This document shows, piece after piece, positions 1 to 64,000 of a stretch of DNA of 64,000 bases. Position numbers and translations under genes: made by a program. Location of the stretch: assembly GCA_000242935.3 (NCBI GenBank), contig CP007053.1, positions 3,271,001 to 3,335,000 of the forward strand, written 5' to 3'. Origin of the DNA: Opitutaceae bacterium TAV5 (lineage in GTDB: Bacteria; Verrucomicrobiota; Verrucomicrobiia; Opitutales; Opitutaceae). The first letter of the stretch is position 1; every line of letters starts with the position of its first letter. The notes beneath the pieces are model-generated. The model worked only from the letters and a program-made list of their open reading frames with translations, was not told the DNA's origin and ran no database searches.

Positions 1-213
1 GTCGATCGTATGGAGGAAGCGGTAACCCTCGAGGGATTCGACGACGGGGAATTTCCACGCGACGAATCCGGCAAGGAGGGCGGGCATGAGGAAGCCGATC
101 GCGGCGACGAGCCTGGCCGGACGCGCGGGGAGCCGGAGGACGCTGATCAGGATGGCCGCAAGGAGCGGCAGCAGGATCGACAGGAGAAGCGGATCGAACG
201 GGAAGGGAGACAT
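1..213 (-). CDS. nuoM: NADH-quinone oxidoreductase subunit M, N-terminal fragment
   Basis: The first 71 codons of a membrane protein that runs off the left edge. It starts MSPFPFDPLLLSILLPLLAA, and two hydrophobic stretches (about residues 8-25 and 36-52) are visible, as expected for the start of an antiporter-like complex I subunit. Placement after nuoL on the same strand matches the usual L-M-N order. In complex I this subunit is one of the proton-pumping membrane arm proteins. Too little sequence is present to see the conserved lysine and glutamate residues, so the call rests mainly on context. Confidence 0.75.
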   Translation of the reverse strand, partial: MSPFPFDPLLLSILLPLLAAILISVLRLPARPARLVAAIGFLMPALLAGFVAWKFPVVESLEGYRFLHTID

Positions 214-218
214 CGAAG

Positions 219-340
219 AAAATTAAGAATTAATAATTAAAAATTAAGAATGAAGGAGGCGGGGGATGCGTGGAAATTAAGAACGGGATGGCGGAACGTG
301 GACCGGGGAATTATTAATTATTAATTGTTAATTAATTAGC
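219..340. repeat. AT-rich palindromic repeat in the nuoL-nuoM spacer
   Basis: The left arm (219-252) is built of the word AATTAAGAATTAATAATTAA and the right arm (308-340) of its complement (AATTATTAATTATTAATTG). The arms flank a GC-rich centre. The element is far more AT-rich than its surroundings, and its right arm supplies the stop codon and last codons of nuoL (AAN-stop). Function unknown; it could fold as a hairpin in the operon mRNA. Confidence 0.75.
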
Positions 341-2236
341 TGCCAAGGCCCAGAGCAGGCCGGCGCCGATGAGGAACCAGTAAACGTAGGCGTGGAGGCT
401 GCCGGTGTGGAGGGCGCGGGCGGCGAGGCCGAAAAGACCGGTCACACCGGCAAGGCCCCGGACGGCGAGGCCGGAAAGGAGGAGCATCTCGGCACCGTTG
501 AGAAGCAGGGCGAAGCGCTGCTGGACCTTTCCAACGTAATAATTGTAAACGCCGTCGAAGGAATTTTTGAGCGCGGCGAGGAGCGTGAAGACAGGGCGGG
601 CGTTTTTCTCGAGGCTGTCGGTCGGCGCACTCTTGTAGAAGGCGAGCGCGAGGCCGGCGCCGAGAACGAGGATGGCGACACTCATGAGGATGACGCTGGC
701 GCCGTGCGCGTGGGGAATCTGCGACCAGACGCCGTCGAAGTGGCTGCCGTAAACGAGGGAACCGAGGCTGCCGGTCGTCCAGCCGCCGGCGACGGAGAGG
801 AGGGCGAGGACAGCGAGCGGGATGATCATCGAGGGGCCGCTTTCGTGCGCGTGTTCGGACGCGTGGCTGCGCGTGGAGCCGAGGAAAACGAGCTTCCACA
901 TGCGGACCATGTAGAAGGCGGTGAGCACGGCGGTGACGAGGAGGATGAGGAAGACGGGCTGGCTCTTTTCCTGGGCGAGGTGAAGGATGGCGTCCTTGGA
1001 GTAAAAGCCCGAGATGAAGGGGAGGCCGGAGATGGCGAGGACGCCGATCGTGAACGTGATGAACGTCACGGGCATCTTTTTCGCGAGGCCGCCCATTTTG
1101 AAGATGTCCTGCTCGTGATGGCAGCCGTGGATGACGGAGCCGGAGCCGAGGAACATGAGGGCCTTGAAAAAGGCGTGCGTGGTGAGGTGGAACATCGCGG
1201 CGCCGAGGCCGGCGAGGAGCACGGTCTGGCCGGCCGGCGCTTCGGGGTCGATGATGCGGCCGAGGCCGAAGGCGGCGACCATGTAGCCGAGCTGCGAGAG
1301 CGTGGAGTAGGCGAGCACCTTCTTGATGTCGCGCTGGGTGATGGCGCACAGGGCGGCGTAGAGCGCGGTGGCGGTGCCGATCCACATGACGACATCGAGC
1401 GCGTCGGGCGCGGCGGCGAAGAGGGGTTCGATGCGGCAGAGCATGTAGATGCCGGCCGCGACCATGGTCGCCGCGTGGATGAGCGCGGAGACGGGCGTGG
1501 GGCCTTCCATGGCGTCGGGGAGCCAGATGTGGAGCGGCATTTGCGCGGATTTGCCGATGGCGCCACAGAAGAGGAGCATCGGGATAAAGGCGGCCACGGC
1601 GGCGCCGCCGTTGGCGAGGGCGGCGAGTTGCGAAAGGTTGACGGTGCCGAACACCGCGTGGCAGGCGATGATGCCGAGCAGGAAGCCGAAGTCGCCGACG
1701 CGGTTGGTGACGAAGGCTTTTTTCGCGGCGTCGGCGGCGCTCTGCTTGTCGCAGAAATGGTTGATGAGCAGCCAGGAGCTGAAACCGACGAGCTCCCAGA
1801 AGATGAAAATCATGAACAGGTTGTCGGCGAGGACGATGCCGATCATCGAGAACATGAAGATGGAGAGCCCGCCGAAGTAGCGGGCCTTGGCTCCGTCGTC
1901 GCTCATGTAGCCGAGCGAGAAGACGTGAACGCAGACGCCGACGATGCCGACGATGGAGAGCATGAGCGCGGCGAGGTCGTCGAACCGGAAGCCGAGCGAG
2001 AGGGTGAAATCACCAAGCCGGAGCCATTCGACGGAGGCGGGTTCCGTGATGCGCACGCCGCTGAAAGCGAGGGTGAGGGCGCCGACGACGATGGCCACGG
2101 AGACGAGCGTGGAAAAGAGCGCGGCGATGTTGCCCTGACGGCGGAGGAAGAGGGCGATGAGCGCGGCCGCTGCCAGCGGGAGAAGAAGGACGAGGAGCGC
2201 GAGCTGGATGGGAGAAGTGCCGAATGGGAGTGGCAT
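332..2236 (-). CDS. nuoL: NADH-quinone oxidoreductase subunit L
   Basis: A 634-aa polytopic membrane protein of the antiporter-like NuoL/MrpA family, the distal proton-pumping subunit of the complex I membrane arm. The family core is clear around residues 230-270 (HIWLPDAMEGPTPVSALIHA, followed by MVAAGIYML). An earlier conserved stretch is FWELVGFSSWLLINHF with RVGDFGFLLGI. Length is normal for the family. It lies 76 bp after nuoK and ahead of nuoM. The start ATG gives MPLPFGTSPIQLALLVLLLP, a good first helix. The last codons fall inside the AT-rich repeat that fills the spacer. Confidence 0.97.
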   Translation of the reverse strand: MPLPFGTSPIQLALLVLLLPLAAAALIALFLRRQGNIAALFSTLVSVAIVVGALTLAFSGVRITEPASVEWLRLGDFTLSLGFRFDDLAALMLSIVGIVGVCVHVFSLGYMSDDGAKARYFGGLSIFMFSMIGIVLADNLFMIFIFWELVGFSSWLLINHFCDKQSAADAAKKAFVTNRVGDFGFLLGIIACHAVFGTVNLSQLAALANGGAAVAAFIPMLLFCGAIGKSAQMPLHIWLPDAMEGPTPVSALIHAATMVAAGIYMLCRIEPLFAAAPDALDVVMWIGTATALYAALCAITQRDIKKVLAYSTLSQLGYMVAAFGLGRIIDPEAPAGQTVLLAGLGAAMFHLTTHAFFKALMFLGSGSVIHGCHHEQDIFKMGGLAKKMPVTFITFTIGVLAISGLPFISGFYSKDAILHLAQEKSQPVFLILLVTAVLTAFYMVRMWKLVFLGSTRSHASEHAHESGPSMIIPLAVLALLSVAGGWTTGSLGSLVYGSHFDGVWSQIPHAHGASVILMSVAILVLGAGLALAFYKSAPTDSLEKNARPVFTLLAALKNSFDGVYNYYVGKVQQRFALLLNGAEMLLLSGLAVRGLAGVTGLFGLAARALHTGSLHAYVYWFLIGAGLLWALAAN

Positions 2237-2239
2237 GAC

Positions 2240-2280
2240 GGAAAAAGCTGAGAGGCTGAAAAGCTGAAAACTGAAAGGGT
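2240..2280. repeat. GCTGAAAA-word repeat in the nuoK-nuoL spacer
   Basis: A run of degenerate 9-10 bp words (AGCTGAGAGGCTGAAAAGCTG, then AAAACTGAAAGG) fills most of the 76-bp spacer. It uses the same word as the better formed palindrome at 3174-3341 but shows only one clear arm here, so it may be a decayed or half copy. Confidence 0.5.
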
Positions 2281-2312
2281 GGCGTGTGCGGGGGGAGGGA
2301 GGGGACGGGCGG

Positions 2313-2618
2313 TCAGTTTTTCAGGGCGTTGAGTTTGGTGACGTCGATGGTGTGGCGCTGGCGGAAGAGGGCGACGATGATGGCGAGGCCGACCGCCACT
2401 TCGGCGGCGGCGACCGTGAGGATGAAGAACACAAAAATGTTGCCGCTCATCGTGCCGTTGTAGCGGGAGAAGGCCACGAGCGCGATCGTGGCGGCCACGA
2501 GCATGAGTTCGAGGCACATGTAGATCACGAGCGTGTTCTTGCGGACGAGGACGCCGAGGAAGCCGACCGCGAAAAGGGCGGCGCTGAGATACAGGTATTC
2601 GTTGAGTCCGATGGTCAT
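2313..2618 (-). CDS. nuoK: NADH-quinone oxidoreductase subunit K
   Basis: A 101-aa protein with three predicted membrane helices, the standard size of NuoK, a small proton-channel subunit of complex I. The motif [20 protein letters not shown] in the second helix contains the conserved buried glutamate. The third helix follows with [22 protein letters not shown], carrying the second glutamate. Its start codon overlaps the nuoJ stop by 4 bp (ATGA), which implies translational coupling. Identification is secure from size, motifs and operon position. Confidence 0.97.
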
Positions 2619-3169
2619 TTGATGGCCTCCGTGAGCGGGTCGGTCGAGGCGGCGGCAGCGGCGCTGTCAGCCGGTTCCCCGGTGAATTTCTTGCTGATGA
2701 CGATCACGCCGAGCATGGCGATGAGGAGAAGGAATCCCACGATCTGCACCGGCAGGAGGTAGGTGGTGAAAAGTTCCTGTCCGTAGATGCGGAGAACGGA
2801 GCCGGGACTGGCGGCGGGGGCGACGGTGTCGAAAGAGCCATAGAGAGCAATGGAGGCCAGCCCGATGAGGAGCAGGCCGGCGGCGAGGGTGCCGGAGACG
2901 AGCGTGCCCCTGCTGAAGCGCTGGCGGTCGCCGCCGGCGGCATCGGTGAGCATGACGATGAAAAGAAACAGCGCCACGACCGCGCCCGCGTACACGAAGA
3001 TGAGCAGCACCGCCAGGAGGAAGGCTTCGAGCAGGACAAAGATGCCGGCGAGGCTCACGAGGACGCCCAGCAGGCAGAGGGCCGAGGTGACGGTGTTTTT
3101 GTTGAACACCACGCCGAGGCCACAGGCCAGGGCCAGCACGGAGAAAACGTAGAAGAAGATGTCGGACAT
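2615..3169 (-). CDS. nuoJ: NADH-quinone oxidoreductase subunit J
   Basis: A 184-aa membrane protein with about five helices, the usual NuoJ size. The central stretch [22 protein letters not shown] is typical of the third NuoJ helix, whose pi-bulge moves during turnover in known structures. The C-terminal tail ([21 protein letters not shown]) is soluble and low in complexity. The gene overlaps nuoK by 4 bp and is separated from nuoI by 170 bp filled with a palindromic repeat, a long gap for this operon. Confidence 0.96.
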
Positions 3170-3173
3170 GAGT

Positions 3174-3341
3174 GTGGAAAAGCTGAAAAGCTGAAAATCT
3201 GAAAAGCTGAAACGGGAGGGTGCCGGGTGGAGGGAATGTGGTGAAAATGAATGAATCAGTGCCGGTGGAGGAAAACGCCGTATGGGCTGTCGGCTGGTAA
3301 TCCGGTTTCAGTTTTCAGCATTTCAGCGTTTCAGTTTTTTT
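3174..3341. repeat. Palindromic word repeat in the nuoI-nuoJ spacer
   Basis: The left arm (3174-3215) consists of four near-copies of AAAGCTGAAA. The right arm (3302-3341) consists of the complement (TTTCAGTTTTCAGCATTTCAG). The arms flank about 85 bp of ordinary sequence. The right arm touches the nuoI stop codon. It could form a long imperfect hairpin in the transcript. Confidence 0.75.
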
Positions 3342-3888
3342 AGTGGTGACCTCCGTGGGCGGCGGCGTCCTCGGCGGCTTTTTTCTTGTCCCACTTGAAG
3401 TGCTCGTCGGGGAGGGTGCCGCCCATCTCGTAGAGTTTCTGTTTGTTGTTCACGAGCTCCTCGCGGGTGTAGCCGGTAAGGGTGTACTGGTTTTGCAGCC
3501 AGATCGCTTCCTCGGGGCAGACTTCCTGGCAGAGGCCGCAGTAAATGCAGCGGAGCATGTCGATCTCGAATTCCTGCGGGCGTTTCTCGACGTGCGCGTC
3601 GGGATCGTCGGCGGGAATCTCGCCGGGCGTGATCCGGATGGCCTTGGGCGGGCAGACGAATTCACAAAGCTGGCAGGAGACGCATTTCTCGCGTCCGTGC
3701 GGATCGTAAACCAGCGTGGGCGCGCCCCGGTAGCCGGGAGGGATCTCGGGGCGCTGTTCGGGATACTCGAGCGTCAGGGGCTTCGCGACCATGTGCTTGA
3801 GCGTGGTTTTCAGCCCGCCGACGATTTGCGGGATGTAGGTGCGCTCGAGCAGCGTGAGCGGTTTTCGTTCTACCTGGATGACGGACAT
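3340..3888 (-). CDS. nuoI: NADH-quinone oxidoreductase subunit I (2x[4Fe-4S])
   Basis: A 182-aa ferredoxin-like subunit that carries electrons through clusters N6a and N6b towards NuoB. Two complete [4Fe-4S] motifs are visible: CVSCQLCEFVCP (Cys 69, 72, 75, 79) and CIYCGLCQEVCP (Cys 114, 117, 120, 124). The start ATG at 3888 gives MSVIQVERKPLTLLERTYIP. Longer open frames upstream overlap nuoH and were not used. The C-terminus ends in a histidine-rich GGHH. It sits 38 bp after nuoH. Confidence 0.97.
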   Translation of the reverse strand: MSVIQVERKPLTLLERTYIPQIVGGLKTTLKHMVAKPLTLEYPEQRPEIPPGYRGAPTLVYDPHGREKCVSCQLCEFVCPPKAIRITPGEIPADDPDAHVEKRPQEFEIDMLRCIYCGLCQEVCPEEAIWLQNQYTLTGYTREELVNNKQKLYEMGGTLPDEHFKWDKKKAAEDAAAHGGHH

Positions 3889-3926
3889 GGCGGAGAAGGT
3901 GGCGGACGGTTGTCGAGCGTTGGCGG

Positions 3927-5108
3927 TTAGTGGATGAAGGCAATCCCGAGCGTGTAGGCGACGAGATTGGCGATGGCCAGCGGGAGGAGTTTTCTCCAGC
4001 CGATGTTCATGACCTGGTCGTAGCGGAAGCGCGGGAGCGTCCAGCGCACCCACATGAAGAAGAAAATCATGCCGAGCACCTTGCCGACAAAGATGACGAT
4101 GCCGAGGAGGCCGGTGAGCAGCGGGATGTCGGCGATGTGCAGCCAGGTGGCGAGGTCGGCGAGGCTCATGACCCAGGGCAGCGGATTCCAGCCTCCGAAG
4201 AACAGGAGCACGAAGACCGCCGAGCCGACGAGCATGTGGCAGTACTCGGCCACGTAGAAAAGCGACCATTTGTAGGCGCCGTATTCGGAGGCGAAGCTGT
4301 TCACGAGGTCGGCTTCGGATTCGATGGTGTCGAAGGGCTGGCGGTTGGTTTCGGCAAAGAGGGCGACGAGAAAGATCAGCGCCGAGACAGGCATGATGAA
4401 GATGAACCAGGCGCCGCCCCAGAAGCCGGGTTGCGTCTGGAACTGCACGGCGCGGAAGAGGCTGAGCGAACCGGCGAAGCCTTCGGCGGATTCGCCGGCG
4501 AGGGGGCCGTTGATCCAGAGGAATACCGGCAGGACGCTGAGCGTCATCGAGAGTTCGTAGGAGATGAGCTGGGCCGAGGCGCGGACGCCGCCGAGGAAGG
4601 AGTATTTGGAGTGGGAGGCCCAGCCGGCGAGGATCTGCGAGTAGACGGCGAGCGAGGAGACGGCGAACACGGCGAGGAGGCCGACATCGACATTGGCGAG
4701 GACGAGCGGGACAAGGTCGCCGGCGGCGTTGATGTACGCGCCGAAGGGGACGACGGTGATGGTGCACAGGGCGGGCACCATGGCCACGATGGGCGCGGCG
4801 ATGAAATACGCTTTCTCGACGAAGCGGGGAACGGGGTCTTCCTTGAAGAGGAACTTGCCGCCGTCGGCCATGAGCTGCATGACGCCGAAGCGTTGGAGGA
4901 GCGGGCCGAGGACCGGTATCCAGGAGAGCAGCGGCGTGCTGGTGCGGTTGGGTCCGGGGCGGTCCTGGATCCACGCGGCGATCTTGCGCTCGGCCATCGA
5001 ACAGGCGGCGGCCACGGGGAACATGACCAGGATCACGGCACCGCCCTGGATGACGAGGCGGAGGAGTAGCGGGAGGTTGAAGTAGAAGTCGGCGAGAGCG
5101 GCGAACAT
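3927..5108 (-). CDS. nuoH: NADH-quinone oxidoreductase subunit H
   Basis: A 393-aa membrane protein with about eight to nine helices, the subunit that forms the quinone chamber with NuoB and NuoD. Conserved family stretches are present: AERKIAAWIQDRPGPNR near residue 40, FAETNRQPFD around residue 260, and SEYGAYKWSLFYVAEY just after it. The start ATG at 5108 gives MFAALADFYFNLPLLLRLVI. The frame stays open well upstream, but that part is not NuoH-like and overlaps nuoG. Length is slightly above the bacterial average. Confidence 0.97.
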   Translation of the reverse strand: MFAALADFYFNLPLLLRLVIQGGAVILVMFPVAAACSMAERKIAAWIQDRPGPNRTSTPLLSWIPVLGPLLQRFGVMQLMADGGKFLFKEDPVPRFVEKAYFIAAPIVAMVPALCTITVVPFGAYINAAGDLVPLVLANVDVGLLAVFAVSSLAVYSQILAGWASHSKYSFLGGVRASAQLISYELSMTLSVLPVFLWINGPLAGESAEGFAGSLSLFRAVQFQTQPGFWGGAWFIFIMPVSALIFLVALFAETNRQPFDTIESEADLVNSFASEYGAYKWSLFYVAEYCHMLVGSAVFVLLFFGGWNPLPWVMSLADLATWLHIADIPLLTGLLGIVIFVGKVLGMIFFFMWVRWTLPRFRYDQVMNIGWRKLLPLAIANLVAYTLGIAFIH

Positions 5109-5110
5109 GA

Positions 5111-5145
5111 GGAAATGCGGATTGCGGAATGCGAAGTGCGGATGA
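5111..5145. repeat. ATGCGGAN-word repeat upstream of nuoH
   Basis: Degenerate words GAAATGCGGATTGCGGAATG and CGAAGTGCGGATG lie in the nuoG-nuoH spacer just ahead of the nuoH start. The same word family recurs in the nuoE-nuoF spacer (8460-8480) and the nuoB-nuoC spacer (11069-11100). No clear complementary arm is visible here. Confidence 0.5.
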
Positions 5146-5166
5146 AGAGCGCGGGTCCGGTCTTCG

Positions 5167-6981
5167 TCAGGTGGTCGCAGGCTTGTAGTGGAGGGAAGCG
5201 CCTTCCGGGAAGGGCAGCGCGGACCACGGTGCGGCATCGAGGACGAGGCCGGTGTCGGGGAGGGCGGAGCGGGCGAGGCCGGCGAGCGCCGGGACTTCGG
5301 CAGCGAGCGATTCCCGGACGGCGGCGAGGGTCGGCGCGAGCGGGGCCGGAGCGGAGGAGGGAAACCGGGTGACGCCTGCGGTATCACCGGAAGCGGGCGG
5401 GACGCCCGCGCCACTTGGGCTGACGGCGGCGAGGAGTTTTGTCAGGACGAGGAGATCGTCGTGCGCGCCGGCGAGGCCGGGGACGGCCTTGGCGAACGCC
5501 TGCAGGCGGAACTGCTGGTTGATGAAGCTGCCGGCTTTTTCGAAGACGGTGAGCGTGGGGAGCACGACTTTGGCGGCGGCGCTGGTGGCGTTGGCGTGCG
5601 TGCCGAGATAGATGATCGCGACCTTGCCGAGCTGGTCGGCGGTGAGGCCGGCGGTCGTCAGGTCTTCGTTGATGACGAGCAGGGTCTTGACCTTGCCGGC
5701 GTCGATGTCGGCGGCGAGGGACGCGAGCTTCGGCGCCGGGAGCGTGGCGGCGAGGCCGGTGACGAGCGCGCCGCGGGTGTTGGGCGCGCGGTCGGCGGAG
5801 AGGAGGATGCCGTCGCCTTCGCCGAGGTGGGCGGGGAGGTGGACGGGAGCGTTGCCGAGGGCGGCGGAGAGTTTTTTCGCGAGGTACTGTTCCTCGACGC
5901 TGCTGCGGGTGGAGGCGACGAGGGCGAGGCCGTGGCACGGGCTTCCAGCCCGTGGGTTTGAGGAGGAGGCGACGCCTGCGGCGTCGTCACACGGGCTGGA
6001 AGCCCGTGCCACGAGGCCGGCGGCCTGCGCGACCAGATCGTCGAGCGGGGTGGAGGACGAGAGGCGGTTTTCGGCGGCGACCTGCTTGTAGAGGAGGCGG
6101 CCGCTGTCGGTCATCCAGGTGTCGTTGACGGCGTCGTTGCGGCGCGGGGTGATGCGGTAGATGACGCCCTCGCGCGACCAGACCACGGTGTTGGCGCCGA
6201 CGCTGCTTTCGGTGTCGATGCTGTTGGTCTGCTTCAGGAACCAGACGCGCATCTTGAACCGGAAATCGGTCGAGGTGAGCGCGCCGACGGGGCAGATGTC
6301 CACCGTGTTGAGCGAGTAGTTGTTGGCGAGTTCGCGGCCGGGGTAGCAGGTGAGCGTGGAGTAGCTGCCGCGGTCAACGAAGCCGAGGACGTCGTCCCTG
6401 GCGATTTCCTTGCTGAAGCGGACGCAGCGTGAGCAGAGGATGCAGCGTTCGTCGTCGAGCGTGACGCGGGGCCCGAGGCGGGTGCGCTTGGGTTTGACGT
6501 TTTTCTCTTCGATGAAGCGCGAGTAGCCGCGGCCGTAGCCGGTGGCCTGCTCCTGGAGTTTGCACTCGCCGGCCTGGTCGCAGATGGGGCAATCGAGCGG
6601 ATGATTGATGAGGAGGAACTCCATGACCCCTTCGCGGGCATCGCGCACCATCTGAGTGGTCGTGCGGATGTGGAGACCGGGGATGGCGTTGGTTCCGCAG
6701 CCGATCTGGGGGCGGGGCATCCAGTTGATTTTCTGCTTGCCGGTGGCAGGGTCGATGACGGGGGTTTTGGTCGCGGGATCGACCGCGGGAAGGCCCATCT
6801 CGATGAGGCACATGCGGCAGTTGCCGACCACGGAGAGCTTGGGGTGGTAGCAGTAGTGGGGCACGTCCACGCCGACGAGGCGGGCAGCCTCGATCACGTT
6901 GGTACCCTTGGGTACGGCAACTTCCTTGCCGTCGATGTTGACGGTGATGAGGTCGGGTTTGGCGGGCGCGGCGGCGGTCAT
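5167..6981 (-). CDS. nuoG: NADH-quinone oxidoreductase subunit G
   Basis: A 604-aa peripheral-arm subunit carrying several Fe-S clusters. The N-terminal part has the 2Fe-2S ligands (HYCYHPKLSVVGNCRMC), the HPLDCPICDQAGECKLQ motif for N3, and CILCSRCVRF with DICPVGAL for N4. The molybdopterin-like C-terminal domain is shorter than in most family members. ATG 6981 (MTAAAPAKPD) is preferred over GTG 7008, which lies inside a palindromic spacer repeat. Two segments look like translated repeats: residues about 323-350 (VARASSPCDDAAG and following) and about 522-537 (GAGVPPASGDTAGVT). Both fall in the non-catalytic C-terminal half, where insertions could be tolerated. Confidence 0.95.
   Translation of the reverse strand: MTAAAPAKPDLITVNIDGKEVAVPKGTNVIEAARLVGVDVPHYCYHPKLSVVGNCRMCLIEMGLPAVDPATKTPVIDPATGKQKINWMPRPQIGCGTNAIPGLHIRTTTQMVRDAREGVMEFLLINHPLDCPICDQAGECKLQEQATGYGRGYSRFIEEKNVKPKRTRLGPRVTLDDERCILCSRCVRFSKEIARDDVLGFVDRGSYSTLTCYPGRELANNYSLNTVDICPVGALTSTDFRFKMRVWFLKQTNSIDTESSVGANTVVWSREGVIYRITPRRNDAVNDTWMTDSGRLLYKQVAAENRLSSSTPLDDLVAQAAGLVARASSPCDDAAGVASSSNPRAGSPCHGLALVASTRSSVEEQYLAKKLSAALGNAPVHLPAHLGEGDGILLSADRAPNTRGALVTGLAATLPAPKLASLAADIDAGKVKTLLVINEDLTTAGLTADQLGKVAIIYLGTHANATSAAAKVVLPTLTVFEKAGSFINQQFRLQAFAKAVPGLAGAHDDLLVLTKLLAAVSPSGAGVPPASGDTAGVTRFPSSAPAPLAPTLAAVRESLAAEVPALAGLARSALPDTGLVLDAAPWSALPFPEGASLHYKPATT
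5371..5414. repeat. Interspersed GC palindrome inside nuoG
   Basis: Contains GCGGGCGGGACGCCCGCG followed by CCAC, preceded by GTGACGCCTGCGGTATCACC. It is read in frame on the minus strand as GAGVPPASGDTAGVT. Near-identical cores occur at 17149-17168 (start of a CBM9 gene) and 44350-44373 (intergenic), so this is a dispersed element rather than native nuoG sequence. Confidence 0.75.
5932..6012. repeat. 81-bp palindromic element inside nuoG
   Basis: The left arm is GTGGCACGGGCTTCCAGCCC plus GTG (5932-5954) and the right arm is its near-perfect complement (5988-6012). The centre is about 33 bp and includes GACGCCTGCGGCGTCGTC. The length of 81 bp is a multiple of three, and the element is translated without a stop. 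Each arm is itself partly self-complementary. Confidence 0.85.
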
Positions 6982-7000
6982 TGCTGGAAAATCGGATTTT

Positions 7001-7100
7001 TTAACCACTGATGCACACTAATGGACACTGATGAAAGGATGGCGTGCGGCGTGGTGATGGCGGTTTGAATCAGTGGAAATTAGTGTCTGTTAGTGGTTTT
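7001..7100. repeat. Palindromic word repeat in the nuoF-nuoG spacer
   Basis: The left arm AACCACTGATGCACACTAAT then GGACACTGAT (7003-7032) pairs with the right arm ATCAGTGGAAATTAGTG then TCTGTTAGTGGTT (7067-7096). The arms flank 34 bp. The pattern resembles widespread repeats of the type AACCACGGAT-CACGGAT. It covers nearly all of the spacer and just touches the nuoF stop region. Confidence 0.85.
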
Positions 7101-8456
<1,356 letters not shown>

Positions 8457-8506
8457 GACTGAAAATGCGGATTGCGGATGGTGGAAGGAGGAGGCGGGCG
8501 GTGCGG

Positions 8507-8998
8507 TTACTTCTGGCGGGCGGCGGCTTCGGCCTTGATCTGCGCGGCGAGTTCGCGGGCGCGTTCGGGAGAGACGTTTTCGTGGAGCGTTTCGTCGATC
8601 ATGACGACGGGCGCGGTGCCGCAGGAAGCGAGGCACTCGACGAACTCGACCGTCACCTCGCCGTCGGGGCTCACCGCGTTGAGGTGCGTGTCGAACTCCT
8701 TCTGCATCGTCTCGCACACCTTGTAGCCGCCCATGAGCGCGCAGGAGAGCGTGCGGCACACCTTGATGTGGCGGCGTCCGATGGGTTTTCTCCGGAACAT
8801 CGGGTAAAAGGTGACCACCTCGAGGACGTGGATGCGCTCGATTCCGAGTTTGTCGGCGACCCACTCCAGCGCCTCGTCGGAGATATACCCGGCATCCTCC
8901 TGGATGAGATGCAGGAGCGGCAGCGTGGCGCTGCGCCTCACCGGATAGTGTGTAATGACTTCGTCGATACGATGGAGAGTCTCTGGCTTCAGATTCAC
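8507..8998 (-). CDS. nuoE: NADH-quinone oxidoreductase subunit E (2Fe-2S)
   Basis: A 163-aa thioredoxin-fold subunit with the N1a [2Fe-2S] cluster, partner of NuoF. The four ligand cysteines are in CRTLSC (about residues 81-86) and FVECLASCGTAPV (about 120-130). The N-terminal helical part (TLPLLHLIQEDAGYISDEAL) is typical. Size is at the family norm. It is placed between nuoD and nuoF with short spacers that carry repeat-like words. Confidence 0.97.
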   Translation of the reverse strand: MNLKPETLHRIDEVITHYPVRRSATLPLLHLIQEDAGYISDEALEWVADKLGIERIHVLEVVTFYPMFRRKPIGRRHIKVCRTLSCALMGGYKVCETMQKEFDTHLNAVSPDGEVTVEFVECLASCGTAPVVMIDETLHENVSPERARELAAQIKAEAAARQK

Positions 8999-9091
8999 GG
9001 GAAAATTTCTGTTTTCAGTCTGGTTTCAGCTTTCAGGTTTCGGCATTGGCGGAATGTCGCTTCGCTCGGCACGGCTTTTCGGCGCGCGGTG

Positions 9092-10330
9092 TCACCGGTC
9101 GGCCTCGCCCATGACGAAGTCGAGCGAGCCGAGGATGGCGGTGAGATCGGTGAAGAGGCAGCCGATGCCGACCTTGGGCATGATCGAGAGGGTGCAGAAC
9201 GAGGGGCTTCTTATCTTCATGCGCCACGGCACGCCGCCTCCCTTGCTCACGATGTAGAAACCGAGCGCGCCTTTCGGATTTTCGGCCTCGAAATACACCT
9301 CGCCGGGCGGCATCTGCGGGCCTTCGGTCACGATCATGAAGTTGTTGATCAGCTCCTCCATCGAGGTGAGCACCTTGTCCTTGCGGGGGGCGTAGATGCG
9401 GCGGGCGTCCTCGGCGTACCAGGCGCCGCCGGGGAAATTTTTGATCACCTGTTTCACGATGCGCACGGACTGGCGCATCTCCTCGCCGCGGCAGAGGTAG
9501 CGGTCGTAGCTGTCGCCGGTGGTGCCGACGGGGACGTCGAACTCGTAGTTCTCGTAGCCGTTGTAGGGTTTGTCCTTGCGGATGTCGAAGGGGACGCCGG
9601 AGCCGCGCAGGTTGGGACCGGTGAGGCCGTACGCGAGCGCGTCCTCGCGGGTGATCACGCCGACGCCGACCGTGCGGTCGAGGAAGATCTTGTTGCGGGT
9701 CAGCATGCCGAGCATCTCTTCGAGAAGCGGCAGGAACTGGTCGCAGAACGCCTCGACGCGCTGGAGCCAGCCTTCGGGCACGTCGCGGGCCACGCCGCCG
9801 ATGCGCGTGTAGCTGGTGGTGAAGCGGGCGCCGGTCAGCTCCTCGAAGAGTTTGTAGAGTTTTTCGCGTTCGGTGAACTGGTAGAGGAAAGCCGTCCACG
9901 CGCCGGTATCCATGGCGAAGGAGCCGAAGCCGAGCAGGTGGGACGAAATGCGGGCGAGCTCGGTCACGATGACGCGGATCGCCTGGCAGCGCGGGGGAAC
10001 TTCGAGGTGGGCGAGGCGTTCGACGGCGATGGCGTAGGCGACGTTGTTGGCGAGCGGGGAGAGGTAATCGAGCCGGTCCGTGTAGGGCACGAACTGGTTG
10101 TAAGTCATGTTTTCCGCGATTTTTTCGTCGCCGCGGTGAAGGTAGCCGAGGATGGGGTCGCACTTCGTGACGATCTCGCCGTCGAGCTCGAGCTGGAGCC
10201 GGAGAACGCCGTGGGTCGAGGGGTGCGAGGGACCCATGGAGAGCGACATCTTGTCGTCATCGGCGGCATGGACCGCCGCACCCTCGGCGTTGCGGGTGGC
10301 GTTGTCGGGAAAGGCGTATTCGGTGGACAT
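9092..10330 (-). CDS. nuoD: NADH-quinone oxidoreductase subunit D
   Basis: A 412-aa subunit of the 49-kDa family (related to the large subunit of [NiFe] hydrogenase) that helps form the quinone-binding site. Conserved stretches include SMGPSHPSTHGVLRLQLELD near residue 32, LGYLHRGDEKIAE, and LGSLDFVMGEADR at the C-terminus. NuoC and NuoD are separate genes here, unlike the fused form in enterobacteria. Translation from ATG 10330 gives MSTEYAFPDNATRNAEG. The next gene nuoE begins 93 bp downstream. Confidence 0.97.
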   Translation of the reverse strand: MSTEYAFPDNATRNAEGAAVHAADDDKMSLSMGPSHPSTHGVLRLQLELDGEIVTKCDPILGYLHRGDEKIAENMTYNQFVPYTDRLDYLSPLANNVAYAIAVERLAHLEVPPRCQAIRVIVTELARISSHLLGFGSFAMDTGAWTAFLYQFTEREKLYKLFEELTGARFTTSYTRIGGVARDVPEGWLQRVEAFCDQFLPLLEEMLGMLTRNKIFLDRTVGVGVITREDALAYGLTGPNLRGSGVPFDIRKDKPYNGYENYEFDVPVGTTGDSYDRYLCRGEEMRQSVRIVKQVIKNFPGGAWYAEDARRIYAPRKDKVLTSMEELINNFMIVTEGPQMPPGEVYFEAENPKGALGFYIVSKGGGVPWRMKIRSPSFCTLSIMPKVGIGCLFTDLTAILGSLDFVMGEADR

Positions 10331-10408
10331 TGCGAAAAAGGCGGAAGGACTGGAGGCTGAAAGTTCGGTGATGTGGCGATTCCGGTGATCGTCGGCGTTT
10401 TTCGGCCT

Positions 10409-11068
10409 TCAGGCTTTCAGGTTTGGCAGACGGTCGCCAGCGCCCGGTACAGGCTTCGGTTTTTGTTCGTTCCAGCTCTCGTCCTTGGCGCGGGGCTCGG
10501 CTTCGGTGAGGTTGATCTCGCCGGGCGAGGCGACGAAAGGCCCGCCAGCCATGGGGGCGGGGAGGACGGGGGTGCCGGTGACGGCGGCCACCTCCGGATC
10601 GGGAAGCTCGGTCTCGACGCCGGCGAGCGGGAAATCTTTTCTCAGCGGATGCCCCGGATAACCTTCCCACATGAGGATGCGGCGCGGGTCGGGGTGGTTT
10701 TCGAAGGTCACACCGAGGAGATCCCAGGTCTCGCGTTCGTGCCAGTTGGCGGCGGGCCAGAGATGGCTGACGGTCGGGGCGACGGGCTCGGTGTCGCTCG
10801 CGCAGTCGGCGGCGATGCGGACATAGCTGGCCCGGGTCGTCGAGAGGACGTGCCAGACGGTGGTGAAACGCGGGGAGGCCTCGACGCCGTTGTCGATGGC
10901 GGTCACGTCAACGAGCAGGTCGTAGCCGAATTCGTCGCGCAGCGCCTGCAGGGTGGGTGCGGCTTCGGTTATCGGGACGTTGATCGCCGGATGATCGGCA
11001 CTCGAACGCAGGGTGGCGTGAGGAAATCGGGTCTGGAGACTGGCGAGGACGTCGGCGGACGCTGTCAT
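10409..11068 (-). CDS. nuoC: NADH-quinone oxidoreductase subunit C
   Basis: A 219-aa subunit of the 30-kDa family. The family signature is visible as ERETWDLLGVTFENHPDPRR followed by ILMWEGYPGHPLRKDFPL around residues 110-150. The last residues (PNLKA-stop) are encoded by a repeat word (ACCTGAAAGCCTGAA) of the kind seen in the other spacers, so the C-terminal tail may have been rewritten by a repeat insertion. An alanine- and proline-rich region (about 160-210) precedes it. Confidence 0.96.
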   Translation of the reverse strand: MTASADVLASLQTRFPHATLRSSADHPAINVPITEAAPTLQALRDEFGYDLLVDVTAIDNGVEASPRFTTVWHVLSTTRASYVRIAADCASDTEPVAPTVSHLWPAANWHERETWDLLGVTFENHPDPRRILMWEGYPGHPLRKDFPLAGVETELPDPEVAAVTGTPVLPAPMAGGPFVASPGEINLTEAEPRAKDESWNEQKPKPVPGAGDRLPNLKA

Positions 11069-11110
11069 TGGAAAATGCGGAGTGCGAAATGTGGAATGCG
11101 GAATAGAGAG
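11069..11110. repeat. ATGCGGAN-word repeat in the nuoB-nuoC spacer
   Basis: Words GAAAATGCGGAGTGCGAAAT and GTGGAATGCGGAATA fill the spacer next to the nuoC start. They match the word family found before nuoH and nuoF. No complementary arm is obvious. Confidence 0.5.
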
Positions 11111-11156
11111 GAGCGACGGGCAGTGCGGAAGGCGCGTGGACGGGCTCGGCGGGGGG

Positions 11157-11693
11157 TTAGCTGTTCAGGGTGACTTCGTCGCGCCGGGTGGAGAGCAGGC
11201 GGCGCGCGGCGGGCTGGCGTTTGATTTTTTCCTGCATCTTGATGAGCGCATCGAGGACGGCTTCGGGGCGCGGGGGGCAGCCGCTGATGTAGACGTCCAC
11301 CGGGATGATGCGGTCCACGCCCTGCAAGGTGGCGTAGCTGCGGTACATGCCGCCGGAGGAAGCGCAGGCGCCCATGGCGATGACCCACTTGGGCTCGGCC
11401 ATCTGGTCGTAAATGCGCCGGACGTGCGGAGCCATCTTGTAGGTGACGGTGCCGGCCACGATCATGCAGTCGCACTGGCGGGGGGAAAACCGCATGACTT
11501 CGGCGCCGAATCGCGAAATGTCGAACCGCGCGCCACCCACGCCCATGAGCTCGATGCCGCAGCAGGCGAGGCCCATCGGCATGGGCCAGATGGAGTTGGA
11601 GCGGATCCAGTTGATGACGGCGTCGGCGGTGGAGACGACGACGTTGCCCTCTATCTTGCTGTCGCAGGCGAAATCTTTGTTGGCAGTTACCAT
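11157..11693 (-). CDS. nuoB: NADH-quinone oxidoreductase subunit B (cluster N2)
   Basis: A 178-aa subunit holding the terminal [4Fe-4S] cluster N2 that reduces quinone. The four ligands are Cys44 and Cys45 ([11 protein letters not shown]), Cys110 ([14 protein letters not shown]) and Cys139 (SGCPPRPEA), exactly the family pattern. This is the first gene of the visible operon. Upstream is a 217-bp gap and then a divergent gene; the usual first gene nuoA is not here and must lie elsewhere if complex I is complete. The promoter of the operon is expected within 11694-11910. Confidence 0.97.
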
Positions 11694-11910
11694 GGTCGGA
11701 GCCGCCGGAGGCGGCTTGGTCGGTTAGGTCAGTGAACGGGAGAACGTGTCAGCGGCACCCCGGGGAGCGCAAGTTACATTTTGGATGCGTGCAGGTCGTG
11801 TGCCAGCTTCGCCCCGCCGCGCATTTCATGGCTGCCTCCGCTTCCGGTGTCGCGAACATCACGTACCGCTTGCTCTCCGGAAGGGGTTACGCATCTTCTC
11901 GCCCCATCAT

Positions 11911-14145
11911 ATGAGCGCCACTCACGCTTGGAAATTCTACCGTATCGGCGGCTTTTATCAGGTCGCCCTCGAAACTGCCGACGATCTCCGGAACCTCCAC
12001 CAGCTCGACCAGAAGCTCTGGGTCGCGCTTTCCTGCCCGGTCAAGGGGCTTGAACTCGACGAAAAAACCCTCGCCCTCATCGATACCGACAAGGACGGCC
12101 GCATTCGCGTGCCCGAACTCCTCGCCGCCGTCCGCTGGGCTTCCGACCACCTCAAGGATCCGGCCGACCTTCTCCGCGGCACCGACGGCCTCACGATCGA
12201 GGCTCTCGATGTCACTACGCCGGATAACCAGCTCCTCGCTGCCTCCGCGCGCCAGATCATCCAGCGCCTCGGCAAGCCCGCCGGCTCTCCCCTGACTGTC
12301 GCGGAGGTGTCCGACACGGCAAAGATCTTCTCGGCCAGCCCGATCAACGGCGATGGCATCATCCCGCCCTCGGCCTCGACCGATCCCGCCGTCCAGGCGC
12401 TCATCAACGACATCATCGCCAGCGTCGGCAGCGCGGTCGATCGCACCGGCGAGGCAGGCGTCACCGCCGCCCAGGTCGAGCAGTTTTTCAACGACCTCGC
12501 CGCCTACACCGACTGGATCGGCAAGAGCTCCGGCCAGGACGTCGCCGTGCTCGGGGAAAACACCAGCGAGGCCGTCGCCGCCATCAAGGCCGTGCGTGCC
12601 AAGGTCAACGACTACTTTGCCCGTTGCCGTCTCGCCGCCTTCGATACGCGCGCCATCGCCGCGCTCAACCGCAGCGAGGCCGACTACCAGGCCATCGCCG
12701 CCAAGGACCTCGGCACCGTCGGCGACGAGGTGGCCAGCCTCCCTCTCTCGCACATCGGCGCCGGCCGCGCCCTCCCGCTGCTCGAAGGCGTCAACCCCGC
12801 TTGGGCCGCCGCCCTCGCCACGCTCCATGCCAAGGCCGTGGCCCCCGTCCTCGGCGCTGCGCAGACCAGCCTCACCGAAGCCGACTGGAAAACCCTCAAC
12901 GCCCGCCTGGCTCCCTGGGAAACGTGGGCGGCGGGCAAGACCGGCGCCAGCGTCGAGAAACTCGGCGTGGCCCGCGCCCGCGAGATCCTCACCGGGAACG
13001 GACGCGCCGAGCTGGAAAAGCTGTTGGCCCTGGACAAGGCGATCGAGCCGGAGTTCAAGGCGATCAGCGATGTCGAGCGCCTCGTCCGTTTCCATCGCGA
13101 CCTGCGCGAACTCCTGCACAATTTCGTCAATTTCCTCGACCTCTATTCACTCGATCGCGAAGCCACCTTCCAGGCCGGCAAACTCTACCTCGACAGCCGT
13201 GCCGCCGAGCTCTGCATCCGTGTCGCCGGCCCCAGCCCGCTCGCCGCGATGAGCAAGCTCTACCTCGCCTACTGTGATTGCAACCGCCCCGGCTCCGATC
13301 CCATAAAAATCGCCGCCGCCTTCACCCAGGGCGACAGCGATTACCTCTTTGTCGGCCGCAACGGCGTTTTCTACGACCGTCGAGGGCGCGACTGGGATGC
13401 CTCCATCACCAGCATCGTGGAAAACCCGGTCAGCATCCGGCAGGCTTTCTGGTCGCCGTATAAAAAAGTGGCGAAGTTCGTGGAGGAACAGATCGCGAAA
13501 TTTGCCGCCGACAAGGAGAAGGCGGCCGACACCGGCCTCGCCGCCGGGCTCACCAGTGCGGCTGCGCCCGCGCCGGCCGCCGCTCCCGGTGCTGCGCCCA
13601 CGGCGTTCGATATCGCGAAGTTCGCCGGTATCTTTGCCGCCATCGGCCTTGCTCTCGGCGCCATCGGCGGCGCACTCGCCGCGCTCGGCAAGGGGTTTAT
13701 GGCGATCCCGGAATGGTACTGGAAGCTCGCCGCCATCGCCGGCGCGCTGCTGGTCATCTCCGGTCCCTCGATGCTGATGGCTGCGCTCAAGTTGCGCCAG
13801 CGCACGCTCGGTCCGCTGCTCGATGCCAACGGCTGGGCGGTCAACGCGCGTGTTCACGTCAACATCCCCTTCGGCACCAAGCTCACCGAGAAGGCCGAAC
13901 TGCCCCGCGGTTCCCGTCGCAGCCTCGACGATCCTTACGAGGACAAGTCGGCCCGCCGTCGGCGCCGGATCATTTATACCGTCGTCATCCTCCTGCTTGT
14001 CGCCTGGGGCGCGGCGCGCTGGGACAAGGGCCGGCGCGGCGGCTACTGGTTCTGGCAAAAGCCGCCTGTCATCAGCAACGAGGCTGCGCCCGTGGCCCCT
14101 GCGGTCGCACCCGCCGCGCCGGCCCCGGCGGCGGTCGCGCCGTAA
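11911..14145 (+). CDS. Membrane-anchored protein with EF-hand-like loop
   Basis: A 744-aa protein of unknown function. Near residue 55 is IDTDKDGRIRVPELLAAVRW, which matches an EF-hand calcium loop (D-x-D-x-D-G-x-I-x-x-x-E). A second weaker loop, NGDGIIPPS, is seen about 95 residues later. The long middle part is helical and alanine-rich. About residues 570-640 hold an alanine-proline linker and two hydrophobic segments (FAGIFAAIGLALGAIGGALA and LAAIAGALLVISGPSMLMAAL). A third hydrophobic stretch (RIIYTVVILLLVAWGAARW) follows near the C-terminus, before an alanine-proline tail. ATG 11911 is chosen over an upstream in-frame start because upstream translation is arginine-rich and unlike a protein N-terminus. 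Confidence 0.85.
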   Translation: MSATHAWKFYRIGGFYQVALETADDLRNLHQLDQKLWVALSCPVKGLELDEKTLALIDTDKDGRIRVPELLAAVRWASDHLKDPADLLRGTDGLTIEALDVTTPDNQLLAASARQIIQRLGKPAGSPLTVAEVSDTAKIFSASPINGDGIIPPSASTDPAVQALINDIIASVGSAVDRTGEAGVTAAQVEQFFNDLAAYTDWIGKSSGQDVAVLGENTSEAVAAIKAVRAKVNDYFARCRLAAFDTRAIAALNRSEADYQAIAAKDLGTVGDEVASLPLSHIGAGRALPLLEGVNPAWAAALATLHAKAVAPVLGAAQTSLTEADWKTLNARLAPWETWAAGKTGASVEKLGVARAREILTGNGRAELEKLLALDKAIEPEFKAISDVERLVRFHRDLRELLHNFVNFLDLYSLDREATFQAGKLYLDSRAAELCIRVAGPSPLAAMSKLYLAYCDCNRPGSDPIKIAAAFTQGDSDYLFVGRNGVFYDRRGRDWDASITSIVENPVSIRQAFWSPYKKVAKFVEEQIAKFAADKEKAADTGLAAGLTSAAAPAPAAAPGAAPTAFDIAKFAGIFAAIGLALGAIGGALAALGKGFMAIPEWYWKLAAIAGALLVISGPSMLMAALKLRQRTLGPLLDANGWAVNARVHVNIPFGTKLTEKAELPRGSRRSLDDPYEDKSARRRRRIIYTVVILLLVAWGAARWDKGRRGGYWFWQKPPVISNEAAPVAPAVAPAAPAPAAVAP

Positions 14146-14179
14146 GCCGGAATCTGTTTCGGGCGGCGGGGGGGGGGCC

Positions 14180-14309
14180 GGATAGGGGAGAAATAGGAGA
14201 GATAGGAGAAATGGGAGGCGGAGAGGCAACGAGGTTTTGGCGAGACGCCAAACCTCGTCAACCCACCAGTCCCATATCTCCTATACCTCTCATATCTCCC
14301 CATCTCTCC
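14180..14309. repeat. 130-bp palindrome between convergent genes
   Basis: The left arm (14180-14219) is made of GGAGAAATAGGAGAGATAGG words and the right arm (14269-14309) of the complement. The centre is a strong hairpin: CGAGGTTTTGGCG (14230-14242) pairs with CGCCAAACCTCG (14246-14257) with one bulged base. It lies between two converging genes, so a role as a bidirectional terminator is possible, but there is no U-tract. It also covers the last codons of the esterase gene. Confidence 0.7.
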
Positions 14310-15489
14310 AGCGGAGGTCGGTGAAATCCATGAAATAACCCCAGTCTTCGGCGGTGAGATCGTGTTTGCCGGCGCGCAGGTGATAGCCGATGGCGCCGGT
14401 ATGGAGAGGCTGCGCGATGCCGGGCTGGATGACCGCGCCGACACCGGGAAGCGTGTAGAGACCATAAACCGGGCCGGCCTCGACGCAGGCGCGGAACTCG
14501 GCCGCCGGGTCCGCCCAGGCATCCTCGCTGGCGCTGGCGACGTACACGAGACGCGGCGCGAGCAAGGCCAGCAACTCGTGCTGGTCGACGGGCAGGCGGG
14601 AAACGTCGGCGCCGTAGTCGTGATAGTTGCGGGCGAACCAGTGGGGGAATTGTCCGTTGATGTCCTTGACGGTTTCCCCGCGGGTGATGCGGGCCGGGGC
14701 GGCGCCGGTGCTGCCGGAATTGTTGCTGATCGCCAGCGCCACGCGCCGGTCCTGCGCCCCGCACCAGAGAGCCGCCTTGCCGCCCCGGGAATGGCCGGCG
14801 ACGGCAACCGGCACGCCGTGTAGTGCCGGTTCGGTGACAATCCAGTCGATGGCGCGGCTGGCTCCCCAGGACCACGCGGCGATCGTGCCCCAGGCGTTGC
14901 CGGGGCGGGGTTCGCCCCCGGTTCGCGGGGCGTCATGGATGCTGAATACGCCGCTTCTGAATCCGTCGGTCTTGTCGTCGGGAGCGAGGTCGCTGTTGTG
15001 AAAGGCGGCGGTCGCATAACCGCGGGCGATGATTTCGCGGGCGGGCCAGAAACCTTGCGGATTGTTTTCGGATTCCGTGATGATCTTGCGGTTGCGATTG
15101 ACGATCAGCAGGAAACAGCCGCGCGGCCGGGCAGGGGTTTTCGGGAGGTAAACCGTCAGCGGGAAGGACAACTCGCCATGGGGGCCGACGCAGGTGATCC
15201 GCACCTGGCGGCAGGTGGCGAGGCCGTCGAAGGCGTCGGCGGTGGAGGTGACCTCGAAACGGAGAGCGTCGGGACGCCCGGCGGGATTGCGGCCGTAAAC
15301 GTGTTCCCGAAAAAGCTCCAGAAGCTCCGGGCGGCGAAGCTCCTCCCATTGTGTGGCGGAAGTGATGCGGACACCGTTTCCGGTGAGCAGCGGATCGGGC
15401 AAGACAATGGTGGCGGCGGAGTCGAGCATGGCAGGAAGTGACGCGATCGGGAAAACGCTGATGAGAAGGAGAAGGGCGGAGCGGAGCAT
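14290..15489 (-). CDS. Secreted CE15-like (glucuronoyl) esterase
   Basis: A 399-aa alpha/beta-hydrolase with a signal peptide (MLRSALLLLISVFPIASLPA). The nucleophile elbow is GHSRGGKAALW with Ser234. A histidine in AGKHDLT (His376) fits the catalytic base, and the stretch SNNSGSTGAAPARITRGE is typical of the bacterial CE15 family. CE15 enzymes cleave ester bonds between glucuronic acid on xylan and lignin alcohols. The acidic member of the triad cannot be assigned with certainty. An upstream TTG at 15540 would overlap the previous gene; ATG 15489 gives the better signal peptide. It is the last gene of cassette 1. Its 3' end lies in a palindrome. Confidence 0.8.
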   Translation of the reverse strand: MLRSALLLLISVFPIASLPAMLDSAATIVLPDPLLTGNGVRITSATQWEELRRPELLELFREHVYGRNPAGRPDALRFEVTSTADAFDGLATCRQVRITCVGPHGELSFPLTVYLPKTPARPRGCFLLIVNRNRKIITESENNPQGFWPAREIIARGYATAAFHNSDLAPDDKTDGFRSGVFSIHDAPRTGGEPRPGNAWGTIAAWSWGASRAIDWIVTEPALHGVPVAVAGHSRGGKAALWCGAQDRRVALAISNNSGSTGAAPARITRGETVKDINGQFPHWFARNYHDYGADVSRLPVDQHELLALLAPRLVYVASASEDAWADPAAEFRACVEAGPVYGLYTLPGVGAVIQPGIAQPLHTGAIGYHLRAGKHDLTAEDWGYFMDFTDLRWRDGEI

Positions 15490-15533
15490 GGTACCGGGAG
15501 GAACCAGAAAGCTGTCGTTCTGCCTGCCAAAGG

Positions 15534-16388
15534 TCAGCAACGAATTTCTGCAACCGTGGCCTGCGGACAGGAGGTACGCAGGAACGCGATGGTCTCATCC
15601 GGTATTCGGGGAATGACGACAAGCGCGAACAACAGATCGACCGGGTCACAGTCGATCGTTTCTGGCGGCAGCCTGAGGGCGACCGCGCCATGAGTGGCGC
15701 GGTCCAGCAAGGTGGCCAGCGCGAGATCCTCATGAAAATCGTCTGGCCGCTTGAGACGATGAGCGATTTTGCGCCAGGCGAGATCAATCAGGGTCTCAAT
15801 CGCCCCCCGGGCCGGAGCAAAATGCCGGAGGTGGTTTTCAAACGCATGCAGCATGAGCAATTCACGGAGGCGCCCGGCGGAATCCTCGCCTGTTGCGGCT
15901 GGTCGGTCCCTTTGCGCGATGCGGAGCCTGTCTCGCAGACAAACGGCTACATCGTTCGACAGATCATCGTCCCCGGTCAGCCCGGCGGCCGTGTGCAGGA
16001 CGAAAATTTCGGCAAGATCGCCGGCGGGCAGCTTCCGGATATTGCCGGCCATGTGCACGATTGTCGGGGAGAGGCGCCGTCGCAAGGCCGGATCGAGACG
16101 GCGGTGGTGCCGGTGCCAGAGCAAGGACAAGGTGAAGCCGATGGAAACCCGTTCGTCGTCCTGACGGCGGATCAGGCGGGAAGGGACTCCGGGTGTATCG
16201 ATGATGCGTGCGACGATCGCCTCGGCGCGACCCAGGCGCGAGCACTCGGCAAGTTCGAGAAGAGCCAGCGCGTAGCAGAGGGATTTGTAGCGGCTTCCCG
16301 AGGGAAGCAGTCCCGGGCCGGGATCGTACACGTCGTCCCACGCGGAGACGATGGCATGAAGCAACTCTCTCCGGTGTGCCTCGATCAT
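15534..16388 (-). CDS. Unknown helical protein, cassette paralogue 1
   Basis: A 284-aa protein with no recognised domain and no signal peptide. It begins MIEAHRRELLHAIVSAWDDV, then has DPGPGLLPSG, YALALLELAECSRLGRAEAI and LLWHRHHRRLDPALRRRLSP. The same landmarks occur in 23310-24176 and 31097-31900, so the three form a local family. Repeating helix pairs and the RAEAI motif recall alpha/alpha toroid proteins, but this is only a resemblance. Its ATG overlaps the stop of the CBM9-like gene by 4 bp, indicating coupling to that secreted binding protein although it appears cytoplasmic itself. Confidence 0.8.
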   Translation of the reverse strand: MIEAHRRELLHAIVSAWDDVYDPGPGLLPSGSRYKSLCYALALLELAECSRLGRAEAIVARIIDTPGVPSRLIRRQDDERVSIGFTLSLLWHRHHRRLDPALRRRLSPTIVHMAGNIRKLPAGDLAEIFVLHTAAGLTGDDDLSNDVAVCLRDRLRIAQRDRPAATGEDSAGRLRELLMLHAFENHLRHFAPARGAIETLIDLAWRKIAHRLKRPDDFHEDLALATLLDRATHGAVALRLPPETIDCDPVDLLFALVVIPRIPDETIAFLRTSCPQATVAEIRC

Positions 16389-17191
16389 GGCGCGGCAGGA
16401 GGGAGGGTTTCCGGGGAATCCGCCAGGATCAGCCGGCCGTAACGCTCGGGGCGGTGCGGGGAAGGGAAGGACAGGCCGGAGTGGGACCACAACGAGAACA
16501 CGCTCGGGGGTTTTTCCCCGGGACGCTGGTTCCAGCGGCCGAAATTGGCGCGGAGGGCACCGCCGCGCTTCCGGGGGCCGAGAGCGGGGAGCACGGTTCT
16601 CCACGGTATGGAAATCTCAATGACAAATCCGGAGCGACCATCCGGAAAGGTGACGCGGCCGGTTTTTACGATCGCATGCGAATCCCAGCCATAGTGAAAC
16701 CAGTCCGAATGCCGGTAATAGAAATCGGCGATGGCCCCGGTTACGGAAACCTCCAGGCCGATGGCGTCGGAGAGGCGTTCGCGGTCGTCGGCAAGGAAAA
16801 CTTCGACGCAGTCATCGCGGTACGTCTGGTCATCGGCTGCGGTGCGGTTGCCGACGATATGGGTGTCGACGCAGTGGAAGCCGAGGTAGAGGGAATGGTC
16901 ATCGTAAGCGATGCGGACGGTGGTCGTTTCGCCGGTCGGGGTCGCGTCGGGTCGGGTCCAGAATTCGGTGAGCATGAAGCGGGCGGCCCCGGCGACGTCC
17001 CATTTGTCGTCGAGGCGGCCGTTGAGGGCGACAGGTGAGGCGGTCCGGGGGATGCGAAGTTCGGGAAGGGGAGGGAGGTCGGCGGCGAAGACGACGGAGG
17101 TGGCGAGGGCGGCGAGCAGCAACAAACGACGTTTGCGCCGCTCCGCTGCGGGCGAGACGCCCGCGCCACGTCCGGATAGCGGCGTTCGCAT
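16385..17191 (-). CDS. Secreted CBM9-like carbohydrate-binding protein
   Basis: A 268-aa protein composed of one CBM9/DOMON-like beta-sandwich. Landmarks are VALNGRLDDKWDVAGAARFM, VRIAYDDHSLYLGFHCVD, DDQTYRDDCVEVFLADD and ANFGRWNQ. A hydrophobic segment after RRKRR (LLLLAALATSVVFAADLPPL) acts as the signal peptide. The first residues (RGAGVSPAAERRKRR) are encoded by an interspersed repeat, so the start may have been altered; an internal start near the hydrophobic segment cannot be excluded. It lies 3 bp after the large glycosidase-like gene and overlaps the next gene by 4 bp. A paralogue is at 57530-58285. Confidence 0.85.
   Translation of the reverse strand: MRTPLSGRGAGVSPAAERRKRRLLLLAALATSVVFAADLPPLPELRIPRTASPVALNGRLDDKWDVAGAARFMLTEFWTRPDATPTGETTTVRIAYDDHSLYLGFHCVDTHIVGNRTAADDQTYRDDCVEVFLADDRERLSDAIGLEVSVTGAIADFYYRHSDWFHYGWDSHAIVKTGRVTFPDGRSGFVIEISIPWRTVLPALGPRKRGGALRANFGRWNQRPGEKPPSVFSLWSHSGLSFPSPHRPERYGRLILADSPETLPPAAP
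17149..17168. repeat. Interspersed GC palindrome at a gene start
   Basis: GCGGGCGAGACGCCCGCGCC lies over the first codons of the CBM9-like gene. It is a copy of the element inside nuoG (5393-5414) and at 44350-44373, with one base changed in the core. Confidence 0.7.
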
Positions 17192-17194
17192 GAT

Positions 17195-19585
17195 TCAGAA
17201 CGTCCGGTAGACCTGCGTCTCGCCGGGAGCGGGCAGCGAGGCCGCCGCCGTCGCGGAGGCGGTGGCTACGACGTTGACGGGTTGTTTGCCGGGCCAGGTT
17301 TTCAGCTTTTCGAGCCAGCCGGCGGGCAGGCCGTCGCCTTCGATCTGCCACGCGTCGAGGTTGCAGCCTTGCGGGGACGGCTCCGTGCCGCGGTCGCGGT
17401 TGCGGAAATCGTAGCTCGTCATCGTCAGACCGCGATCGTTGCGGACGAGGATGCTGTCGGGGTTGCTGGTCGAGACGAGGGTCTTGCCATCCACCGAGAT
17501 CTTCCGCGCTCCCCAGGCGGTCCAGGAGCCGTCGCGCGTGACCACGGCGAATCCGTTGGGGCGTAGTCCTTCGATCACGACGTCGCCGAGCGGGGAGGAT
17601 ACGCGGACGGCGGCGAGAACATCGGGCGAGGCGGTGTTCGCGACGACGACCTGACCGGTCCAGATGCTCGCGCGCCAGCCGGCCGGGTCGATGAGGTGTC
17701 GTTGCATGCGTTCGGTGGCGGCGGGGGCGAAGACGCGGTTGAGTTCGAAGATCTGTTGCACGACCGGCGTGTAGTCCCGAATCCAGGCGGAGCGGGCGTC
17801 GTGGCCCATCGAGGCGCCGTAGAGCGCGCGGACGGCGCGGGTGGCGTCGTTGTACGTGCGGTTGTTGCCGTCGATGCCGACGATATTGGCGAAACAGTCG
17901 CCGTAAACGAGCTCCACCAGCGGCGCCCACGACACGGTCTTGTCGTTGCCGTACGAGCGGTAGTTGGGAGCCCAGTCGAAGTACGGCAGCATCTGTTCCT
18001 GGCCGTCCTCGGTGCCGTAGGTCATGTCGGGCGCGGTCTCGCGCAGCGCGGCGAAGAGTTTCAGGACGTCCTGATAAAAATGATCGCCGCCCCACGCAGG
18101 ATAGCCGGCGCGCGGGTTGAAGTCGTTGTAGGGCGCCATGGCGCCGATCACGTCCCAGAAAACGCCGGCGGCCGGACCGGTGAAGGCATGCAGCCGGGAG
18201 AGCGTGCGGACGTTGTCGGCCGTGGCGAATTTCGGCGAGGCAAGGTAGAGCCGGTTGCCACCCCAGATATCGGGCCGCAGCGGCTGGCCGCTGGCGAGGG
18301 CGACCATGTGCTCGATGTCGAAGCCGTTTTCCTCGGCGTCGTATTGTACGGGATTGAGGTGGTAGAGGATGTGACGGTTGTCTTTCCGGTTTTCCTCCTG
18401 GAACCAGGTGAACTTCGCATCGCCGCCGAGCTGGTCGCTGACGGGGAACACGGAGGGGTAGTGAGCATCGAAGCGGCCCCACCAGCCGTCGTAGCGGTAG
18501 GAGGGCCGGATATCGTAGAGCGCTTCCAGCCCGCGGGCTTCGCGCAGGGCGCGTTCGAAGGTGTGATACGGCGCGGCCATCCGCTCTTTCCGCTCGCGCG
18601 GGGCGAAGACACGTTTGCCATCCTCGAGGATGTCGAGCGCGCCGAAGCCGACGAATTTGACGATGCCTTCCCGGATGGTGTCGGCGAGTTGCGGACGGGC
18701 CTTGAGTTTGTCGGACAGTTTTTGTTTCGCCCAGGATTGGGCGCGGCCGAATTCGGCGTAGGCGACGGCGAGATCGTTGATCGGGTCGGGTGTGGCGAGC
18801 GGCCGGATGACGTAATCGTAGGGCGGTGCATAAGGAGACTGACCGGGAGTGAGGACGACCGATTCGGACCAGCCCATGCGGAAACCGCCGGCCGGACCGT
18901 GTTGGGCAAATTTCAGGAATCCGGTGGTGTCTTCGGGATAGCTGACGAGACCGTTGCCCTTGCCGTCGTGATAACCCGTCCACTGCATCCAGAGATGACC
19001 GGGGGCGGGGTGCTCCTCGTATTTGACGGCATCGGTGCGGTAGAGTTTTCCGCTGCGGTAGGGGAGGACGTACCAGGCATCGGCGGTGGCATCGAGGTTG
19101 GAAAGGGCAGCGATATTGAAGCGCAGTCCGACGGGTTCCCCGGCGTCATGATCCAGCGAATACCGGACGCGCAGGCGGTCGCCTTCGGCGGTGTCGATCC
19201 GCCAGGTGAGGTGAACGCGAACGCCTGCGGGTTTGAGGTCGTAGACGGCCTTCACACCGACACCGCGATCGTCGCGGAAGCTCGCGATCGAGACGGACCC
19301 GGCATCGGCGAGGCTCCAGGTCTTGCCGCTCCGGCCGAGCGACCAGAAGCTGCTGGTCGGGAGGTTGAGCCGCCAGGCGGCCTGGCCCCGCGCATCGAGC
19401 CGTTCGATACTGCGCATGTCGCCTCCGGCGGTGATGGTGACGCGGAGCGCATCGCCTGCGATCTCCCAGCCGTTGGCGGCGCTTCCCGTGACGGAAACGG
19501 GACCGGCCGGCAGAGGCGGAATGACAAGCGCGGCCGCAGCGAGCGACGCGAGAGCAGAAAGAACAAGGGACCTGACGGGAATCAT
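17195..19585 (-). CDS. Large secreted glycosidase-like protein (DUF6259-like)
   Basis: A 796-aa secreted protein with signal peptide (MIPVRSLVLSALASLAAAAL). The N-terminal 250 residues look like a beta-sandwich (SVTGSAANGWEIAGDALRVT). Then comes a probable TIM-barrel region with many acidic and aromatic motifs: YDGWWGRFDAHYPS, FWDVIGAMAPYNDFNPRAGY, TYGTEDGQEQMLPYFDWAP and LVELVYGDCFANIVG. The C-terminal part is another beta-rich domain. The arrangement resembles uncharacterised families such as DUF6259, often grouped with glycoside hydrolases. The catalytic residues are not identified; TEDGQEQ is a candidate. The start at 19585 is chosen for the signal peptide. Confidence 0.7.
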   Translation of the reverse strand: MIPVRSLVLSALASLAAAALVIPPLPAGPVSVTGSAANGWEIAGDALRVTITAGGDMRSIERLDARGQAAWRLNLPTSSFWSLGRSGKTWSLADAGSVSIASFRDDRGVGVKAVYDLKPAGVRVHLTWRIDTAEGDRLRVRYSLDHDAGEPVGLRFNIAALSNLDATADAWYVLPYRSGKLYRTDAVKYEEHPAPGHLWMQWTGYHDGKGNGLVSYPEDTTGFLKFAQHGPAGGFRMGWSESVVLTPGQSPYAPPYDYVIRPLATPDPINDLAVAYAEFGRAQSWAKQKLSDKLKARPQLADTIREGIVKFVGFGALDILEDGKRVFAPRERKERMAAPYHTFERALREARGLEALYDIRPSYRYDGWWGRFDAHYPSVFPVSDQLGGDAKFTWFQEENRKDNRHILYHLNPVQYDAEENGFDIEHMVALASGQPLRPDIWGGNRLYLASPKFATADNVRTLSRLHAFTGPAAGVFWDVIGAMAPYNDFNPRAGYPAWGGDHFYQDVLKLFAALRETAPDMTYGTEDGQEQMLPYFDWAPNYRSYGNDKTVSWAPLVELVYGDCFANIVGIDGNNRTYNDATRAVRALYGASMGHDARSAWIRDYTPVVQQIFELNRVFAPAATERMQRHLIDPAGWRASIWTGQVVVANTASPDVLAAVRVSSPLGDVVIEGLRPNGFAVVTRDGSWTAWGARKISVDGKTLVSTSNPDSILVRNDRGLTMTSYDFRNRDRGTEPSPQGCNLDAWQIEGDGLPAGWLEKLKTWPGKQPVNVVATASATAAASLPAPGETQVYRTF

Positions 19586-19709
19586 GATGACGAGTAGGAT
19601 GGAAGGGGGAGACCGGAAGGAGAAGAGTGCGGGCACGCGGAGCGCCGGCGGCGACGCGAGGCGTCGCGGACAGGGAGCGGAGGACGGACCGGAAGACCGA
19701 GCCGGAAGC

Positions 19710-20501
19710 CTACGGGGCGGAGCCGTGGATTTCCACCTCGTAGAGGATGCCGCCCATGGAAGCGGTGGGCCCCGGGCGGCGGCTCACGCTGGCGCCGAGG
19801 CGGAGGTTGACGTAGCGGGCGGAGCGGGGTGCGGCGACAAATTCCACCGGGGACGACCGGTCCTTCGGAATCGTGACCGAGCCGAACAGGCGGAAATCGT
19901 TGTCGGCGGGTTTGGCCGGATCGGCGAACTCGCTGGCGGTGTAGCATTCCTGTTCGCCGGCCCAGCGGTGGCCGCCCTGGTCGCGTATCCAGAGGACAAC
20001 CTTCGTCACCCGGTATCCGGCGCCGAGATCGAACAGGATGTCGAATTGTCCGGTGTTGGCGCCGGTTTCCGACACGTCGCCCCGGCTCAGCACGTTGATC
20101 CAGCCGGAGACGGGGGCGGTGGCTTGCCGGGTGCTGTCGGTGACGCCGTCGGTCAGCTCTCCCGAACGGACGGGAACGGGAGCGGCGTTGGCGCCGGTGT
20201 CGACGAGTTCTCCGTCACGGGTGAGAAGGCCGCCGCCGGCGCTGGCGTGGAGCCCTTGCGGTTTCGCGCTGTCGCCACCGCCCGGGTAAAACATGCGGGT
20301 GAAGGGCGTGATGTTTTTCCGCGAGGCATCGCCGCGCGCGAAGTACGTGTAGGCGCCGGATTCGCGGACTTCGGGACGCCGGAGGAGATTTTCGGCGGAT
20401 TGCGCGTCTGCGTTTGTGGCCTGGGCGGCAAGCAGGCCGGAGAGCAGGATGGCCGATGCAGCGGCGGCGAATGCGGTTTTTTCCCGATAGGAGAAGATCA
20501 T
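19710..20501 (-). CDS. Secreted discoidin-like protein
   Basis: A 263-aa secreted protein (signal MIFSYREKTAFAAAASAILL). The central and C-terminal parts fit a discoidin/F5-8C-like beta-sandwich: LTDGVTDSTRQATAPVSGW, FDILFDLGAGYRVTKVVLWI and VEFVAAPRSARYVNLRLGAS. Such domains often bind glycans on surfaces. It stands between the PEP-CTERM gene and the large glycosidase-like gene in cassette 1, the position held in cassettes 2 and 3 by the unrelated 240-aa family. Function is inferred only from fold type. Confidence 0.7.
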   Translation of the reverse strand: MIFSYREKTAFAAAASAILLSGLLAAQATNADAQSAENLLRRPEVRESGAYTYFARGDASRKNITPFTRMFYPGGGDSAKPQGLHASAGGGLLTRDGELVDTGANAAPVPVRSGELTDGVTDSTRQATAPVSGWINVLSRGDVSETGANTGQFDILFDLGAGYRVTKVVLWIRDQGGHRWAGEQECYTASEFADPAKPADNDFRLFGSVTIPKDRSSPVEFVAAPRSARYVNLRLGASVSRRPGPTASMGGILYEVEIHGSAP

Positions 20502-20539
20502 GATGGCACGAATGATGAGAGTGGGTTTCCGGTTCCGGG

Positions 20540-21298
20540 TCAGCGTTTCCCGGGCAGAAAACGGCGGCCGGCAACTCCGGCGAGGATGATTGCGCCGAGG
20601 CCCAGGGCCACGCTGGAGGGTTCGGGAATGGCGACGAGCGAGAAGGTGATATCGAGGCCGGGCTGGCCGTCGTTGGCGACACGATTGTAGCCGATGAAGC
20701 CCGTTTGCTGGCTTCCGCCCAGTTCGAAGCTGAAGCGATACATGACCGTGCTGATCGGTTGTCCGTCGGACAGGGCGGTAAGGGCGAGCGATTTGCCGCC
20801 GGCAAGGCTGTTGGCATTGGTGGAACCGGTGGCGGTGTCGCTGTAGATCGTTTCCCAGGTGGTGCCGTTATCCACACTGATTGCGCCCGTGAGCGTTGCC
20901 GTGGAGGTGTAGCCGCTGAAGGTCCGGAAATTGTCGGTATTGATGGTGATCGTATCCGGGGAAAATCCCTGGAGTTGTGAAAAGTCGAATGTCCAGGTGA
21001 CGTATCCGCTGGTCGCGTTCGGGCTGTACCAGCGAACACCGCTGGCTCCGGTCCCTGTCTGTTGCGGGTTCCCGCTGAAATTGAACCCGCTGTAGTCAGC
21101 GACGTTTTTTATCTGCGAGATGTTGTCGTAGGTGAAGTTGGTGTAGTGCCAGGTGTAGTTTCCATTTCCGTCGTCAACAGGTGTGGAAACAACGATGGGG
21201 GCTGCATGGGCGATGCCGGCGAGGGCGAGGCAAAATGCGAGCGTCGCCGCAATGCGGTGGTGCGAGGCGAACGGGCGCAGTACGTCTGTGTTTTTCAT
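20540..21298 (-). CDS. PEP-CTERM anchored surface protein
   Basis: A 252-aa secreted protein. It has a signal peptide after a short charged start (RIAATLAFCLALAGIAHA) and the C-terminal sorting signal IPEPSSVALGLGAIILAGVA followed by GRRFLPGKR. PEP-CTERM tails are recognised by exosortase, which leaves the protein at the cell surface or in exopolysaccharide. The body is beta-rich, with many Thr and Ser (TDNFRTFSGYTSTATLTGAI), and looks like a binding module. No exosortase gene is in the window. Confidence 0.9.
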   Translation of the reverse strand: MKNTDVLRPFASHHRIAATLAFCLALAGIAHAAPIVVSTPVDDGNGNYTWHYTNFTYDNISQIKNVADYSGFNFSGNPQQTGTGASGVRWYSPNATSGYVTWTFDFSQLQGFSPDTITINTDNFRTFSGYTSTATLTGAISVDNGTTWETIYSDTATGSTNANSLAGGKSLALTALSDGQPISTVMYRFSFELGGSQQTGFIGYNRVANDGQPGLDITFSLVAIPEPSSVALGLGAIILAGVAGRRFLPGKR

Positions 21299-21379
21299 GA
21301 TGAGCTTCTGATTTGTGGTTGGATTGGGGAAGCCGGATGGCGCGGACCGGACGCCGGTAACAGGACCGGCGTCCGTCCG

Positions 21380-22162
21380 TTACCAGTCGTATCCCCGGAA
21401 ACCGGAGGCGCCGGCGGGCGCGCTGACATAAAAGTAGTCGTGGCACACGCCCGGATCGATGTCCTTGCCGGAGGTGCCGGCGGTAATGTAGCCATCGTCC
21501 CGCACGCGTTTGATGCTGCCGTCCACGAATGAAACGTTGGCCTTGCCGTCGCCGTAGCCGCCTCGCATGCCGCCCGAGAGATTGGCGAGCAGCAAGGCGT
21601 CGGACGGGCGGGCGACGGTGCTCAGCCTGACGCCGACGAGAGGCGTGCCGGAGGTGATGGCGGAGGTCGATCCCTCGACCTGCTTTCCCGACCGTTCCCA
21701 GAGTTTCCAGAAAAAGACAAAGCGTCCGAGCCAGGGATCCGTTTCCTTGTAACTGCTGCTCGATGCGAGCAGGGCCTGGCGGGTGACGGGGCAGATCCAT
21801 GCCGGCCCGGGTTTGGGATTGGTGGTGTTGTCCGAGGGCGTCGGCAGGTAGGGTTTCATCAGGCTGGCGTGGATGAAACCGCGTCCGAGGGTATCGCCTT
21901 CCCAGCGGTTGGGCAGCGCATCGCGGTTGTCCACGGCATAGTTGAGGATGGCCACGGTGCAGGCGCGCAGGTGTGAGATGCTTTTGCTGCGGTTGGCAGC
22001 AGCGCGGGCTTTCTGGATGCCATAGAACGAAAGCGACGCGAGGATGCCGATGATCGCAATGACCGTGAGCAATTCGATCAGGGTGAATCCTCGCGCTGGT
22101 GAAGCGCAGGTGCGAGGTGAAGGGGATGCCGGGATAAACGGTGGACGGGATGTAAGGCTCAT
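21380..22162 (-). CDS. Pseudopilin-like protein (cassette 1)
   Basis: A 260-aa protein with a prepilin-type N-terminus: ARG then FTLIELLTVIAIIGILASLS, the cleavage site followed by the hydrophobic helix. The body has ANVSFVDGSIKRVRDDGY, which matches the H-X9-DG-type C-terminal feature common in Verrucomicrobiota and Planctomycetota. It ends GFRGYDW, shared in form with 36767-37492 (GLRGFDW). It is the first minus-strand gene of the cassette, 88 bp from the divergent LacI gene. Whether it forms pili, a secretion pseudopilus or a separate surface structure cannot be told from the sequence. Confidence 0.9.
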   Translation of the reverse strand: MSLTSRPPFIPASPSPRTCASPARGFTLIELLTVIAIIGILASLSFYGIQKARAAANRSKSISHLRACTVAILNYAVDNRDALPNRWEGDTLGRGFIHASLMKPYLPTPSDNTTNPKPGPAWICPVTRQALLASSSSYKETDPWLGRFVFFWKLWERSGKQVEGSTSAITSGTPLVGVRLSTVARPSDALLLANLSGGMRGGYGDGKANVSFVDGSIKRVRDDGYITAGTSGKDIDPGVCHDYFYVSAPAGASGFRGYDW

Positions 22163-22201
22163 GGGGCTTGGAATGGACTGGAAGGAGGATCGGGCCGACT
22201 C

Positions 22202-22251
22202 AGACGTGTCTTGACGACAGGAGCAATGATCCCAGCGTGTAACACGTTACA
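22202..22251 (+). promoter_or_regulatory. LacI-type promoter/operator, cassette 1
   Basis: From left to right: AGACGTGTCT (22202-22211, an inverted repeat with centre GT), TTGACG (22211-22216), GCAAT (22223-22227), 12 bp, then TAACACGTTA (22240-22249) inside the inverted repeat TGTAACACGTTACA (22238-22251). The last base is the A of the lacI start codon. The same order and 12-bp spacing recur at cassettes 2 and 3. Autorepression and control of the divergent pilin operon are the natural inference. Confidence 0.75.
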
Positions 22252-23372
22252 TGTCCTCAGGAGAATCATCCGGCAAACCCGTCCCCCCCACGATGCGTGA
22301 GCTGGCCAAATCGCTCGGATTGAGCATCGCGACGGTGTCGCGGGCCTTGCGCAACTCGCCGCATGTCTTGCCCGAAACACGGGCCCGCGTGCAGGAGGCG
22401 ATGCGGCGCACCGGCTATCGTTCGCATGCGCTCGTCAACGCGCTCATGGCGCAGGTGCGTCAACGACACCGGTTGCAGCCGACCGGGGAGGTGGTGGCCT
22501 ACCTGACGTCGCACTCGGAGGAAAACGGCTGGAAGGTGCATCCGGCGCATGTGGCGCAGATCGAGGGAGCGCGGGAGAGGGCGATGGAACTGGGGTTCAG
22601 GCTCGAGCACATGTGGCTCGGTTACAAGGGCTGCCACTCGCGGCAGGTGGCCCGGGTGCTGGCGGCGCGCGGCGTGCGCGGATCGTTGCTGGCGCCGCTT
22701 CCGGTGGATCATCATCCGCTCGAACTGGACTGGCAGCAGCATGCTGTCGTCACGCTGGGCTACTCCTGGCGTCAGACGGCGCTGCACCGGGCGGTGCACG
22801 ACAATGTGGGGCTCGCGTTTTCCTGCCATGCGCATCTGCGCGCGCTCGGTTACCGGCGCATCGGCCTGGCGCTTCAGGAAAGTGACGACAGCCGGGTGAA
22901 GCATCTCTGGCGCACCGGATTTCTCGGCGCGCAGTCGGTGCATGGCGGCGAGCCGGTGCCGCTGCTCCTGTATCCGCGTTACCGCGACGCCGGTGATTTC
23001 CTGCGCTGGTATGACGAATACCGGCCCGACGCGGTCATCAGCATCTGGCAGGATTTTCCGCTGACATGGCTGCGCGAGCACGGCGTGCGGGTGCCGGAAG
23101 ATACCGGTTATGCGACGCTCGACCTCGGGGCTGGCATGGAGGGAAAACTGGCCGGCATGCGGCAGGACAACCGGGATCTCGGCGCGTCGGCCATGGACAT
23201 GCTGGCGAGCCAGCTTTTCCGGAATGAAATCGGCATTCCAAAAACGGCTCTGGTGACGATGATCGACGGCACCTGGATCGACGGACCGACGGTGGCGCGG
23301 CAGGGCAGATCAGGCAAGCAGCGCGGCCGTGGCGCGCCCGGCCGCCCCGACATTTCCGGCGGGAACGGATGA
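22251..23372 (+). CDS. LacI-family transcriptional regulator (cassette 1)
   Basis: A 373-aa regulator with an N-terminal LacI helix-turn-helix (MRELAKSLGLSIATVSRALR) and hinge helix (VNALMAQVRQRHRLQPTG). A periplasmic-binding-protein-like sensor domain follows, with stretches shared among the three regulators (LHRAVHDNVGL, LGYRRIGLAL, LASQLFRNEIGIP). ATG 22251 is set by the operator that ends on it. The C-terminus runs 25 residues past the end of its relatives (DGPTVAR) and overlaps the convergent gene by 63 bp. It probably responds to a sugar derivative released by the enzymes of its cassette; the ligand is unknown. Confidence 0.93.
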   Translation: MSSGESSGKPVPPTMRELAKSLGLSIATVSRALRNSPHVLPETRARVQEAMRRTGYRSHALVNALMAQVRQRHRLQPTGEVVAYLTSHSEENGWKVHPAHVAQIEGARERAMELGFRLEHMWLGYKGCHSRQVARVLAARGVRGSLLAPLPVDHHPLELDWQQHAVVTLGYSWRQTALHRAVHDNVGLAFSCHAHLRALGYRRIGLALQESDDSRVKHLWRTGFLGAQSVHGGEPVPLLLYPRYRDAGDFLRWYDEYRPDAVISIWQDFPLTWLREHGVRVPEDTGYATLDLGAGMEGKLAGMRQDNRDLGASAMDMLASQLFRNEIGIPKTALVTMIDGTWIDGPTVARQGRSGKQRGRGAPGRPDISGGNG

Positions 23373-24176
23373 GGCAGTCAGCTTTTCGGCGATATCATCC
23401 GGTAACCGGGGATTGACGATGAGAGAGAGCAGCCATCCGGATTTCCGACGCGGGGAAAGGCGGACAGGCAGATCGATCCGGGCCGCTCCGCAGGTGATCC
23501 GGCTGAAGAGGACGGCGAGAGGAGAGAGGCCGTTCGGCAGGCAGAGGGGATTGCCGGAGGGACGTTGCGCGATTTGCCTCCAGGTACGGACGAGCAATTT
23601 TTCCGTCAGGACAAGGGCGTCGGGGTGGCGCACGTGGTTCTCGATGGCGTGGAGAGCGATGAGGTTGGCCGCGAAATCGTCTGCCGGAGAGGGAGTCAGG
23701 CGCAGGTCCCGCAGGCGGGCGAGGCCGTTGTGAATCAGGGAGGAATCAAAGGACATTTCACCGGCAGCGATCAGGACGAAAATTCCACGCGTATCGACCG
23801 CGTCCTTGCAGGCGAGCCCGGCTGTATCCCGGATCGTCTCGGTGACATGCTGGCACAACGGCGTGGAGAGCCGGCGATGATGCTGGTGCCAGACGAGCAG
23901 CAGGATCATGCCGAGGCTGGCGGGATCAACAGGAGTGGAGGAAGCGATCCTGCGAAGGTACGCCTGCCGGTCGAGGATGCGGCCAAGGATTGCCTCGGCT
24001 CTTCCCACGCGGGAGCGTTCAGCGGTCTCCAGCAGGGCGAGCGCGTAGTGGATCGACTCGTACGCCGTCGCGTCGGCGGCATCGCCAGTCTGCAGCAGGC
24101 AGCTGCCGGGATCGAATGTACGGTCCCAGTTATCCACAATGGCATGGAGAAGTTCCTGGCGGTGACCTTCGGTCAT
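23310..24176 (-). CDS. Unknown helical protein, cassette paralogue 2
   Basis: A 288-aa protein of the same unknown family as 15534-16388. Shared landmarks are RQELLHAIVDNWDRTFDPGS, YALALLETAERSRVGRAEAI, LLLVWHQHHRRLSTPLCQHV, HAIENHVRHP and a tail motif NPRLPDDIAEK. No signal peptide is seen. It follows the 1044-aa glycosidase-like gene by 39 bp. Its 3' end overlaps the tail of the cassette 1 LacI gene on the opposite strand. Confidence 0.8.
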   Translation of the reverse strand: MTEGHRQELLHAIVDNWDRTFDPGSCLLQTGDAADATAYESIHYALALLETAERSRVGRAEAILGRILDRQAYLRRIASSTPVDPASLGMILLLVWHQHHRRLSTPLCQHVTETIRDTAGLACKDAVDTRGIFVLIAAGEMSFDSSLIHNGLARLRDLRLTPSPADDFAANLIALHAIENHVRHPDALVLTEKLLVRTWRQIAQRPSGNPLCLPNGLSPLAVLFSRITCGAARIDLPVRLSPRRKSGWLLSLIVNPRLPDDIAEKLTASSVPAGNVGAAGRATAALLA

Positions 24177-24215
24177 GGCGAAGAATGCGTAGGCAGTTTG
24201 TAACCCGGATCCGGA

Positions 24216-27200
24216 TCAGGGTTGCAGGATTCCGTGGCCAAGGCGGTCGGCTTCGTTGGCGATGCCGTTTTTCCAGCGCAGGTAGCGCACGCGTCGTTGC
24301 CAGCGGTCGGGGCGTTGCCCGTCGTCTTCGTTGACGATGAATGAAAACCGCAACGGCAGGGGGCTGGCGGCGTCCTGCATGGAGCCAATGCCGAGTTTGT
24401 CGAACGGCACCCACGCTTCGTAGCGGGTCAGGTTGCCGGTGCGGCTGATGCGTAGCGGTGTGTCCCAGCGGCCAACAGACGCCGGACCGGTTGAACGATT
24501 GCACCAGATGGCCTGCTCGCCTTTGTCCGTCAGACCGAGGAAAAAGGTGGTGACATGGCCGGCGTGTTCGCCGGTGCCGGAGATGGCAACTTGCACGCTG
24601 TCGCCGCGGTAAAGGGCGGAGGGAGTGGATACCTGCACGTGCTTGTCGTCGATGACGTCAAAACGGAAATAGACACCGCGTCCGTCATGTGCGATACGTG
24701 CAATGGCCGATAAATCCTGCGGCCCGCGCCAGGGAGTGATGCTCGGATCGAAAGCAAACTCCACCACGTCGGATTGCCGGTCGAGCGTGATGACGGGAAG
24801 CATGGCAATGGCTTCGGCCTGTTTCGCCGAGAACGGAGTGCCGCCGGTAGCGGGCAGGCGGCGCACCGGGTATGCGCCGACAATGCGCACGGGCAGGGAG
24901 AGATGTTGCTCTCTCCACCGGAGGTCGAGCGTCATGAGGCGGTCGGCAAGCATGCCGGTGGTGGCGAGTGCAACGGGGATGTTGACGGTAAAGGGAACGG
25001 GGGATCCGGCTTCGAGCATGAAGGATCGTTCCCACTCAGGAGCGTTGGAGGTGGCGGTTGCCCCGGAGTCGCGGAGCGAGAGATGGCCCGAAGCGGCGAG
25101 CGATTGCGGTTCGCGGAAGGCGACGGGAAGTATTCCGCCATTGTCCCCGTCAACGGTGACGGACGAAGGCGCAGTCAGAAAAATGTCGTCGGGTGAACTC
25201 GCGGCGAGTTCACCGGCGTCGCCGGGCGCGCCGGTCGTGAGATAGACGGGACCGGCGCCGAGCGCGACGACGGCGGTGCGGCCAAATTGCGGTGCGGGAG
25301 CGGCGCGGCCAAACAGGTCGGTGACGGTGAGCGTCCGGCCTTCGGGAACCGTCAGCCAAAGTTGCTCACCGGTGCGACCGCTTTGCAACCAGCAGACGTA
25401 AACGAGACTGCCATCGTCGCGGCGGAATTTGAGGGCGCGGACGTTGGGCGAAAACTCGGCTTCACCGGCAGGATCGGTATTGGCGAGCTGGCGAATGAGT
25501 TCGTTGTAGGCGATGAAGGAGGGTTTGGGGCGGTTGTCGGAGGTGACGAGGCCGAAGGAGTCGTCGGCTTCGGCATCCATGTCCCAGTAATCCTGGAGCG
25601 TAAACCAGATATATAGTTCGCTGGACGGGCGTGACTTGGCGTAGGCGACTTTCTGCACGAGGGTGATCGCCTGGCGGAACCGGCCGGCGGGCGTGTAGCC
25701 GCTGCGCTCGCCGGTCTCGGAGTTGATGATACGTTTTTCGATGCCGGCCTCGCGCAGCCAGCCTTCGATTTTTTGTTGCTTGCCTTCGTAGTTTTCGAGA
25801 GAGCCGTGGGCATGGAAGGCGGCGATGTCGTAATCGCCCGCATGGTCGATGATCGTGCTGCGTGAGGTGCCGGGAATTTCGTCGGCAAGGGTGAGTCCGC
25901 CGGTGGTGAGGAGCGTGGTTTTGTTGGTGGAGCGGAAGCCGCGGCTGAAGGTGGCGAACATTTTCAGGTAGTCTTCACGCGTGCCGTGAAAGAAACCGTG
26001 GCCGACGTTTGGGCCACCGGAATCGGGTTCGTTCCAGAACTGGACGTATTTGACCGAAGGGTACTTTGTGATGAAGGCGCCGAACTCCGCGGCATGCCTT
26101 TCGAAGCGGGCGTAATCTTTAGGCGGGGTGCGGTTGTCGCGGGGATTGGTGGTCATCCAGGTGGGCAGTTCGAAGAAAGTGAACAGCAGGTCGATGCCGG
26201 CGGCCTGATAGCCGTCGAGGATGGGTTTCCAACTATCGAAATTCCAGTGACCATCACGGCCTTCAAGTCGGAAGCCGCCACCGCCGATACGGTCGGCATC
26301 GGAGCCGAGTTGCCGGGCCCATTCGAGGTGCAGCGACCGCTCGGCTTCGGTTTCCCAGATCGTCTGATCCAGCACGCCAAACCACATGGGACGGGTATTA
26401 ATGCGGCGATGGTTGGGAATAAAGACGCCGAAGGTGTCGTCGCAGGTGGCCTTGAGCGGTGTGCCCGAGGCGGTGGCCTCGAGGGTGACGTCAGCCTGCC
26501 AGGCGCCGACAGGGAGTATCCCGAGGTCGAAAATGACATCGGTGTGACCGCGGGCGGGAAGATGGAGGGGAACGGATTTTTCAAGATGGAAGACTCCTTC
26601 GGCGGTGTGCAGGCGGAGGGCAACGGTCGCGTCGAGCGGAGAGGGCAGGGCGCTGGAGGCGCGATAGACGAGGGTCACGGGTTTGCCCGGATCGTAGGCG
26701 AGGGTGCGCCCGGCATCGGGCGCCACGGGGCGGAGGGCGATCTGGTCGGCGGGCGCAAACCGCCCGGTAAAGGCGAGGTCGTCGATGAACACGCTGCCGT
26801 CGCCGGTGGCGTCGGTTTCGAGCGTCACGCGTTGGAGGTGGACGGGAAATTGTATCTGTGCCCACTCCGGAACAGTCGCGGGGCCGAGGTCGAGGCGATA
26901 CGATTTCCAGGTCGAGCCGGAGAGCTTGACGGGGGCGGTGACGAAGGATTTGCGACGGGCGTCGCGGAGGGTGAAGCGGAGCGAGGCATTGTGCCCGGCT
27001 GGATTGGCGTCGAATTCGATACCGTCAGGTGTAGCCGTGAGGAGGGTGGCTTTCACGCGTTCGAAACCGAAGCGCGCGGGCGGCATGGCCTCCGGGTCGA
27101 TGGCGAAGCGGACTTCACCGACGTAGTGACCATGGCGTTTTTCTTTTTTCGAGCTGCCAAAAAACACATCGGAAGCAAACCAGGAGCCGGGCCTTTGCCC

Positions 27201-27350
27201 ATGCCCCTCGTGTTGACGCCAGGTGCCAACGTCCTCGAAGTCGTCGATGATGCGGCGCTGGCTGTCGGCCGGTGCGGCGGCATGGACGGAGCCGGCGACC
27301 AGCGTGCAGCCGAAAAAAGCGAGGAGGAGGTGGCGGAAAATGAAATACAT
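24216..27350 (-). CDS. Secreted clan-A-like glycosidase with CBM9-like C-terminus (copy 1)
   Basis: A 1044-aa secreted protein. Layout: signal peptide (1-24), a beta-sandwich domain to about 200 (RIIDDFEDVGTW, SVFIDDLAFTG), a second beta domain, then a TIM barrel about 320-620. The barrel has VQFWNEPDSGG with Glu441 as likely acid/base and INSETGERSG with Glu545 as likely nucleophile, a spacing typical of GH39/GH5-type clan A enzymes. The last 180 residues form a CBM9-like domain (VVEFAFDPSITPWRGPQDLS). Substrate unknown. A near copy is at 31917-35048, sharing about 204 identical bp at the 3' end. Confidence 0.82.
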   Translation of the reverse strand: MYFIFRHLLLAFFGCTLVAGSVHAAAPADSQRRIIDDFEDVGTWRQHEGHGQRPGSWFASDVFFGSSKKEKRHGHYVGEVRFAIDPEAMPPARFGFERVKATLLTATPDGIEFDANPAGHNASLRFTLRDARRKSFVTAPVKLSGSTWKSYRLDLGPATVPEWAQIQFPVHLQRVTLETDATGDGSVFIDDLAFTGRFAPADQIALRPVAPDAGRTLAYDPGKPVTLVYRASSALPSPLDATVALRLHTAEGVFHLEKSVPLHLPARGHTDVIFDLGILPVGAWQADVTLEATASGTPLKATCDDTFGVFIPNHRRINTRPMWFGVLDQTIWETEAERSLHLEWARQLGSDADRIGGGGFRLEGRDGHWNFDSWKPILDGYQAAGIDLLFTFFELPTWMTTNPRDNRTPPKDYARFERHAAEFGAFITKYPSVKYVQFWNEPDSGGPNVGHGFFHGTREDYLKMFATFSRGFRSTNKTTLLTTGGLTLADEIPGTSRSTIIDHAGDYDIAAFHAHGSLENYEGKQQKIEGWLREAGIEKRIINSETGERSGYTPAGRFRQAITLVQKVAYAKSRPSSELYIWFTLQDYWDMDAEADDSFGLVTSDNRPKPSFIAYNELIRQLANTDPAGEAEFSPNVRALKFRRDDGSLVYVCWLQSGRTGEQLWLTVPEGRTLTVTDLFGRAAPAPQFGRTAVVALGAGPVYLTTGAPGDAGELAASSPDDIFLTAPSSVTVDGDNGGILPVAFREPQSLAASGHLSLRDSGATATSNAPEWERSFMLEAGSPVPFTVNIPVALATTGMLADRLMTLDLRWREQHLSLPVRIVGAYPVRRLPATGGTPFSAKQAEAIAMLPVITLDRQSDVVEFAFDPSITPWRGPQDLSAIARIAHDGRGVYFRFDVIDDKHVQVSTPSALYRGDSVQVAISGTGEHAGHVTTFFLGLTDKGEQAIWCNRSTGPASVGRWDTPLRISRTGNLTRYEAWVPFDKLGIGSMQDAASPLPLRFSFIVNEDDGQRPDRWQRRVRYLRWKNGIANEADRLGHGILQP
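24241..24444 (-). repeat. 204-bp block identical to 31942-32145
   Basis: Within the 3' end of this glycosidase gene the bases read identical to those at 31942-32145, while sequence on both sides differs at many third-codon positions. The sharp edges suggest recent gene conversion or recombination between the duplicate genes. Confidence 0.85.
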
Positions 27351-27400
27351 CGGGCGGGTGGAGGCAGAAAGGGCGTTACGAGGCGGGAGAGGGATTGGGC

Positions 27401-28123
27401 TTACCTTGCGGGCTCTACCTGAAACACGACCTGGAAGAAGCGGTCGGGCTGGTCTGTGCGGGTGAAATTCCAGAGCGGTCCGCCACGGTCGGGGACGGCG
27501 TCCTTTTCGCCTTTTTTGAGATAGCTTCCGGAAACGGGCTGGTCGGAGCTAAAGACGACCTTGTAATACACCACCGATGAGGCGCCGGCATCGAGCGTCA
27601 GGGGATCGGTCAGGTATTCCTTGTCGCCACGGAAGCCGACATCGGGCGCGGCGCTGTTGATCTGTATCCAATTACCGGTGTCACTGATGCGATAGAAGGA
27701 CGTGAAGCCGGTGCGCGAACGCTTCTGCCAGGTGACGCCGTCCTGCTCGATGCGCACGACCTCGCGCAGGCGCATGACGACAGGACGGACGCCGGCGGGG
27801 GCGAAATCGAATTTGTAAACGAACTCCGCGGAGGATGCGCCCGGTCTCATTCTGATGAAGGCCCAGTTGCCACCCTGCATCCAGAGGTTGGAAAAGGAGT
27901 GGACATCGTCGAAGAACTTGTTGCCGGAGTCGGTCCAGTCCCAGTCGGGAATCTTGCCCGAGGAAGGCGCGAGCGTCTGCATGTCCTCGCGGGTGAGCCG
28001 GTAGATGTAGCGTCCGTTCTTGATGTCCTCGGGCTTGATCACGAGCTCGGCGTGAGCTGTGGCAGCGGCGGAGAGTGCGACGGCAAGGGCGGAAAGAGGA
28101 AAAAAGGAGATGCGTGGAGACAT
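27401..28123 (-). CDS. Secreted 240-aa protein, copy 1 (cassette 2)
   Basis: A 240-aa secreted protein of unknown family with signal peptide (MSPRISFFPLSALAVALSAA). Landmarks: GRYIYRLTREDMQTLAPSSG, NKFFDDVHSFSNLWMQGG, AEFVYKFDFAPAG, RSRTGFTSFYRI and SVVYYKVVFSSDQPVSGSYL. It is closely related to 35096-35824 and, more distantly, to the PEP-CTERM protein at 35914-36711, which shares NKFVDDVLSFSN and IVYYKVVLSSSGPLAGSY. It is probably a soluble secreted beta-sandwich. ATG 28123 gives the signal peptide. It lies 50 bp ahead of the large glycosidase gene. Confidence 0.82.
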   Translation of the reverse strand: MSPRISFFPLSALAVALSAAATAHAELVIKPEDIKNGRYIYRLTREDMQTLAPSSGKIPDWDWTDSGNKFFDDVHSFSNLWMQGGNWAFIRMRPGASSAEFVYKFDFAPAGVRPVVMRLREVVRIEQDGVTWQKRSRTGFTSFYRISDTGNWIQINSAAPDVGFRGDKEYLTDPLTLDAGASSVVYYKVVFSSDQPVSGSYLKKGEKDAVPDRGGPLWNFTRTDQPDRFFQVVFQVEPAR

Positions 28124-28213
28124 GATGGTTCGGAAAATGGAAACACAAAACGGGACGGGACGTGAAGGAGGCTTCGCGTCCCGGAAATAACCCATGAGGG
28201 GAACCGAAGACGA

Positions 28214-29071
28214 TTACCGCAGCCGGCGGCGGATGAGGAGGGCGGCGAGCAGACCGGTCACGCCAAACAGCGCGGCATAAGTGGAAGGTTCGGGAATGAC
28301 GCCTTGGGAAATCGAAAGGGTGTCCAGAGAGAAGGACATGGATTTTCCCGTGGTGGAACCTGATGTCGCGAGGAGAGCGCCTATTTGTATCGAGAAGTTC
28401 GTGACATCAGCGATAGTCCGGAAATAGAGGCTGCTCGACGTAAAGGAGCTGCCAGCGGTGAGATCGTTGATCGTCGCGGTTAAGGAGCTGTTGGCGAGAT
28501 TGATGTCGAAGCTGAAGCTGTAGGTGTTCCCTGTTACGAGGGCTATCTCCGAATCCTCTGTGACAGAGCCGGATCCTGGAGCGGTCGAAAAGCCACCTAT
28601 TGTCCAGGTCGATGATGCATTAACCGTAAAGAGATTCGTGTCCCCGGTGCCCACAGTATGGGCGCCATTGTTGAAAATGAAGCGCCATCCTGTGCCGGTC
28701 GTTGGTGTTCCCACGGAGGAATCAGGACGGAAAAGGAAGGAAATATTCAGCGATTCGGAGCGATCAAAAAGGCTGCCATCCACGATGCGGGACACGAAGG
28801 CCTGTGTATTGGGGCCGTTGGTCGCACTCCCGTTGACTGTCGAGGAAAGGTAGCTTCCGGTCGCGTCTGTCCAGCCACCGGCTGGCTGGAGGCTGCTTGT
28901 CGTGGAGGATCCGTTGCTGCCTTGGCTTACCCATGCTGTGGTCCAGCCATTGTCGGAGGCGGCGCCGGGCCATGTGTTGAAGTCCTCGGTGATGACAATG
29001 GCGGAAGCCGTGAGAGCGGCAAAAAGTGCAAGGCCAAGCCCCGCACTGATTTTGAGTGATGTTGTTTTCAT
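28214..29071 (-). CDS. PEP-CTERM anchored surface protein (cassette 2)
   Basis: A 285-aa secreted protein with signal peptide (MKTTSLKISAGLGLALFAAL) and C-terminal sorting signal IPEPSTYAALFGVTGLLAAL followed by LIRRRLR. The middle is rich in Ser, Thr, Asn and Gly and looks like a beta-sandwich, possibly lectin-like (SESLNISFLFRPDSS, NTYSFSFDINLANSSLTATI). It would be surface-bound after exosortase processing. It shares its signal peptide style with the cassette 3 protein (MKTTPLKIGAG) but not its body. Confidence 0.9.
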   Translation of the reverse strand: MKTTSLKISAGLGLALFAALTASAIVITEDFNTWPGAASDNGWTTAWVSQGSNGSSTTSSLQPAGGWTDATGSYLSSTVNGSATNGPNTQAFVSRIVDGSLFDRSESLNISFLFRPDSSVGTPTTGTGWRFIFNNGAHTVGTGDTNLFTVNASSTWTIGGFSTAPGSGSVTEDSEIALVTGNTYSFSFDINLANSSLTATINDLTAGSSFTSSSLYFRTIADVTNFSIQIGALLATSGSTTGKSMSFSLDTLSISQGVIPEPSTYAALFGVTGLLAALLIRRRLR

Positions 29072-29104
29072 GGTTGGTAGGTGTTTTTTGGATGCGGAAA
29101 GTGA

Positions 29105-29839
29105 TTACTCCACATAGCCTTTCAGGTTTGCCGGGCTTTCAATGTACTCTCGGATGATTGATCCCTCCGCTGTCCCCATCGGGGCTTCCTTGATACGTTT
29201 TACACTGCCATCAGCAAAGCCCACCGTCCCATACCCATCAGGGTATCCTGCCCATCTATTGCTTTGCGCGTTAAAGAACAAAAGAGCGCGTGACGGGTTG
29301 GCGATAGAAGAAACGCGAACCGGAACTGCCCGGAGTGAGCTGTGCTTGGCGCCTGTCGTTATCGATTTATTGAACCAAATACGCCCGAACCATCTTTCAT
29401 TTCCGATTTTGTTGCCTCCACGCGCTTCTTGTCCGGCGACAGCAAGCGGATCGAACCACGCGGGATCCATGCCACGGATATAAGGCTCCATCAGCTTGGT
29501 GGAGACATGATCGTTGGTATCCGTCTTTGCATCGGGCAGTCTCCAGTCGCCCTCGGCATCGGTCACGTTGCCTTTATGGGGCAATTGATCCCTGTTGTCC
29601 GTGGTGTAGGTAAGCGCCGCGGTTACGATGCCTCGCATCTGGGACATGCTTTTGGCGCGGTGTGCGGCTTGCCGGGCCTTCTGGATACCAACAAAGGTCA
29701 GGCTGGCCAGTATCCCGATGATGGCGATGACCGTGAGGAGTTCAATTAACGTGAACGCATCCTTTCTGGGCCTATGATTTACCACCGTCGTCCATGGGTG
29801 GGCATACTGGGATGAGGTAATGGGCGGTGTCTTTTTCAT
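29105..29839 (-). CDS. Pseudopilin-like protein (cassette 2)
   Basis: A 244-aa protein with a prepilin-type helix: KDA then FTLIELLTVIAIIGILASLT. The residue before cleavage is Ala instead of the usual Gly. The C-terminal part has YGTVGFADGSVKRIKEAP. It ends NLKGYVE, where the other cassettes have RG(Y/F)DW. ATG 29839 (MKKTPPITSSQYAHPW) is chosen; an earlier in-frame ATG would run across the divergent promoter. It is 98 bp from the lacI start. Confidence 0.88.
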   Translation of the reverse strand: MKKTPPITSSQYAHPWTTVVNHRPRKDAFTLIELLTVIAIIGILASLTFVGIQKARQAAHRAKSMSQMRGIVTAALTYTTDNRDQLPHKGNVTDAEGDWRLPDAKTDTNDHVSTKLMEPYIRGMDPAWFDPLAVAGQEARGGNKIGNERWFGRIWFNKSITTGAKHSSLRAVPVRVSSIANPSRALLFFNAQSNRWAGYPDGYGTVGFADGSVKRIKEAPMGTAEGSIIREYIESPANLKGYVE

Positions 29840-29896
29840 TGGTGGGATAATTGTTGGGATGAATGACGCGGAGCTATGGATGAAACAGGAGCTGGC

Positions 29897-29938
29897 TTGA
29901 CGGGATATTGCAATCGGCCCATTATCTGACACGTCAGA
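29897..29938 (+). promoter_or_regulatory. LacI-type promoter/operator, cassette 2
   Basis: TTGACG (29897-29902), 7 bp, GCAAT (29910-29914), 12 bp, TGACACGTCA (29927-29936), which lies inside the inverted repeat TCTGACACGTCAGA (29925-29938). The final A is the A of the lacI ATG. A possible -10 (CATTAT) stands 17 bp after TTGACG. Confidence 0.75.
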
Positions 29939-30996
29939 TGTCCCCTGAGATCTCCACACCTTTATCCCAGCAAGTGCCACCGACCGTGCGCGAGCTTGCC
30001 GCGCAACTGGGAATCAGTCGAACAACCGTGGCTCTGGCCTTGCGAAGGCATCCGAGCGTGGCGGCGGCGACTCGCGATCGCGTGTTGGCGGCGGCGCAGG
30101 CGGCGGGGTATCAGAAAAATCCACTCGTCAATGCGCTTATGACCCAGGTGAGGAAGCGGCACCGGTTGAAGCCAACGGGAGAAGTGGTTGCGTATTTGAC
30201 TTCCCACGACACGGAGGACGATTGGAAACGGCATCCGTCGCATGTTCATCAATTCGAAGGCGCCCGGGATCAGGCGCGGCAGTTGGGGTTCGATTTGCAG
30301 CCGGTGTGGCTGGGAAACCGGGGAGGGCAATCCCGTCAGGTTGCGCGGATGCTGGCGGCCCGGGGAATGCGTGGATCGATCCTTGCCCCGATAGGCATCG
30401 ATCACCGGACGCTGGAGCTGGACTGGACGGGGCACGTGGTGGTGTCGACGGGTTATTCGTTTCGCCAGGTCTCGCTTCACCGGGCGGTGCATGACCATAT
30501 CGGACTGGTGCGGGCTTGTTACGAGCATCTGCGAAAGCTCGGATACCGTCGCATCGGGCTGACCATTTCGGAGCAGGACAACGCGCGCGTCAAACATCTG
30601 TGGCACACGGGAGCGGCCGGCGCGGCTGCAGTGCATGGCGGAGCGGAGGTCAGGCCGTTGATTTTTGCGAGTTATGAGGACTCCTCCGCATTCCGGAAAT
30701 GGCTGCGTAGCAAAAAACCGGATGCCGTGATTGGCATCTGGCTTGACCAGCAGATCGATTGGATGAACGAGGCCGGGTTGCGGGTGCCGGAGGATGCCGC
30801 CTATGCGACTCTCGATGTCGGCGACCGGGTGGGCACGATCGCCGGGATGCAGCAGGATCACCGCGGGGTGGGGGCGGCGGCGATGGATTTGCTGGCGAGC
30901 CAGCTCTTCCGCAACGAGATTGGCATCCCGCAAACGCCGACCGTGACCATGATCGAGGGCACCTGGGTGGACGGGCCGACAGTGGCGCGGCGGTGA
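29938..30996 (+). CDS. LacI-family transcriptional regulator (cassette 2)
   Basis: A 352-aa regulator with helix-turn-helix VRELAAQLGISRTTVALALR, hinge VNALMTQVRKRHRLKPTG and a sugar-binding-type sensor domain (LHRAVHDHIGLV, LGYRRIGLTI, LASQLFRNEIGIP). It ends in TWVDGPTVARR. Unlike classic LacI the second recognition helix reads TVALAL instead of TVSRAL. ATG 29938 is preferred over TTG 29908 because the operator abuts it. It probably regulates its own gene and the divergent pilin-PEP-CTERM-glycosidase operon. Confidence 0.93.
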   Translation: MSPEISTPLSQQVPPTVRELAAQLGISRTTVALALRRHPSVAAATRDRVLAAAQAAGYQKNPLVNALMTQVRKRHRLKPTGEVVAYLTSHDTEDDWKRHPSHVHQFEGARDQARQLGFDLQPVWLGNRGGQSRQVARMLAARGMRGSILAPIGIDHRTLELDWTGHVVVSTGYSFRQVSLHRAVHDHIGLVRACYEHLRKLGYRRIGLTISEQDNARVKHLWHTGAAGAAAVHGGAEVRPLIFASYEDSSAFRKWLRSKKPDAVIGIWLDQQIDWMNEAGLRVPEDAAYATLDVGDRVGTIAGMQQDHRGVGAAAMDLLASQLFRNEIGIPQTPTVTMIEGTWVDGPTVARR

Positions 30997-31096
30997 CGGG
31001 CGGGCGCATTGGGCGCCGCCGCATTCACCTGCATGGATCATGCAGCGGAAACGGGCGATCAGAGGAGCGCCGTATTTTGAATACAGGTGTCGATTT

Positions 31097-31900
31097 TTAG
31101 GCGACAGCGGCTTGCAGCGGAGATGAAAAATTGAGGTTGATCGTGAGGGAATGGAGCAACGCGGCTGCGTTGAGCGAGGGGATGTCGAGTGGGGATTTTT
31201 CGAGCGGGCCGGCTGCGACAGGGCCCGGGGTGGCGCGCTCGATGAGGATGGCGAGAATCGGCGAGCGGAGGGAGGACGAGAGGTCAAGGGTATCCCAGAG
31301 GCGAAGGAGAACAGGAACGAGGCGGGCGGCGATGCCGGGCGATTGGAGATGATTCTCCATGGTGTGAAGAATGAGGAGAAAATCGGCGAATGCAGGGGGC
31401 GCGGGAGCGCGACCGTTTTCAAGGGCGTCGCAAAGTTGCTGAAAACGGGGGAGCGCGGAGGCGAGAAGCGGGGCGTCGTAGGTGAGTTCGGCGACGGCGA
31501 GCTGAATGAAGATGGCCGCGGCGGAGGCGGGAGTTGGCGGGATTGCCCGGTTGGCGGCGTCAGGAGGGGCGCTGGCGGTTTGACGGAGGGTGTCGATGAT
31601 GAGCGGTTGAAGCGATGAGGAAAGGCGGAGGTGATGCCGATGCCAGATGAGAAGGAGGGGCACTCCGATGTCCCCGCACGCATGGGCGGCGGATGGCGGC
31701 TGTGAGGATGCGATGCGGCGAACGAGGGCCTCGGCGCGTCCCATGCGGGAGCGCTCGGCGGTTTCGAGGAGGGCGAGCGCGTAATAGAGATTGCATGACA
31801 GAGACGCCGGCGGCGGGAGCAGGCCGGTGCCGGGATCGAATTGATGATCCCAGGCATCGACGATGGCGTGCAGGAGTTGCTGGCGGCGGGACTCGGTCAT
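31097..31900 (-). CDS. Unknown helical protein, cassette paralogue 3
   Basis: A 267-aa member of the same unknown family as 15534-16388 and 23310-24176. It has RQQLLHAIVDAWDHQFDPGT followed by GLLPPP, then YALALLETAERSRMGRAEAL, LLLIWHRHHLRLSSSLQPLI and HTMENHLQSP. It is shorter and more alanine/proline-rich in the middle than its relatives. No signal peptide. It begins 16 bp after the glycosidase stop, so it is the last gene of the cassette 3 operon. The ATG at 31900 is the only start with family-like sequence. Confidence 0.8.
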   Translation of the reverse strand: MTESRRQQLLHAIVDAWDHQFDPGTGLLPPPASLSCNLYYALALLETAERSRMGRAEALVRRIASSQPPSAAHACGDIGVPLLLIWHRHHLRLSSSLQPLIIDTLRQTASAPPDAANRAIPPTPASAAAIFIQLAVAELTYDAPLLASALPRFQQLCDALENGRAPAPPAFADFLLILHTMENHLQSPGIAARLVPVLLRLWDTLDLSSSLRSPILAILIERATPGPVAAGPLEKSPLDIPSLNAAALLHSLTINLNFSSPLQAAVA

Positions 31901-31916
31901 GGTGAACGGACGAGGC

Positions 31917-34900
31917 TCAGGGCTGCAGGATGGCATGGCCGAGGCGGTCGGCTTCGTTGGCGATGCCGTTTTTCCAGCGCAGGTAGCGCACGCGTCGTTG
32001 CCAGCGGTCGGGGCGTTGCCCGTCGTCTTCGTTGACGATGAATGAAAACCGCAACGGCAGGGGGCTGGCGGCGTCCTGCATGGAGCCAATGCCGAGTTTG
32101 TCGAACGGCACCCACGCTTCGTAGCGGGTCAGGTTGCCGGTGCGGTCGATGCGCAGCGGCGTGTCCCAGCGTCCGGTGGGCGCCGGGCCTGTCGAGCGGG
32201 TGCACCAGATGACCTGCTCGCCCTTGTCCGTCAGGCCGAGGGAAAGGGTGGTGACGTGGCCGGCATGTTCGCCGGTGCCGGCGATGGCGATTTGCACGCT
32301 GTCACCACGATCGAGGCGCGAAGGCGTGGAAACCTGCACGTGTTTGTTGTCGGTGACATCGAAACGGAAATACAGGCCGCGTCCGTCATGCGCGATGCGC
32401 GCGGTGGCGGAAAGATCCTGCGGGCCGCGCCAGGGTGTGATGCTCGGATCGAAGGCAAATTCCACCACGTCGGATTGCCGGTCGAGCGTGATCGCGGGAA
32501 GCGTGGCAATGACCTCGGCCTGACCGGACGAAAACGGGTTGCCGCCGGCAGCGGGCAGGCGGCGCACCGGGTATGCGCCGACGATGCGCACGGGCAGGGC
32601 GAGTTGCTGGTCCTGCCACCGGATGTCGAGCGTCATGAGACGGTCGACAAGTACACCGGTGGTGGCGAGCGCAACGGGGATGTTGGCAGAGAACGGAGAG
32701 GTGGCGCCGGCTTCGAGCGTGAAGGGTTGTGTCCACACGGGAGCATCGGCGCCGGCAGATCCGGCATCACGAAGCGACATGCGACCCGAAGCGACGTGCG
32801 ATTGCGGTTCACGGAAGGCGAGGGGAAGCGTGCCGCCGTTGTCCCCGTCCACGGTGACGGAGGAAGGCACGTTCAGGAAAATATCGGCCGGTGGACTCGC
32901 GGCGAGTTCGCCGGCGTCGCCGGGCGCGCCGGTCGTGAGATAGACGGGGCCGTCGCCGAGCGCGACGACGGCGGTGCGGCCGAATTGCGGTGCGGGAGCG
33001 GCGCGGCCAAACAGGTCGGTGACGGTGAGCGCCCGGCCTTCGGGAACGGTCAGCCAGAGCTGCTCGCCGGTGCTGCCGCCCTGGAGCCAGCAGACGTAGA
33101 CGAGGCTGCCGTCGTCGCGACGGAATTTGAGAGCGCGGACGTCGGCAGCGAGTTCAGCTTCGCCGACGGGATCGGTGTTGGCGAGCTGGCGAATGAGTTC
33201 GTTGTACGCGACGAAGGAGGGTTTGGGACGGTTGTCGGAGGTGACGAGGCCGAAAGAGTCGTCGGCTTCGGCGTCCATGTCCCAGTAGTCCTGAAGCGTG
33301 AACCAGAGATACAGTTCGCTGGAAGGGCGGGACTTGGCGTAGGCGATTTTCTGCACGAGGGTGATCGCCTGGCGGAACCGGCCGGCGGGCGTGTAGCCGC
33401 TGCGTTCGCCGGTCTCGGAATTGAGGATACGTTTTTCGATACCGGCCTCGCGCAGCCAGCCTTCGATTTTTTGTTGCTTGCCTTCGTAGTTTTCGAGCGA
33501 GCCGTGGGCGTGAAAGGCGGCGATGTCGTAATCGCCGGCATGGTCGATGATCGCACCGCGGGAAGTGCCGGCAATTTCGTCGGCAAGGGTGAGGCCGCCG
33601 GTGGTGAGGAGCGTGGTCCGGTTGGTGGAGCGGAAGCCGCGGCTGAATGTGGAGAACATTTTCAGGTAGTCTTCGCGCGTGCCGTGAAAAAAGCCGTGGC
33701 CGACGCCGGGGCCTCCGGAATCGGGTTCGTTCCAGAACTGGACGTATTTGACTGAAGGATACTTTCCGATGAAGGCGCCGAACTCCGCGGCATGTTTTTC
33801 GAAGCGGGCGTAGTCCTTGGGAGGCGTGCGGTTGTCCCGGGGATTGGTGGTCATCCAGGTGGGCAGCTCGAAAAAGGTGAACAGCACGTCGATGCCGGCG
33901 GCCCGGTAGCCGTCGAGAATGGGTTTCCAGCCATCGAGATTCCAGTGACCGTCACGATTTTCGAGGCGGCCGCCGCCACCGGCCAGGCGATCGGCATCGG
34001 AGCCGAGTTGCCTGGCCCATTCGAGATGGAGAGTCCGTTCGGTCTCGGCTTCCCAGATGGGCTGGTCCTGCACACCAAGCCACATGGGACGGGTGTTGAG
34101 GCGACGGTTGTTGGGAATGAAGACGCCGAAGGGGTCGTCACAGGTTGCCCGGAGCGGTGTGCCGGAGGCGATGGCTTCGAGAGTGACATCGGCTTGCCAG
34201 GCGCCGACGGGGAGCATCCCGAGATCGAGGATGGCATCGGCGTGGCCGCGGGCGGGAAGGCGGAGGGGAACGGATTTTTCGAGACGGAACGCCCCTTCGG
34301 CGGTGTGCAGGCGGACGGCAACGGTCGCGTCGAGCGGAGAGGGCAGGGCGTTGGACGCGCGATAGACGAGCGTCACGGGTTTGCCGGGATCGTGGGCGAG
34401 CGTGCGACCGGCATCGAGCGCCACGGGCCGGATGGCGAGCTGGGCGGCGGGGGAGAACCGGCCGGTAAAGGCAAGGTCGTCGATGAACACGCTGCCATCG
34501 CCGCTGGCGTCGGTTTCGAGCGTCACGCGCTGGAGGTGGACAGGGAATTTGATCTGCGCCCAGTCCGGAACGGTCGCGGGGCCCAGATCGAGGCGATATG
34601 ATTTCCAGCCCGGGCCGGAGAGCTGGACGGGGGGGGTAACGAAGGACTTGCGGCGGGCGTCGCGGAGAGTGAAACGGAGAGCGGCGTTGTGCCCGGCAGG
34701 GTTGGCGTCGAATTCGATGCCGTCGGGTGTGACCGTGAGGAGGGTGGCCTTCACGCGTTCGAAACCGAAACGCGCGGGCGGCATGGCATTCGGGTCGGCG
34801 GCGAAGCGGAACTCCCCGACGTAGTCACCGTGGCGTTTTTCTTTTTGCGAGCCGCCGAGAAACACATCGGAGGCAAACCAGGCTCCGGGTTTTTGTCCGC

Positions 34901-35048
34901 GCGCCTCACGCTGACGCCACGTGCCGGCGTCCTCGAAGTCGTCGATGATGCGGCGCTGGCTGTCGGCCGGAGCGGCGGCGTGAACGGAGGCAACGACGAG
35001 CGCGGAGGCGAGGAGGGAGAGGCGGATGTGGCGAGAGCGAAAAATCAT
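31917..35048 (-). CDS. Secreted clan-A-like glycosidase with CBM9-like C-terminus (copy 2)
   Basis: A 1043-aa secreted enzyme-like protein, a close paralogue of 24216-27350. The signal peptide is MIFRSRHIRLSLLASALVVA. The barrel has VQFWNEPDSGGPGVG (acid/base Glu) and LNSETGERSGY (nucleophile Glu). The C-terminal CBM9-like domain starts at about residue 860. Differences from copy 1 are spread over the protein, except for the final 204 bp, which are identical. ATG 35048 is chosen; the frame is open further upstream but crosses the 240-aa gene. Two such enzymes under separate LacI regulators could give different induction of the same activity. Confidence 0.82.
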   Translation of the reverse strand: MIFRSRHIRLSLLASALVVASVHAAAPADSQRRIIDDFEDAGTWRQREARGQKPGAWFASDVFLGGSQKEKRHGDYVGEFRFAADPNAMPPARFGFERVKATLLTVTPDGIEFDANPAGHNAALRFTLRDARRKSFVTPPVQLSGPGWKSYRLDLGPATVPDWAQIKFPVHLQRVTLETDASGDGSVFIDDLAFTGRFSPAAQLAIRPVALDAGRTLAHDPGKPVTLVYRASNALPSPLDATVAVRLHTAEGAFRLEKSVPLRLPARGHADAILDLGMLPVGAWQADVTLEAIASGTPLRATCDDPFGVFIPNNRRLNTRPMWLGVQDQPIWEAETERTLHLEWARQLGSDADRLAGGGGRLENRDGHWNLDGWKPILDGYRAAGIDVLFTFFELPTWMTTNPRDNRTPPKDYARFEKHAAEFGAFIGKYPSVKYVQFWNEPDSGGPGVGHGFFHGTREDYLKMFSTFSRGFRSTNRTTLLTTGGLTLADEIAGTSRGAIIDHAGDYDIAAFHAHGSLENYEGKQQKIEGWLREAGIEKRILNSETGERSGYTPAGRFRQAITLVQKIAYAKSRPSSELYLWFTLQDYWDMDAEADDSFGLVTSDNRPKPSFVAYNELIRQLANTDPVGEAELAADVRALKFRRDDGSLVYVCWLQGGSTGEQLWLTVPEGRALTVTDLFGRAAPAPQFGRTAVVALGDGPVYLTTGAPGDAGELAASPPADIFLNVPSSVTVDGDNGGTLPLAFREPQSHVASGRMSLRDAGSAGADAPVWTQPFTLEAGATSPFSANIPVALATTGVLVDRLMTLDIRWQDQQLALPVRIVGAYPVRRLPAAGGNPFSSGQAEVIATLPAITLDRQSDVVEFAFDPSITPWRGPQDLSATARIAHDGRGLYFRFDVTDNKHVQVSTPSRLDRGDSVQIAIAGTGEHAGHVTTLSLGLTDKGEQVIWCTRSTGPAPTGRWDTPLRIDRTGNLTRYEAWVPFDKLGIGSMQDAASPLPLRFSFIVNEDDGQRPDRWQRRVRYLRWKNGIANEADRLGHAILQP
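31942..32145 (-). repeat. 204-bp block identical to 24241-24444
   Basis: Second copy of the identical block at the 3' end of the duplicated glycosidase genes. Flanking codons diverge on both sides. Confidence 0.85.
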
Positions 35049-35095
35049 CGGACGGATGGGAAAGACGGGATCTGCGAGACGGGAAAGGGCATTGT

Positions 35096-35824
35096 TTACT
35101 TCGCGGGTTCCACCTGAAATACGACCTGAAAAAAACGGTCGGGCTGATCCTGGCGGGTCAGGTTCCAGAGAGGGCCTCCGCGGTCGGGATTGCCGCCCGG
35201 CTGGCCTTTTTTCAGATAACCTCCGCTGACGGGCTGGTCGGAAATGAAGACGACCTTGTAATACACGACGGACGAGGCGCCGGCGTCGAACTTCAGGGGA
35301 TCGGTCAGATACGCCTTGTCGCCACGGAAGCCGACATCGGGCGCGGCGCTGTTGAGCGGTATCCATTCTCCGGATTCTCCGACGCGGTAGAAGGACGTGA
35401 AGCCCGTGCGGGAACGTTTCTGGTAAGTGGCGCCATCCTGCTCGATGCGCACGATCTCGCGCAGGCGCATGCCGACCGGGCGGACGCCGGCGGGAGTGAA
35501 ATCGAATTTGTAGACGAACTCCGCGGCGGACGCACCCGGTTTCATGCTGATGAAGGCCCAGGCGCCGCCCTGCATCCGGAGGTTGGAGAACGAGTGGACG
35601 TCATCGAAGAACTTGTTGCCGACATCGATCCAGTCCCAGTCGGGGATCTTGCCCGAGGCCGGCGTGAGGGTCTGCATGTCCTCGCGAGTGAGCCGGTAGA
35701 TGTAGCGTCCGTTGTGGATGTCGTCGGGCTTGATGGCGAGTTCGGCGCGGGCAGGGGCGGCACCGGTAAAGGCAAGAGGGACGACAAGTGCGAGGAGTGG
35801 AAGGGTGGAGATGCGCGGAAACAT
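35096..35824 (-). CDS. Secreted 240-aa protein, copy 2 (cassette 3)
   Basis: A 242-aa secreted protein, paralogue of 27401-28123. The signal peptide is MFPRISTLPLLALVVPLAFT. Shared landmarks: GRYIYRLTREDMQTLTPASG, NKFFDDVHSFSNL, EFVYKFDFTPAG, RSRTGFTSFYRV and VVYYKVVFISDQPVSGGYL. It lies next to a PEP-CTERM protein (35914-36711) with a related body, so soluble and anchored forms of one fold sit side by side. Function unknown. Confidence 0.82.
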   Translation of the reverse strand: MFPRISTLPLLALVVPLAFTGAAPARAELAIKPDDIHNGRYIYRLTREDMQTLTPASGKIPDWDWIDVGNKFFDDVHSFSNLRMQGGAWAFISMKPGASAAEFVYKFDFTPAGVRPVGMRLREIVRIEQDGATYQKRSRTGFTSFYRVGESGEWIPLNSAAPDVGFRGDKAYLTDPLKFDAGASSVVYYKVVFISDQPVSGGYLKKGQPGGNPDRGGPLWNLTRQDQPDRFFQVVFQVEPAK

Positions 35825-35913
35825 GACGGTTCGGAGAATGGAAACAGGAAATGAAAAGGGACGCGGATGATGGCTCCGCGTCCCGGAAATACCAATGCGC
35901 GGAGCCGGGAGGA

Positions 35914-36711
35914 TTATTGATATCTGCGGCGGCGGAGGATCATGGCGGTGAGGAGGCCGGCCCCGCCGAGCAGCGCGGCCCAGGCAGAGGGCTCGGGGAT
36001 TGTGGCAAGGTCAAAGGAAGCGGTGAAGAAACCACTGGTTGTACTGGTATTGGTGGTATAGTTCCAGTTAACACCGGTGTGACCATTGTTGGATTCTCCG
36101 GTGTAGCTGCCGGCAAGTGGACCGGATGAGGAAAGGACAACCTTGTAGTAAACAATGGATGTCGTCTCGGCCAGCGGCACCGTATCCGTGAAGGTAGTTT
36201 GTCCCATATACCCTTTTGCGGGCTCCACTTCATGCAGCAGCGACCAATTGACACCGTCCGTGCTGTACCAGGAGGTGAAACCGGTAAGATTTCGCTTGTC
36301 ACCGTCAGACAGCCATGTGCCATCCTGCTCGCGCCTGACAACCTCGCTGATGGTAAAGCTGTTGACGGTGTAGTTCAGATCGGTGAAATCGAACTTGTAG
36401 ACAAACTCGCCATCGGTGGCTCCGTTGATCAGGGAAACCGAGGAACGGGTTCCTCCGTTGAAGACGGTCATGTGGATATTGGAGAACGACAGCACATCGT
36501 CGACGAACTTGTTGCCCGTAGCCGTCCAGGGGGCATCCGCTACTTTTGACGTGGCGGCAGTATACTGGGCCGTATCCGTGAAGTTGAGCGAATAGGAGTA
36601 TGTGTTATCGACAATGCTGCCCGCGTCGATAACGAGGGCCGCGCTTGCGGCGGTGGTCATGCCGAGTGCAAGGCAAAGCCCCGCACCGATTTTAAGCGGT
36701 GTTGTTTTCAT
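35914..36711 (-). CDS. PEP-CTERM anchored paralogue of the 240-aa family (cassette 3)
   Basis: A 265-aa secreted protein with signal peptide (MKTTPLKIGAGLCLALGMTT) and sorting tail IPEPSAWAALLGGAGLLTAM followed by ILRRRRYQ. The body matches the neighbouring 240-aa protein: NKFVDDVLSFSNIHM, GEFVYKFDFTDL, RREQDGTW, NLTGFTSWY and IVYYKVVLSSSGPLAGSYTG. It would be anchored at the surface by exosortase. ATG 36711 is chosen for the signal peptide; an upstream ATG at 36777 would overlap the pilin gene. Confidence 0.9.
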   Translation of the reverse strand: MKTTPLKIGAGLCLALGMTTAASAALVIDAGSIVDNTYSYSLNFTDTAQYTAATSKVADAPWTATGNKFVDDVLSFSNIHMTVFNGGTRSSVSLINGATDGEFVYKFDFTDLNYTVNSFTISEVVRREQDGTWLSDGDKRNLTGFTSWYSTDGVNWSLLHEVEPAKGYMGQTTFTDTVPLAETTSIVYYKVVLSSSGPLAGSYTGESNNGHTGVNWNYTTNTSTTSGFFTASFDLATIPEPSAWAALLGGAGLLTAMILRRRRYQ

Positions 36712-36766
36712 GATGGGTGGTGATTCTGGTCCTGGGCGAAGGGGGCTGTTTCCCGAGTCGGGAAGG

Positions 36767-37492
36767 TTACCAGTCAAAGCCTCTCAGGCCGTAAGGTTGT
36801 TCGGGGACGGAGTTGTTGCGGTAGTCAGCAATGACACTGGGGGATTTATTGGGATCACCGTTGTCCTTGACCATTTTGACGCTTCCGTCCGCAAATCCGA
36901 CGGGAGAAAATCCTCCATACTGCCCCCCGGTACCATTGGATGTGAATACGGCGTAGAGAAAGGCATCCGATGCCCGGACAATTGTCGATACGCGGATCGG
37001 CAAGCCGCGTTTATTCCCATAGGTAACCAGCCCGCCGGTTAATCCTTCGTTATATCGGATTCGTCCTCTCCACAGATAATCGGCGCTGCCGTAAGCATAG
37101 TTATCCCGATTTTGCAGCTTGACGACTTTCGGATCATACCATGCCTCGCTCTTGAACGGGAAGTAGGGCTCAAGCGCATTTCGGGCGACAATGCTGTAGG
37201 TTCCGAGATTGGTGTCTCTCTCGTGGGGAAGGGCGTCCTTGTTGTCATTTGCGTAAAGCAAAGCGGCCTGAGCGGCGCTGCGGACGTTGGAGATGCTCTG
37301 CATTTTCCGGGCGCTTTCCCGGACCTTGCCAACCACCGGGATGATGATCGCCGCCAGGATGCCGATGATGGCAATGACCGTGAGCAATTCGATCAGCGTG
37401 AAAGCCCTGATCGGCTGGCGGGAGGCAGAGGAGGGAAAGCCGATATCCGTGGAGAGGGAAGGGTTCGGATGAAAACGGAAGGAATTGTTCAT
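36767..37492 (-). CDS. Pseudopilin-like protein (cassette 3)
   Basis: A 241-aa protein with the prepilin-type helix FTLIELLTVIAIIGILAAII after PIRA, so again Ala before the cleavage site. The C-terminal portion has SPVGFADGSVKMVKDNGD and ends GLRGFDW, like the cassette 1 protein. It is the first gene of the cassette 3 minus-strand operon, 89 bp from the divergent lacI start. Its role in a pilus-like or secretion structure is inferred from family knowledge only. Confidence 0.9.
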   Translation of the reverse strand: MNNSFRFHPNPSLSTDIGFPSSASRQPIRAFTLIELLTVIAIIGILAAIIIPVVGKVRESARKMQSISNVRSAAQAALLYANDNKDALPHERDTNLGTYSIVARNALEPYFPFKSEAWYDPKVVKLQNRDNYAYGSADYLWRGRIRYNEGLTGGLVTYGNKRGLPIRVSTIVRASDAFLYAVFTSNGTGGQYGGFSPVGFADGSVKMVKDNGDPNKSPSVIADYRNNSVPEQPYGLRGFDW

Positions 37493-37540
37493 GGGGATTT
37501 GACGAAGGTTTTACAGGAAACGGCTGCAGAGGACTCCATC

Positions 37541-37582
37541 TTGACGGACAGTGCAATCCGGGTGTTTGCTTACACGTAAGCA
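37541..37582 (+). promoter_or_regulatory. LacI-type promoter/operator, cassette 3
   Basis: TTGACG (37541-37546), 6 bp, GCAAT (37553-37557), 12 bp, TTACACGTAA (37570-37579). The core lies in the 16-bp inverted repeat TGCTTACACGTAAGCA (37567-37582), whose last A is the A of the lacI ATG. Confidence 0.75.
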
Positions 37583-38748
37583 TGACCCCGAAAAAAAACT
37601 CCGGACACCGGGCGCATCACTCCCGAAGGCAAAAATCGAAGACGGGCGGGACTCCTTCGAAGAAGCGGTCCGGTGGTGCCGGCCGCACTGCGGTCAGGAA
37701 GGCAGAAGCAGGCGCCATTGCGAGGGCGCCGACCGTGCGCGAACTGGCAGCGCAGCTCGGAATCAGCCATACGACGGTGGCATTCGCATTGCGCAATTCG
37801 GCGAGAGTTTCCGTGGAGACACGCAGGCTCGTGCAGGCAGCGGCTCACAAGGCGGGTTATCGGAAAAATCCGCTGGTCAACGCGCTCATGGCCCAGGTGC
37901 GGCAGCGGCAGCGGCTTCAGCCGACGGGAGAAGTGGTGGCGTATTTGACATCCTGCGACACGGAGGACGACTGGCGAAGGCATCCGTCGCTTGTCCAGCA
38001 GTTCGACGGGGCGCGGAAACGCGCGCGGGAACTGGGTTTTGATTTGCAACCGGTATGGATGGGGACCGTCGGTGAACACTCGCGCCAGACAGCGCGAGTC
38101 CTGACGGCGCGCGGCGTGCGAGGGTCGGTGCTGGCTCCGATCGGGATCAACCACCGGACGCTGGAACTGGACTGGACGGAACATGCGGTGGTGACGATCG
38201 GGTATTCCTTCCGTCAGGTGTCATTGCACCGGGCGGTGCATGACAACGTCAACCTGGCCATGTCCTGCTATTCGCATCTCCGGAAAACGGGCTACCGGCG
38301 TATCGGGATGGCCATGCACGCGCTGGATGACGAACGTGTCCGTCATCTCTGGTTGACGGGATGCCTCGGGGCGCAGCGGGTGCACGGAGGAGAGCCGGTG
38401 GAGCCGTTGTTGTTTCCGGACTACACCGATCCGGCAGCGTTCCGAAAGTGGTTCGCATGCGAAAAACCGGATGCGGTTATCAGCATCTGGCAGGACCAGC
38501 CTCTCGGATGGATGCGGGAGAACGGCATAGGCGTGCCCGAGGATGCGGGTTATGCGACGCTTGATGTCGTGGACCGGGTGGGACAAATCGCGGGTATGCT
38601 GCAAGACAACCGCGGCGTGGGCGCGGCGGCGATGGACTTGCTGGCGAGCCAGCTTTTCCGGAACGAGATCGGCATCCCGCAAACGCCGACGGTTACGATG
38701 ATCGAGGGGACGTGGGTGGACGGCCCGACGGTGGCGAGGCGGGAATGA
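37582..38748 (+). CDS. LacI-family transcriptional regulator (cassette 3)
   Basis: A 388-aa regulator with a 45-residue basic extension (KKNSGHRAHHSRRQKSK) before the helix-turn-helix VRELAAQLGISHTTVAFALR. The hinge is VNALMAQVRQRQRLQPTG. The sensor domain matches the other two (LHRAVHDNVNLAM, TGYRRIGMAM, LASQLFRNEIGIP) and ends TWVDGPTVARRE. The basic N-terminal extension is unusual and may come from start-codon choice, but the operator ends exactly at ATG 37582. It is expected to regulate its own cassette. Confidence 0.93.
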   Translation: MTPKKNSGHRAHHSRRQKSKTGGTPSKKRSGGAGRTAVRKAEAGAIARAPTVRELAAQLGISHTTVAFALRNSARVSVETRRLVQAAAHKAGYRKNPLVNALMAQVRQRQRLQPTGEVVAYLTSCDTEDDWRRHPSLVQQFDGARKRARELGFDLQPVWMGTVGEHSRQTARVLTARGVRGSVLAPIGINHRTLELDWTEHAVVTIGYSFRQVSLHRAVHDNVNLAMSCYSHLRKTGYRRIGMAMHALDDERVRHLWLTGCLGAQRVHGGEPVEPLLFPDYTDPAAFRKWFACEKPDAVISIWQDQPLGWMRENGIGVPEDAGYATLDVVDRVGQIAGMLQDNRGVGAAAMDLLASQLFRNEIGIPQTPTVTMIEGTWVDGPTVARRE

Positions 38749-38778
38749 CTGCCATCGGGACGTAAGGTTGTTTTCAGT

Positions 38779-38964
38779 GTTCTTTTCAAGAACGACCTGC
38801 TGGAAGCCGAAACTCACTATGCTGGTATTTCACAGCGTTTGGGTGATGATTCTCGAACCGCTAAAGAACGCTAAAATCCGCTAAAACCAGACCACTCCCA
38901 TGCCAGCTCCCTCCCGGTTCGATTTTAGCGTTCTTCAGCGTTTTTTAGCGGTTACCGGTTTGTG
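38779..38964. repeat. Duplicated toxin-remnant and palindrome block, copy 1
   Basis: The first part encodes a fragment like the start of the nearby toxin (FKNDLLEAETHYAGISQRLG). The second part (38855-38960) is a palindrome: GAACCGCTAAAGAACGCTAA at the left and TTTTAGCGTTCTTCAGCG plus TTTTTTAGCGGTT at the right. The whole block is nearly identical to 40078-40282. Apart from this block and the small antitoxin-like gene, 38749-39089 holds nothing recognisable. Confidence 0.85.
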
Positions 38965-39089
38965 TCTTGAAGCCGAATCGGGTCACGATGGCAGGCTCTC
39001 GTCAGGGAAGGCTTCCGGAGGGGGGATACACGGACCACCATAAGGATTGCCCAAAAGGACAAGGCACTTAACGTGTGCCCCATATACCA

Positions 39090-39290
39090 ATGACGCTGAA
39101 ACAGGAATTGCATGCTCTCGTTGATGCCTTGCCGGATGACTCTCCCCGGCTGGCCGGTTTGAGTGAGTCCCTGCGCATGAGCCGGGCATTGGACGAGGGG
39201 TTTGAAGACGTGCAACAGGGCCGCACTTGTGAGGCGGATGCGTTTCTCCGGAAAGTGCAGCAGCGATGGCCGCGCAAAACCTCCGCCTGA
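39090..39290 (+). CDS. Small antitoxin-like protein (orphan)
   Basis: A 66-aa protein: MTLKQELHALVDALPDDSPR, then LAGLSESLRMSRALDEGFED and a C-terminal part with EADAFLRKVQQRW. The mix of a helical start and the acidic-then-basic tail resembles antitoxins that pair with ParE/RelE toxins, but there is no partner next to it. ATG 39090 is preferred over GTG 39075. It may be a relic of a second toxin-antitoxin module. Modest support. Confidence 0.45.
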   Translation: MTLKQELHALVDALPDDSPRLAGLSESLRMSRALDEGFEDVQQGRTCEADAFLRKVQQRWPRKTSA

Positions 39291-39338
39291 CGCCTTGACC
39301 CGAACCGGCTCCGGCGCGACTTTCACGGCACGATCACA

Positions 39339-39590
39339 TTGAGATTACCACCAAAAATCGAACGCGAATTGGGACGCGTGGCTAAACGCAGGAACAGCAC
39401 CAAAACCGCGATCACCCGGGAGGCGGTTATGGATTTCCTGGCCGGATTGCGAGATGTCAGGGAACACCTCAGCGATGATCCGCGAAGCGATGGACAGATT
39501 GTCACGGAATTACGGAGTCGCTTGGCCGACCTCGAAGCGGGCCGTGATGCGGGAATGTCGTTCGAGGAGGTTTTTGGCGCACAGGCATGA
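39339..39590 (+). CDS. Ribbon-helix-helix antitoxin
   Basis: An 83-aa protein with a ribbon-helix-helix DNA-binding start (LRLPPKIERELGRVAKRRNS then TKTAITREAVMDFLAG) and a toxin-binding tail (ADLEAGRDAGMSFEEVFGAQ). This is the RHH/ParD-type layout of type II antitoxins. The start is TTG; no ATG fits. Its stop overlaps the start of the toxin gene by 4 bp (39587-39590), the normal operon arrangement. The partner toxin is frameshifted, so the antitoxin may now be alone. Confidence 0.8.
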   Translation: MRLPPKIERELGRVAKRRNSTKTAITREAVMDFLAGLRDVREHLSDDPRSDGQIVTELRSRLADLEAGRDAGMSFEEVFGAQA

Positions 39591-39896
39591 GGGTCGTTTC
39601 CAGTTCCGCTTTCAAAGGGGAATTGCTGGAGGCGGAGACCCGGTACGCCTCGATTTCCGATCACTTGGGCGATGATTTTCACGAACGCGTAAAAGGAAAC
39701 CATCCAAACGATTATCAGCAGAGGCGGAGGGGATCACGTCGGTCCGCACGGCCATCCATGCCGGCAATGCCGTCCTTTTCCGCATCTGGTTTATTATGCG
39801 ATCAAATCCGAAACACTTTACATCCTCGGTTTGGTTCACAGGAACCGGCACCCTGATTATTTGAAGGGGCGATTGGCATCGGAGTTGGCTCCGTGA
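39587..39896 (+). pseudogene. ParE/RelE-type toxin, frameshifted
   Basis: The first 35 codons read MRVVSSSAFKGELLEAETRY and ASISDHLGDDFHERVK, a typical ParE/RelE start. After the GTAAAAGG run near 39690 the reading frame shifts by one base. In the new frame the sequence continues ETIQTIISRGGGDHVGPHG, then FPHLVYYAIKSETLYILGLV and HRNRHPDYLKGRLASELAP, which is the expected toxin C-terminus. A one-base change would restore a full toxin of about 100 aa. It is either inactivated or a sequencing error. Confidence 0.8.
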
Positions 39897-39897
39897 G

Positions 39898-40155
39898 TTG
39901 CCTTGGATGGCAGTTTTGTTCAACAAACTGCGCGTGCCCCCCAAAGTCCGTAACCGCAAGCTCCTCGTCCATGACGGACGCGCCACGCCGCCGACGGTGC
40001 GGAAACTGGCGACGCAATTGGGTATCAGCCGGACAACGGTGGCGCTGGCGTTGCGAAGGCATCCGGGCGTTGCAGGCGTTCTTTTCAAAAACGACCTGCT
40101 GGAAGCCGAAACTCGCCATGCCGGTATTTCACAGCGTTTGGGTGATGATTCTTGA
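39898..40155 (+). pseudogene. LacI N-terminal fragment fused to toxin remnant
   Basis: An open frame with the LacI helix-turn-helix TPPTVRKLATQLGISRTTVA followed by LALRRHPGVAGV, almost the same as the cassette 2 regulator. The protein then switches to FKNDLLEAETRHAGISQRLG, the start of the toxin repeat, and stops at 40155. All of the sensor domain is missing. It is the debris of a fourth LacI gene of the group, joined to the duplicated block. Confidence 0.75.
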
Positions 40156-40282
40156 ACCGCTAAAGAACGCTAAAATCCGCTAAAACCAGACTACTCCCAT
40201 CCCGGCTTTCCCCTCCCCCCCCTCCTGGTTCGATTTTAGCGTTCTTCAGCGTTTTTTAGCGGTTACCGGTTTCCGTCTTGAA
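40078..40282. repeat. Duplicated toxin-remnant and palindrome block, copy 2
   Basis: A near copy of 38779-38964: toxin-like fragment first, then the palindrome (40154-40270) with GAACCGCTAAAGAACGCTAA at the left and TTCGATTTTAGCGTTCTTCA plus TAGCGGTT at the right. The centre is more C-rich than in copy 1. It ends just before the stop of the FAD gene. Confidence 0.85.
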
Positions 40283-40287
40283 CTGCT

Positions 40288-43200
40288 CTACCCCCGGGCG
40301 AAGGCGTCGCGCACGTAGGCGCGGGCATCGTGGCGGAAGGCGGTCGCCGCGGCCTGCTCGGGCAGGCCGAGCGTGCGACGGGTGCGGGCGATGATCAGGT
40401 GCAACTGCCAGGTGTGATCCTGGCGCGTGTCGGCGCCGCGGTCGTTGCGGAGCGTGATCTGCTCCTCGCCGTGCAGCGATTTCCAGAGAGAGCGCGAGGT
40501 GGGCAGCAGCCCGTCCGCGGATGTCGTCCCGGCAAGGAGGGCGTCAAGTGCTTCGCGCAGCACGGGCGAATCTCCGAGGCGGACGGAGAGGCGCTCCAGC
40601 GTCCGGGCGAGGAGCGTGCGCAGGTTGAGCGGCCGCCCGGGTTCGCGGGCAAGATCGCGCAAGGCCGGGAGCGAGCGCGCGGTGCCGACGCGGCGAAGGA
40701 GCGCGAGGGCGATGGTCCAGAAAGGCACATCGATGATCTGGCCGTGCGCCCCGGGCACGGCATATTCCTCGGGCGTGGGACCGGTTTCGCGCGCGGCGAG
40801 CGCGTCCAGGAGGCGCGTCTCGACTTCCGGAGCCGGATCGGGCCAGTTGGCGAGAACGGTGGCGGCGTAGAAGGACACGCGCGGGTTTTCCGATGCGAGG
40901 CGGCGGGTGACGTCGGCGCGGAAGCGGGCCGGGTCCTGCGCGAGTTGCCAGAGGTGCAGGCCGGGGCGGCCTTCATCGAGGGCGGCGAGAAGCTCGCTGC
41001 CGGCCGGCGCGGCGGAGTCGGCGGATGTGGCCGGGAGTTTCGCGCCGCTGGTTTCGAGCGCGGTCTGGAGGGCGTGCAGGTCGACGGCGCGGGCGGCGCC
41101 GGGCGTGGCCGGATTCTTGACGGCGAGGGCGGCGGCGATACCGGCGGCCTCGGCGAGGCGCTGGAGATCGCGCTGCATGCGCATGCCGTAGGCGGCCTCG
41201 ACCGTCACGCCGGTGGCGCGGCTGGGGACCCAGACGTTGGCGAGACCGCGCGGGAGGAGCATCCGGTAGGGGAGATCGCAACGCTGGGGCTGGCGGAAGA
41301 GGCGGCAGGCCCAGTAATAGAACACGGCTTCGTCGTTCTCGAACTCGAAGTCCACGGAGTGGGTGTCGGCCACCGTGTCGGTCTCGCCGACGGCATCGTC
41401 GAAGCGCGTGCGGTTGACCATGTCGGCAAAGGTGAGGGCGACGTCGGTGACGATCTGGCGCGACTGGCGCAGGCCGAGGAGCGGCGACACGGCGACGGGC
41501 GAGGTCTTGCCGGCGAGCGCGGGGGCGAGGTGTTGCGCGATGCCGTGAAGGCGGGCGCGGGTGAGATCTTCGGGATCGGTGGGATCGCACCAGCCGGCGT
41601 CGAAGTTGCACGAGCCGACGTTGAGCGTGCCGGGCACTTCGCCGGCCGGGCCGATGCCGAAAATGGACTGGCTGTAGGCGAGCGTGCGGCCGTCGCCTTC
41701 GCGTCCGGTGACGAAGGCGGCGCCGGCCTGCACGGCGAGGTCGCCGTCGCCGGTGCCGTCGATCCAGGCCGTGGCCGGGATGCGCGTGAGGCGACCCTCG
41801 ACGAGGACGAGCGCTGCGGTGACGGCGGCGCCGGTTTTTTCGACATTCCAGAGCAGGGCGTCGCCGATAAAGGTGACGCCGGCCTCGTCGAACATTTCGA
41901 GGAGCACGAATTTTTTCGCGTCGTGGTGCCAGCCGCGGATTTTTTCGGCCGGGATGCCGGTGAGGAGAGAACTCATCTCGCGGGTGCGTTCGTTGATTTC
42001 TTCCTGGAGGCCGCCGGGTTTGCCATGGAAGTAGCCGCAGATGCCGCCTCCGGTGCCGACACCGCCCGGGTAGGTGGTGTGGTCGAGGGCGAGTGTGCGC
42101 GCGCCGGCCCGGCCGGCGGCGATGGCGGCGTGGGCGCCCGCCGTCCCGGCGCCGGCCACGACGACTTCAAAGGCGGGAAGCGCGGCCGGAGCGGGAAGCG
42201 GCGGCGGGGTTTGTGACAGAGGGATCTGCTGGCTCTCGCGGGCAGGCGGCAAGGTGGTCAGGAAGCCGAGGGCGAAGCGGTCGGCGGGAGTGGCGAGGGC
42301 TTCAGGGCGGAAGGCGGGGCTGAGCACGGCGAGGTTTTCATGCCAGGCAGGCGAGGCAGCGGCCGGCGTGGCGGTGGCCGGAGCAGCCGCGTAAACCGGG
42401 AAATCGCGCAGCGAGGTGTGGCTGACAACAAAACCGGCGGTGGCATCGGCCGCATTGACCGCGGAGCGGAGATCGCGGAGAAGCGCGACCGCTTCGCGAT
42501 GCCAGGGCGTGCCGGCGGAGACGGCCAGGCGCAGCCGGCGTTCGGTGGCGCGAGAGGAGCCGAGCCATTCGACTTCGGGATGGCGGGCGCGAAAGGCTTC
42601 GGCGGCGGCATCGAGTTTTTCGGGCGTGGAAGATTGCAGGACAATGCTGCGGTAACGCGCCGACGGCGTGCGCGCGAGGGCGGCGGCATCGGGGCGGGCG
42701 AGGACGGCGAGCGAGCCTTGTTCGGTGGCGTCGATCCAGTGGCGGGCGCGCACGGTGCGCGCGCCGTTCTTGGTCGCCAGGGTGAGCGCGGCGAGGCGCT
42801 GGCCGGCGCCGGCGTCGGGTGCGAGTGAGACGGCGAGAGGGGCGGCGTAAAGGAGCGTTTGCAGGTTGGCGGGGGCCGCGGAAGAGGCGGCTGCGAGGGT
42901 GTCGTGCAGCTCCTTGCCGGCGGCGATTTCGGCCAGCGCAGGGTCGAACCAGGGAGCGGCGCCGGCGGAGGGCGCGACATTTTTCGATGTACCGGGGACC
43001 GGGATACCGGCGAGCCATTGCGTCCAGCCGGTGCGGGCCGCAGCGGGGAGGGCGGGGGAGGCGCCGGCGGTGTTTTCAAGGGCGCGTGTGGCTTCCCACA
43101 ACAGGTCGCCGGAGGGTTCGACGAGCAGCACCTCATGGCCGGCGGCGGCGAGCTGGCGGGCGGCAGTCAGGCCGATAAAACCGGCGCCGACGACGACCGC

Positions 43201-43308
43201 ATCAAAAGTCCGTTCGAAAACGGAGGTGAAGGCGGCTGCGGCGGGAGTGCCGGTGCCGGAGGATGCGTGCGCAGTGGAAAGGGGCGATGTGGACATGGAC
43301 GCTATCAT
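40288..43308 (-). CDS. Two-domain FAD-dependent oxidoreductase
   Basis: A 1006-aa protein with two dinucleotide-binding starts. The first (about residue 35) is FDAVVVGAGFIGLTAARQLA. The second (about residue 380) is FEVVVAGAGTAGAHAAIAAG followed by LALDHTTYPGGVGTGGGICGYFHG, typical of the FAD_oxidored family. The middle contains GDGDLAVQAGAAFVTGREG. The C-terminal 250 residues are helical and HEAT-like. No signal peptide is evident. The family is common in gut and plant-degrading bacteria, and its substrate is unknown. The two Rossmann-type starts suggest fusion of an incomplete copy with a full one. It diverges from a PocR-AraC regulator. M1 or M5 (43296) could be the start. Confidence 0.85.
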   Translation of the reverse strand: MIASMSTSPLSTAHASSGTGTPAAAAFTSVFERTFDAVVVGAGFIGLTAARQLAAAGHEVLLVEPSGDLLWEATRALENTAGASPALPAAARTGWTQWLAGIPVPGTSKNVAPSAGAAPWFDPALAEIAAGKELHDTLAAASSAAPANLQTLLYAAPLAVSLAPDAGAGQRLAALTLATKNGARTVRARHWIDATEQGSLAVLARPDAAALARTPSARYRSIVLQSSTPEKLDAAAEAFRARHPEVEWLGSSRATERRLRLAVSAGTPWHREAVALLRDLRSAVNAADATAGFVVSHTSLRDFPVYAAAPATATPAAASPAWHENLAVLSPAFRPEALATPADRFALGFLTTLPPARESQQIPLSQTPPPLPAPAALPAFEVVVAGAGTAGAHAAIAAGRAGARTLALDHTTYPGGVGTGGGICGYFHGKPGGLQEEINERTREMSSLLTGIPAEKIRGWHHDAKKFVLLEMFDEAGVTFIGDALLWNVEKTGAAVTAALVLVEGRLTRIPATAWIDGTGDGDLAVQAGAAFVTGREGDGRTLAYSQSIFGIGPAGEVPGTLNVGSCNFDAGWCDPTDPEDLTRARLHGIAQHLAPALAGKTSPVAVSPLLGLRQSRQIVTDVALTFADMVNRTRFDDAVGETDTVADTHSVDFEFENDEAVFYYWACRLFRQPQRCDLPYRMLLPRGLANVWVPSRATGVTVEAAYGMRMQRDLQRLAEAAGIAAALAVKNPATPGAARAVDLHALQTALETSGAKLPATSADSAAPAGSELLAALDEGRPGLHLWQLAQDPARFRADVTRRLASENPRVSFYAATVLANWPDPAPEVETRLLDALAARETGPTPEEYAVPGAHGQIIDVPFWTIALALLRRVGTARSLPALRDLAREPGRPLNLRTLLARTLERLSVRLGDSPVLREALDALLAGTTSADGLLPTSRSLWKSLHGEEQITLRNDRGADTRQDHTWQLHLIIARTRRTLGLPEQAAATAFRHDARAYVRDAFARG

Positions 43309-43392
43309 AGCGTGCGGGCGCCCGGGCGGCTAGTGGGAGAACCGGTCAAAAAAGTGTAGTTTTCGGCTGTTTTCAGTGCATGATGACACCTG

Positions 43393-44301
43393 ATGAGAGC
43401 GAAAAAACAGATTCCGGGGGGACAGGCCGATGAAACCGGGGAATCCCGCGACGACGGCGGGACAGGCGCGGGCGGCGGGGCCGGGGAGGGGGAGCAGGAC
43501 GAGATCGTGGAGGCGCTGGCGGCGTTCGAGGAGGCCACCGGACTGGCGGTGTGCATCAAGCTGCTGCCGGCATCGCATGCGCGGGGGACGGTGCTGGGGG
43601 AGGTGCTTGCGCAGCCGAACTACCATCTGCATCTGTCCCCGTTTTGCATGCATGTGAAGGAGGGGCTGAAGCTCAACATGCGGTGCCGGGATTGCGACTT
43701 GCGGGCGGTGCCGGAACGTTGCGAACAGGAGCGTCGTATTTTCGTGAATACGTGCCACGCCGGCGCGGACGAAATCATCATGCCGTTGTTCACAGACGAG
43801 GCCCTGGCCGGCGTGGTGTTCGCGGGGCAGTTTCGCACGCGGGCAGACCAGCCGGCGGGACTGCCGTTTCTGCGGGCGGCGGCGCGGCGGCGGGCGGTCG
43901 GGCTGGCGAGGATGCTGGCAGCGTTTCTCGGCGAACATCTGCGGAGGCCGCGTTTCAACAGCGAGACGTCGCAGGGGTTTCGCCGCGGGGCGATTCAGGC
44001 GTTTCTGGAAAAGAACGCGCGCACCAATCCCTCGCTGGGCGATCTGGCGAAGCACCTGGGGCTGTCCGCCACCCGGATGACGCACGCCGTGCGGGAGGCG
44101 ACGGGGATGTCGTTTGTGGAGTTGCGCGATTCGCTGCGGATGGAGCGGGCGCGGGGGTTGTTGCAGGGGACGTACTACAAGGTGTCGCACATCGCGGCGG
44201 AGTGCGGTTTCAGTTCACCGCAGTATTTTCACCGGTTTTTCCGGCAAAAGGCGAGCATGACGCCGCTGGCCTGGCGCAAGCGGCATCGGACCGAGGTATG
44301 A
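43393..44301 (+). CDS. AraC-family regulator with PocR-like sensor
   Basis: A 302-aa regulator. Residues about 35-150 resemble the PocR sensory domain (LAVCIKLLPASHARG, then CMHVKEGLKLNMRCRDCDLR and FVNTCHAGADEIIMPLFTDE), including the cysteine cluster CMH, CRDC, C, C seen in that domain. The C-terminal 100 residues are an AraC double helix-turn-helix (LGDLAKHLGLSATRMTHAVR, then VSHIAAECGFSSPQYFHRFF). It is divergent from the FAD oxidoreductase, 84 bp apart, and is its likely regulator. Confidence 0.88.
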   Translation: MRAKKQIPGGQADETGESRDDGGTGAGGGAGEGEQDEIVEALAAFEEATGLAVCIKLLPASHARGTVLGEVLAQPNYHLHLSPFCMHVKEGLKLNMRCRDCDLRAVPERCEQERRIFVNTCHAGADEIIMPLFTDEALAGVVFAGQFRTRADQPAGLPFLRAAARRRAVGLARMLAAFLGEHLRRPRFNSETSQGFRRGAIQAFLEKNARTNPSLGDLAKHLGLSATRMTHAVREATGMSFVELRDSLRMERARGLLQGTYYKVSHIAAECGFSSPQYFHRFFRQKASMTPLAWRKRHRTEV

Positions 44302-44349
44302 TGCCGGAGTCTCTGATGGTTTGATTTTACACGAAGGACGCCGCTGCTC

Positions 44350-44373
44350 CTTGCGGGCGGGACGCCCGCGCCA
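44350..44373. repeat. Interspersed GC palindrome, intergenic
   Basis: GCGGGCGGGACGCCCGCG followed by CCAC, matching the nuoG and CBM9-start copies, in the spacer before the stop of the fused reductase gene. Confidence 0.7.
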
Positions 44374-44380
44374 CGTTACG

Positions 44381-46546
44381 TCAGAGCGTGTCCTTCTCCA
44401 GATTGAGCCAGGCGAGTTCGTCGAGGGTGAGCGGAACCTTGAGGCATTCCAGCGAGCTGACCGTCTCGGCGATGGTGCGCGGGCCGATCAGGGCGAAGGT
44501 CGGGAAGGGCTGCGAAAGCACATACGAACCCGCGATGGCGATGGGCGACACACCTTTTTTCGCGGCCAGCTCCACGGCGCGTTCGCGGCGGGCGAAGTTG
44601 TCGTCCGAATACCAGCAGCGCACGAGTTCGGCATCGGTGCGTTTATCGGGGCCGGCGCGGTCGGTGAAGAAACCGCGCGCCTGGCTCGACCACGCGAAGA
44701 GCGGCAGCGAGGTTTCGAGCAGCCAGTGGCGCGAGGCGGGGTCGCTCGCGCTGAGGCAGCCGCCCCACATCGGCTCGACGAGGCGGGCGAGGGAAAACTG
44801 GTTGCTCCATGCGCCGAAGCCCTGGAGGCGGTGTTTGCGTGCATATTCGTTGGCGGCCACCACGCGTTCGCGGCTCCAGTTGGAGCCGCCGAAGATGCGG
44901 ATGCGCCCGGCCTGGGCGTGACGGTTGAGCACGTCGACGAATTCGTCGACGGGCACGTCGGGATTGTCACGGTGCATCAGATACACGTCGGCGTAGCCGG
45001 TTTGCAGGCGGTCGAGCGAGATTTCGAGCTGGCGCGTGATGCCCTCCGGCGTGCAATCGGGCGTGTGCGCGCCTTTCGCGAGGACGGCCACCTGGTCGCG
45101 CACGCCGCGGTGGCGCATCCATTGGCCGAGCAGTTTTTCCATGAGGCCACCGCCGTAGATGTAAGCGGTGTCGAAGGCGTTGCCGCCGCGCTCGAAAAAA
45201 TCGTCCCACATGGCGGCGGCGTGCGGCATGGTGCGCTGGTTGTCGCAGCCCATGACGAGGCGCGATACGGATTTTTCCACGCCGGGAAGCGGCGCGTGCG
45301 GGATGGCGGCGGCGCGGCTGCCGCCGCCAGGTTTGGAGTTCAGGGTTTCGGGTCTGGAGTTGTTGCCTGAACCCTGTACCGAGGCCGCAGGCCGACAGTC
45401 TGACACAGGGAACCGGGAACCCTGAACACTCGCCGCATCCGCGGCGGGGGAGGCGGCGAGCGGACGGCGGGCGATGGTTTGCGTGTAGTTTTCCGGTTTT
45501 TCGGCTTCGTAGACGAGACCGATGGCGGCGCGCCACTGGTCGAGCGTCGCGAGGTTGCCGAGGGTGTCGTCGGTGCTCATCCCGGGCACGTCGCGCAGGC
45601 CGGCGCGGACGGCGCGGGCGAAGGCATCGGCCTCGAGCGCGTAGAGCGGGGCGCCGTCGATGACGATCTCTTCGGGCGCGGCGGCTCCCGCGCGATGGAG
45701 TGTGATCCTGGATGCGCCACCGTCGCGGCTGACGACCCACGGCGAGGGGATGTGCAGCCAGCCGGCGGTGCCGTAGATGCGTACGACATTATCCTGGGTG
45801 ACGCCGATGCCGGTGGAGACCTGGGCGACGACGCCATTGGGGAAATCGAGCGTGGCCGCGGCATATTCGTCCACGCCGGTCTCCGGATGCAGATGGCCGG
45901 CACCGGTGACTTTGGTCGGGTTGAGGAACGGTTGTCCGGAAGCGGCGCCGGCGACGAGGCGGGCCATGGAAACAGGGTAACAGCCCACGTCGAGAATGCC
46001 GCCGCCGCCCGCGGCGTTGGACCAGAGGCGGGAGTTGGCGTCGAAGCCGGAGCGGAAGCTGAAGGCGGCCTGCACCACGCGCACCTCGCCGAGCGCGCCT
46101 TCGCGGATCAGTTCGACGATGCGCGCCGTTTGCGGGTGGCAGCGGTACATGAACGCCTCCATGAGCACTACGCCGTGATCGCGCGCAGCCTGCACCATGA
46201 CCATGCCTTCGGCGTGGTTGAGGCCGAGGGGTTTTTCGCAGAGCACGTGCTTGCCGGCTTCGGCGGCGCGGATGGCCCAGGCGGCATGCTGGGGGTGGGG
46301 CGTGCCGATGTAGATGGCATCGACATCGGGGTCGGCGAACAGCGCCTCGTAGCTGCCATGGGCGCGGTCGGTCGGGATGGCGTGTTCGGTGGCGAATTTC
46401 GCGGCGGCTTCGGGCGTGCGGCTGCCGACGGCGGCGAGCTGCCCGAGTTGCGAGGCGGCGACGCCGCGGGCGAAGGTGGCGGCGATGCGGCCGGTGCCGA
46501 GAATACCCCAGCGAAGGGGCGCGGGAGCGGAGGGGGAAGATGTCAT
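44381..46546 (-). CDS. Gfo/Idh/MocA dehydrogenase fused to aldo/keto reductase
   Basis: A 721-aa protein combining two oxidoreductase domains. Residues 1 to about 355 are a Gfo/Idh/MocA enzyme: RWGILGTGRIAATFARGVAA (NAD(P)-binding), AGKHVLCEKPLGLNHAEG with the catalytic EKP lysine, and GGGGILDVGCYPVSMARL. Residues about 425-721 are an aldo/keto reductase with AFDTAYIYGGG (Asp and Tyr), VLAKGAH (Lys) and VYLMHRDNPD (His). The linker (about 371-406) is encoded by a palindromic repeat. Both domains seem intact. Likely acts on sugar-derived alcohols or aldehydes; the fusion could couple two steps. Divergent from an AraC gene. Confidence 0.88.
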   Translation of the reverse strand: MTSSPSAPAPLRWGILGTGRIAATFARGVAASQLGQLAAVGSRTPEAAAKFATEHAIPTDRAHGSYEALFADPDVDAIYIGTPHPQHAAWAIRAAEAGKHVLCEKPLGLNHAEGMVMVQAARDHGVVLMEAFMYRCHPQTARIVELIREGALGEVRVVQAAFSFRSGFDANSRLWSNAAGGGGILDVGCYPVSMARLVAGAASGQPFLNPTKVTGAGHLHPETGVDEYAAATLDFPNGVVAQVSTGIGVTQDNVVRIYGTAGWLHIPSPWVVSRDGGASRITLHRAGAAAPEEIVIDGAPLYALEADAFARAVRAGLRDVPGMSTDDTLGNLATLDQWRAAIGLVYEAEKPENYTQTIARRPLAASPAADAASVQGSRFPVSDCRPAASVQGSGNNSRPETLNSKPGGGSRAAAIPHAPLPGVEKSVSRLVMGCDNQRTMPHAAAMWDDFFERGGNAFDTAYIYGGGLMEKLLGQWMRHRGVRDQVAVLAKGAHTPDCTPEGITRQLEISLDRLQTGYADVYLMHRDNPDVPVDEFVDVLNRHAQAGRIRIFGGSNWSRERVVAANEYARKHRLQGFGAWSNQFSLARLVEPMWGGCLSASDPASRHWLLETSLPLFAWSSQARGFFTDRAGPDKRTDAELVRCWYSDDNFARRERAVELAAKKGVSPIAIAGSYVLSQPFPTFALIGPRTIAETVSSLECLKVPLTLDELAWLNLEKDTL
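45330..45430. repeat. Palindromic repeat coding the linker of a fusion protein
   Basis: The left side GTTCAGGGTTTCGGGTCTGG pairs imperfectly with the right side GGGAACCGGGAACCCTGAAC. The whole repeat is read in frame (SVQGSRFPVSDCRP, NNSRPETLNSKPGG) between two enzyme domains. Confidence 0.7.
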
Positions 46547-46575
46547 CGTGACGGAGAAACTACAGGCGCGGCTCG

Positions 46576-47496
46576 TTGGACGACAAGCCAGGGTTTGAGA
46601 TAATTATTGTAAATTTGATCCTGAAATGGAAATTTGATGCCAGATTGTCGAATAATTTACAATTATGGGAAACTGCGCCGCGGCTGCGGATTGCCGTGGT
46701 GCAGGCTCATTCCTGGCCGGGCGGATACGAGGGCAGGTGGCACGAGCATCCGTTTTTCGAGCTGGCAGTGGTGCTGGAGGGGGCGTGTTGCTGGAGGCTC
46801 GGGCGGCGGCGGGTGGCGTTGCCGGCCGGGGAATGGCTGTTGCTGGCGCCGCATCGCAAGCACAGCGAGGAGGTGGCGGCGGGGCAGCGGGCGCGGATGG
46901 CGTGGATCGGGTTCGATTTTGCGAAGGGACAGGAGCCGGAGGGGTTGCGGGCTTGTTGCGGCGAGAAGCTTGTGGCCGGTCCCTGGCGGGGAGACATGGA
47001 GGGGCTTTGCGGCGTGATTTACCGGGAGGCGCAACAGCCGGATATGCCGGGCGCGGAGGCGCGGGTGGAGCTGGCGTTGCGTTCGGTGCTGATCCTGATC
47101 GCGCGGGCGGCGGTCGGGGAGGGGAGGACGGGGAACGTCCCCGCGCCTCACCGGCGGACGCAGGCGGTGCGCGCGGCGGCCCACACGCTGGCACACAACC
47201 TGGCCTCGCCGCTCCGGGTGGCGGAGCTGGCGCGTTATCATGGTCTGGGAGCGGGGCGGTTTGCGGCGAGGTTTCGTGCCGAGTACGGAGAGGCGCCGCG
47301 GGAATTTCGTCAGAGACGGCGCCTCGAAAAGGCGCAGCGGCAACTCGCGGAAACCTCGCTTTCGGTCAAGGAGATCGCCGCCGCCTGCGGCTACACGGAT
47401 GCGGCGCATTTTTGTCATCACTTCCGCCGCGCGACGGGTCTCACTCCGCGGGCGTGGCGGCAGGGGCAGGCGGGAGGGGCGGTGGCGACTCCTTGA
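46576..47496 (+). CDS. AraC-family regulator with cupin-like sensor
   Basis: A 306-aa regulator with an N-terminal cupin (WHEHPFFELAVVLEGACCWR, then VALPAGEWLLLAPHRKHSEE) and a C-terminal double helix-turn-helix (VAELARYHGLGAGRFAARFR, then VKEIAAACGYTDAAHFCHHF). The start is uncertain: TTG 46576 gives the longest frame, but an inverted repeat at 46607-46662 suggests the true start may be TTG 46645 or later. No ATG is available in frame near the beginning. Divergent from and probably controlling the dehydrogenase-reductase fusion gene. Confidence 0.85.
   Translation: MDDKPGFEIIIVNLILKWKFDARLSNNLQLWETAPRLRIAVVQAHSWPGGYEGRWHEHPFFELAVVLEGACCWRLGRRRVALPAGEWLLLAPHRKHSEEVAAGQRARMAWIGFDFAKGQEPEGLRACCGEKLVAGPWRGDMEGLCGVIYREAQQPDMPGAEARVELALRSVLILIARAAVGEGRTGNVPAPHRRTQAVRAAAHTLAHNLASPLRVAELARYHGLGAGRFAARFRAEYGEAPREFRQRRRLEKAQRQLAETSLSVKEIAAACGYTDAAHFCHHFRRATGLTPRAWRQGQAGGAVATP
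46607..46662. promoter_or_regulatory. Candidate AraC operator pair
   Basis: TTGTAAATT at 46607-46615 and its perfect complement AATTTACAA at 46654-46662, about 47 bp apart, in an AT-rich pocket between the divergent genes. Weak evidence, as AT-rich promoter DNA often yields such matches. Confidence 0.4.
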
Positions 47497-47722
47497 CTCC
47501 CGCCTCAAACCGGGCAGTTGTTTCCTGTCATGATCGCCACGCACAAACGACGCCTTCGCAAAACCGTCCGGAAGCCAGCCGGTGACAAGGTGCGTTTTTG
47601 GGAGGGTTACAATCACCAGGAACTCCGGCATTCGGGTGAGTTGATTCTGGGAAAACTGGATGTCATTCGCCGGGAGTCTGTCAGTCGTGGCAATTCTCCG
47701 GGGAGGATCTGTTGTTTTTTTT

Positions 47723-48335
47723 GAACAGAAGTTAAGAAGATCACGAAGAGCCGGAGGTGGCTGGAAGGTAGTTGGGTGGTTGTGACGTTTTCTTTAGAGC
47801 ATTTTTTAAAAAATTGTAGCGGTACAGGGTCCTGAAAACAGAACCACGGATATCACGGATGCACACGGATAAGAAGGAAGCGGCAAGGCATGGTTTGAAT
47901 CCGTGATCATCCGCGAAACTGCCCTGAAAAATCGTGCGCGGAAGCGCATGATTTCGCTCGGTACGGATGCGTTCCGGATTCAATCCGGGATGGAGCCCGG
48001 GTGCTCCGGATTTTTTGCCGCGAAAGGGCGCAAATATCCCCATGCTTATGAAGCGTTGCATGGCGCTTATAAGCGCCGTGGAGAGTTTCCCTGCCAAAAG
48101 ACCCTTTGCGCTCTTTTGCGGCAAAAAATGCGGTTCATTGGCGGTCGATTTCGGCCTTTTTCAAACCGGGATAGCCAGAAAAAGCACAAAAATCCCTTCT
48201 GCCCGGCGGGAACCTCCCGCGCGCTTATAAGCGCGATGGAGGATTTCATCCGCGGCGTGTTTTTTCGTGTTTTTCGTGGCCATCCTTCTCCCTTCGGTTG
48301 CGGCAAGCCGCCCCAGGAAATCCGTGGTTAAAAAA
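47723..48335. repeat. Nest of palindromic repeats without genes
   Basis: The 865 bp between 47497 and 48361 carry no convincing gene. From the left: GAACAGAAGTTAAGAAG (47723-47739), whose complement lies at 49569-49585 beyond the IS; AACCACGGATATCACGGATG (from 47842) with complements at 47898-47916 and 48318-48333; TTTGCCGCGAAAGGGCGCAAAT (48015-48036) pairing with TTTGCGCTCTTTTGCGGCAA (48104-48123); and perfect palindromes GGCGCTTATAAGCGCC (48062-48077) and CGCGCTTATAAGCGCG (48220-48235). The layout suggests repeats inserted into repeats. Confidence 0.75.
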
Positions 48336-48361
48336 CGGCTACAGCTTTATTTGAACCGCTC

Positions 48362-49518
48362 TAGTGTCCTGTCATTGAAGTTTCTTACATAAATGGGCAA
48401 CCTTGCCGAGGATGATGTCGGCGGAGGCGGTCCAGAGGAAGGGGCGAGGGTTTTGGTTGTGGGTTTTAAGGTAGTCGGAGATGGCCGAGCGCAGTTGCTG
48501 CACGCTGAGGAAGCTTTCGCGTTGAAGCCGTTTGCGGGTGAGTTCGGCAAAGAAGCGTTCGACCTGGTTGAGCCAGGAGCTGTGGGTGGGGATGAAGTGC
48601 AGGTGCCAGCGGGGGTGGCGGGCCAGCCAGCGCACGACCGCATCAGTTTTATGGGTAGCGTAGTTATCGAGCACGACGTGGATGTCCAGACCGGCAGGGG
48701 TGCGATCCTCGATCTGTTTGAGGAATGCGAGGAACTCCTTGTGGGTATGGCGGGCATGACAGCGGCCCCAGACCTCTCCAGTGGCCACCTCGAGTGCGGC
48801 AAACAGGGATACCGTTCCATGGCGGAAGTAATCGTGGGTGTGACGCTCGGCCCGGCCCAGATCCATGGGCAGGATGGGCTGGGAGCGCTCCAAGGCCTGG
48901 ATCTGGCTCTTCTCGTCCACGCAGAAGACCACCGCGTTTTGCGGGGGACTTTGGTAGAGGCCCGCCACGTCGCGGACCTTCTCCACAAAAAGCGGATCGG
49001 TGGAGAGCGTGAAGGACTCGTGCCGGTGTGGATGGAGCCCGAAGGCTTGCCAGATGCGGCTGATGGTCTGGTGCGACACGCCGGCCTCCCTGGCCATCGT
49101 GCGCGTGCTCCAGTGTGTCGCCGATTTTGGCCTGGTTTGCAGCGTGCGTCGCACGATCTGCGCAACCTGCTCGTCTTCCACCGTGCGCGGCGCCCCCGCC
49201 CTCGGCAGGTCCCCGAGTCCGGCCAGCCGTTCCAGTCTAAATCGCTCCCTCCATGTGCACACCGTCGGCTCGCTCACCCCCTCCTCCCTCGCCACCTCCT
49301 TGTTCGTCATGCCCTGCGCGCACCCCAGCACGATCCTCGCTCGGGTCACCTCCGCCACTCCCGCCTTCCTTTGCCTCGCCAGCGACTCCAGCGTCCGCTT
49401 CTCCTCCTCGCTCAACACCAATGGCTTCTTTGGGCGTCCTCGTTCCATATCCCTGATTCAATCACATCATCACACGTCCTTCACTCTTTATTTAATATAT
49501 TTAGATGACAGGACACTA
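48362..49518 (-). mobile_element. IS630-family insertion sequence
   Basis: Element of about 1.15 kb with terminal inverted repeats GTGTCCTGTCAT at the left and ATGACAGGACAC at the right, flanked by TA on both sides (48362-48363 and 49517-49518). TA target duplication is characteristic of IS630/Tc1 elements. One transposase gene fills it. It has split a CTAG site in the palindrome nest, so it is a late arrival there. Confidence 0.93.
48372..49448 (-). CDS. IS630-family transposase
   Basis: A 358-aa DDE transposase. The N-terminal part has helix-turn-helix segments (GMTNKEVAREEGVSEPTVCT and AREAGVSHQTISRIWQAF). The catalytic core shows VVFCVDEKSQIQALERSQP (first Asp), HVVLDNYATHK (second Asp) and SSWLNQVERFFAELTRKRL (Glu), the IS630 order. 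Full length and apparently intact, so the element may still be able to move. The start ATG at 49448 is followed by MERGRPKKPLVLSEEEKR. Confidence 0.95.
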   Translation of the reverse strand: MERGRPKKPLVLSEEEKRTLESLARQRKAGVAEVTRARIVLGCAQGMTNKEVAREEGVSEPTVCTWRERFRLERLAGLGDLPRAGAPRTVEDEQVAQIVRRTLQTRPKSATHWSTRTMAREAGVSHQTISRIWQAFGLHPHRHESFTLSTDPLFVEKVRDVAGLYQSPPQNAVVFCVDEKSQIQALERSQPILPMDLGRAERHTHDYFRHGTVSLFAALEVATGEVWGRCHARHTHKEFLAFLKQIEDRTPAGLDIHVVLDNYATHKTDAVVRWLARHPRWHLHFIPTHSSWLNQVERFFAELTRKRLQRESFLSVQQLRSAISDYLKTHNQNPRPFLWTASADIILGKVAHLCKKLQ

Positions 49519-49559
49519 GAGGTGTCGGATACGGAAAGTGGTTACGGGAACGGAAGTGC

Positions 49560-49585
49560 CTTCGTGTCCTTCTTAACTTCTGTTC
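49560..49585. repeat. Right partner of the 47723 repeat arm
   Basis: CTTCGTGTCCTTCTTAACTT followed by CTGTTC is the complement of 47723-47748 apart from two bases. The two arms stand 1.8 kb apart with the IS between; without the IS they would be about 0.66 kb apart. It is followed by ATTCGCGTCTATTCGCGGTT (from 49618), another repeat word. Confidence 0.7.
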
Positions 49586-49665
49586 AATTTCTAGATGTAT
49601 TTCATCCGTCTTTCTGGATTCGCGTCTATTCGCGGTTAAAAATGTAGTCTCGGGTTTTCCCTTTC

Positions 49666-50814
49666 TCACTCCACGGGCGTGGCGGCAGGGGCAGGCACTG
49701 TCGGGCGTTTTGGCGGCTTCTGCCGGCGGGTTGTCGCACCCTCCACCCAGTCACCCATGATCATGACCGTCTTGGCGCGGGCGGGCACGCCGTGTTCGTT
49801 GTGGTGGATCTGTTCGACGACGAGTTCGACGGCGGCGGCCCCGAGGAGGGCATTGTTCTGGTCGACGCCGCTGAAGCCGGACTGGTTATGCTGGAGATTG
49901 AGGCTTACCAGGCTGACGTCTTCGGGCACGCGCGCGCCAAGCGACTTCAGCCACGTCCGGACCATGAGCGGTTGCAGCGAGATGATCGCGTCGGGTTTGT
50001 GCCGATGGAACCAGGCGGAGAAGCCGGAGGGCATTTCGCCGCTGCCTTCCCAGTCTTCCCAGCCTTCTTCGCCTGCGCGTGTGTGTGCACAGGCGCGCGG
50101 CTGGTTTCGGGCGTAATGCCACAAAAATACAGGCAGTCGCCGTCGCGCCGGCAGATAGGGGTGAAACGACAAAAAACCGCCCCCCCATTTGTTTTCCACG
50201 CGGTGATCGTCCTCGTGGCGGATGGCGAGGCCGATACGTTCGTAGCCGAGTCCGGTGAGGCGGTGGACGGCCGTGCGGATGGTGTTGAACTGGTCGTTGG
50301 CGGCGCGATGCAGGGCAGGTGTGGTGTAGGAATAACCGACGGTGGCGCAGGCAAATGGCGACCAGTCGAAACCGATGTCGGGAATCGGATCGGGCAGGGG
50401 AGGCAGGATCACGCCGGGAATGCCGCGGGCGAGGAGCATGCCTCGCATCCGCGCGCCGGTCATGCCGGGTTCGGCGAGCGAGAAGCGTTCCAGCCGGTAG
50501 CCGAGCATGACGGCGCGTTCGGCGGCGCCCGCATGAATCCGGGCGTTGTAGGTGTGTGCCCGCGTGTAGACCTCGTCCGGGTGAGCGGTGAGAAAGGCAA
50601 TCGTCGGCCACACCTTGGGCGCGCGGGCGTGGCGGATCTGGGCCATGAGCGCGGAAACGAGCGGATTGGGACGATAGCCGAGCCCGGTTGCGATTTTACG
50701 GATACGCTCGCGCGTGGCGAGAGACAGGCGGGGATTGTTCTTCAGCGCGCGGGAAACGGTCATCAGCGACACGCCGGCCTGGTCGGCAATCATCTGCATG
50801 GTGGGGGGTTTCAT
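49666..50814 (-). CDS. LacI-family transcriptional regulator (cassette 4)
   Basis: A 382-aa regulator: helix-turn-helix MQMIADQAGVSLMTVSRALK, hinge VSALMAQIRHARAPK, then a sugar-binding-type sensor domain (LHRAANDQFNTI, LGYERIGLAI). It is more distant from the three regulators of cassettes 1-3 but has the same layout. An insert near residue 265 (AGEEGWEDWEGSGEM) is low in complexity and may be a translated repeat. It diverges from the PEP-CTERM gene at 50928 and is the natural regulator of cassette 4. ATG 50814 gives MKPPTMQM, as in the other LacI starts. Confidence 0.92.
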   Translation of the reverse strand: MKPPTMQMIADQAGVSLMTVSRALKNNPRLSLATRERIRKIATGLGYRPNPLVSALMAQIRHARAPKVWPTIAFLTAHPDEVYTRAHTYNARIHAGAAERAVMLGYRLERFSLAEPGMTGARMRGMLLARGIPGVILPPLPDPIPDIGFDWSPFACATVGYSYTTPALHRAANDQFNTIRTAVHRLTGLGYERIGLAIRHEDDHRVENKWGGGFLSFHPYLPARRRLPVFLWHYARNQPRACAHTRAGEEGWEDWEGSGEMPSGFSAWFHRHKPDAIISLQPLMVRTWLKSLGARVPEDVSLVSLNLQHNQSGFSGVDQNNALLGAAAVELVVEQIHHNEHGVPARAKTVMIMGDWVEGATTRRQKPPKRPTVPAPAATPVE

Positions 50815-50850
50815 GGGATTGGGTGAAAATCGGGATCGTGGAGAACTGGT

Positions 50851-50868
50851 TGTGTTAGGACTAGCACA
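50851..50868. promoter_or_regulatory. LacI-type operator, cassette 4
   Basis: The inverted repeat TGTGTTAGGACTAGCACA (arms TGTGTTAG and CTAGCACA, centre GA, one mismatch) lies in the 113-bp divergent spacer, 37 bp from the regulator start and 60 bp from the PEP-CTERM gene start. Symmetry and spacing are right for a LacI-family site. The sequence differs from the TNACACGTNA sites of cassettes 1-3, in agreement with a more distant regulator. Confidence 0.65.
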
Positions 50869-50927
50869 AAAAGTAAGTCGCATGGGGGCGTGGCTCCGCG
50901 CACAAAGGGTCGTCTCCGATTTTCCCC

Positions 50928-52361
50928 ATGAACCACAAAAACGCACACCTCGAAAAATATCCTTCTACCCCTCATACTCGCGCGGCGTTTTGGCCGTTGT
51001 TTTGTCTGGCGATTGTCCTGCTGCAGCCCCTTGGCCGCCCGCTTTCAGCGGCGGACAAATACTGGAATGCCAATAGCCCGGCGGTGAACGCTTGGAGAAA
51101 CGCGAATTGGGCCACCTCGCCGGACGGCGCGATTGGCGAGAATGTCGCCACAACAGGAGACTCCATTTTCATCACGCGTTCCACGGCGCAAATCTCCCTC
51201 GACGGGATAGCGTCGGCTGATTTTCCCACCGTCAACGGCATTACGGTTTCCAATGGCTCGGTTGTGACGATCACCACTGTCGCGACGGGCAGCCAGACGC
51301 TTACGGTGAACGGTGCGTCCAGCGGAGATCTGACGTGGAAAAGTATCAGTGCTGGCTACACGCGCCTCATTCTTGAGGGGGGGGTCGCATGGAATGGAAA
51401 AATCACCGAAGCCAGCACGGCGACGTCTGGAACCGCGAATTCCACTAACAGTAAAGAAATCCGCATCAATTCCCAGACTGCCACGAGTGCGAACACAAAA
51501 ATCGCGCTGAACGGGACAGGCAAACTGGTCCTCAATCAAAACACGGGCACGGTGACGCTGGGCGAACTTTCCGGCACGAGTTCCAGCGCAGAAATCACCG
51601 CCATAAACGCGGGGGGCAATCGTGCAATTTCACTGGTGCAAGCAACGAACACGACTTATGCGGGCACCTGGACCAGGGGTGGGCGGGAATGGACCTTCAC
51701 GAAAGACGGCGCAGGACGGATTCGTTTTACGGGCGCGATTTCGGCGTGGACGAGTGGCGCGCAGATCACCGGCGGCTCGGTTTATCTGAACGGCACCGTC
51801 ACCGGTATCTCAAGCAGCTCGGGCACGGGCATCACGGTTTCCTCTGGCGCCACGCTTGGCGGCACAGGCAGCATCACCCTGGCGGCGGACAAAACCATCA
51901 TCCTCGCCGACGGCGCGGTTCTCGACCCCGGCGATGTTAACGACGCTGGCGTCGCCACCACCGGCACGCTGACCATCACCGGCACCTCCGGAGCGGGCCT
52001 CGTATTCGCTGGCAATGCCACCATCAAGTTTAACCTCGATGGCGACAAAATCGTGCTTGTGGGTGATTCCCTCGTCGGCTCGCAGACCGGAGCGGGCATC
52101 ATCACTTTCGACTTCACCGGCTCCTCCGCCAGCGTCGTGGGCACGACCATCGACCTGATCGACTTTGGCGGCACCACGCCAGGCATCGACCTCTCCCGGT
52201 TTGCCGCTTCCGAAGGCTGGTCCGGCAATTTCCTCTACGGCGGCGATGGCAATCTCCTGCAGTTTCAGGTTACCGGCACCCCCATTCCCGAGCCTTCGAC
52301 CGTGGCGCTGATCTTCGGTCTTGGCGGGGCGGGTCTGTTTCTGGTCTTCCGCCGCCGCTGA
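50928..52361 (+). CDS. Autotransporter-like PEP-CTERM surface protein (cassette 4)
   Basis: A 477-aa secreted protein with a long N-terminal signal (RAAFWPLFCLAIVLLQPLGR) and sorting tail PIPEPSTVALIFGLGGAGLF followed by LVFRRR. The body is made of repetitive beta-strand elements rich in Gly, Thr and Ser, like autotransporter-associated beta-strand (passenger) repeats: KLVLNQNTGTVTLGELSGTS, GTGITVSSGATLGGTGSITL, ADKTIILADGAVLDPGDVND. It probably forms a beta-helix stalk at the surface. First gene of the cassette 4 operon. Confidence 0.9.
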   Translation: MNHKNAHLEKYPSTPHTRAAFWPLFCLAIVLLQPLGRPLSAADKYWNANSPAVNAWRNANWATSPDGAIGENVATTGDSIFITRSTAQISLDGIASADFPTVNGITVSNGSVVTITTVATGSQTLTVNGASSGDLTWKSISAGYTRLILEGGVAWNGKITEASTATSGTANSTNSKEIRINSQTATSANTKIALNGTGKLVLNQNTGTVTLGELSGTSSSAEITAINAGGNRAISLVQATNTTYAGTWTRGGREWTFTKDGAGRIRFTGAISAWTSGAQITGGSVYLNGTVTGISSSSGTGITVSSGATLGGTGSITLAADKTIILADGAVLDPGDVNDAGVATTGTLTITGTSGAGLVFAGNATIKFNLDGDKIVLVGDSLVGSQTGAGIITFDFTGSSASVVGTTIDLIDFGGTTPGIDLSRFAASEGWSGNFLYGGDGNLLQFQVTGTPIPEPSTVALIFGLGGAGLFLVFRRR

Positions 52362-52423
52362 AACCTTGCTTTCCGGTTACCCCTTCCGTCTCCATCCCTG
52401 TCCCCTGTGCTATCCGCTTCCCC

Positions 52424-53128
52424 ATGAAAACGAACTGCCGCGCCGCCTTTACCCTGATCGAACTGCTCACGGTCATCGCCATCATCGGCATCCTCGCCGC
52501 CATACTTATTCCCACGGTCGGCGCGGTGCGGGCAAAGGCGGACGCCAGCGTCTGCCTCGGGCGGATGCGGCAAATCGGCACGGCGATTGCCGCCTACATG
52601 GTGGACAACAGGGACACATTGATTGGTCCCCACCCCGATCAGCGAGTAATCCCGTGGTTCAACCCCGGCGGCAGCGACGAGGAAAAAAACAAGATAATGG
52701 CCGCGCGGTTGAAGCCCTACATCGGCATCCCTCTGGGCACAGCGAACGGGCGCGTCTATCCGGAGGTCTTTCAATGCCCCTCGACCTACAAACGCCCGTC
52801 GCAATCGAAAACCGGCAGGAAAGAGGAAATCATCTCCCGGCTGCTCAATACGAGAGTCCATCTTGATGGCGATTCCAACCCCACAACCAATCCGTGGGGA
52901 AATTACAACAGTCCGAGCAACCCGATAACATATTCGCGACTCGGTGCGAGCGTCAGTCTTTCCCGCACATGGGCGATCCGTGAATGCGCGCTCGGCTACG
53001 CGGATAGGAATCCCGGCACCGCTGCGGGCTGGATACTCAACAAGGACATCCCCCACGGGAACGATTTCAACATCCTCTATTTCGACTGGCATGTCGGCAA
53101 GCTTGCGGCCGAGCAGTTCAAGGATTAA
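52424..53128 (+). CDS. Pseudopilin-like protein (cassette 4)
   Basis: A 234-aa protein with the prepilin-type helix after CRAA: FTLIELLTVIAIIGILAAIL. Two cysteines and the motif RMRQIGTAIAAYMVDNRDTL follow, the usual region after the helix in this family. The end, NDFNILYFDWHVGKL, corresponds to the usual DG region with FDWH. It starts 62 bp after the PEP-CTERM gene and precedes the large glycosidase-like gene by 44 bp, so it is clearly in the operon. Confidence 0.9.
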   Translation: MKTNCRAAFTLIELLTVIAIIGILAAILIPTVGAVRAKADASVCLGRMRQIGTAIAAYMVDNRDTLIGPHPDQRVIPWFNPGGSDEEKNKIMAARLKPYIGIPLGTANGRVYPEVFQCPSTYKRPSQSKTGRKEEIISRLLNTRVHLDGDSNPTTNPWGNYNSPSNPITYSRLGASVSLSRTWAIRECALGYADRNPGTAAGWILNKDIPHGNDFNILYFDWHVGKLAAEQFKD

Positions 53129-53172
53129 TCCATTCCCCCCCTCCTTCCCCGTTTCCCCTCTCTAGCCTTTTC

Positions 53173-56100
53173 ATGTCCAAATCATTCGTTCTCCGCGCGA
53201 TCGCCATCCTCGGTCCTCTCTTTTCCCTCGTCCATGCCCCTCTCCGGTCGGCCTCCGACACTCCCTCCGCATCGCTTCCCTTTATGCGGAGTCCTGTGGC
53301 GCTCGATGGCCGGATTTCTGCCGGTGAATGGGATGATGCCGCCCTGCTTTATCCCGCGACTGTCCTCGGGAAAACCGACGACAGCGAGCATTCCGGGTCG
53401 CCATCCCCGGTCAACGCCCGCACTGCCGCCCGTCTGAAATACGACAACACCCATCTCTACGTCGCCATCACCTGCGACGAAGATCAGCCCGGTTATCCGG
53501 AGGCGTATCAGCGAGGATATGACGGAGATTTCACGCAGGACGACTCCGTGCAGGTCGTCCTCGGACTGGAGGAACCCGCCACGGTCGAGCGCGAGGTTCT
53601 CGACATGGGAGGTTACGACGGCGCCATGGGCACCCCCGCAGTCGCGGCCGACCACTACTATCAGTTCAACGTCAACGCTGCCGGGGCGCGTCAGCGCATG
53701 TGGAACGAACGCCCCCTGACCGCTCCCCGTTTCGAATCCGCCGTCGCCCGTACTGGCTCGGGCTGGACCGTCGAATACAAGATTCCCTTCGCCAGTTTCG
53801 GAGCCACCTCCGAGGTTCTCCGGAGCATTGCCGACGGCTCCACACCGCTCTTCCTCAACATCCTTCGCTACCGGCCGCCCCAGCTCATCGGCTGGCATCT
53901 CCCCGGTTACGGCGGTTATCGCGGCATGCCCTTCGGCCAGGCCCGCCTGCTCCCTTCGCCGTCGGCGACATCCGGCATTGCCTCCGGACGGGACCTGCAA
54001 CCGACCCGCGAACAGCCTCCGGCCCGCCTGGCGGTCAAAGCGGGAAAACCGCCTCGCGAGGCGCGCGTGGCCATCGGCTATTATCCGTTGCAAGGTTCCG
54101 TGATCGGGATCATCGACGGCCCGCTTCCGTCCGCCGCAGCCCGGGCCACGCATGTCGTTCTCCGCGTCACCGGCCTGCCCGACACCACCCGCGCCCTCAA
54201 GCCCGCCGCCAGCCTCACCGCCCGCGACCGCCAGTTCGTTATCACCCGTCTCCAGCCCGGCACCCAGCCTGCCCGCACCGCCCGTCTCGATTTCTACACG
54301 ACCGATCCTGCCCGTTCGTCCGGGGCGAAACCGGTGCACTCCATCACGCGCGACCTGCCCGCCGTCACCGCGCCCGAATGGCACGACACCGATGCCGGCG
54401 CCGACTACATCCACGACAAGATCCCGCCTCCCTGGACCCGCCCGGATGTCGATCCGTCTGCCGCCAGCATTCGTCTCGTGGACAAGACCCTTCGCTTTGG
54501 CGCCTTCGGCCTTCCGGAGTCCGTCATCCTTTCCGACGGGACCGAGCTGCTTGCCGGCCCCGCCCAGATTATCCTCTCCGTCGGTGAACGCGAACTCCGC
54601 TTCTCACCCCGCCCGCCGGTCATCACACCCGACGGCAACAACGCCCGGGTGGCCGCCACCGCGGTCGCCACGACTCCCGAAGGGGCTGTCTCCATCGAGA
54701 CAAAATCCCGGGTCGATTTCGACGGATTTGTCGAAACGAAATTGCGGATACGTCTGCCGGCTGGAGGCGACGGCCAGGCATTTGCTCCGGGAAAAATTTC
54801 CCGTCTGAGCATTCGCATCCCCGTGCGCCGCGACATCGCCCGCTATGTGCACCGCGTTCTCGTGCAGGAAATCGCCGCGCTTGACGGCTACGGATTCCAG
54901 GGGCCTGCGGGGCCCGTCTGGACCGGGAACCAGCAAGGAGGACTCGCCTTCAGCTATGACACGCCGCTCTTTTTCTCGCGGGACATCCGTCGGCAGGTTC
55001 GCCTCGTCGAGGAGGCCGACCGGGTTTTTATGGAATTCAACCTCGTCGATGCTCCCGGCCAGTTTCCCGCGTCTCTTCCCGGTATCGATTCCATGGGGAC
55101 GGAAGTCGCCGGCGAGCCGATTCTCCGTTTCTTTCTCCAGCCCACGCCCACCCGCCCGCGTCCGGAGCATACCTTCAATCCCTGGGTCACCGACTACAAA
55201 TGGGAGATGTGGAGCGACTGGCAGGGCTATCCCGACCTGAAAAAAATCCCCGAGCTCAAAAAGTGGGCTTCCGCCGTGGTCGCGGTCGGGCGCATCCCCA
55301 CGCTCTACACCTGCCAGGGGCTGGCCGAGGACTCTCCCGATTTCGAGGCGTTCAAGGAGGACATGATGCTGCAGCCGCCCTGGCGATTCTATCGTCGTCA
55401 CCACAATCCCGGCAAGGACGTCAATGCCTGGGCGACCAGCAAGCGCGGCCCCGAAGGCGACCTTCAGCTTTGGGCGTTCCGCAAGCTCGCCAACGAAGCG
55501 GCCATTTCCGGGATTCTCAGCGATGGTCTCGGCATTGCCTGGGCGGACGACAACCCCGGCAATGCCGCCGGCGGAGGCCAGCCCGCCAACATCACGTGGG
55601 AGGAGGACTCGCCGACGCGAGTGACCGCGCAACGCACGTTCCTCAAGCGCCTCCGCGGTATCTTTGCCGACACCGGCCGTCCCCTCGCGATGTCAGCCCA
55701 TACCGGTGGCGGCCTCGACCCGCACACGCTGTCTTTCTTCGACTACTACATCGACGGCGAGCAACTCGCCCGGTTTCCCGCCTCCTACCAGCCTCCGCTG
55801 GCCTCCTATGCCATCGGCTACAGCGGGCAACCTTGGGGTTTCCGCGGCACCTTCTGGGTAAAACGCTGGATCCGCTCCGAAGGTCCTTTCCGGGCGCTCA
55901 CCTACGCCCTGCTTCACGACAACGAGATTCGCGACAATTCCCTGTTCCAGGAAGTCCTGAAGGAGATCGCTCCCTCCGGCCCCGATGCACCCGCGCCTTC
56001 TTTCCATCCCTACTGGAAACCGAATCCGCATCTTCAGATGCGCAGCCGCACCGGTGACTCGCGCGTCTCGCTCTACCTGACCGAAGACCAGGCGCTGGTG

Positions 56101-57519
56101 ATTGTCGGCAACACCGGCCTGGCCGGGGACAGCGTGGCGCTCGACCTGAGCCGCCTCTTCGCGTCCTCCGGTTCGGAGCCTCTCGCCGATACCGAAGACA
56201 TCCTGACCGGCACCCCTTGGTCGCTTGCGGATGGACGTTGCACGGTCGACCTCGCTCCCGGACGTTGTGTCGTCCTGCGTGTCTCCTCCACTCGACAGGC
56301 AGCCGCCTTGGCCGCCTCGGCATGGGATGCTTCCGGTACGCTCGCGGGCTGGATGCTCCCGGCCGGAGCCGTGCCGGGTCTCCTGCCCGACGGGCGTCGC
56401 GCGGCGGTCCTTTCCGGCAAGGACGCCGGCGACGAGGTGCGCGCGGTCTTCTCCGCCCGTCCGCTTTCGTCGGCCGCTTCCGCGGAATTTCTCCTGCTTC
56501 CGACCGACAACTTTCGCCTGTATCTCGGCGACGGCGCACTCGTCTGGACGCGTGCGCGCGGCTGGAGCGTGGAGGGGTTCCGTGCCCACGGCGTTTCGGG
56601 CGCAGGTTCCTCCGCGGCCACCAGCGACACCACGTCGCCGCATGCGCCGCCTGCCCTCGGCAGGCTTTTCGACCCGCCGCTTCGCACCACCGATGCGGAA
56701 GGGCGTCCCCGCTTCGCTTCCCTCAAGATCAATATTCGCGGATGCATTCTCGATGCCACGCTCGATGACCAGCCTCTGGCGCGTGGCCTGCAATGGGGTT
56801 CCCTCGTCACGGCCGGCAGGCCGCTCACCTTGGCCTTCTCCATCCGTGATGGTGGAGAACTGACCTTCGCGCCCGTTGCGCTCCGGTCGGGCAACATCCG
56901 CCTTTACGAGGGCGGCCTGGTCTCCTCGCGCGTGGCCGTTGCGCCTGCCGCTGCGCCGTTCGACTTGACCGACATCCCTCCCGGAGACTGGAGCGTCAAC
57001 ACGGGGGCCCAGGGAATCAGCAGTAAACCTGCCACGCTTGGCGGGCGGCCGGCCCTCACGATCGACCCCGGACGCAGCCGGGTCGTGGCCACGCTGAAGC
57101 ACACGGTGGGGGATACCTTTTCCGCCGTGCTCCGGTTCGAACAGTTGCCGCGCCGGTTTGTGCTTCGCATCGGTTCCATCTCGCTCAAATACGACGGACG
57201 CTGGGTGCTCGACGGTCCGCTCAACGGCTGGGGACGCGGGGTCGGTCCGCGCACCGCTGACAAGGCGGCCTCGCCGCAGCCGGTGATCGCCCCCGATGTC
57301 CCGGTCGCTCTGGTGATGAGCATGCGTGACGGTGTTCTCGACATGGTGGTCAACAACGAACTTCTCGTCCGTGAAGTCGCCTTCGACATCCCGCGCGACG
57401 GCAATGTGGTTTCTCTTGAGACTTGGGCGAAGTTTCCCGCCACTTTCCGCTTGGAAAAACTCTCCTCCACTCCGGCCACGCTCTACGCTCCGCAGACAGC
57501 CGTGCATCCTGTCCAATGA
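53173..57519 (+). CDS. Giant secreted CBM9/glycosidase-like protein
   Basis: A 1448-aa secreted protein (signal MSKSFVLRAIAILGPLFSLV). The N-terminal 250 residues are CBM9-like: SPVALDGRISAGEWDDAALL, ARLKYDNTHLYVAITCDEDQ, QDDSVQVVLGLEEPA. A beta-sandwich follows, then a barrel-like region about residues 670-920 with WEMWSDWQGYPDLKKIPELK, ISGILSDGLGIAWADDNPGN, FFDYYIDGEQLARFPASYQP. This looks like uncharacterised glycosidase families (GH123/DUF6067 type). DGLGIAWADD carries likely catalytic acids. The remaining 500 residues are more beta domains. Overall the product is a multidomain extracellular glycan degrader, substrate unknown. Confidence 0.78.
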   Translation: MSKSFVLRAIAILGPLFSLVHAPLRSASDTPSASLPFMRSPVALDGRISAGEWDDAALLYPATVLGKTDDSEHSGSPSPVNARTAARLKYDNTHLYVAITCDEDQPGYPEAYQRGYDGDFTQDDSVQVVLGLEEPATVEREVLDMGGYDGAMGTPAVAADHYYQFNVNAAGARQRMWNERPLTAPRFESAVARTGSGWTVEYKIPFASFGATSEVLRSIADGSTPLFLNILRYRPPQLIGWHLPGYGGYRGMPFGQARLLPSPSATSGIASGRDLQPTREQPPARLAVKAGKPPREARVAIGYYPLQGSVIGIIDGPLPSAAARATHVVLRVTGLPDTTRALKPAASLTARDRQFVITRLQPGTQPARTARLDFYTTDPARSSGAKPVHSITRDLPAVTAPEWHDTDAGADYIHDKIPPPWTRPDVDPSAASIRLVDKTLRFGAFGLPESVILSDGTELLAGPAQIILSVGERELRFSPRPPVITPDGNNARVAATAVATTPEGAVSIETKSRVDFDGFVETKLRIRLPAGGDGQAFAPGKISRLSIRIPVRRDIARYVHRVLVQEIAALDGYGFQGPAGPVWTGNQQGGLAFSYDTPLFFSRDIRRQVRLVEEADRVFMEFNLVDAPGQFPASLPGIDSMGTEVAGEPILRFFLQPTPTRPRPEHTFNPWVTDYKWEMWSDWQGYPDLKKIPELKKWASAVVAVGRIPTLYTCQGLAEDSPDFEAFKEDMMLQPPWRFYRRHHNPGKDVNAWATSKRGPEGDLQLWAFRKLANEAAISGILSDGLGIAWADDNPGNAAGGGQPANITWEEDSPTRVTAQRTFLKRLRGIFADTGRPLAMSAHTGGGLDPHTLSFFDYYIDGEQLARFPASYQPPLASYAIGYSGQPWGFRGTFWVKRWIRSEGPFRALTYALLHDNEIRDNSLFQEVLKEIAPSGPDAPAPSFHPYWKPNPHLQMRSRTGDSRVSLYLTEDQALVIVGNTGLAGDSVALDLSRLFASSGSEPLADTEDILTGTPWSLADGRCTVDLAPGRCVVLRVSSTRQAAALAASAWDASGTLAGWMLPAGAVPGLLPDGRRAAVLSGKDAGDEVRAVFSARPLSSAASAEFLLLPTDNFRLYLGDGALVWTRARGWSVEGFRAHGVSGAGSSAATSDTTSPHAPPALGRLFDPPLRTTDAEGRPRFASLKINIRGCILDATLDDQPLARGLQWGSLVTAGRPLTLAFSIRDGGELTFAPVALRSGNIRLYEGGLVSSRVAVAPAAAPFDLTDIPPGDWSVNTGAQGISSKPATLGGRPALTIDPGRSRVVATLKHTVGDTFSAVLRFEQLPRRFVLRIGSISLKYDGRWVLDGPLNGWGRGVGPRTADKAASPQPVIAPDVPVALVMSMRDGVLDMVVNNELLVREVAFDIPRDGNVVSLETWAKFPATFRLEKLSSTPATLYAPQTAVHPVQ

Positions 57520-57529
57520 GTAGTGGTAT

Positions 57530-58285
57530 ATGTACTACGTATTTGCCATCCGCCTGTTTCTTTTCATCATGTCTGCGGCTATCGTCACTGCCGATTCCCA
57601 AATTCCGGAATTGCGGGTCCCGCGGGTCTCCGGAGATGCCGTGAAGATCGACGGGGTCGCTGACGAACCGGTCTGGCAGCAGGCCACCCCGATTGCGTTG
57701 CGCAGCTATTGGCCCACCCGTGATACGGCGGAAAAGACGACGGTTCGCGTTCTTCATACCGGCACAGAGTTGCTCGTTTCCTTCGTGTGCGAGGATGCGC
57801 AGACCGTCGCCACACATACCGCGCGCGACGATCACACGTTTCGTGACGATTGCGCCGAGATCTTCCTTGCCGCCCCGCTACCCGGTCCGCTGCACGAAGG
57901 ACTCAACATCGAGATCAGCGCCGACGGCGCGTGGGCCGACGTGCTTTTCCGCTATCCGAACTGGTTGAACTACGACTGGAACCCGCCGGGCATTCGGGTG
58001 GCGGTCAAGATCATCCCGGGCGGTTGGATAGCCGAACTGGCCCTCCCTTTTGCCGACATCGCCGACGTCACAAAAATCGGTGGCTACAACGCGGTTTTCA
58101 ATCCCGCGCATCAGGATTTCCGCCAAGCCGAAGCGACCCTCCGCACCCTGCCTCCACACCGTCTCCGCGCCAACTTCGCTCGCTGGCACCGTCCGGAAAA
58201 TGTGCTCACGATCTGGAGCGATCCGCAGCGCCCGACTCCCCACGCTCTCGAACCCGACCGGTATGGCTGGCTGGTGTTCGAGTGA
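57530..58285 (+). CDS. Secreted CBM9-like carbohydrate-binding protein (cassette 4)
   Basis: A 251-aa protein with a short signal region (VFAIRLFLFIMSAAIVTADS) and one CBM9-like domain: IPELRVPRVSGDAVKIDGVA, VRVLHTGTELLVSFVCEDAQ, DDHTFRDDCAEIFLAAPLPG, RANFARWHRPENV. It is a paralogue of 16385-17191. It follows the giant protein by 10 bp and is the last gene of the operon. An internal ATG at 57569 could also serve as start. The stop is 4 bp from a convergent toxin gene. Confidence 0.83.
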   Translation: MYYVFAIRLFLFIMSAAIVTADSQIPELRVPRVSGDAVKIDGVADEPVWQQATPIALRSYWPTRDTAEKTTVRVLHTGTELLVSFVCEDAQTVATHTARDDHTFRDDCAEIFLAAPLPGPLHEGLNIEISADGAWADVLFRYPNWLNYDWNPPGIRVAVKIIPGGWIAELALPFADIADVTKIGGYNAVFNPAHQDFRQAEATLRTLPPHRLRANFARWHRPENVLTIWSDPQRPTPHALEPDRYGWLVFE

Positions 58286-58289
58286 AAAA

Positions 58290-58667
58290 TCAGGATGCCG
58301 CGGATTTGAGCGGGAGCATCGCTATCCGCATCTTTCTCGGATCGATGGTAACGAGCGCTCCCGAAATCAGTTCTGACTGTGCCGCTTTCAGTGCAGATAC
58401 AACCAGCGTCCCGGCCGAAGCGGGCCGAACGTCCTCACCGCGAAGTTGAATGACGCTCGGAGCCTGCGCTCCCGTGGCATGGAGCAGGGCGCCGAAATCA
58501 AGACTGTTGGTGAAAACGACATGGCCGGACGCCTTGGCCCACGCCATGATTTCAGTGTCGGCGGCGGTAGCTCTGCCGACCATCGACCAATGAACCGTCT
58601 GCCATCCGGCAGCCTCCAGAACGGCCACCCATTCCGGAGACAGATTCATGTCGAGAAGGAGCTTCAT
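58290..58667 (-). CDS. DUF5615-type PIN-like toxin
   Basis: A 125-aa protein: MKLLLDMNLSPEWVAVLEAA, then SMVGRATAADTEIMAWAKAS and VVFTNSLDFGALLHATG, with further acidic residues. This is the DUF5615 PIN-like family, in which LLLDMNLSP and FTNSLDF supply the acidic residues of a nuclease site. Such proteins are toxin candidates paired with DUF433 proteins. It overlaps the DUF433 gene by 4 bp, with antitoxin first. Activity not shown here. Confidence 0.88.
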   Translation of the reverse strand: MKLLLDMNLSPEWVAVLEAAGWQTVHWSMVGRATAADTEIMAWAKASGHVVFTNSLDFGALLHATGAQAPSVIQLRGEDVRPASAGTLVVSALKAAQSELISGALVTIDPRKMRIAMLPLKSAAS

Positions 58668-58900
58668 GCGGTCTGGAGATCAAGCTCCCGCTCCCCGGAG
58701 CGCCAGGCGGCATAGGCGAGGGCAGCCTTCAGGTCGGCCTCCTCCAGGTAAGGATAGAGGCGGAGTATCCCGGCAAAAGACGCACCGGAGGCTACCAGGC
58801 CCGTGATGGTCCCCACCGTGACACGCATGCCACGAATGCAAGGCTTCCCTCCCATCACCAGCGGGTCGATCGTCACTCTGTCGATTTCGGGAAATGTCAT
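58664..58900 (-). CDS. DUF433 antitoxin
   Basis: A 78-aa protein, IDPLVMGGKPCIRGMRVTVG then LRLYPYLEEADLKAALAYAA, the signature of DUF433 antitoxins (a winged helix or similar DNA-binding fold). Its stop overlaps the toxin start by 4 bp. The module sits at the tail of cassette 4 and separates it from the last block of the window. Likely autoregulated, as usual for such pairs. Confidence 0.9.
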   Translation of the reverse strand: MTFPEIDRVTIDPLVMGGKPCIRGMRVTVGTITGLVASGASFAGILRLYPYLEEADLKAALAYAAWRSGERELDLQTA

Positions 58901-58978
58901 GCGCTTATAACCAGGCGTCGGCTTCGTTTTTTCAAGAAGCGTATGCTGCCGGGATGAAGCATGGGGGGCGCAGGGCGA

Positions 58979-60550
58979 TCAACCGGCCATGCCGATCCTG
59001 ACCAGGCCATCGGCATCCGGCTGAAGAACAAAACCGTGAGGGATGGATCGGGCGTTTCCGGAGAGAAGCATGACGGTGTAGTCGTATCCTTCATGGGAAA
59101 AACGAAGCCGGTTGCCGTCCACGCCGCGAAACGCGCACGGCGCGGTGGGTGACCAGTCGGCGGCGAGCATCCAGCCGGCGGGGGAGGAGCGGGGAGCGGC
59201 CGTGCCGCGCAGTTCGATGAAGGTCTCGCCGAAGGTGAATGCAAAATGGTCGTCAACCTGGACCCGCAGCGTTTGCGGGTCGCGTTCGGTGACTTGCGGC
59301 GGAGATTGTAGGTCGTGGCGGGTGCCGTCCGCATGGACGAGGCGCAGACCGGCTTTGTGGCCGTCCCCGCTCCAGAGGAAACCGTCGAGGAGCGGCAGGG
59401 CATCATACTTGCAGGCGCTGGTGGCGCAGGCGGTTTTGAGAAAGGCTTCCTCGCGTCTTTCGTCGAAAAGCTGGATGTCGCGGATGCGCAATTCCCCGCC
59501 CTCCCAGATCAATCCCGACCGGTAGTATTTTGAACAATACCAAGTGGCCCCGCGATCCGCGGCGTCCACGTCGCGCTCCGCAACGACGGCGGAGGGCGGC
59601 GTGCTCGCATAGGCGGAGCGGAACCATTCGCCTGAGCGGGAGAGCGTTTCGACGCGGATGAGCCCGGCGTCGCGCAGTTCGGCGATGCGGCGGTGCTGGT
59701 AAACGAGACCCTGCTCCATGGCAGGCCAGCCGAACGAGTTTTCCTGGCCGGCCTGGGCATAGCCAAAGCTCAGGCACGGAGTCTCGAACATGTTTTTGAA
59801 AAAACGATCGGTCCATTCGGGATTACGGCCGCCTTCGGGGGAGATGGGTTCGAGCGTGATGACGGCCTGTCCTCCACAGGAGCCGGTGCCGCGGGGCAGT
59901 TCGTATTGCCGGATCGGATCGCTGCCGAGCATGCGGAAGACGGGGATGTTGATTTGTTGACCGATGGTTTGCGCGGGGATGAAGGAGTTTTGCCGCGAAG
60001 GGTAGTAGGCCTGGTTGATGTAGCCGCCCCAGAGCGTATATCCGTCTGTTCCCCACTGGTCCTTGCAATTGCAGAAGGCGGCGATGCCGTGGCGTTTTTC
60101 GAGGTGCGCGAGCGAGTGGGCGTCGATGAACCAGGAGCCGGCGGCCCTGGGCGAAAAACCGAAGGTGGCGCGAAAGTCTTCGAGAAAGATATCGATCATG
60201 CGCAGGCGCTCGTCGGGAGCGTAGCCGACGGAAAAACCGACGTTGACGTGCCAGTCCCACGGGTAACGGCCCCGCCATGGCAGGCCGGCTTTTTCCACCA
60301 GCGGTTGCACGAACTCGAACCACACTCCGATTTCATCTTCGGGTCCGATGTCTTCCAGGATGTCGAGAAAACGGCGGTCGAGCATCGCGTCGTATTGGAT
60401 GAGCCAGGTGACCGGCAGGCGGTGTTGCCGGGCGAGTGCGCGCTGGCGAACGACGGGTTCGACCAGGTCGATGTTGCGGCCCGGGCGCGGTTCGATGCCG
60501 CGAATGAAGTTGACGATGTTGATGATTCCCTGGCGGCGGGATGTGTGCAT
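58979..60550 (-). CDS. Deacetylase-like TIM-barrel protein
   Basis: A 523-aa protein of an uncharacterised family that resembles polysaccharide deacetylase or GH57/GH38-like barrels. Visible features: NIVNFIRGIEPRPGRNIDLV, PVTWLIQYDAMLDRRFLDIL, AGSWFIDAHSLAHLEKRHGI, WGTDGYTLWGGYINQAYYPS and the last 130 residues as a beta domain (HFAFTFGETFIELRGTAAP). Metal or acid residues suggestive of a deacetylase site (D, H in WFIDAHSL) are present, but the reaction is not certain. No signal peptide. Divergent from an AraC gene (96 bp spacer). Confidence 0.7.
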   Translation of the reverse strand: MHTSRRQGIINIVNFIRGIEPRPGRNIDLVEPVVRQRALARQHRLPVTWLIQYDAMLDRRFLDILEDIGPEDEIGVWFEFVQPLVEKAGLPWRGRYPWDWHVNVGFSVGYAPDERLRMIDIFLEDFRATFGFSPRAAGSWFIDAHSLAHLEKRHGIAAFCNCKDQWGTDGYTLWGGYINQAYYPSRQNSFIPAQTIGQQINIPVFRMLGSDPIRQYELPRGTGSCGGQAVITLEPISPEGGRNPEWTDRFFKNMFETPCLSFGYAQAGQENSFGWPAMEQGLVYQHRRIAELRDAGLIRVETLSRSGEWFRSAYASTPPSAVVAERDVDAADRGATWYCSKYYRSGLIWEGGELRIRDIQLFDERREEAFLKTACATSACKYDALPLLDGFLWSGDGHKAGLRLVHADGTRHDLQSPPQVTERDPQTLRVQVDDHFAFTFGETFIELRGTAAPRSSPAGWMLAADWSPTAPCAFRGVDGNRLRFSHEGYDYTVMLLSGNARSIPHGFVLQPDADGLVRIGMAG

Positions 60551-60646
60551 GGGGAGGATTTGTTCTATTTGCCGATGATCCTATCAGGTCGAAAAGCGGT
60601 AAAAAATGGTGTGAATGACTTCTATTTTGTCATAATTGATATCCTC

Positions 60647-61498
60647 ATGCCCAAGTCTTCACAAAGAATTGTTTTTCGTCCGCGCAACGAACGGGTCTAC
60701 CGGCTGGGGGCGCGGATGGGATGCGGCTTTTCGTATCGCGCCCGGCTGGAGACGGGCGGGCAGTGGGGGCGGCGGGACATCGTGGATCGCTGCTACATCC
60801 TGGTGTATATCGTGGAGGGGAGGGGGCGCTACGAGGATGTGAGAGGAAACGTGTTCGGGATCGGGCCGGGGATGTTGTATCAGCGGTTCCCCGGCGTGCG
60901 GCACTCGAATGTTTTCGAGACGTCGGCCGGTTTTTGCGAATGTTATCTGATCCTGCCTCCTCAGATCCACGAGTTGTTGCTGGCGACGCGGACGATCTCG
61001 CTGCGCAATCCGGGGAGGATCATCGGCGTGGATCGGGAAATCTGTGTGCGGTTCGAGCGGATCATGCAGCGACTGAAGACGTGCGGAGATGCGGAATTGC
61101 CGACCGTTCTGGCGGAGATGCACCTGTTTGCCGCGGAGTTGCTGGGACGGAGCAACGGCACGGAGGAGCAGGGCGATGCGTTTGTCGAAAAGGCGTCGGC
61201 TCTTCTGGCGGATGACCTCGCCTGCCGGCTTCCGCTGGAGGCGGTGGCGAAGTCGCTGGGGCTGGGTTATTCGAAATTCCGCCAGGATTTTCGGGAGCGT
61301 TGCGGAGTTTCGCCGGGAGAGTTCAGGCTGGGAAAACGCATGGAGCGAGCCCAGTGCCTGCTCGCGGAAGAGGGGGCGCAAATCAAGAACGTGGCTCAGG
61401 AACTGGGGTATCCGGACGTGTATTCGTTTTCCAAACAATTCAAACGCCATGCCGGGGTTGCGCCCGGGCAGTTCGCCCGGGCGCGGAGGCCGGTGTAG
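60647..61498 (+). CDS. AraC-family transcriptional regulator
   Basis: A 283-aa regulator with an N-terminal cupin-like half (RCYILVYIVEGRGRYEDVRG, PGMLYQRFPGVRHSNVFETS) and a C-terminal AraC domain (LEAVAKSLGLGYSKFRQDFR, then IKNVAQELGYPDVYSFSKQF). ATG 60647 (MPKSSQRIVFRPRNERVYR) is chosen over starts upstream that lie in the divergent spacer. Direct TTCTATTT words occur at 60563 and 60620 in the spacer and may be binding sites. It ends just before a palindrome, facing the next gene. Confidence 0.9.
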   Translation: MPKSSQRIVFRPRNERVYRLGARMGCGFSYRARLETGGQWGRRDIVDRCYILVYIVEGRGRYEDVRGNVFGIGPGMLYQRFPGVRHSNVFETSAGFCECYLILPPQIHELLLATRTISLRNPGRIIGVDREICVRFERIMQRLKTCGDAELPTVLAEMHLFAAELLGRSNGTEEQGDAFVEKASALLADDLACRLPLEAVAKSLGLGYSKFRQDFRERCGVSPGEFRLGKRMERAQCLLAEEGAQIKNVAQELGYPDVYSFSKQFKRHAGVAPGQFARARRPV

Positions 61499-61504
61499 GG
61501 GGGG

Positions 61505-61601
61505 GTTGTAGGGCTGCCGGTTGTCGGCAGCCGCGCATGCGGGGTGAAATTCGATTTTCCGCCCGGCTTCGCGGCACGCCGACAAGCGGCGGCCCTACAA
61601 G
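61505..61601. repeat. Palindrome between convergent genes
   Basis: The left arm GTTGTAGGGCTGCCGGTTGT plus CGGCAGCC pairs with the right arm GCCGACAAGCGGCGGCCCTA plus CAAGG. The centre GGTGAAATTCGATTTTCC is also nearly self-complementary. Located between an AraC gene and a gene on the opposite strand, so it can fold in either transcript and may act as terminator. Confidence 0.75.
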
Positions 61602-61608
61602 GCAGGCG

Positions 61609-63363
61609 CTAGCGAGACGTCACGCTGAACGCTCCCTTGTTTTCCCAGGCCCGCATGTCCTCCTCCTGATCGGGTGAGGCCGGAGGAGCCGCCTCGTCTG
61701 CGGGAACGAGAAAGTATTTTGAGAGGAAGGTATCCCTATCTTCGTCGAGCAGCCTGAGGGCACGGCCGCAAGGTTCATGACTCCGCTGGTTTTCCTGATC
61801 GGCTTTCAGGGTGGCGACGAGTTCGTCGACCACCCGGGCCGGGATGGCGTGGCCTGCCTCCCGTTGCCTGCGCATGACCGTGGTCAGGTTTGTCTCCCGG
61901 ATGTGATACCCATACGACAGGGCCCGGCGGCGAAATTCATCCCATGCCTCGACCGTCTTCCGGAAGCCTTGTTCCAGGTCGGCCGGGATCCGGTTTTTTG
62001 TCAGCATGTCACGTCCCAGGGCCAGGGCATCGGCCAGGCGCTCCGCGGAGAGCTGGCATTGCAGTTGGACGTCCTCCAGCATCCACGGGTCGGGCTGGAG
62101 GTTGTCTGTATTCATGAATACAGAACGCCGGCTGGATTCCCAACTGGGCGTGTGGGCCTGCTGGCCGCGGATGAAGGCAGCCTTCATGTTGTGATCGACC
62201 CGGCACAGGCCGATCTTGCGGATATACCACGAGGTGTGCCACGGGAAGAGCTCCATGGCCTCGCTCGCGATTCGCCAGAATTCGAGCATGGAGCCGGCCG
62301 CGTCTTCCCAGGGCTCGGCCAGCTTTTCGAGCAGTTGCCGGTCGTCCAGATGCGAGTGGGTGAGGAAGAGGCCGGCCAGTCGCAGGTTCGGATCATCGAT
62401 GGTCGGATCGCAGCCGAAATACTCCTTCAGGCCATCGGGAGAAAGGGCGGAGATCGCCCGCAGGGAACGCAGCAGGGCGTGGGGCCAGGTCAGGTGCCGG
62501 AACGGTTCCACTTCCTCGGTCGCGCCTCCGAGGAAGTGCTCCACGACCACGGGGATGTTTCGCTCCCGCGCCCGGTGTCGTGCGAGTTTCAGCCAACGAT
62601 CGACAGGCAGGGTGGCCATGACTTCCGCGATGTTGGAGTGCAGGGCGAGTCCCGTGCGCTCGGGGTCGAGGAGATCGATGCATTGCAGGGATTGGCCCGC
62701 GGAGAGTTCCCAGGGCTCCCACCAGAGCCGGCCCGCAGGCTGCGCGTGCCGCCATGCTTCCGCGAGCTTGTTGACGAAAGGAACGACGCGTTCGTGGAGA
62801 GGAATGCCTGCGCAGCGAGGGCACGGGCCAAACTCGTCGCAGAGCCACGCGTCCTGATCGTAGGTGTAGAGGAGGAGATCATCGACGCCCGGGAATTGGC
62901 GGGCGAAGAGCTCGATCAACTTCACATAACGCGTCGTCGTCCGCTCGTCGCTGAGGCAGTTGGGGGGCGCATCTCCGTAACGCTGGTGCGCATTGTAAGG
63001 AGCCCCGAAGTGAAAGATCGAGCGCAGGCCGGTGGACTGGCAGATGCGGATGCGGTGCCGGAGAGCCTCGCGGCGGGCCTGGAAGCGCTCCGGCGAGCGG
63101 TCGCTGCGCAGCGGGACGGGCTGGGCGAATCCGGACTCGCGCCCTGCCGGCACCTCCACCACGTCCTCGAGGTTGAGCGGTTCGTCCGCAGGGCGGGCGC
63201 CCCAGGCAATGTTGAGCTGCAGCGTATTGAAGCCGAGGGTCCGGAGTTTCCGGACGTTTTCGTCCGTCCAGGGGACATCCGGGCGGACCGGTGAGCCGAG
63301 AAGGGCGATTTTGTAGCGGCCAATGGAAGCGGCCGAGGCGGTGCTGGTCGGGGAAGGTTTCAT
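61609..63363 (-). CDS. Putative TIM-barrel glycosidase
   Basis: A 584-aa protein without signal peptide. The N-terminal half looks like a TIM barrel: YKIALLGSPVRPDVPWTDEN, GFNTLQLNIAWGARP, TGLRSIFHFGAPYNA, LLLYTYDQDAWLCDEFGPCP followed by RCAG, then LWWEPWELSAG (Glu in WEPWE), IPVVVEHFLGGATEEVE. The C-terminal part is helical. The CPRC pair is unusual. The family is not recognised; WEPWE and the DQDAW motif are candidate acid sites. It diverges from an AraC gene (59 bp) that is cut by the right edge. The stop is next to a palindrome. Confidence 0.65.
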   Translation of the reverse strand: MKPSPTSTASAASIGRYKIALLGSPVRPDVPWTDENVRKLRTLGFNTLQLNIAWGARPADEPLNLEDVVEVPAGRESGFAQPVPLRSDRSPERFQARREALRHRIRICQSTGLRSIFHFGAPYNAHQRYGDAPPNCLSDERTTTRYVKLIELFARQFPGVDDLLLYTYDQDAWLCDEFGPCPRCAGIPLHERVVPFVNKLAEAWRHAQPAGRLWWEPWELSAGQSLQCIDLLDPERTGLALHSNIAEVMATLPVDRWLKLARHRARERNIPVVVEHFLGGATEEVEPFRHLTWPHALLRSLRAISALSPDGLKEYFGCDPTIDDPNLRLAGLFLTHSHLDDRQLLEKLAEPWEDAAGSMLEFWRIASEAMELFPWHTSWYIRKIGLCRVDHNMKAAFIRGQQAHTPSWESSRRSVFMNTDNLQPDPWMLEDVQLQCQLSAERLADALALGRDMLTKNRIPADLEQGFRKTVEAWDEFRRRALSYGYHIRETNLTTVMRRQREAGHAIPARVVDELVATLKADQENQRSHEPCGRALRLLDEDRDTFLSKYFLVPADEAAPPASPDQEEDMRAWENKGAFSVTSR

Positions 63364-63422
63364 GCCTTGACTTTAACGGGAGAGCCGTGGCTCCGTCTTG
63401 AAGGAAACCGGTTCTCTTTTGA

Positions 63423-64000
63423 ATGAATCTCACATCGCCCCTTTCTCCCCGGAAGACAATTCGCCAGGATAGCGTGCAGTTGAGCCATCGCCGTCCGGTG
63501 CGCATCCATCCGTTTTCGAACCACGGGGACTATCCCCTGCACGACCACGAGTTTTACGAGATTTGCCTGATACTCCGGGGGCACGCCGAGCATCTTTCCG
63601 ACGACGGCGTGTGCCCGTTGCGCCGGGGTTCGGTGGTCATCATGCCGCCGGGGCGGGTGCACGGCCTGCGCAAGCCCGCGGGGCTGAACGGGGTGAACAT
63701 CTATTATCTGGCACCTTGGCTTCTGGGCGACCCGATGCTGCTCCGGCAGCGCCTGCTGGCGTTGCTGTTCCTGGGCAAGACGCTTTTCCCGGCGGGGACG
63801 GTGCGAACGCCGATCCTGTTTGAAGTTTCCTCACCGACGTTGACCCGGCTGGAGCGAATGATGGACGAAATCACGGCGGAGTATGCGCACCCGTTCGCCT
63901 CGTTGTTTTCGATCAGGCTGCTCTTCCTGCGTTTCCTCCACGAGCTGTCCCGGGAATACGAAATCCGGGACGGCGGATCGGGAATCCCTTTCCATGAGGA
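63423..64000 (+). CDS. AraC-family regulator, N-terminal part (cut by right edge)
   Basis: A 192-codon fragment: MNLTSPLSPRKTIRQDSVQL and a cupin sensor with DYPLHDHEFYEICLILRGHA followed by PGRVHGLRKPAGLNGVNIYY. The helix-turn-helix would lie outside the window. The cupin layout (His-x-His-x4-5-Glu motif, then Pro-x2-x-His) is typical of AraC sugar sensors. It is divergent from the 584-aa glycosidase-like gene and is likely to control it. Confidence 0.85.
   Translation, partial: MNLTSPLSPRKTIRQDSVQLSHRRPVRIHPFSNHGDYPLHDHEFYEICLILRGHAEHLSDDGVCPLRRGSVVIMPPGRVHGLRKPAGLNGVNIYYLAPWLLGDPMLLRQRLLALLFLGKTLFPAGTVRTPILFEVSSPTLTRLERMMDEITAEYAHPFASLFSIRLLFLRFLHELSREYEIRDGGSGIPFHE

Follow-up and report, generated by a model that had tools for sequence, protein, structure and literature searches.

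Gene content of the blocks

The window, a stretch of 64,000 nucleotides from the termite-gut bacterium Opitutaceae bacterium TAV5, contains three neighbouring blocks in which, by gene reading and Pfam, a LacI regulator on the plus strand faces a divergent, close-packed run of genes on the minus strand (intergenic gaps of -4 to 90 bp). The runs have in common a pseudopilin, a PEP-CTERM protein, a small secreted protein, a large secreted glycan-active protein and a helical protein. The genes named in an earlier sequence-only reading were present, exactly or nearly where it had placed them, and all three LacI proteins scored over the Pfam cut-off.

In block 1, the LacI regulator (22251..23372, plus; PF00356 43.2 bits, cut-off 27; PF13377 45.0 bits) faces the pseudopilin (21380..22162, minus; N_methyl 30.5 bits, cut-off 21.2; TIGR02532 32.6 bits, cut-off 16.3). 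On the same minus strand lie the PEP-CTERM protein (20540..21298), whose tail was read by eye, the small secreted protein (19710..20501), a large secreted glycan-active-like protein of the DUF6259 type (17195..19636; PF19773 29.0 bits, cut-off 28.7; weak PDB matches 8rzg/5opq, E 4e-4), a CBM9 domain protein (16385..17191; PF06452 39.0 bits, cut-off 23.4) and the helical protein of unknown family (15534..16388, 284 aa). The latter is by eye without a signal peptide, gave no Pfam, NCBIfam or PHROG match, and is 43-44 % identical to the block 2 and 3 copies. A glucuronyl-esterase-like secreted protein (14290..15489, minus, 399 aa; PF22244 103.8 bits, cut-off 27), 44 bp after the helical gene, is an extra member of block 1 that was absent from the earlier gene list.

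Block 2 has its LacI regulator at 29938..30996 (plus; PF00356 30.9 bits, PF13377 44.9 bits); the open reading frame start at 29908 is probably too early. Its minus-strand run consists of the pseudopilin (29105..29839; N_methyl 27.0 bits, TIGR02532 29.4 bits), the PEP-CTERM protein (28214..29071; TIGR02595 18.7 bits, cut-off 16), the small secreted protein (27401..28123), a large secreted PslG/GH39-like protein (24216..27350; PDB 5bx9, PslG, E 1.2e-8) with a C-terminal CBM9-like stretch, and the helical protein (23310..24176, 288 aa), the end of which overlaps the end of the block 1 LacI gene. Block 3 repeats this content with a LacI regulator (37582..38748, plus; PF00356 29.7 bits; 66-73 % identical to the block 1 and 2 LacI proteins) and, on the minus strand, the pseudopilin (36767..37492; N_methyl 28.4 bits, TIGR02532 26.8 bits), the PEP-CTERM protein (35914..36711; TIGR02595 20.0 bits), the small secreted protein (35096..35824), the large PslG/GH39-like protein (31917..35048) and the helical protein (31097..31900, 267 aa). 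The sensor domain PF13377 was over its cut-off in blocks 1, 2 and 4, and no Pfam sensor-domain match was listed for the block 3 LacI. A CBM9-like protein or domain had been described for each block; this holds for block 1, but in blocks 2 and 3 there were only matches to CBM9_1 near the C-terminus of the enzymes, at 15.2 and 16.7 bits, below the cut-off.

A fourth block (49666-58285), described earlier as having the same logic in reverse and no helical protein, agreed with that description. Its orientation is mirrored, with the LacI regulator on the minus strand (49666..50814; PF00356 56.6 bits) and, on the plus strand, a PEP-CTERM protein (50928..52361; TIGR02595 19.4 bits), a pseudopilin (52424..53128; TIGR02532 26.6 bits), a secreted protein of 1448 aa (53173..57519; weak GH123_N match of 17.5 bits, below the cut-off of 22) and a CBM9 domain protein (57530..58285; PF06452 34.3 bits; 37 % identical to the block 1 CBM9 protein). 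No helical gene was seen there by eye, and the profile search listed none.

All four pseudopilins scored over the cut-off for the prepilin motif TIGR02532, and all four LacI proteins over that of the HTH model PF00356. GspG and similar models matched the pseudopilins only at the N-terminal part, and the GspG model TIGR01710 (cut-off 88.85) gave 29.4, 29.4, 34.3 and 33.5 bits for blocks 1-4. For the H-X9-DG-CTERM model TIGR04294 (cut-off 19), the block 1 pilin scored 14.4 bits and none was listed for blocks 2-4; the consensus HxGxxNxLFxDGHV was present among 30 cassette pilins. The predicted pilin structure (pLDDT 43) was too poor for judging the outer domain. The PEP-CTERM proteins of blocks 2-4 exceeded the TIGR02595 cut-off, with no match for block 1, and the Pfam model PF07589 (cut-off 20.7) was exceeded in blocks 2 and 4 (21.6 and 22.1 bits), with blocks 1 and 3 under it (14.4 and 17.9 bits).

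The blocks had been called three repeated cassettes. This applies to LacI (61-73 % pairwise identity across the three blocks), the pseudopilin (40-45 %) and the helical protein (43-50 %), but the enzyme (86 %) and the small secreted protein (80 %) are kin in blocks 2 and 3 only, where the DNA is 84 % identical over 4.3 kb. When aligned to its counterparts in blocks 2 and 3, the large protein of block 1 scored no higher than shuffled sequence did. The kinship of its small secreted protein to the block 2 and 3 counterparts is not clear, with shuffle-level scores of 43 and 51 (shuffle maxima 47 and 41, respectively). With 43 % and 41 % identity to the small secreted proteins of blocks 2 and 3, the PEP-CTERM protein of block 3 is paralogous to them.

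Palindromes at the regulator starts

Each of the three LacI genes has an operator-like palindrome at its start, preceded by a promoter-like TTGACG on the plus strand. In block 1 the palindrome TGTAAC-AC-GTTACA (22238..22251) ends in the A of the LacI ATG and TTGACG (22211..22216) lies 33.5 bp before its centre; in block 2 ATCTGAC-AC-GTCAGAT (29924..29939) overlaps the ATG and follows TTGACG (29897..29902) at 34.5 bp; in block 3 TGCTTAC-AC-GTAAGCA (37567..37582) again ends in the A of the ATG, with TTGACG (37541..37546) at 33.5 bp. A sigma-70 consensus scan found no promoter in block 1. Since the palindromes have one layout but different arms, blocks 1-3 are, as far as the sequence indicates, probably separate switches.

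Perfect palindromes with a CACG/CGTG core were present in 6 of the 51 divergent regions with a LacI gene and in none of the 65 that lacked a regulator; when the three blocks that define the class were left out, 3 of 48 remained, with about 0.3 expected from 30 such palindromes in 1,504 kb. Only this class is informative, because palindromes with arms of at least 7 were enriched both in LacI regions (12/41, 2.5 in shuffles) and in control divergent regions (14/54, 4.3 in shuffles). The anatomy of divergent LacI genes and operator-like palindromes supports the dedicated LacI switch proposed earlier. Because each palindrome is located at the start of LacI and over 70 bp from that of the pilin, autoregulation of LacI may be their sole function.

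Recurrence in TAV5 and in relatives

Profile searches of the TAV5 genome gave at least 150 pseudopilin, at least 150 LacI and at least 149 PEP-CTERM matches. Co-location was measured between motif matches, with 20 random placements as the null. A divergent LacI lay within 500 bp of 16 of the 149 listed pseudopilin matches (random mean 0.3, maximum 2), and a same-strand PEP-CTERM match within 500 bp upstream of 18 of the 149 (random mean 1.0, maximum 3). Among 80 pilin-centred stretches, 66 had a PEP-CTERM match within 6 kb on the pilin strand and 11 on the other strand. The rule used in six frames is lenient, as 10 of 20 control stretches also carry some PEP-CTERM-like tail, and at E 0.01 the Pfam model recovers just 33 of the 64 proteins assigned to PEP-CTERM.

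A survey of runs covered 92 pilin genes (90 distinct), called in 69 of the 80 stretches and in the window; 15 runs were broken off by the end of a stretch. The run included a PEP-CTERM protein for 65 of the 92 and a gene of 400 codons or more for 77, and was headed by a regulator for 53 (49 LacI, 4 AraC); all three features came together for 37. When 69 of the 134 large run proteins were scanned, heparinase-like, GH42, GH10, rhamnosidase, alginate lyase and pectin-lyase-like families were found among them, and this enzyme content supports the polysaccharide target suggested earlier. The blocks of the window are probably three of an estimated 100 or more such cassettes in the genome. Composition is recurrent and gene order is variable: the gene facing LacI was PEP-CTERM in 20, pilin in 13 and other in 23 of 56 cases, the last class including a few miscalled pilins such as that of block 1. 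The description of the genes as a fixed unit was hence too strong.

In relatives, module composition was kept in the same genus and recurred in other genera and families, and the module was unseen in most other Opitutaceae sampled. A comparison of genomes had been named as the test of the proposal; because of this recurrence, the absences do not refute it. No same-strand PEP-CTERM was found within 6 kb of the pilin in any of 8 f24 stretches or of 14 stretches from outside the order, so the PEP-CTERM protein is not essential. In one f24 stretch, L139, a PEP-CTERM gene lies farther along the run.

Proposed function and relation to known systems

We consider, with a probability of roughly 0.6, that the blocks are LacI-switched, inducible cassettes for polysaccharide use, whose interchangeable pseudopilins feed a shared pilus or secretion machinery for glycan capture at the surface. 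We base this on composition, genome-wide co-location, recurrence in relatives and palindrome layout, and from these we infer regulation, assembly and capture. Judging from the anatomy, the local LacI repressor would bind its own palindrome at its own start codon, and a breakdown sugar of one glycan would make it release the divergent operon. The products would be Sec-secreted glycan-active enzymes, a PEP-CTERM protein processed by a shared exosortase and a pseudopilin joining a shared machine of the type IV pilus/type II secretion type. Most likely the last two would trap or retain the glycan on the cell surface, and the secreted enzymes would act on it there or in the periplasm. TAV5 has 4 exosortase matches over the cut-off and 13 T2SSE matches, 2 of them on a plasmid, compared to at least 150 pilin and at least 148 PEP-CTERM matches over the cut-off. 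The cassette set looks like the lineage's own means of handling many different polysaccharides.

That each unit joins a surface structure to a matching enzyme, as had been suggested, is doubtful, since where cassettes resemble each other in their enzymes, their pilins and PEP-CTERM proteins mostly do not. In blocks 2 and 3 the enzymes are 86 % and the pilins 42 % identical; in four other cassette pairs with enzymes 57-72 % identical, the pilins were 37, 35, 55 and 36 % identical (pairs with pilin alignment coverage of at least 0.8). Nearest neighbours of pilin and enzyme agreed in 10 of 77 cases (permutation maximum 6), which fits some linkage between pilin and enzyme. The main alternative, which we regard as rather unlikely, is an export model in which each cassette's pseudopilin would adapt a common type II secretion system to the export of its own enzyme, the filament staying periplasmic. 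Among full-length models, GspG fits the four pseudopilins best or nearly so, albeit with scores well short of its cut-off, T2SSE genes are shared in the genome, and the authors of PMC13274419 propose such export for their alginate lyases. The nearest-neighbour agreement also favours export, but a cargo-specific pilin should track its enzyme, which only the 55 % pair may do.

A reading in which the operon builds a biofilm or exopolysaccharide structure is improbable; here pilin and PEP-CTERM proteins would be matrix parts, and the PslG-like enzyme would trim the matrix that the cell itself makes. PslG has a role in matrix trimming and is the match of the block 2 and 3 enzymes. PEP-CTERM proteins have been tied to exopolysaccharide genes (PMC1569441). 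Other cassettes, however, have lyases and hydrolases of diverse families, and no polysaccharide synthesis family was among the 20 block proteins scanned. Slightly less probable still is the reading that one operon was duplicated locally in tandem, without wider meaning and with the pilin and PEP-CTERM genes as passengers. The LacI and helical proteins common to the three blocks and the similar DNA of blocks 2 and 3 speak for it, but the set of gene types recurs, with dissimilar sequences, across the genome and in further genera and families, and pairwise similarity between pilins does not correlate with that between PEP-CTERM proteins (Spearman -0.03, n 57) in spite of strong co-occurrence. 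Genome-wide co-location, run composition and the stretch survey largely refute this explanation.

The proposed capture cassettes have partial counterparts elsewhere. Bacteroidota SusC/SusD loci combine a regulator, enzymes and envelope proteins for each glycan, with many loci per genome. The TAV5 cassettes resemble them in these respects, but a pilin and a PEP-CTERM protein replace the envelope pair; SusD-like PF14322 had no match in TAV5 and, among 14 control genomes, matched only in Bacteroides. We tentatively suggest, as a possibility rather than an expectation, a combinatorial capture system replacing SusCD. A single pilus machine, or a small number of them, would then be shared by about 100 interchangeable pilin and PEP-CTERM pairs, each under separate LacI or AraC control, and these exposed pairs would be exchanged or diversify faster than the enzymes behind them.

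Two elements have already been published (2026): the expansion of pseudopilins, and a cluster that contains one and is induced by alginate. Verruconatronum alginivorum, by name of the same order, Opitutales, has 67 pulG-like pseudopilins, and one lies in an alginate-lyase cluster (pgaptmp_000046-60) that rose on alginate in single-replicate proteomics (PMC13274419), which gives the proposed cassettes some outside support, as does dextran binding by planctomycete fibres. Many paralogues and a pseudopilin inside a lyase cluster are as in TAV5, but the main text of that report has neither 'PEP-CTERM' nor 'LacI', and its section 17 describes no repeated module. Akkermansia MUL2 is likewise a verrucomicrobial locus with a type IV-like pilus, tied to glycan attachment and uptake (PMC13174399); as described, it differs in being one conserved four-gene locus with PilM rather than a multi-copy switched cassette. 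Planctomycete pili-like fibres bind dextran (PMC5394234) and, similar to our proposal, have been proposed to bring polysaccharide into the periplasm (review PMC12078418), but these two accounts, as far as consulted, describe no tie to enzyme cassettes. The PEP-CTERM/exosortase system (PMC1569441) shares tails and exosortase with TAV5; as reported it goes with exopolysaccharide genes, whereas in TAV5 it is spread over enzyme operons. The Verru_Chthon family TIGR02596, by its NCBIfam name a verrucomicrobial cassette, also has a prepilin-type protein, but the TAV5 pseudopilins (21-27 bits) stay below its cut-off of 70 bits. In our literature search, LacI, pilin, PEP-CTERM and enzymes were nowhere described together as one module.

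The cassettes bear on the question of how Verrucomicrobiota that lack SusCD find and take in many polysaccharides. The recurring switched module could serve as a marker for verrucomicrobial glycan loci, and substrates of orphan pilin and PEP-CTERM genes could be guessed from the adjoining enzymes. It also makes two puzzles testable, the role of the many verrucomicrobial pseudopilins and the purpose of PEP-CTERM sorting beyond biofilms. In TAV5 the carbohydrate-active enzymes lie beside a regulator, which is one of the features by which a CAZyme gene cluster is recognized.

Likeness and putative switches of the three cassettes

The genes that the sequence-only reading had listed for the three neighbouring blocks at 14290-38748, a LacI gene on the plus strand and a divergent minus-strand run, were present in the window. 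They are closely packed, with gaps of -4 to 90 bp within the runs and 88, 98 and 89 bp between the LacI and pilin genes of blocks 1, 2 and 3, respectively. The description of three repeated cassettes stood for LacI (61-73 % identity), the pilin (40-45 %) and the family-less helical protein (43-50 %), which are common to all three, while the enzyme and the small secreted protein are common to blocks 2 and 3 only (86 and 80 % identical). Similarity of the block 1 enzyme and small secreted protein to those of blocks 2 and 3 was at the level of shuffled sequences.

Between blocks 2 and 3, Ks was lowest for the enzyme (0.38) and the small protein (0.50), followed by LacI (0.95) and the helical gene (0.98), and was higher for PEP-CTERM (1.80) and the pilin (2.91, near saturation). 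DNA identity was 84 % over a stretch that starts inside the helical gene and reaches the tail of PEP-CTERM. This points to one of two histories: homogenisation of the middle of the blocks, or replacement of the pilin together with the body of the PEP-CTERM gene. In these blocks the pilin and PEP-CTERM genes (28214-29839 and 35914-37492) have the lowest GC3, 0.61-0.68 compared to 0.73-0.79 in the remaining genes there, hinting at replacement from elsewhere. The two nuo-like genes measured had a GC3 of 0.88-0.90; by eye, the minus-strand genes just ahead of block 1 (1-11700) have the appearance of a NADH dehydrogenase (nuo) operon. A transposase gene (48372-49448, minus strand; DDE_3, E 5e-23) directly adjoins block 4, the mirrored cassette at 49666-58285, and is a possible vehicle for cassette movement. 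To the eye, two small overlapping genes at 58290-58900 (minus strand) resemble a toxin-antitoxin pair of the PIN-like/DUF433 kind.

Blocks 1-3 each have a perfect palindrome (arms of 6-7 bp, spacer AC) that either overlaps the ATG of LacI or has its end there; its centre lies 33.5-34.5 bp after a TTGACG. The arms differ among blocks 1, 2 and 3 (TGTAAC, ATCTGAC and TGCTTAC), as do the LacI residues SIATVSRAL, SRTTVALAL and SHTTVAFAL, in segments which we take to be where LacI proteins have the recognition helix. These differences fit separate switches with predicted sites, and the palindrome may serve mainly for LacI autoregulation. Of 51 divergent LacI regions, blocks 1-3 included, 6 have a palindrome with a CACG or CGTG core, a class defined on these three blocks. 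Leaving them out gives 3 of 48, and the 65 divergent regions that lack a regulator have none; 30 occurred in 1,504 kb, giving about 0.3 expected in the LacI regions. Palindromes in general were rejected as evidence since the control divergent regions were enriched in them too.

The enzyme of blocks 2 and 3 matched PslG (PDB 5bx9, E 1.2e-8) over residues 323-661, and no Pfam family reached the cut-off. GH39 is the largest family, with 47 genes, among the 257 glycoside hydrolase genes of TAV5, as stated in a passage of PMC8233224. Block 1 carries DUF6259, CBM9 and a glucuronyl-esterase-like protein. A search of genome contigs with the enzyme query gave 242 pattern matches, of which none was confirmed.

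The scanned copies of the helical protein had no family in Pfam, NCBIfam or PHROG. An AlphaFold model from a three-sequence input (mean pLDDT 65) gave no Foldseek match at E <= 0.001; weak likeness (E 0.04-0.25) to an unsaturated glucuronyl hydrolase, a DUF2891 protein and a chondroitinase appeared amid unrelated helical repeats. The protein is suspected to be a shortened alpha/alpha-toroid enzyme. Counting TAV5, a match to it was present in 4 of the 273 genomes from this order. Among the fetched stretches, L091 holds a 592-aa relative with extra C-terminal sequence (514-2292, minus strand; no Pfam or NCBIfam family) beside a gene without a name. In L090 the copy has a PEP-CTERM gene with a divergent LacI on one side and small secreted genes on the other. 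In L089 its neighbour is a gene that matches oligogalacturonate lyase below the cut-off, and in genome G050 (L132) the copy follows a pilin.

Cassette parts across the TAV5 genome

TAV5 originates from a termite hindgut, and the excerpt of its genome report gives a chromosome of 7,317,842 bp and a plasmid of 99,831 bp (PMC4358385); the assembly used here has 7,417,673 bp in two contigs. It contains at least 150 pseudopilin N-termini, each above the cut-off (of 297 candidates, 150 were scored), at least 150 LacI matches (150 of 250 scored, two of the window's LacI genes not being among the matches listed), and at least 149 PEP-CTERM matches, of which at least 148 exceeded the cut-off (of 386 candidates, 150 were scored). 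Co-location was assessed with the chromosomal positions of 149 pilin, 150 LacI and 149 PEP-CTERM matches, leaving out one pilin match on the plasmid, against 20 random placements. A divergent LacI lay within 2 kb of 32/149 pilins (random mean 3.0, maximum 7) and a convergent one within 2 kb of 2/149 (random mean 3.1). For 18/149 pilins a PEP-CTERM match lay upstream on the pilin's strand, no more than 500 bp away (random mean 1.0); 0/149 had one at that distance on the divergent strand (random mean 0.6).

The anatomy of the cassettes was sampled by a random draw of 80 from the 137 pilin clusters, the window being excluded; a few of the stretches overlap. The gene caller recognised the pilin in only 69 of these 80 pilin-centred stretches; it also made start errors, shortened LacI of blocks 2 and 3, and missed the helical gene of block 2. 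Among 92 called pilin genes including those of the window (90 distinct), 65 had PEP-CTERM in the same run of close-packed genes, 77 a gene of 400 codons or more, and 53 a regulator heading the run (43 divergent). All three occurred together for 37 of the 92, with 15 runs cut by the end of the stretch. Gene order differs among cassettes. In 20 control stretches, several of which were cassettes themselves, a pilin was present in 6, a PEP-CTERM gene in 6, and a PEP-CTERM gene with a regulator in 5. Since the 6 pilin-bearing control stretches fell in 280 kb, the chromosome may be roughly estimated to hold about 160 pilins, with three control stretches placed by hand, and from the 65/92 about 100 of them would have PEP-CTERM.

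As a check on the gene calls, a six-frame count within 6 kb of the pilin gave PEP-CTERM on the pilin's strand in 66/80 stretches and on the other strand in 11/80, by a lenient rule that found some such tail in 10/20 control stretches; LacI was present in 48/80. Large run proteins (69 of 134 scanned) included Beta_helix (7), heparinase II/III (5), GH42 (4), Laminin_G (4), NosD (4), SSF transporter (3), GH10 (3) and further families, 25 of the 74 being shown, and some were not carbohydrate-active, e.g. one glycine-cleavage protein. The Pfam PEP-CTERM model matched 33 of the 64 proteins called PEP-CTERM; PATR repeats occurred in 6, Laminin_G in 3 and CBM96 in 2, most bodies being without a family.

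Possible roles of the cassette pilin

A literature search limited to open-licence papers, in the portions available, found no description of a module of LacI, PEP-CTERM, pilin and enzyme. The pseudopilin expansion, and a pseudopilin within an alginate-induced cluster, are already published (excerpt of PMC13274419).

One explanation is that the cassette pilin may export its own enzyme. Some linkage of the two speaks for it: nearest neighbours agreed in 10/77 pilin-enzyme comparisons (permutation maximum 6), as they did in 12/43 for LacI-enzyme (maximum 6) and 6/49 for LacI-pilin (maximum 5), each above every permutation, although these values are inflated by two pilins of one run being given the same enzyme and LacI. 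The PEP-CTERM pairs (5/34, 5/57 and 6/49) were not above all permutations. Mantel correlations were weak or absent, the observed LacI-pilin value being reached in 20 of 500 permutations and those of the other five pairs in 54 to 490. Blocks 2 and 3 speak against enzyme-specific export, as do four further pairs with 57-72 % identical enzymes and a pilin alignment coverage of at least 0.8; in these four, pilin identity was 35-37 % in three and 55 % in one. Self-versus-self run rows were dropped from this comparison, and the remaining pilin alignments span the N-terminus only. PEP-CTERM identity in such pairs was 25-34 %, in two of the four over short stretches.

The pilin may instead catch the glycan. 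Passages of two papers favour this: planctomycete fibres bind dextran (PMC5394234), and in Akkermansiaceae glycan attachment is linked to a pilus (PMC13174399). The pilin model was of too poor quality for a structure search. Shared machines would serve interchangeable pilin subunits, as suggested by the 13 T2SSE matches and 4 exosortases of TAV5 facing at least 150 pilins.

Cassettes among relatives

In a sample of 25 genomes of the family, TAV5 had 297 first-look N_methyl candidates, the second genome of the same genus had 197, and the remaining genomes had 7-52 each. In the same genus, same-strand PEP-CTERM lay within 6 kb in 13/17 stretches and LacI in 12/17 (17 of 18 listed matches fetched). 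Nineteen stretches from 13 other family genomes, hand-picked from among the strongest matches with long frames, had same-strand PEP-CTERM in none, LacI in none and other-strand PEP-CTERM in one; 14 matched the full pilin profile. In six of them (L092, L094, L101, L102, L104 and L108) a 288-codon gene is divergent from a prepilin-type gene, and in five of these six a 168-174-codon gene comes next; this is another conserved set linked to pilins.

A profile from 30 cassette pilins (A3) matched 50/96 genomes of the order at E 1e-20, and nine or more matches occurred in only 17/96, TAV5 included, in families f1 (taken as Opitutaceae), f11, f20, f22 and f24, with the best 30 or fewer scored per genome. 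In a second sample (best 20 or fewer scored), G050, G102 and G164 among the 14 other f1 genomes listed had 12 or more matches and 11 had 0 or 1; 53 genomes without a match lie outside these 14. Stretches of further relatives came from top matches and were read to 6 kb. Same-strand PEP-CTERM and LacI, respectively, were found in 7/7 and 6/7 stretches of G050, 4/6 and 3/6 of group g8, 7/7 and 1/7 of f22, 3/9 and 4/9 of f20, 2/9 and 2/9 of f11, 0/8 and 2/8 of f24, and 0/14 and 5/14 outside the order. In one f24 stretch (L139) a PEP-CTERM gene lies further along the pilin's run, and exosortase was present in 12/12 tested genomes of the order, including two of f24. We infer a wider core of pilin, regulator and enzyme, to which PEP-CTERM was added in part of the order.

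Pilin relatives are even more numerous in some genomes outside the class, with up to 414 candidates. Three such genomes of 4.2-5.5 Mb in families f36 and f41 (G295, G296 and G309) have 331 to 414 candidate cassette-type pilins; of the eight f36/f41 stretches read, none of them from G296, 0/8 had PEP-CTERM and 5/8 had LacI near.
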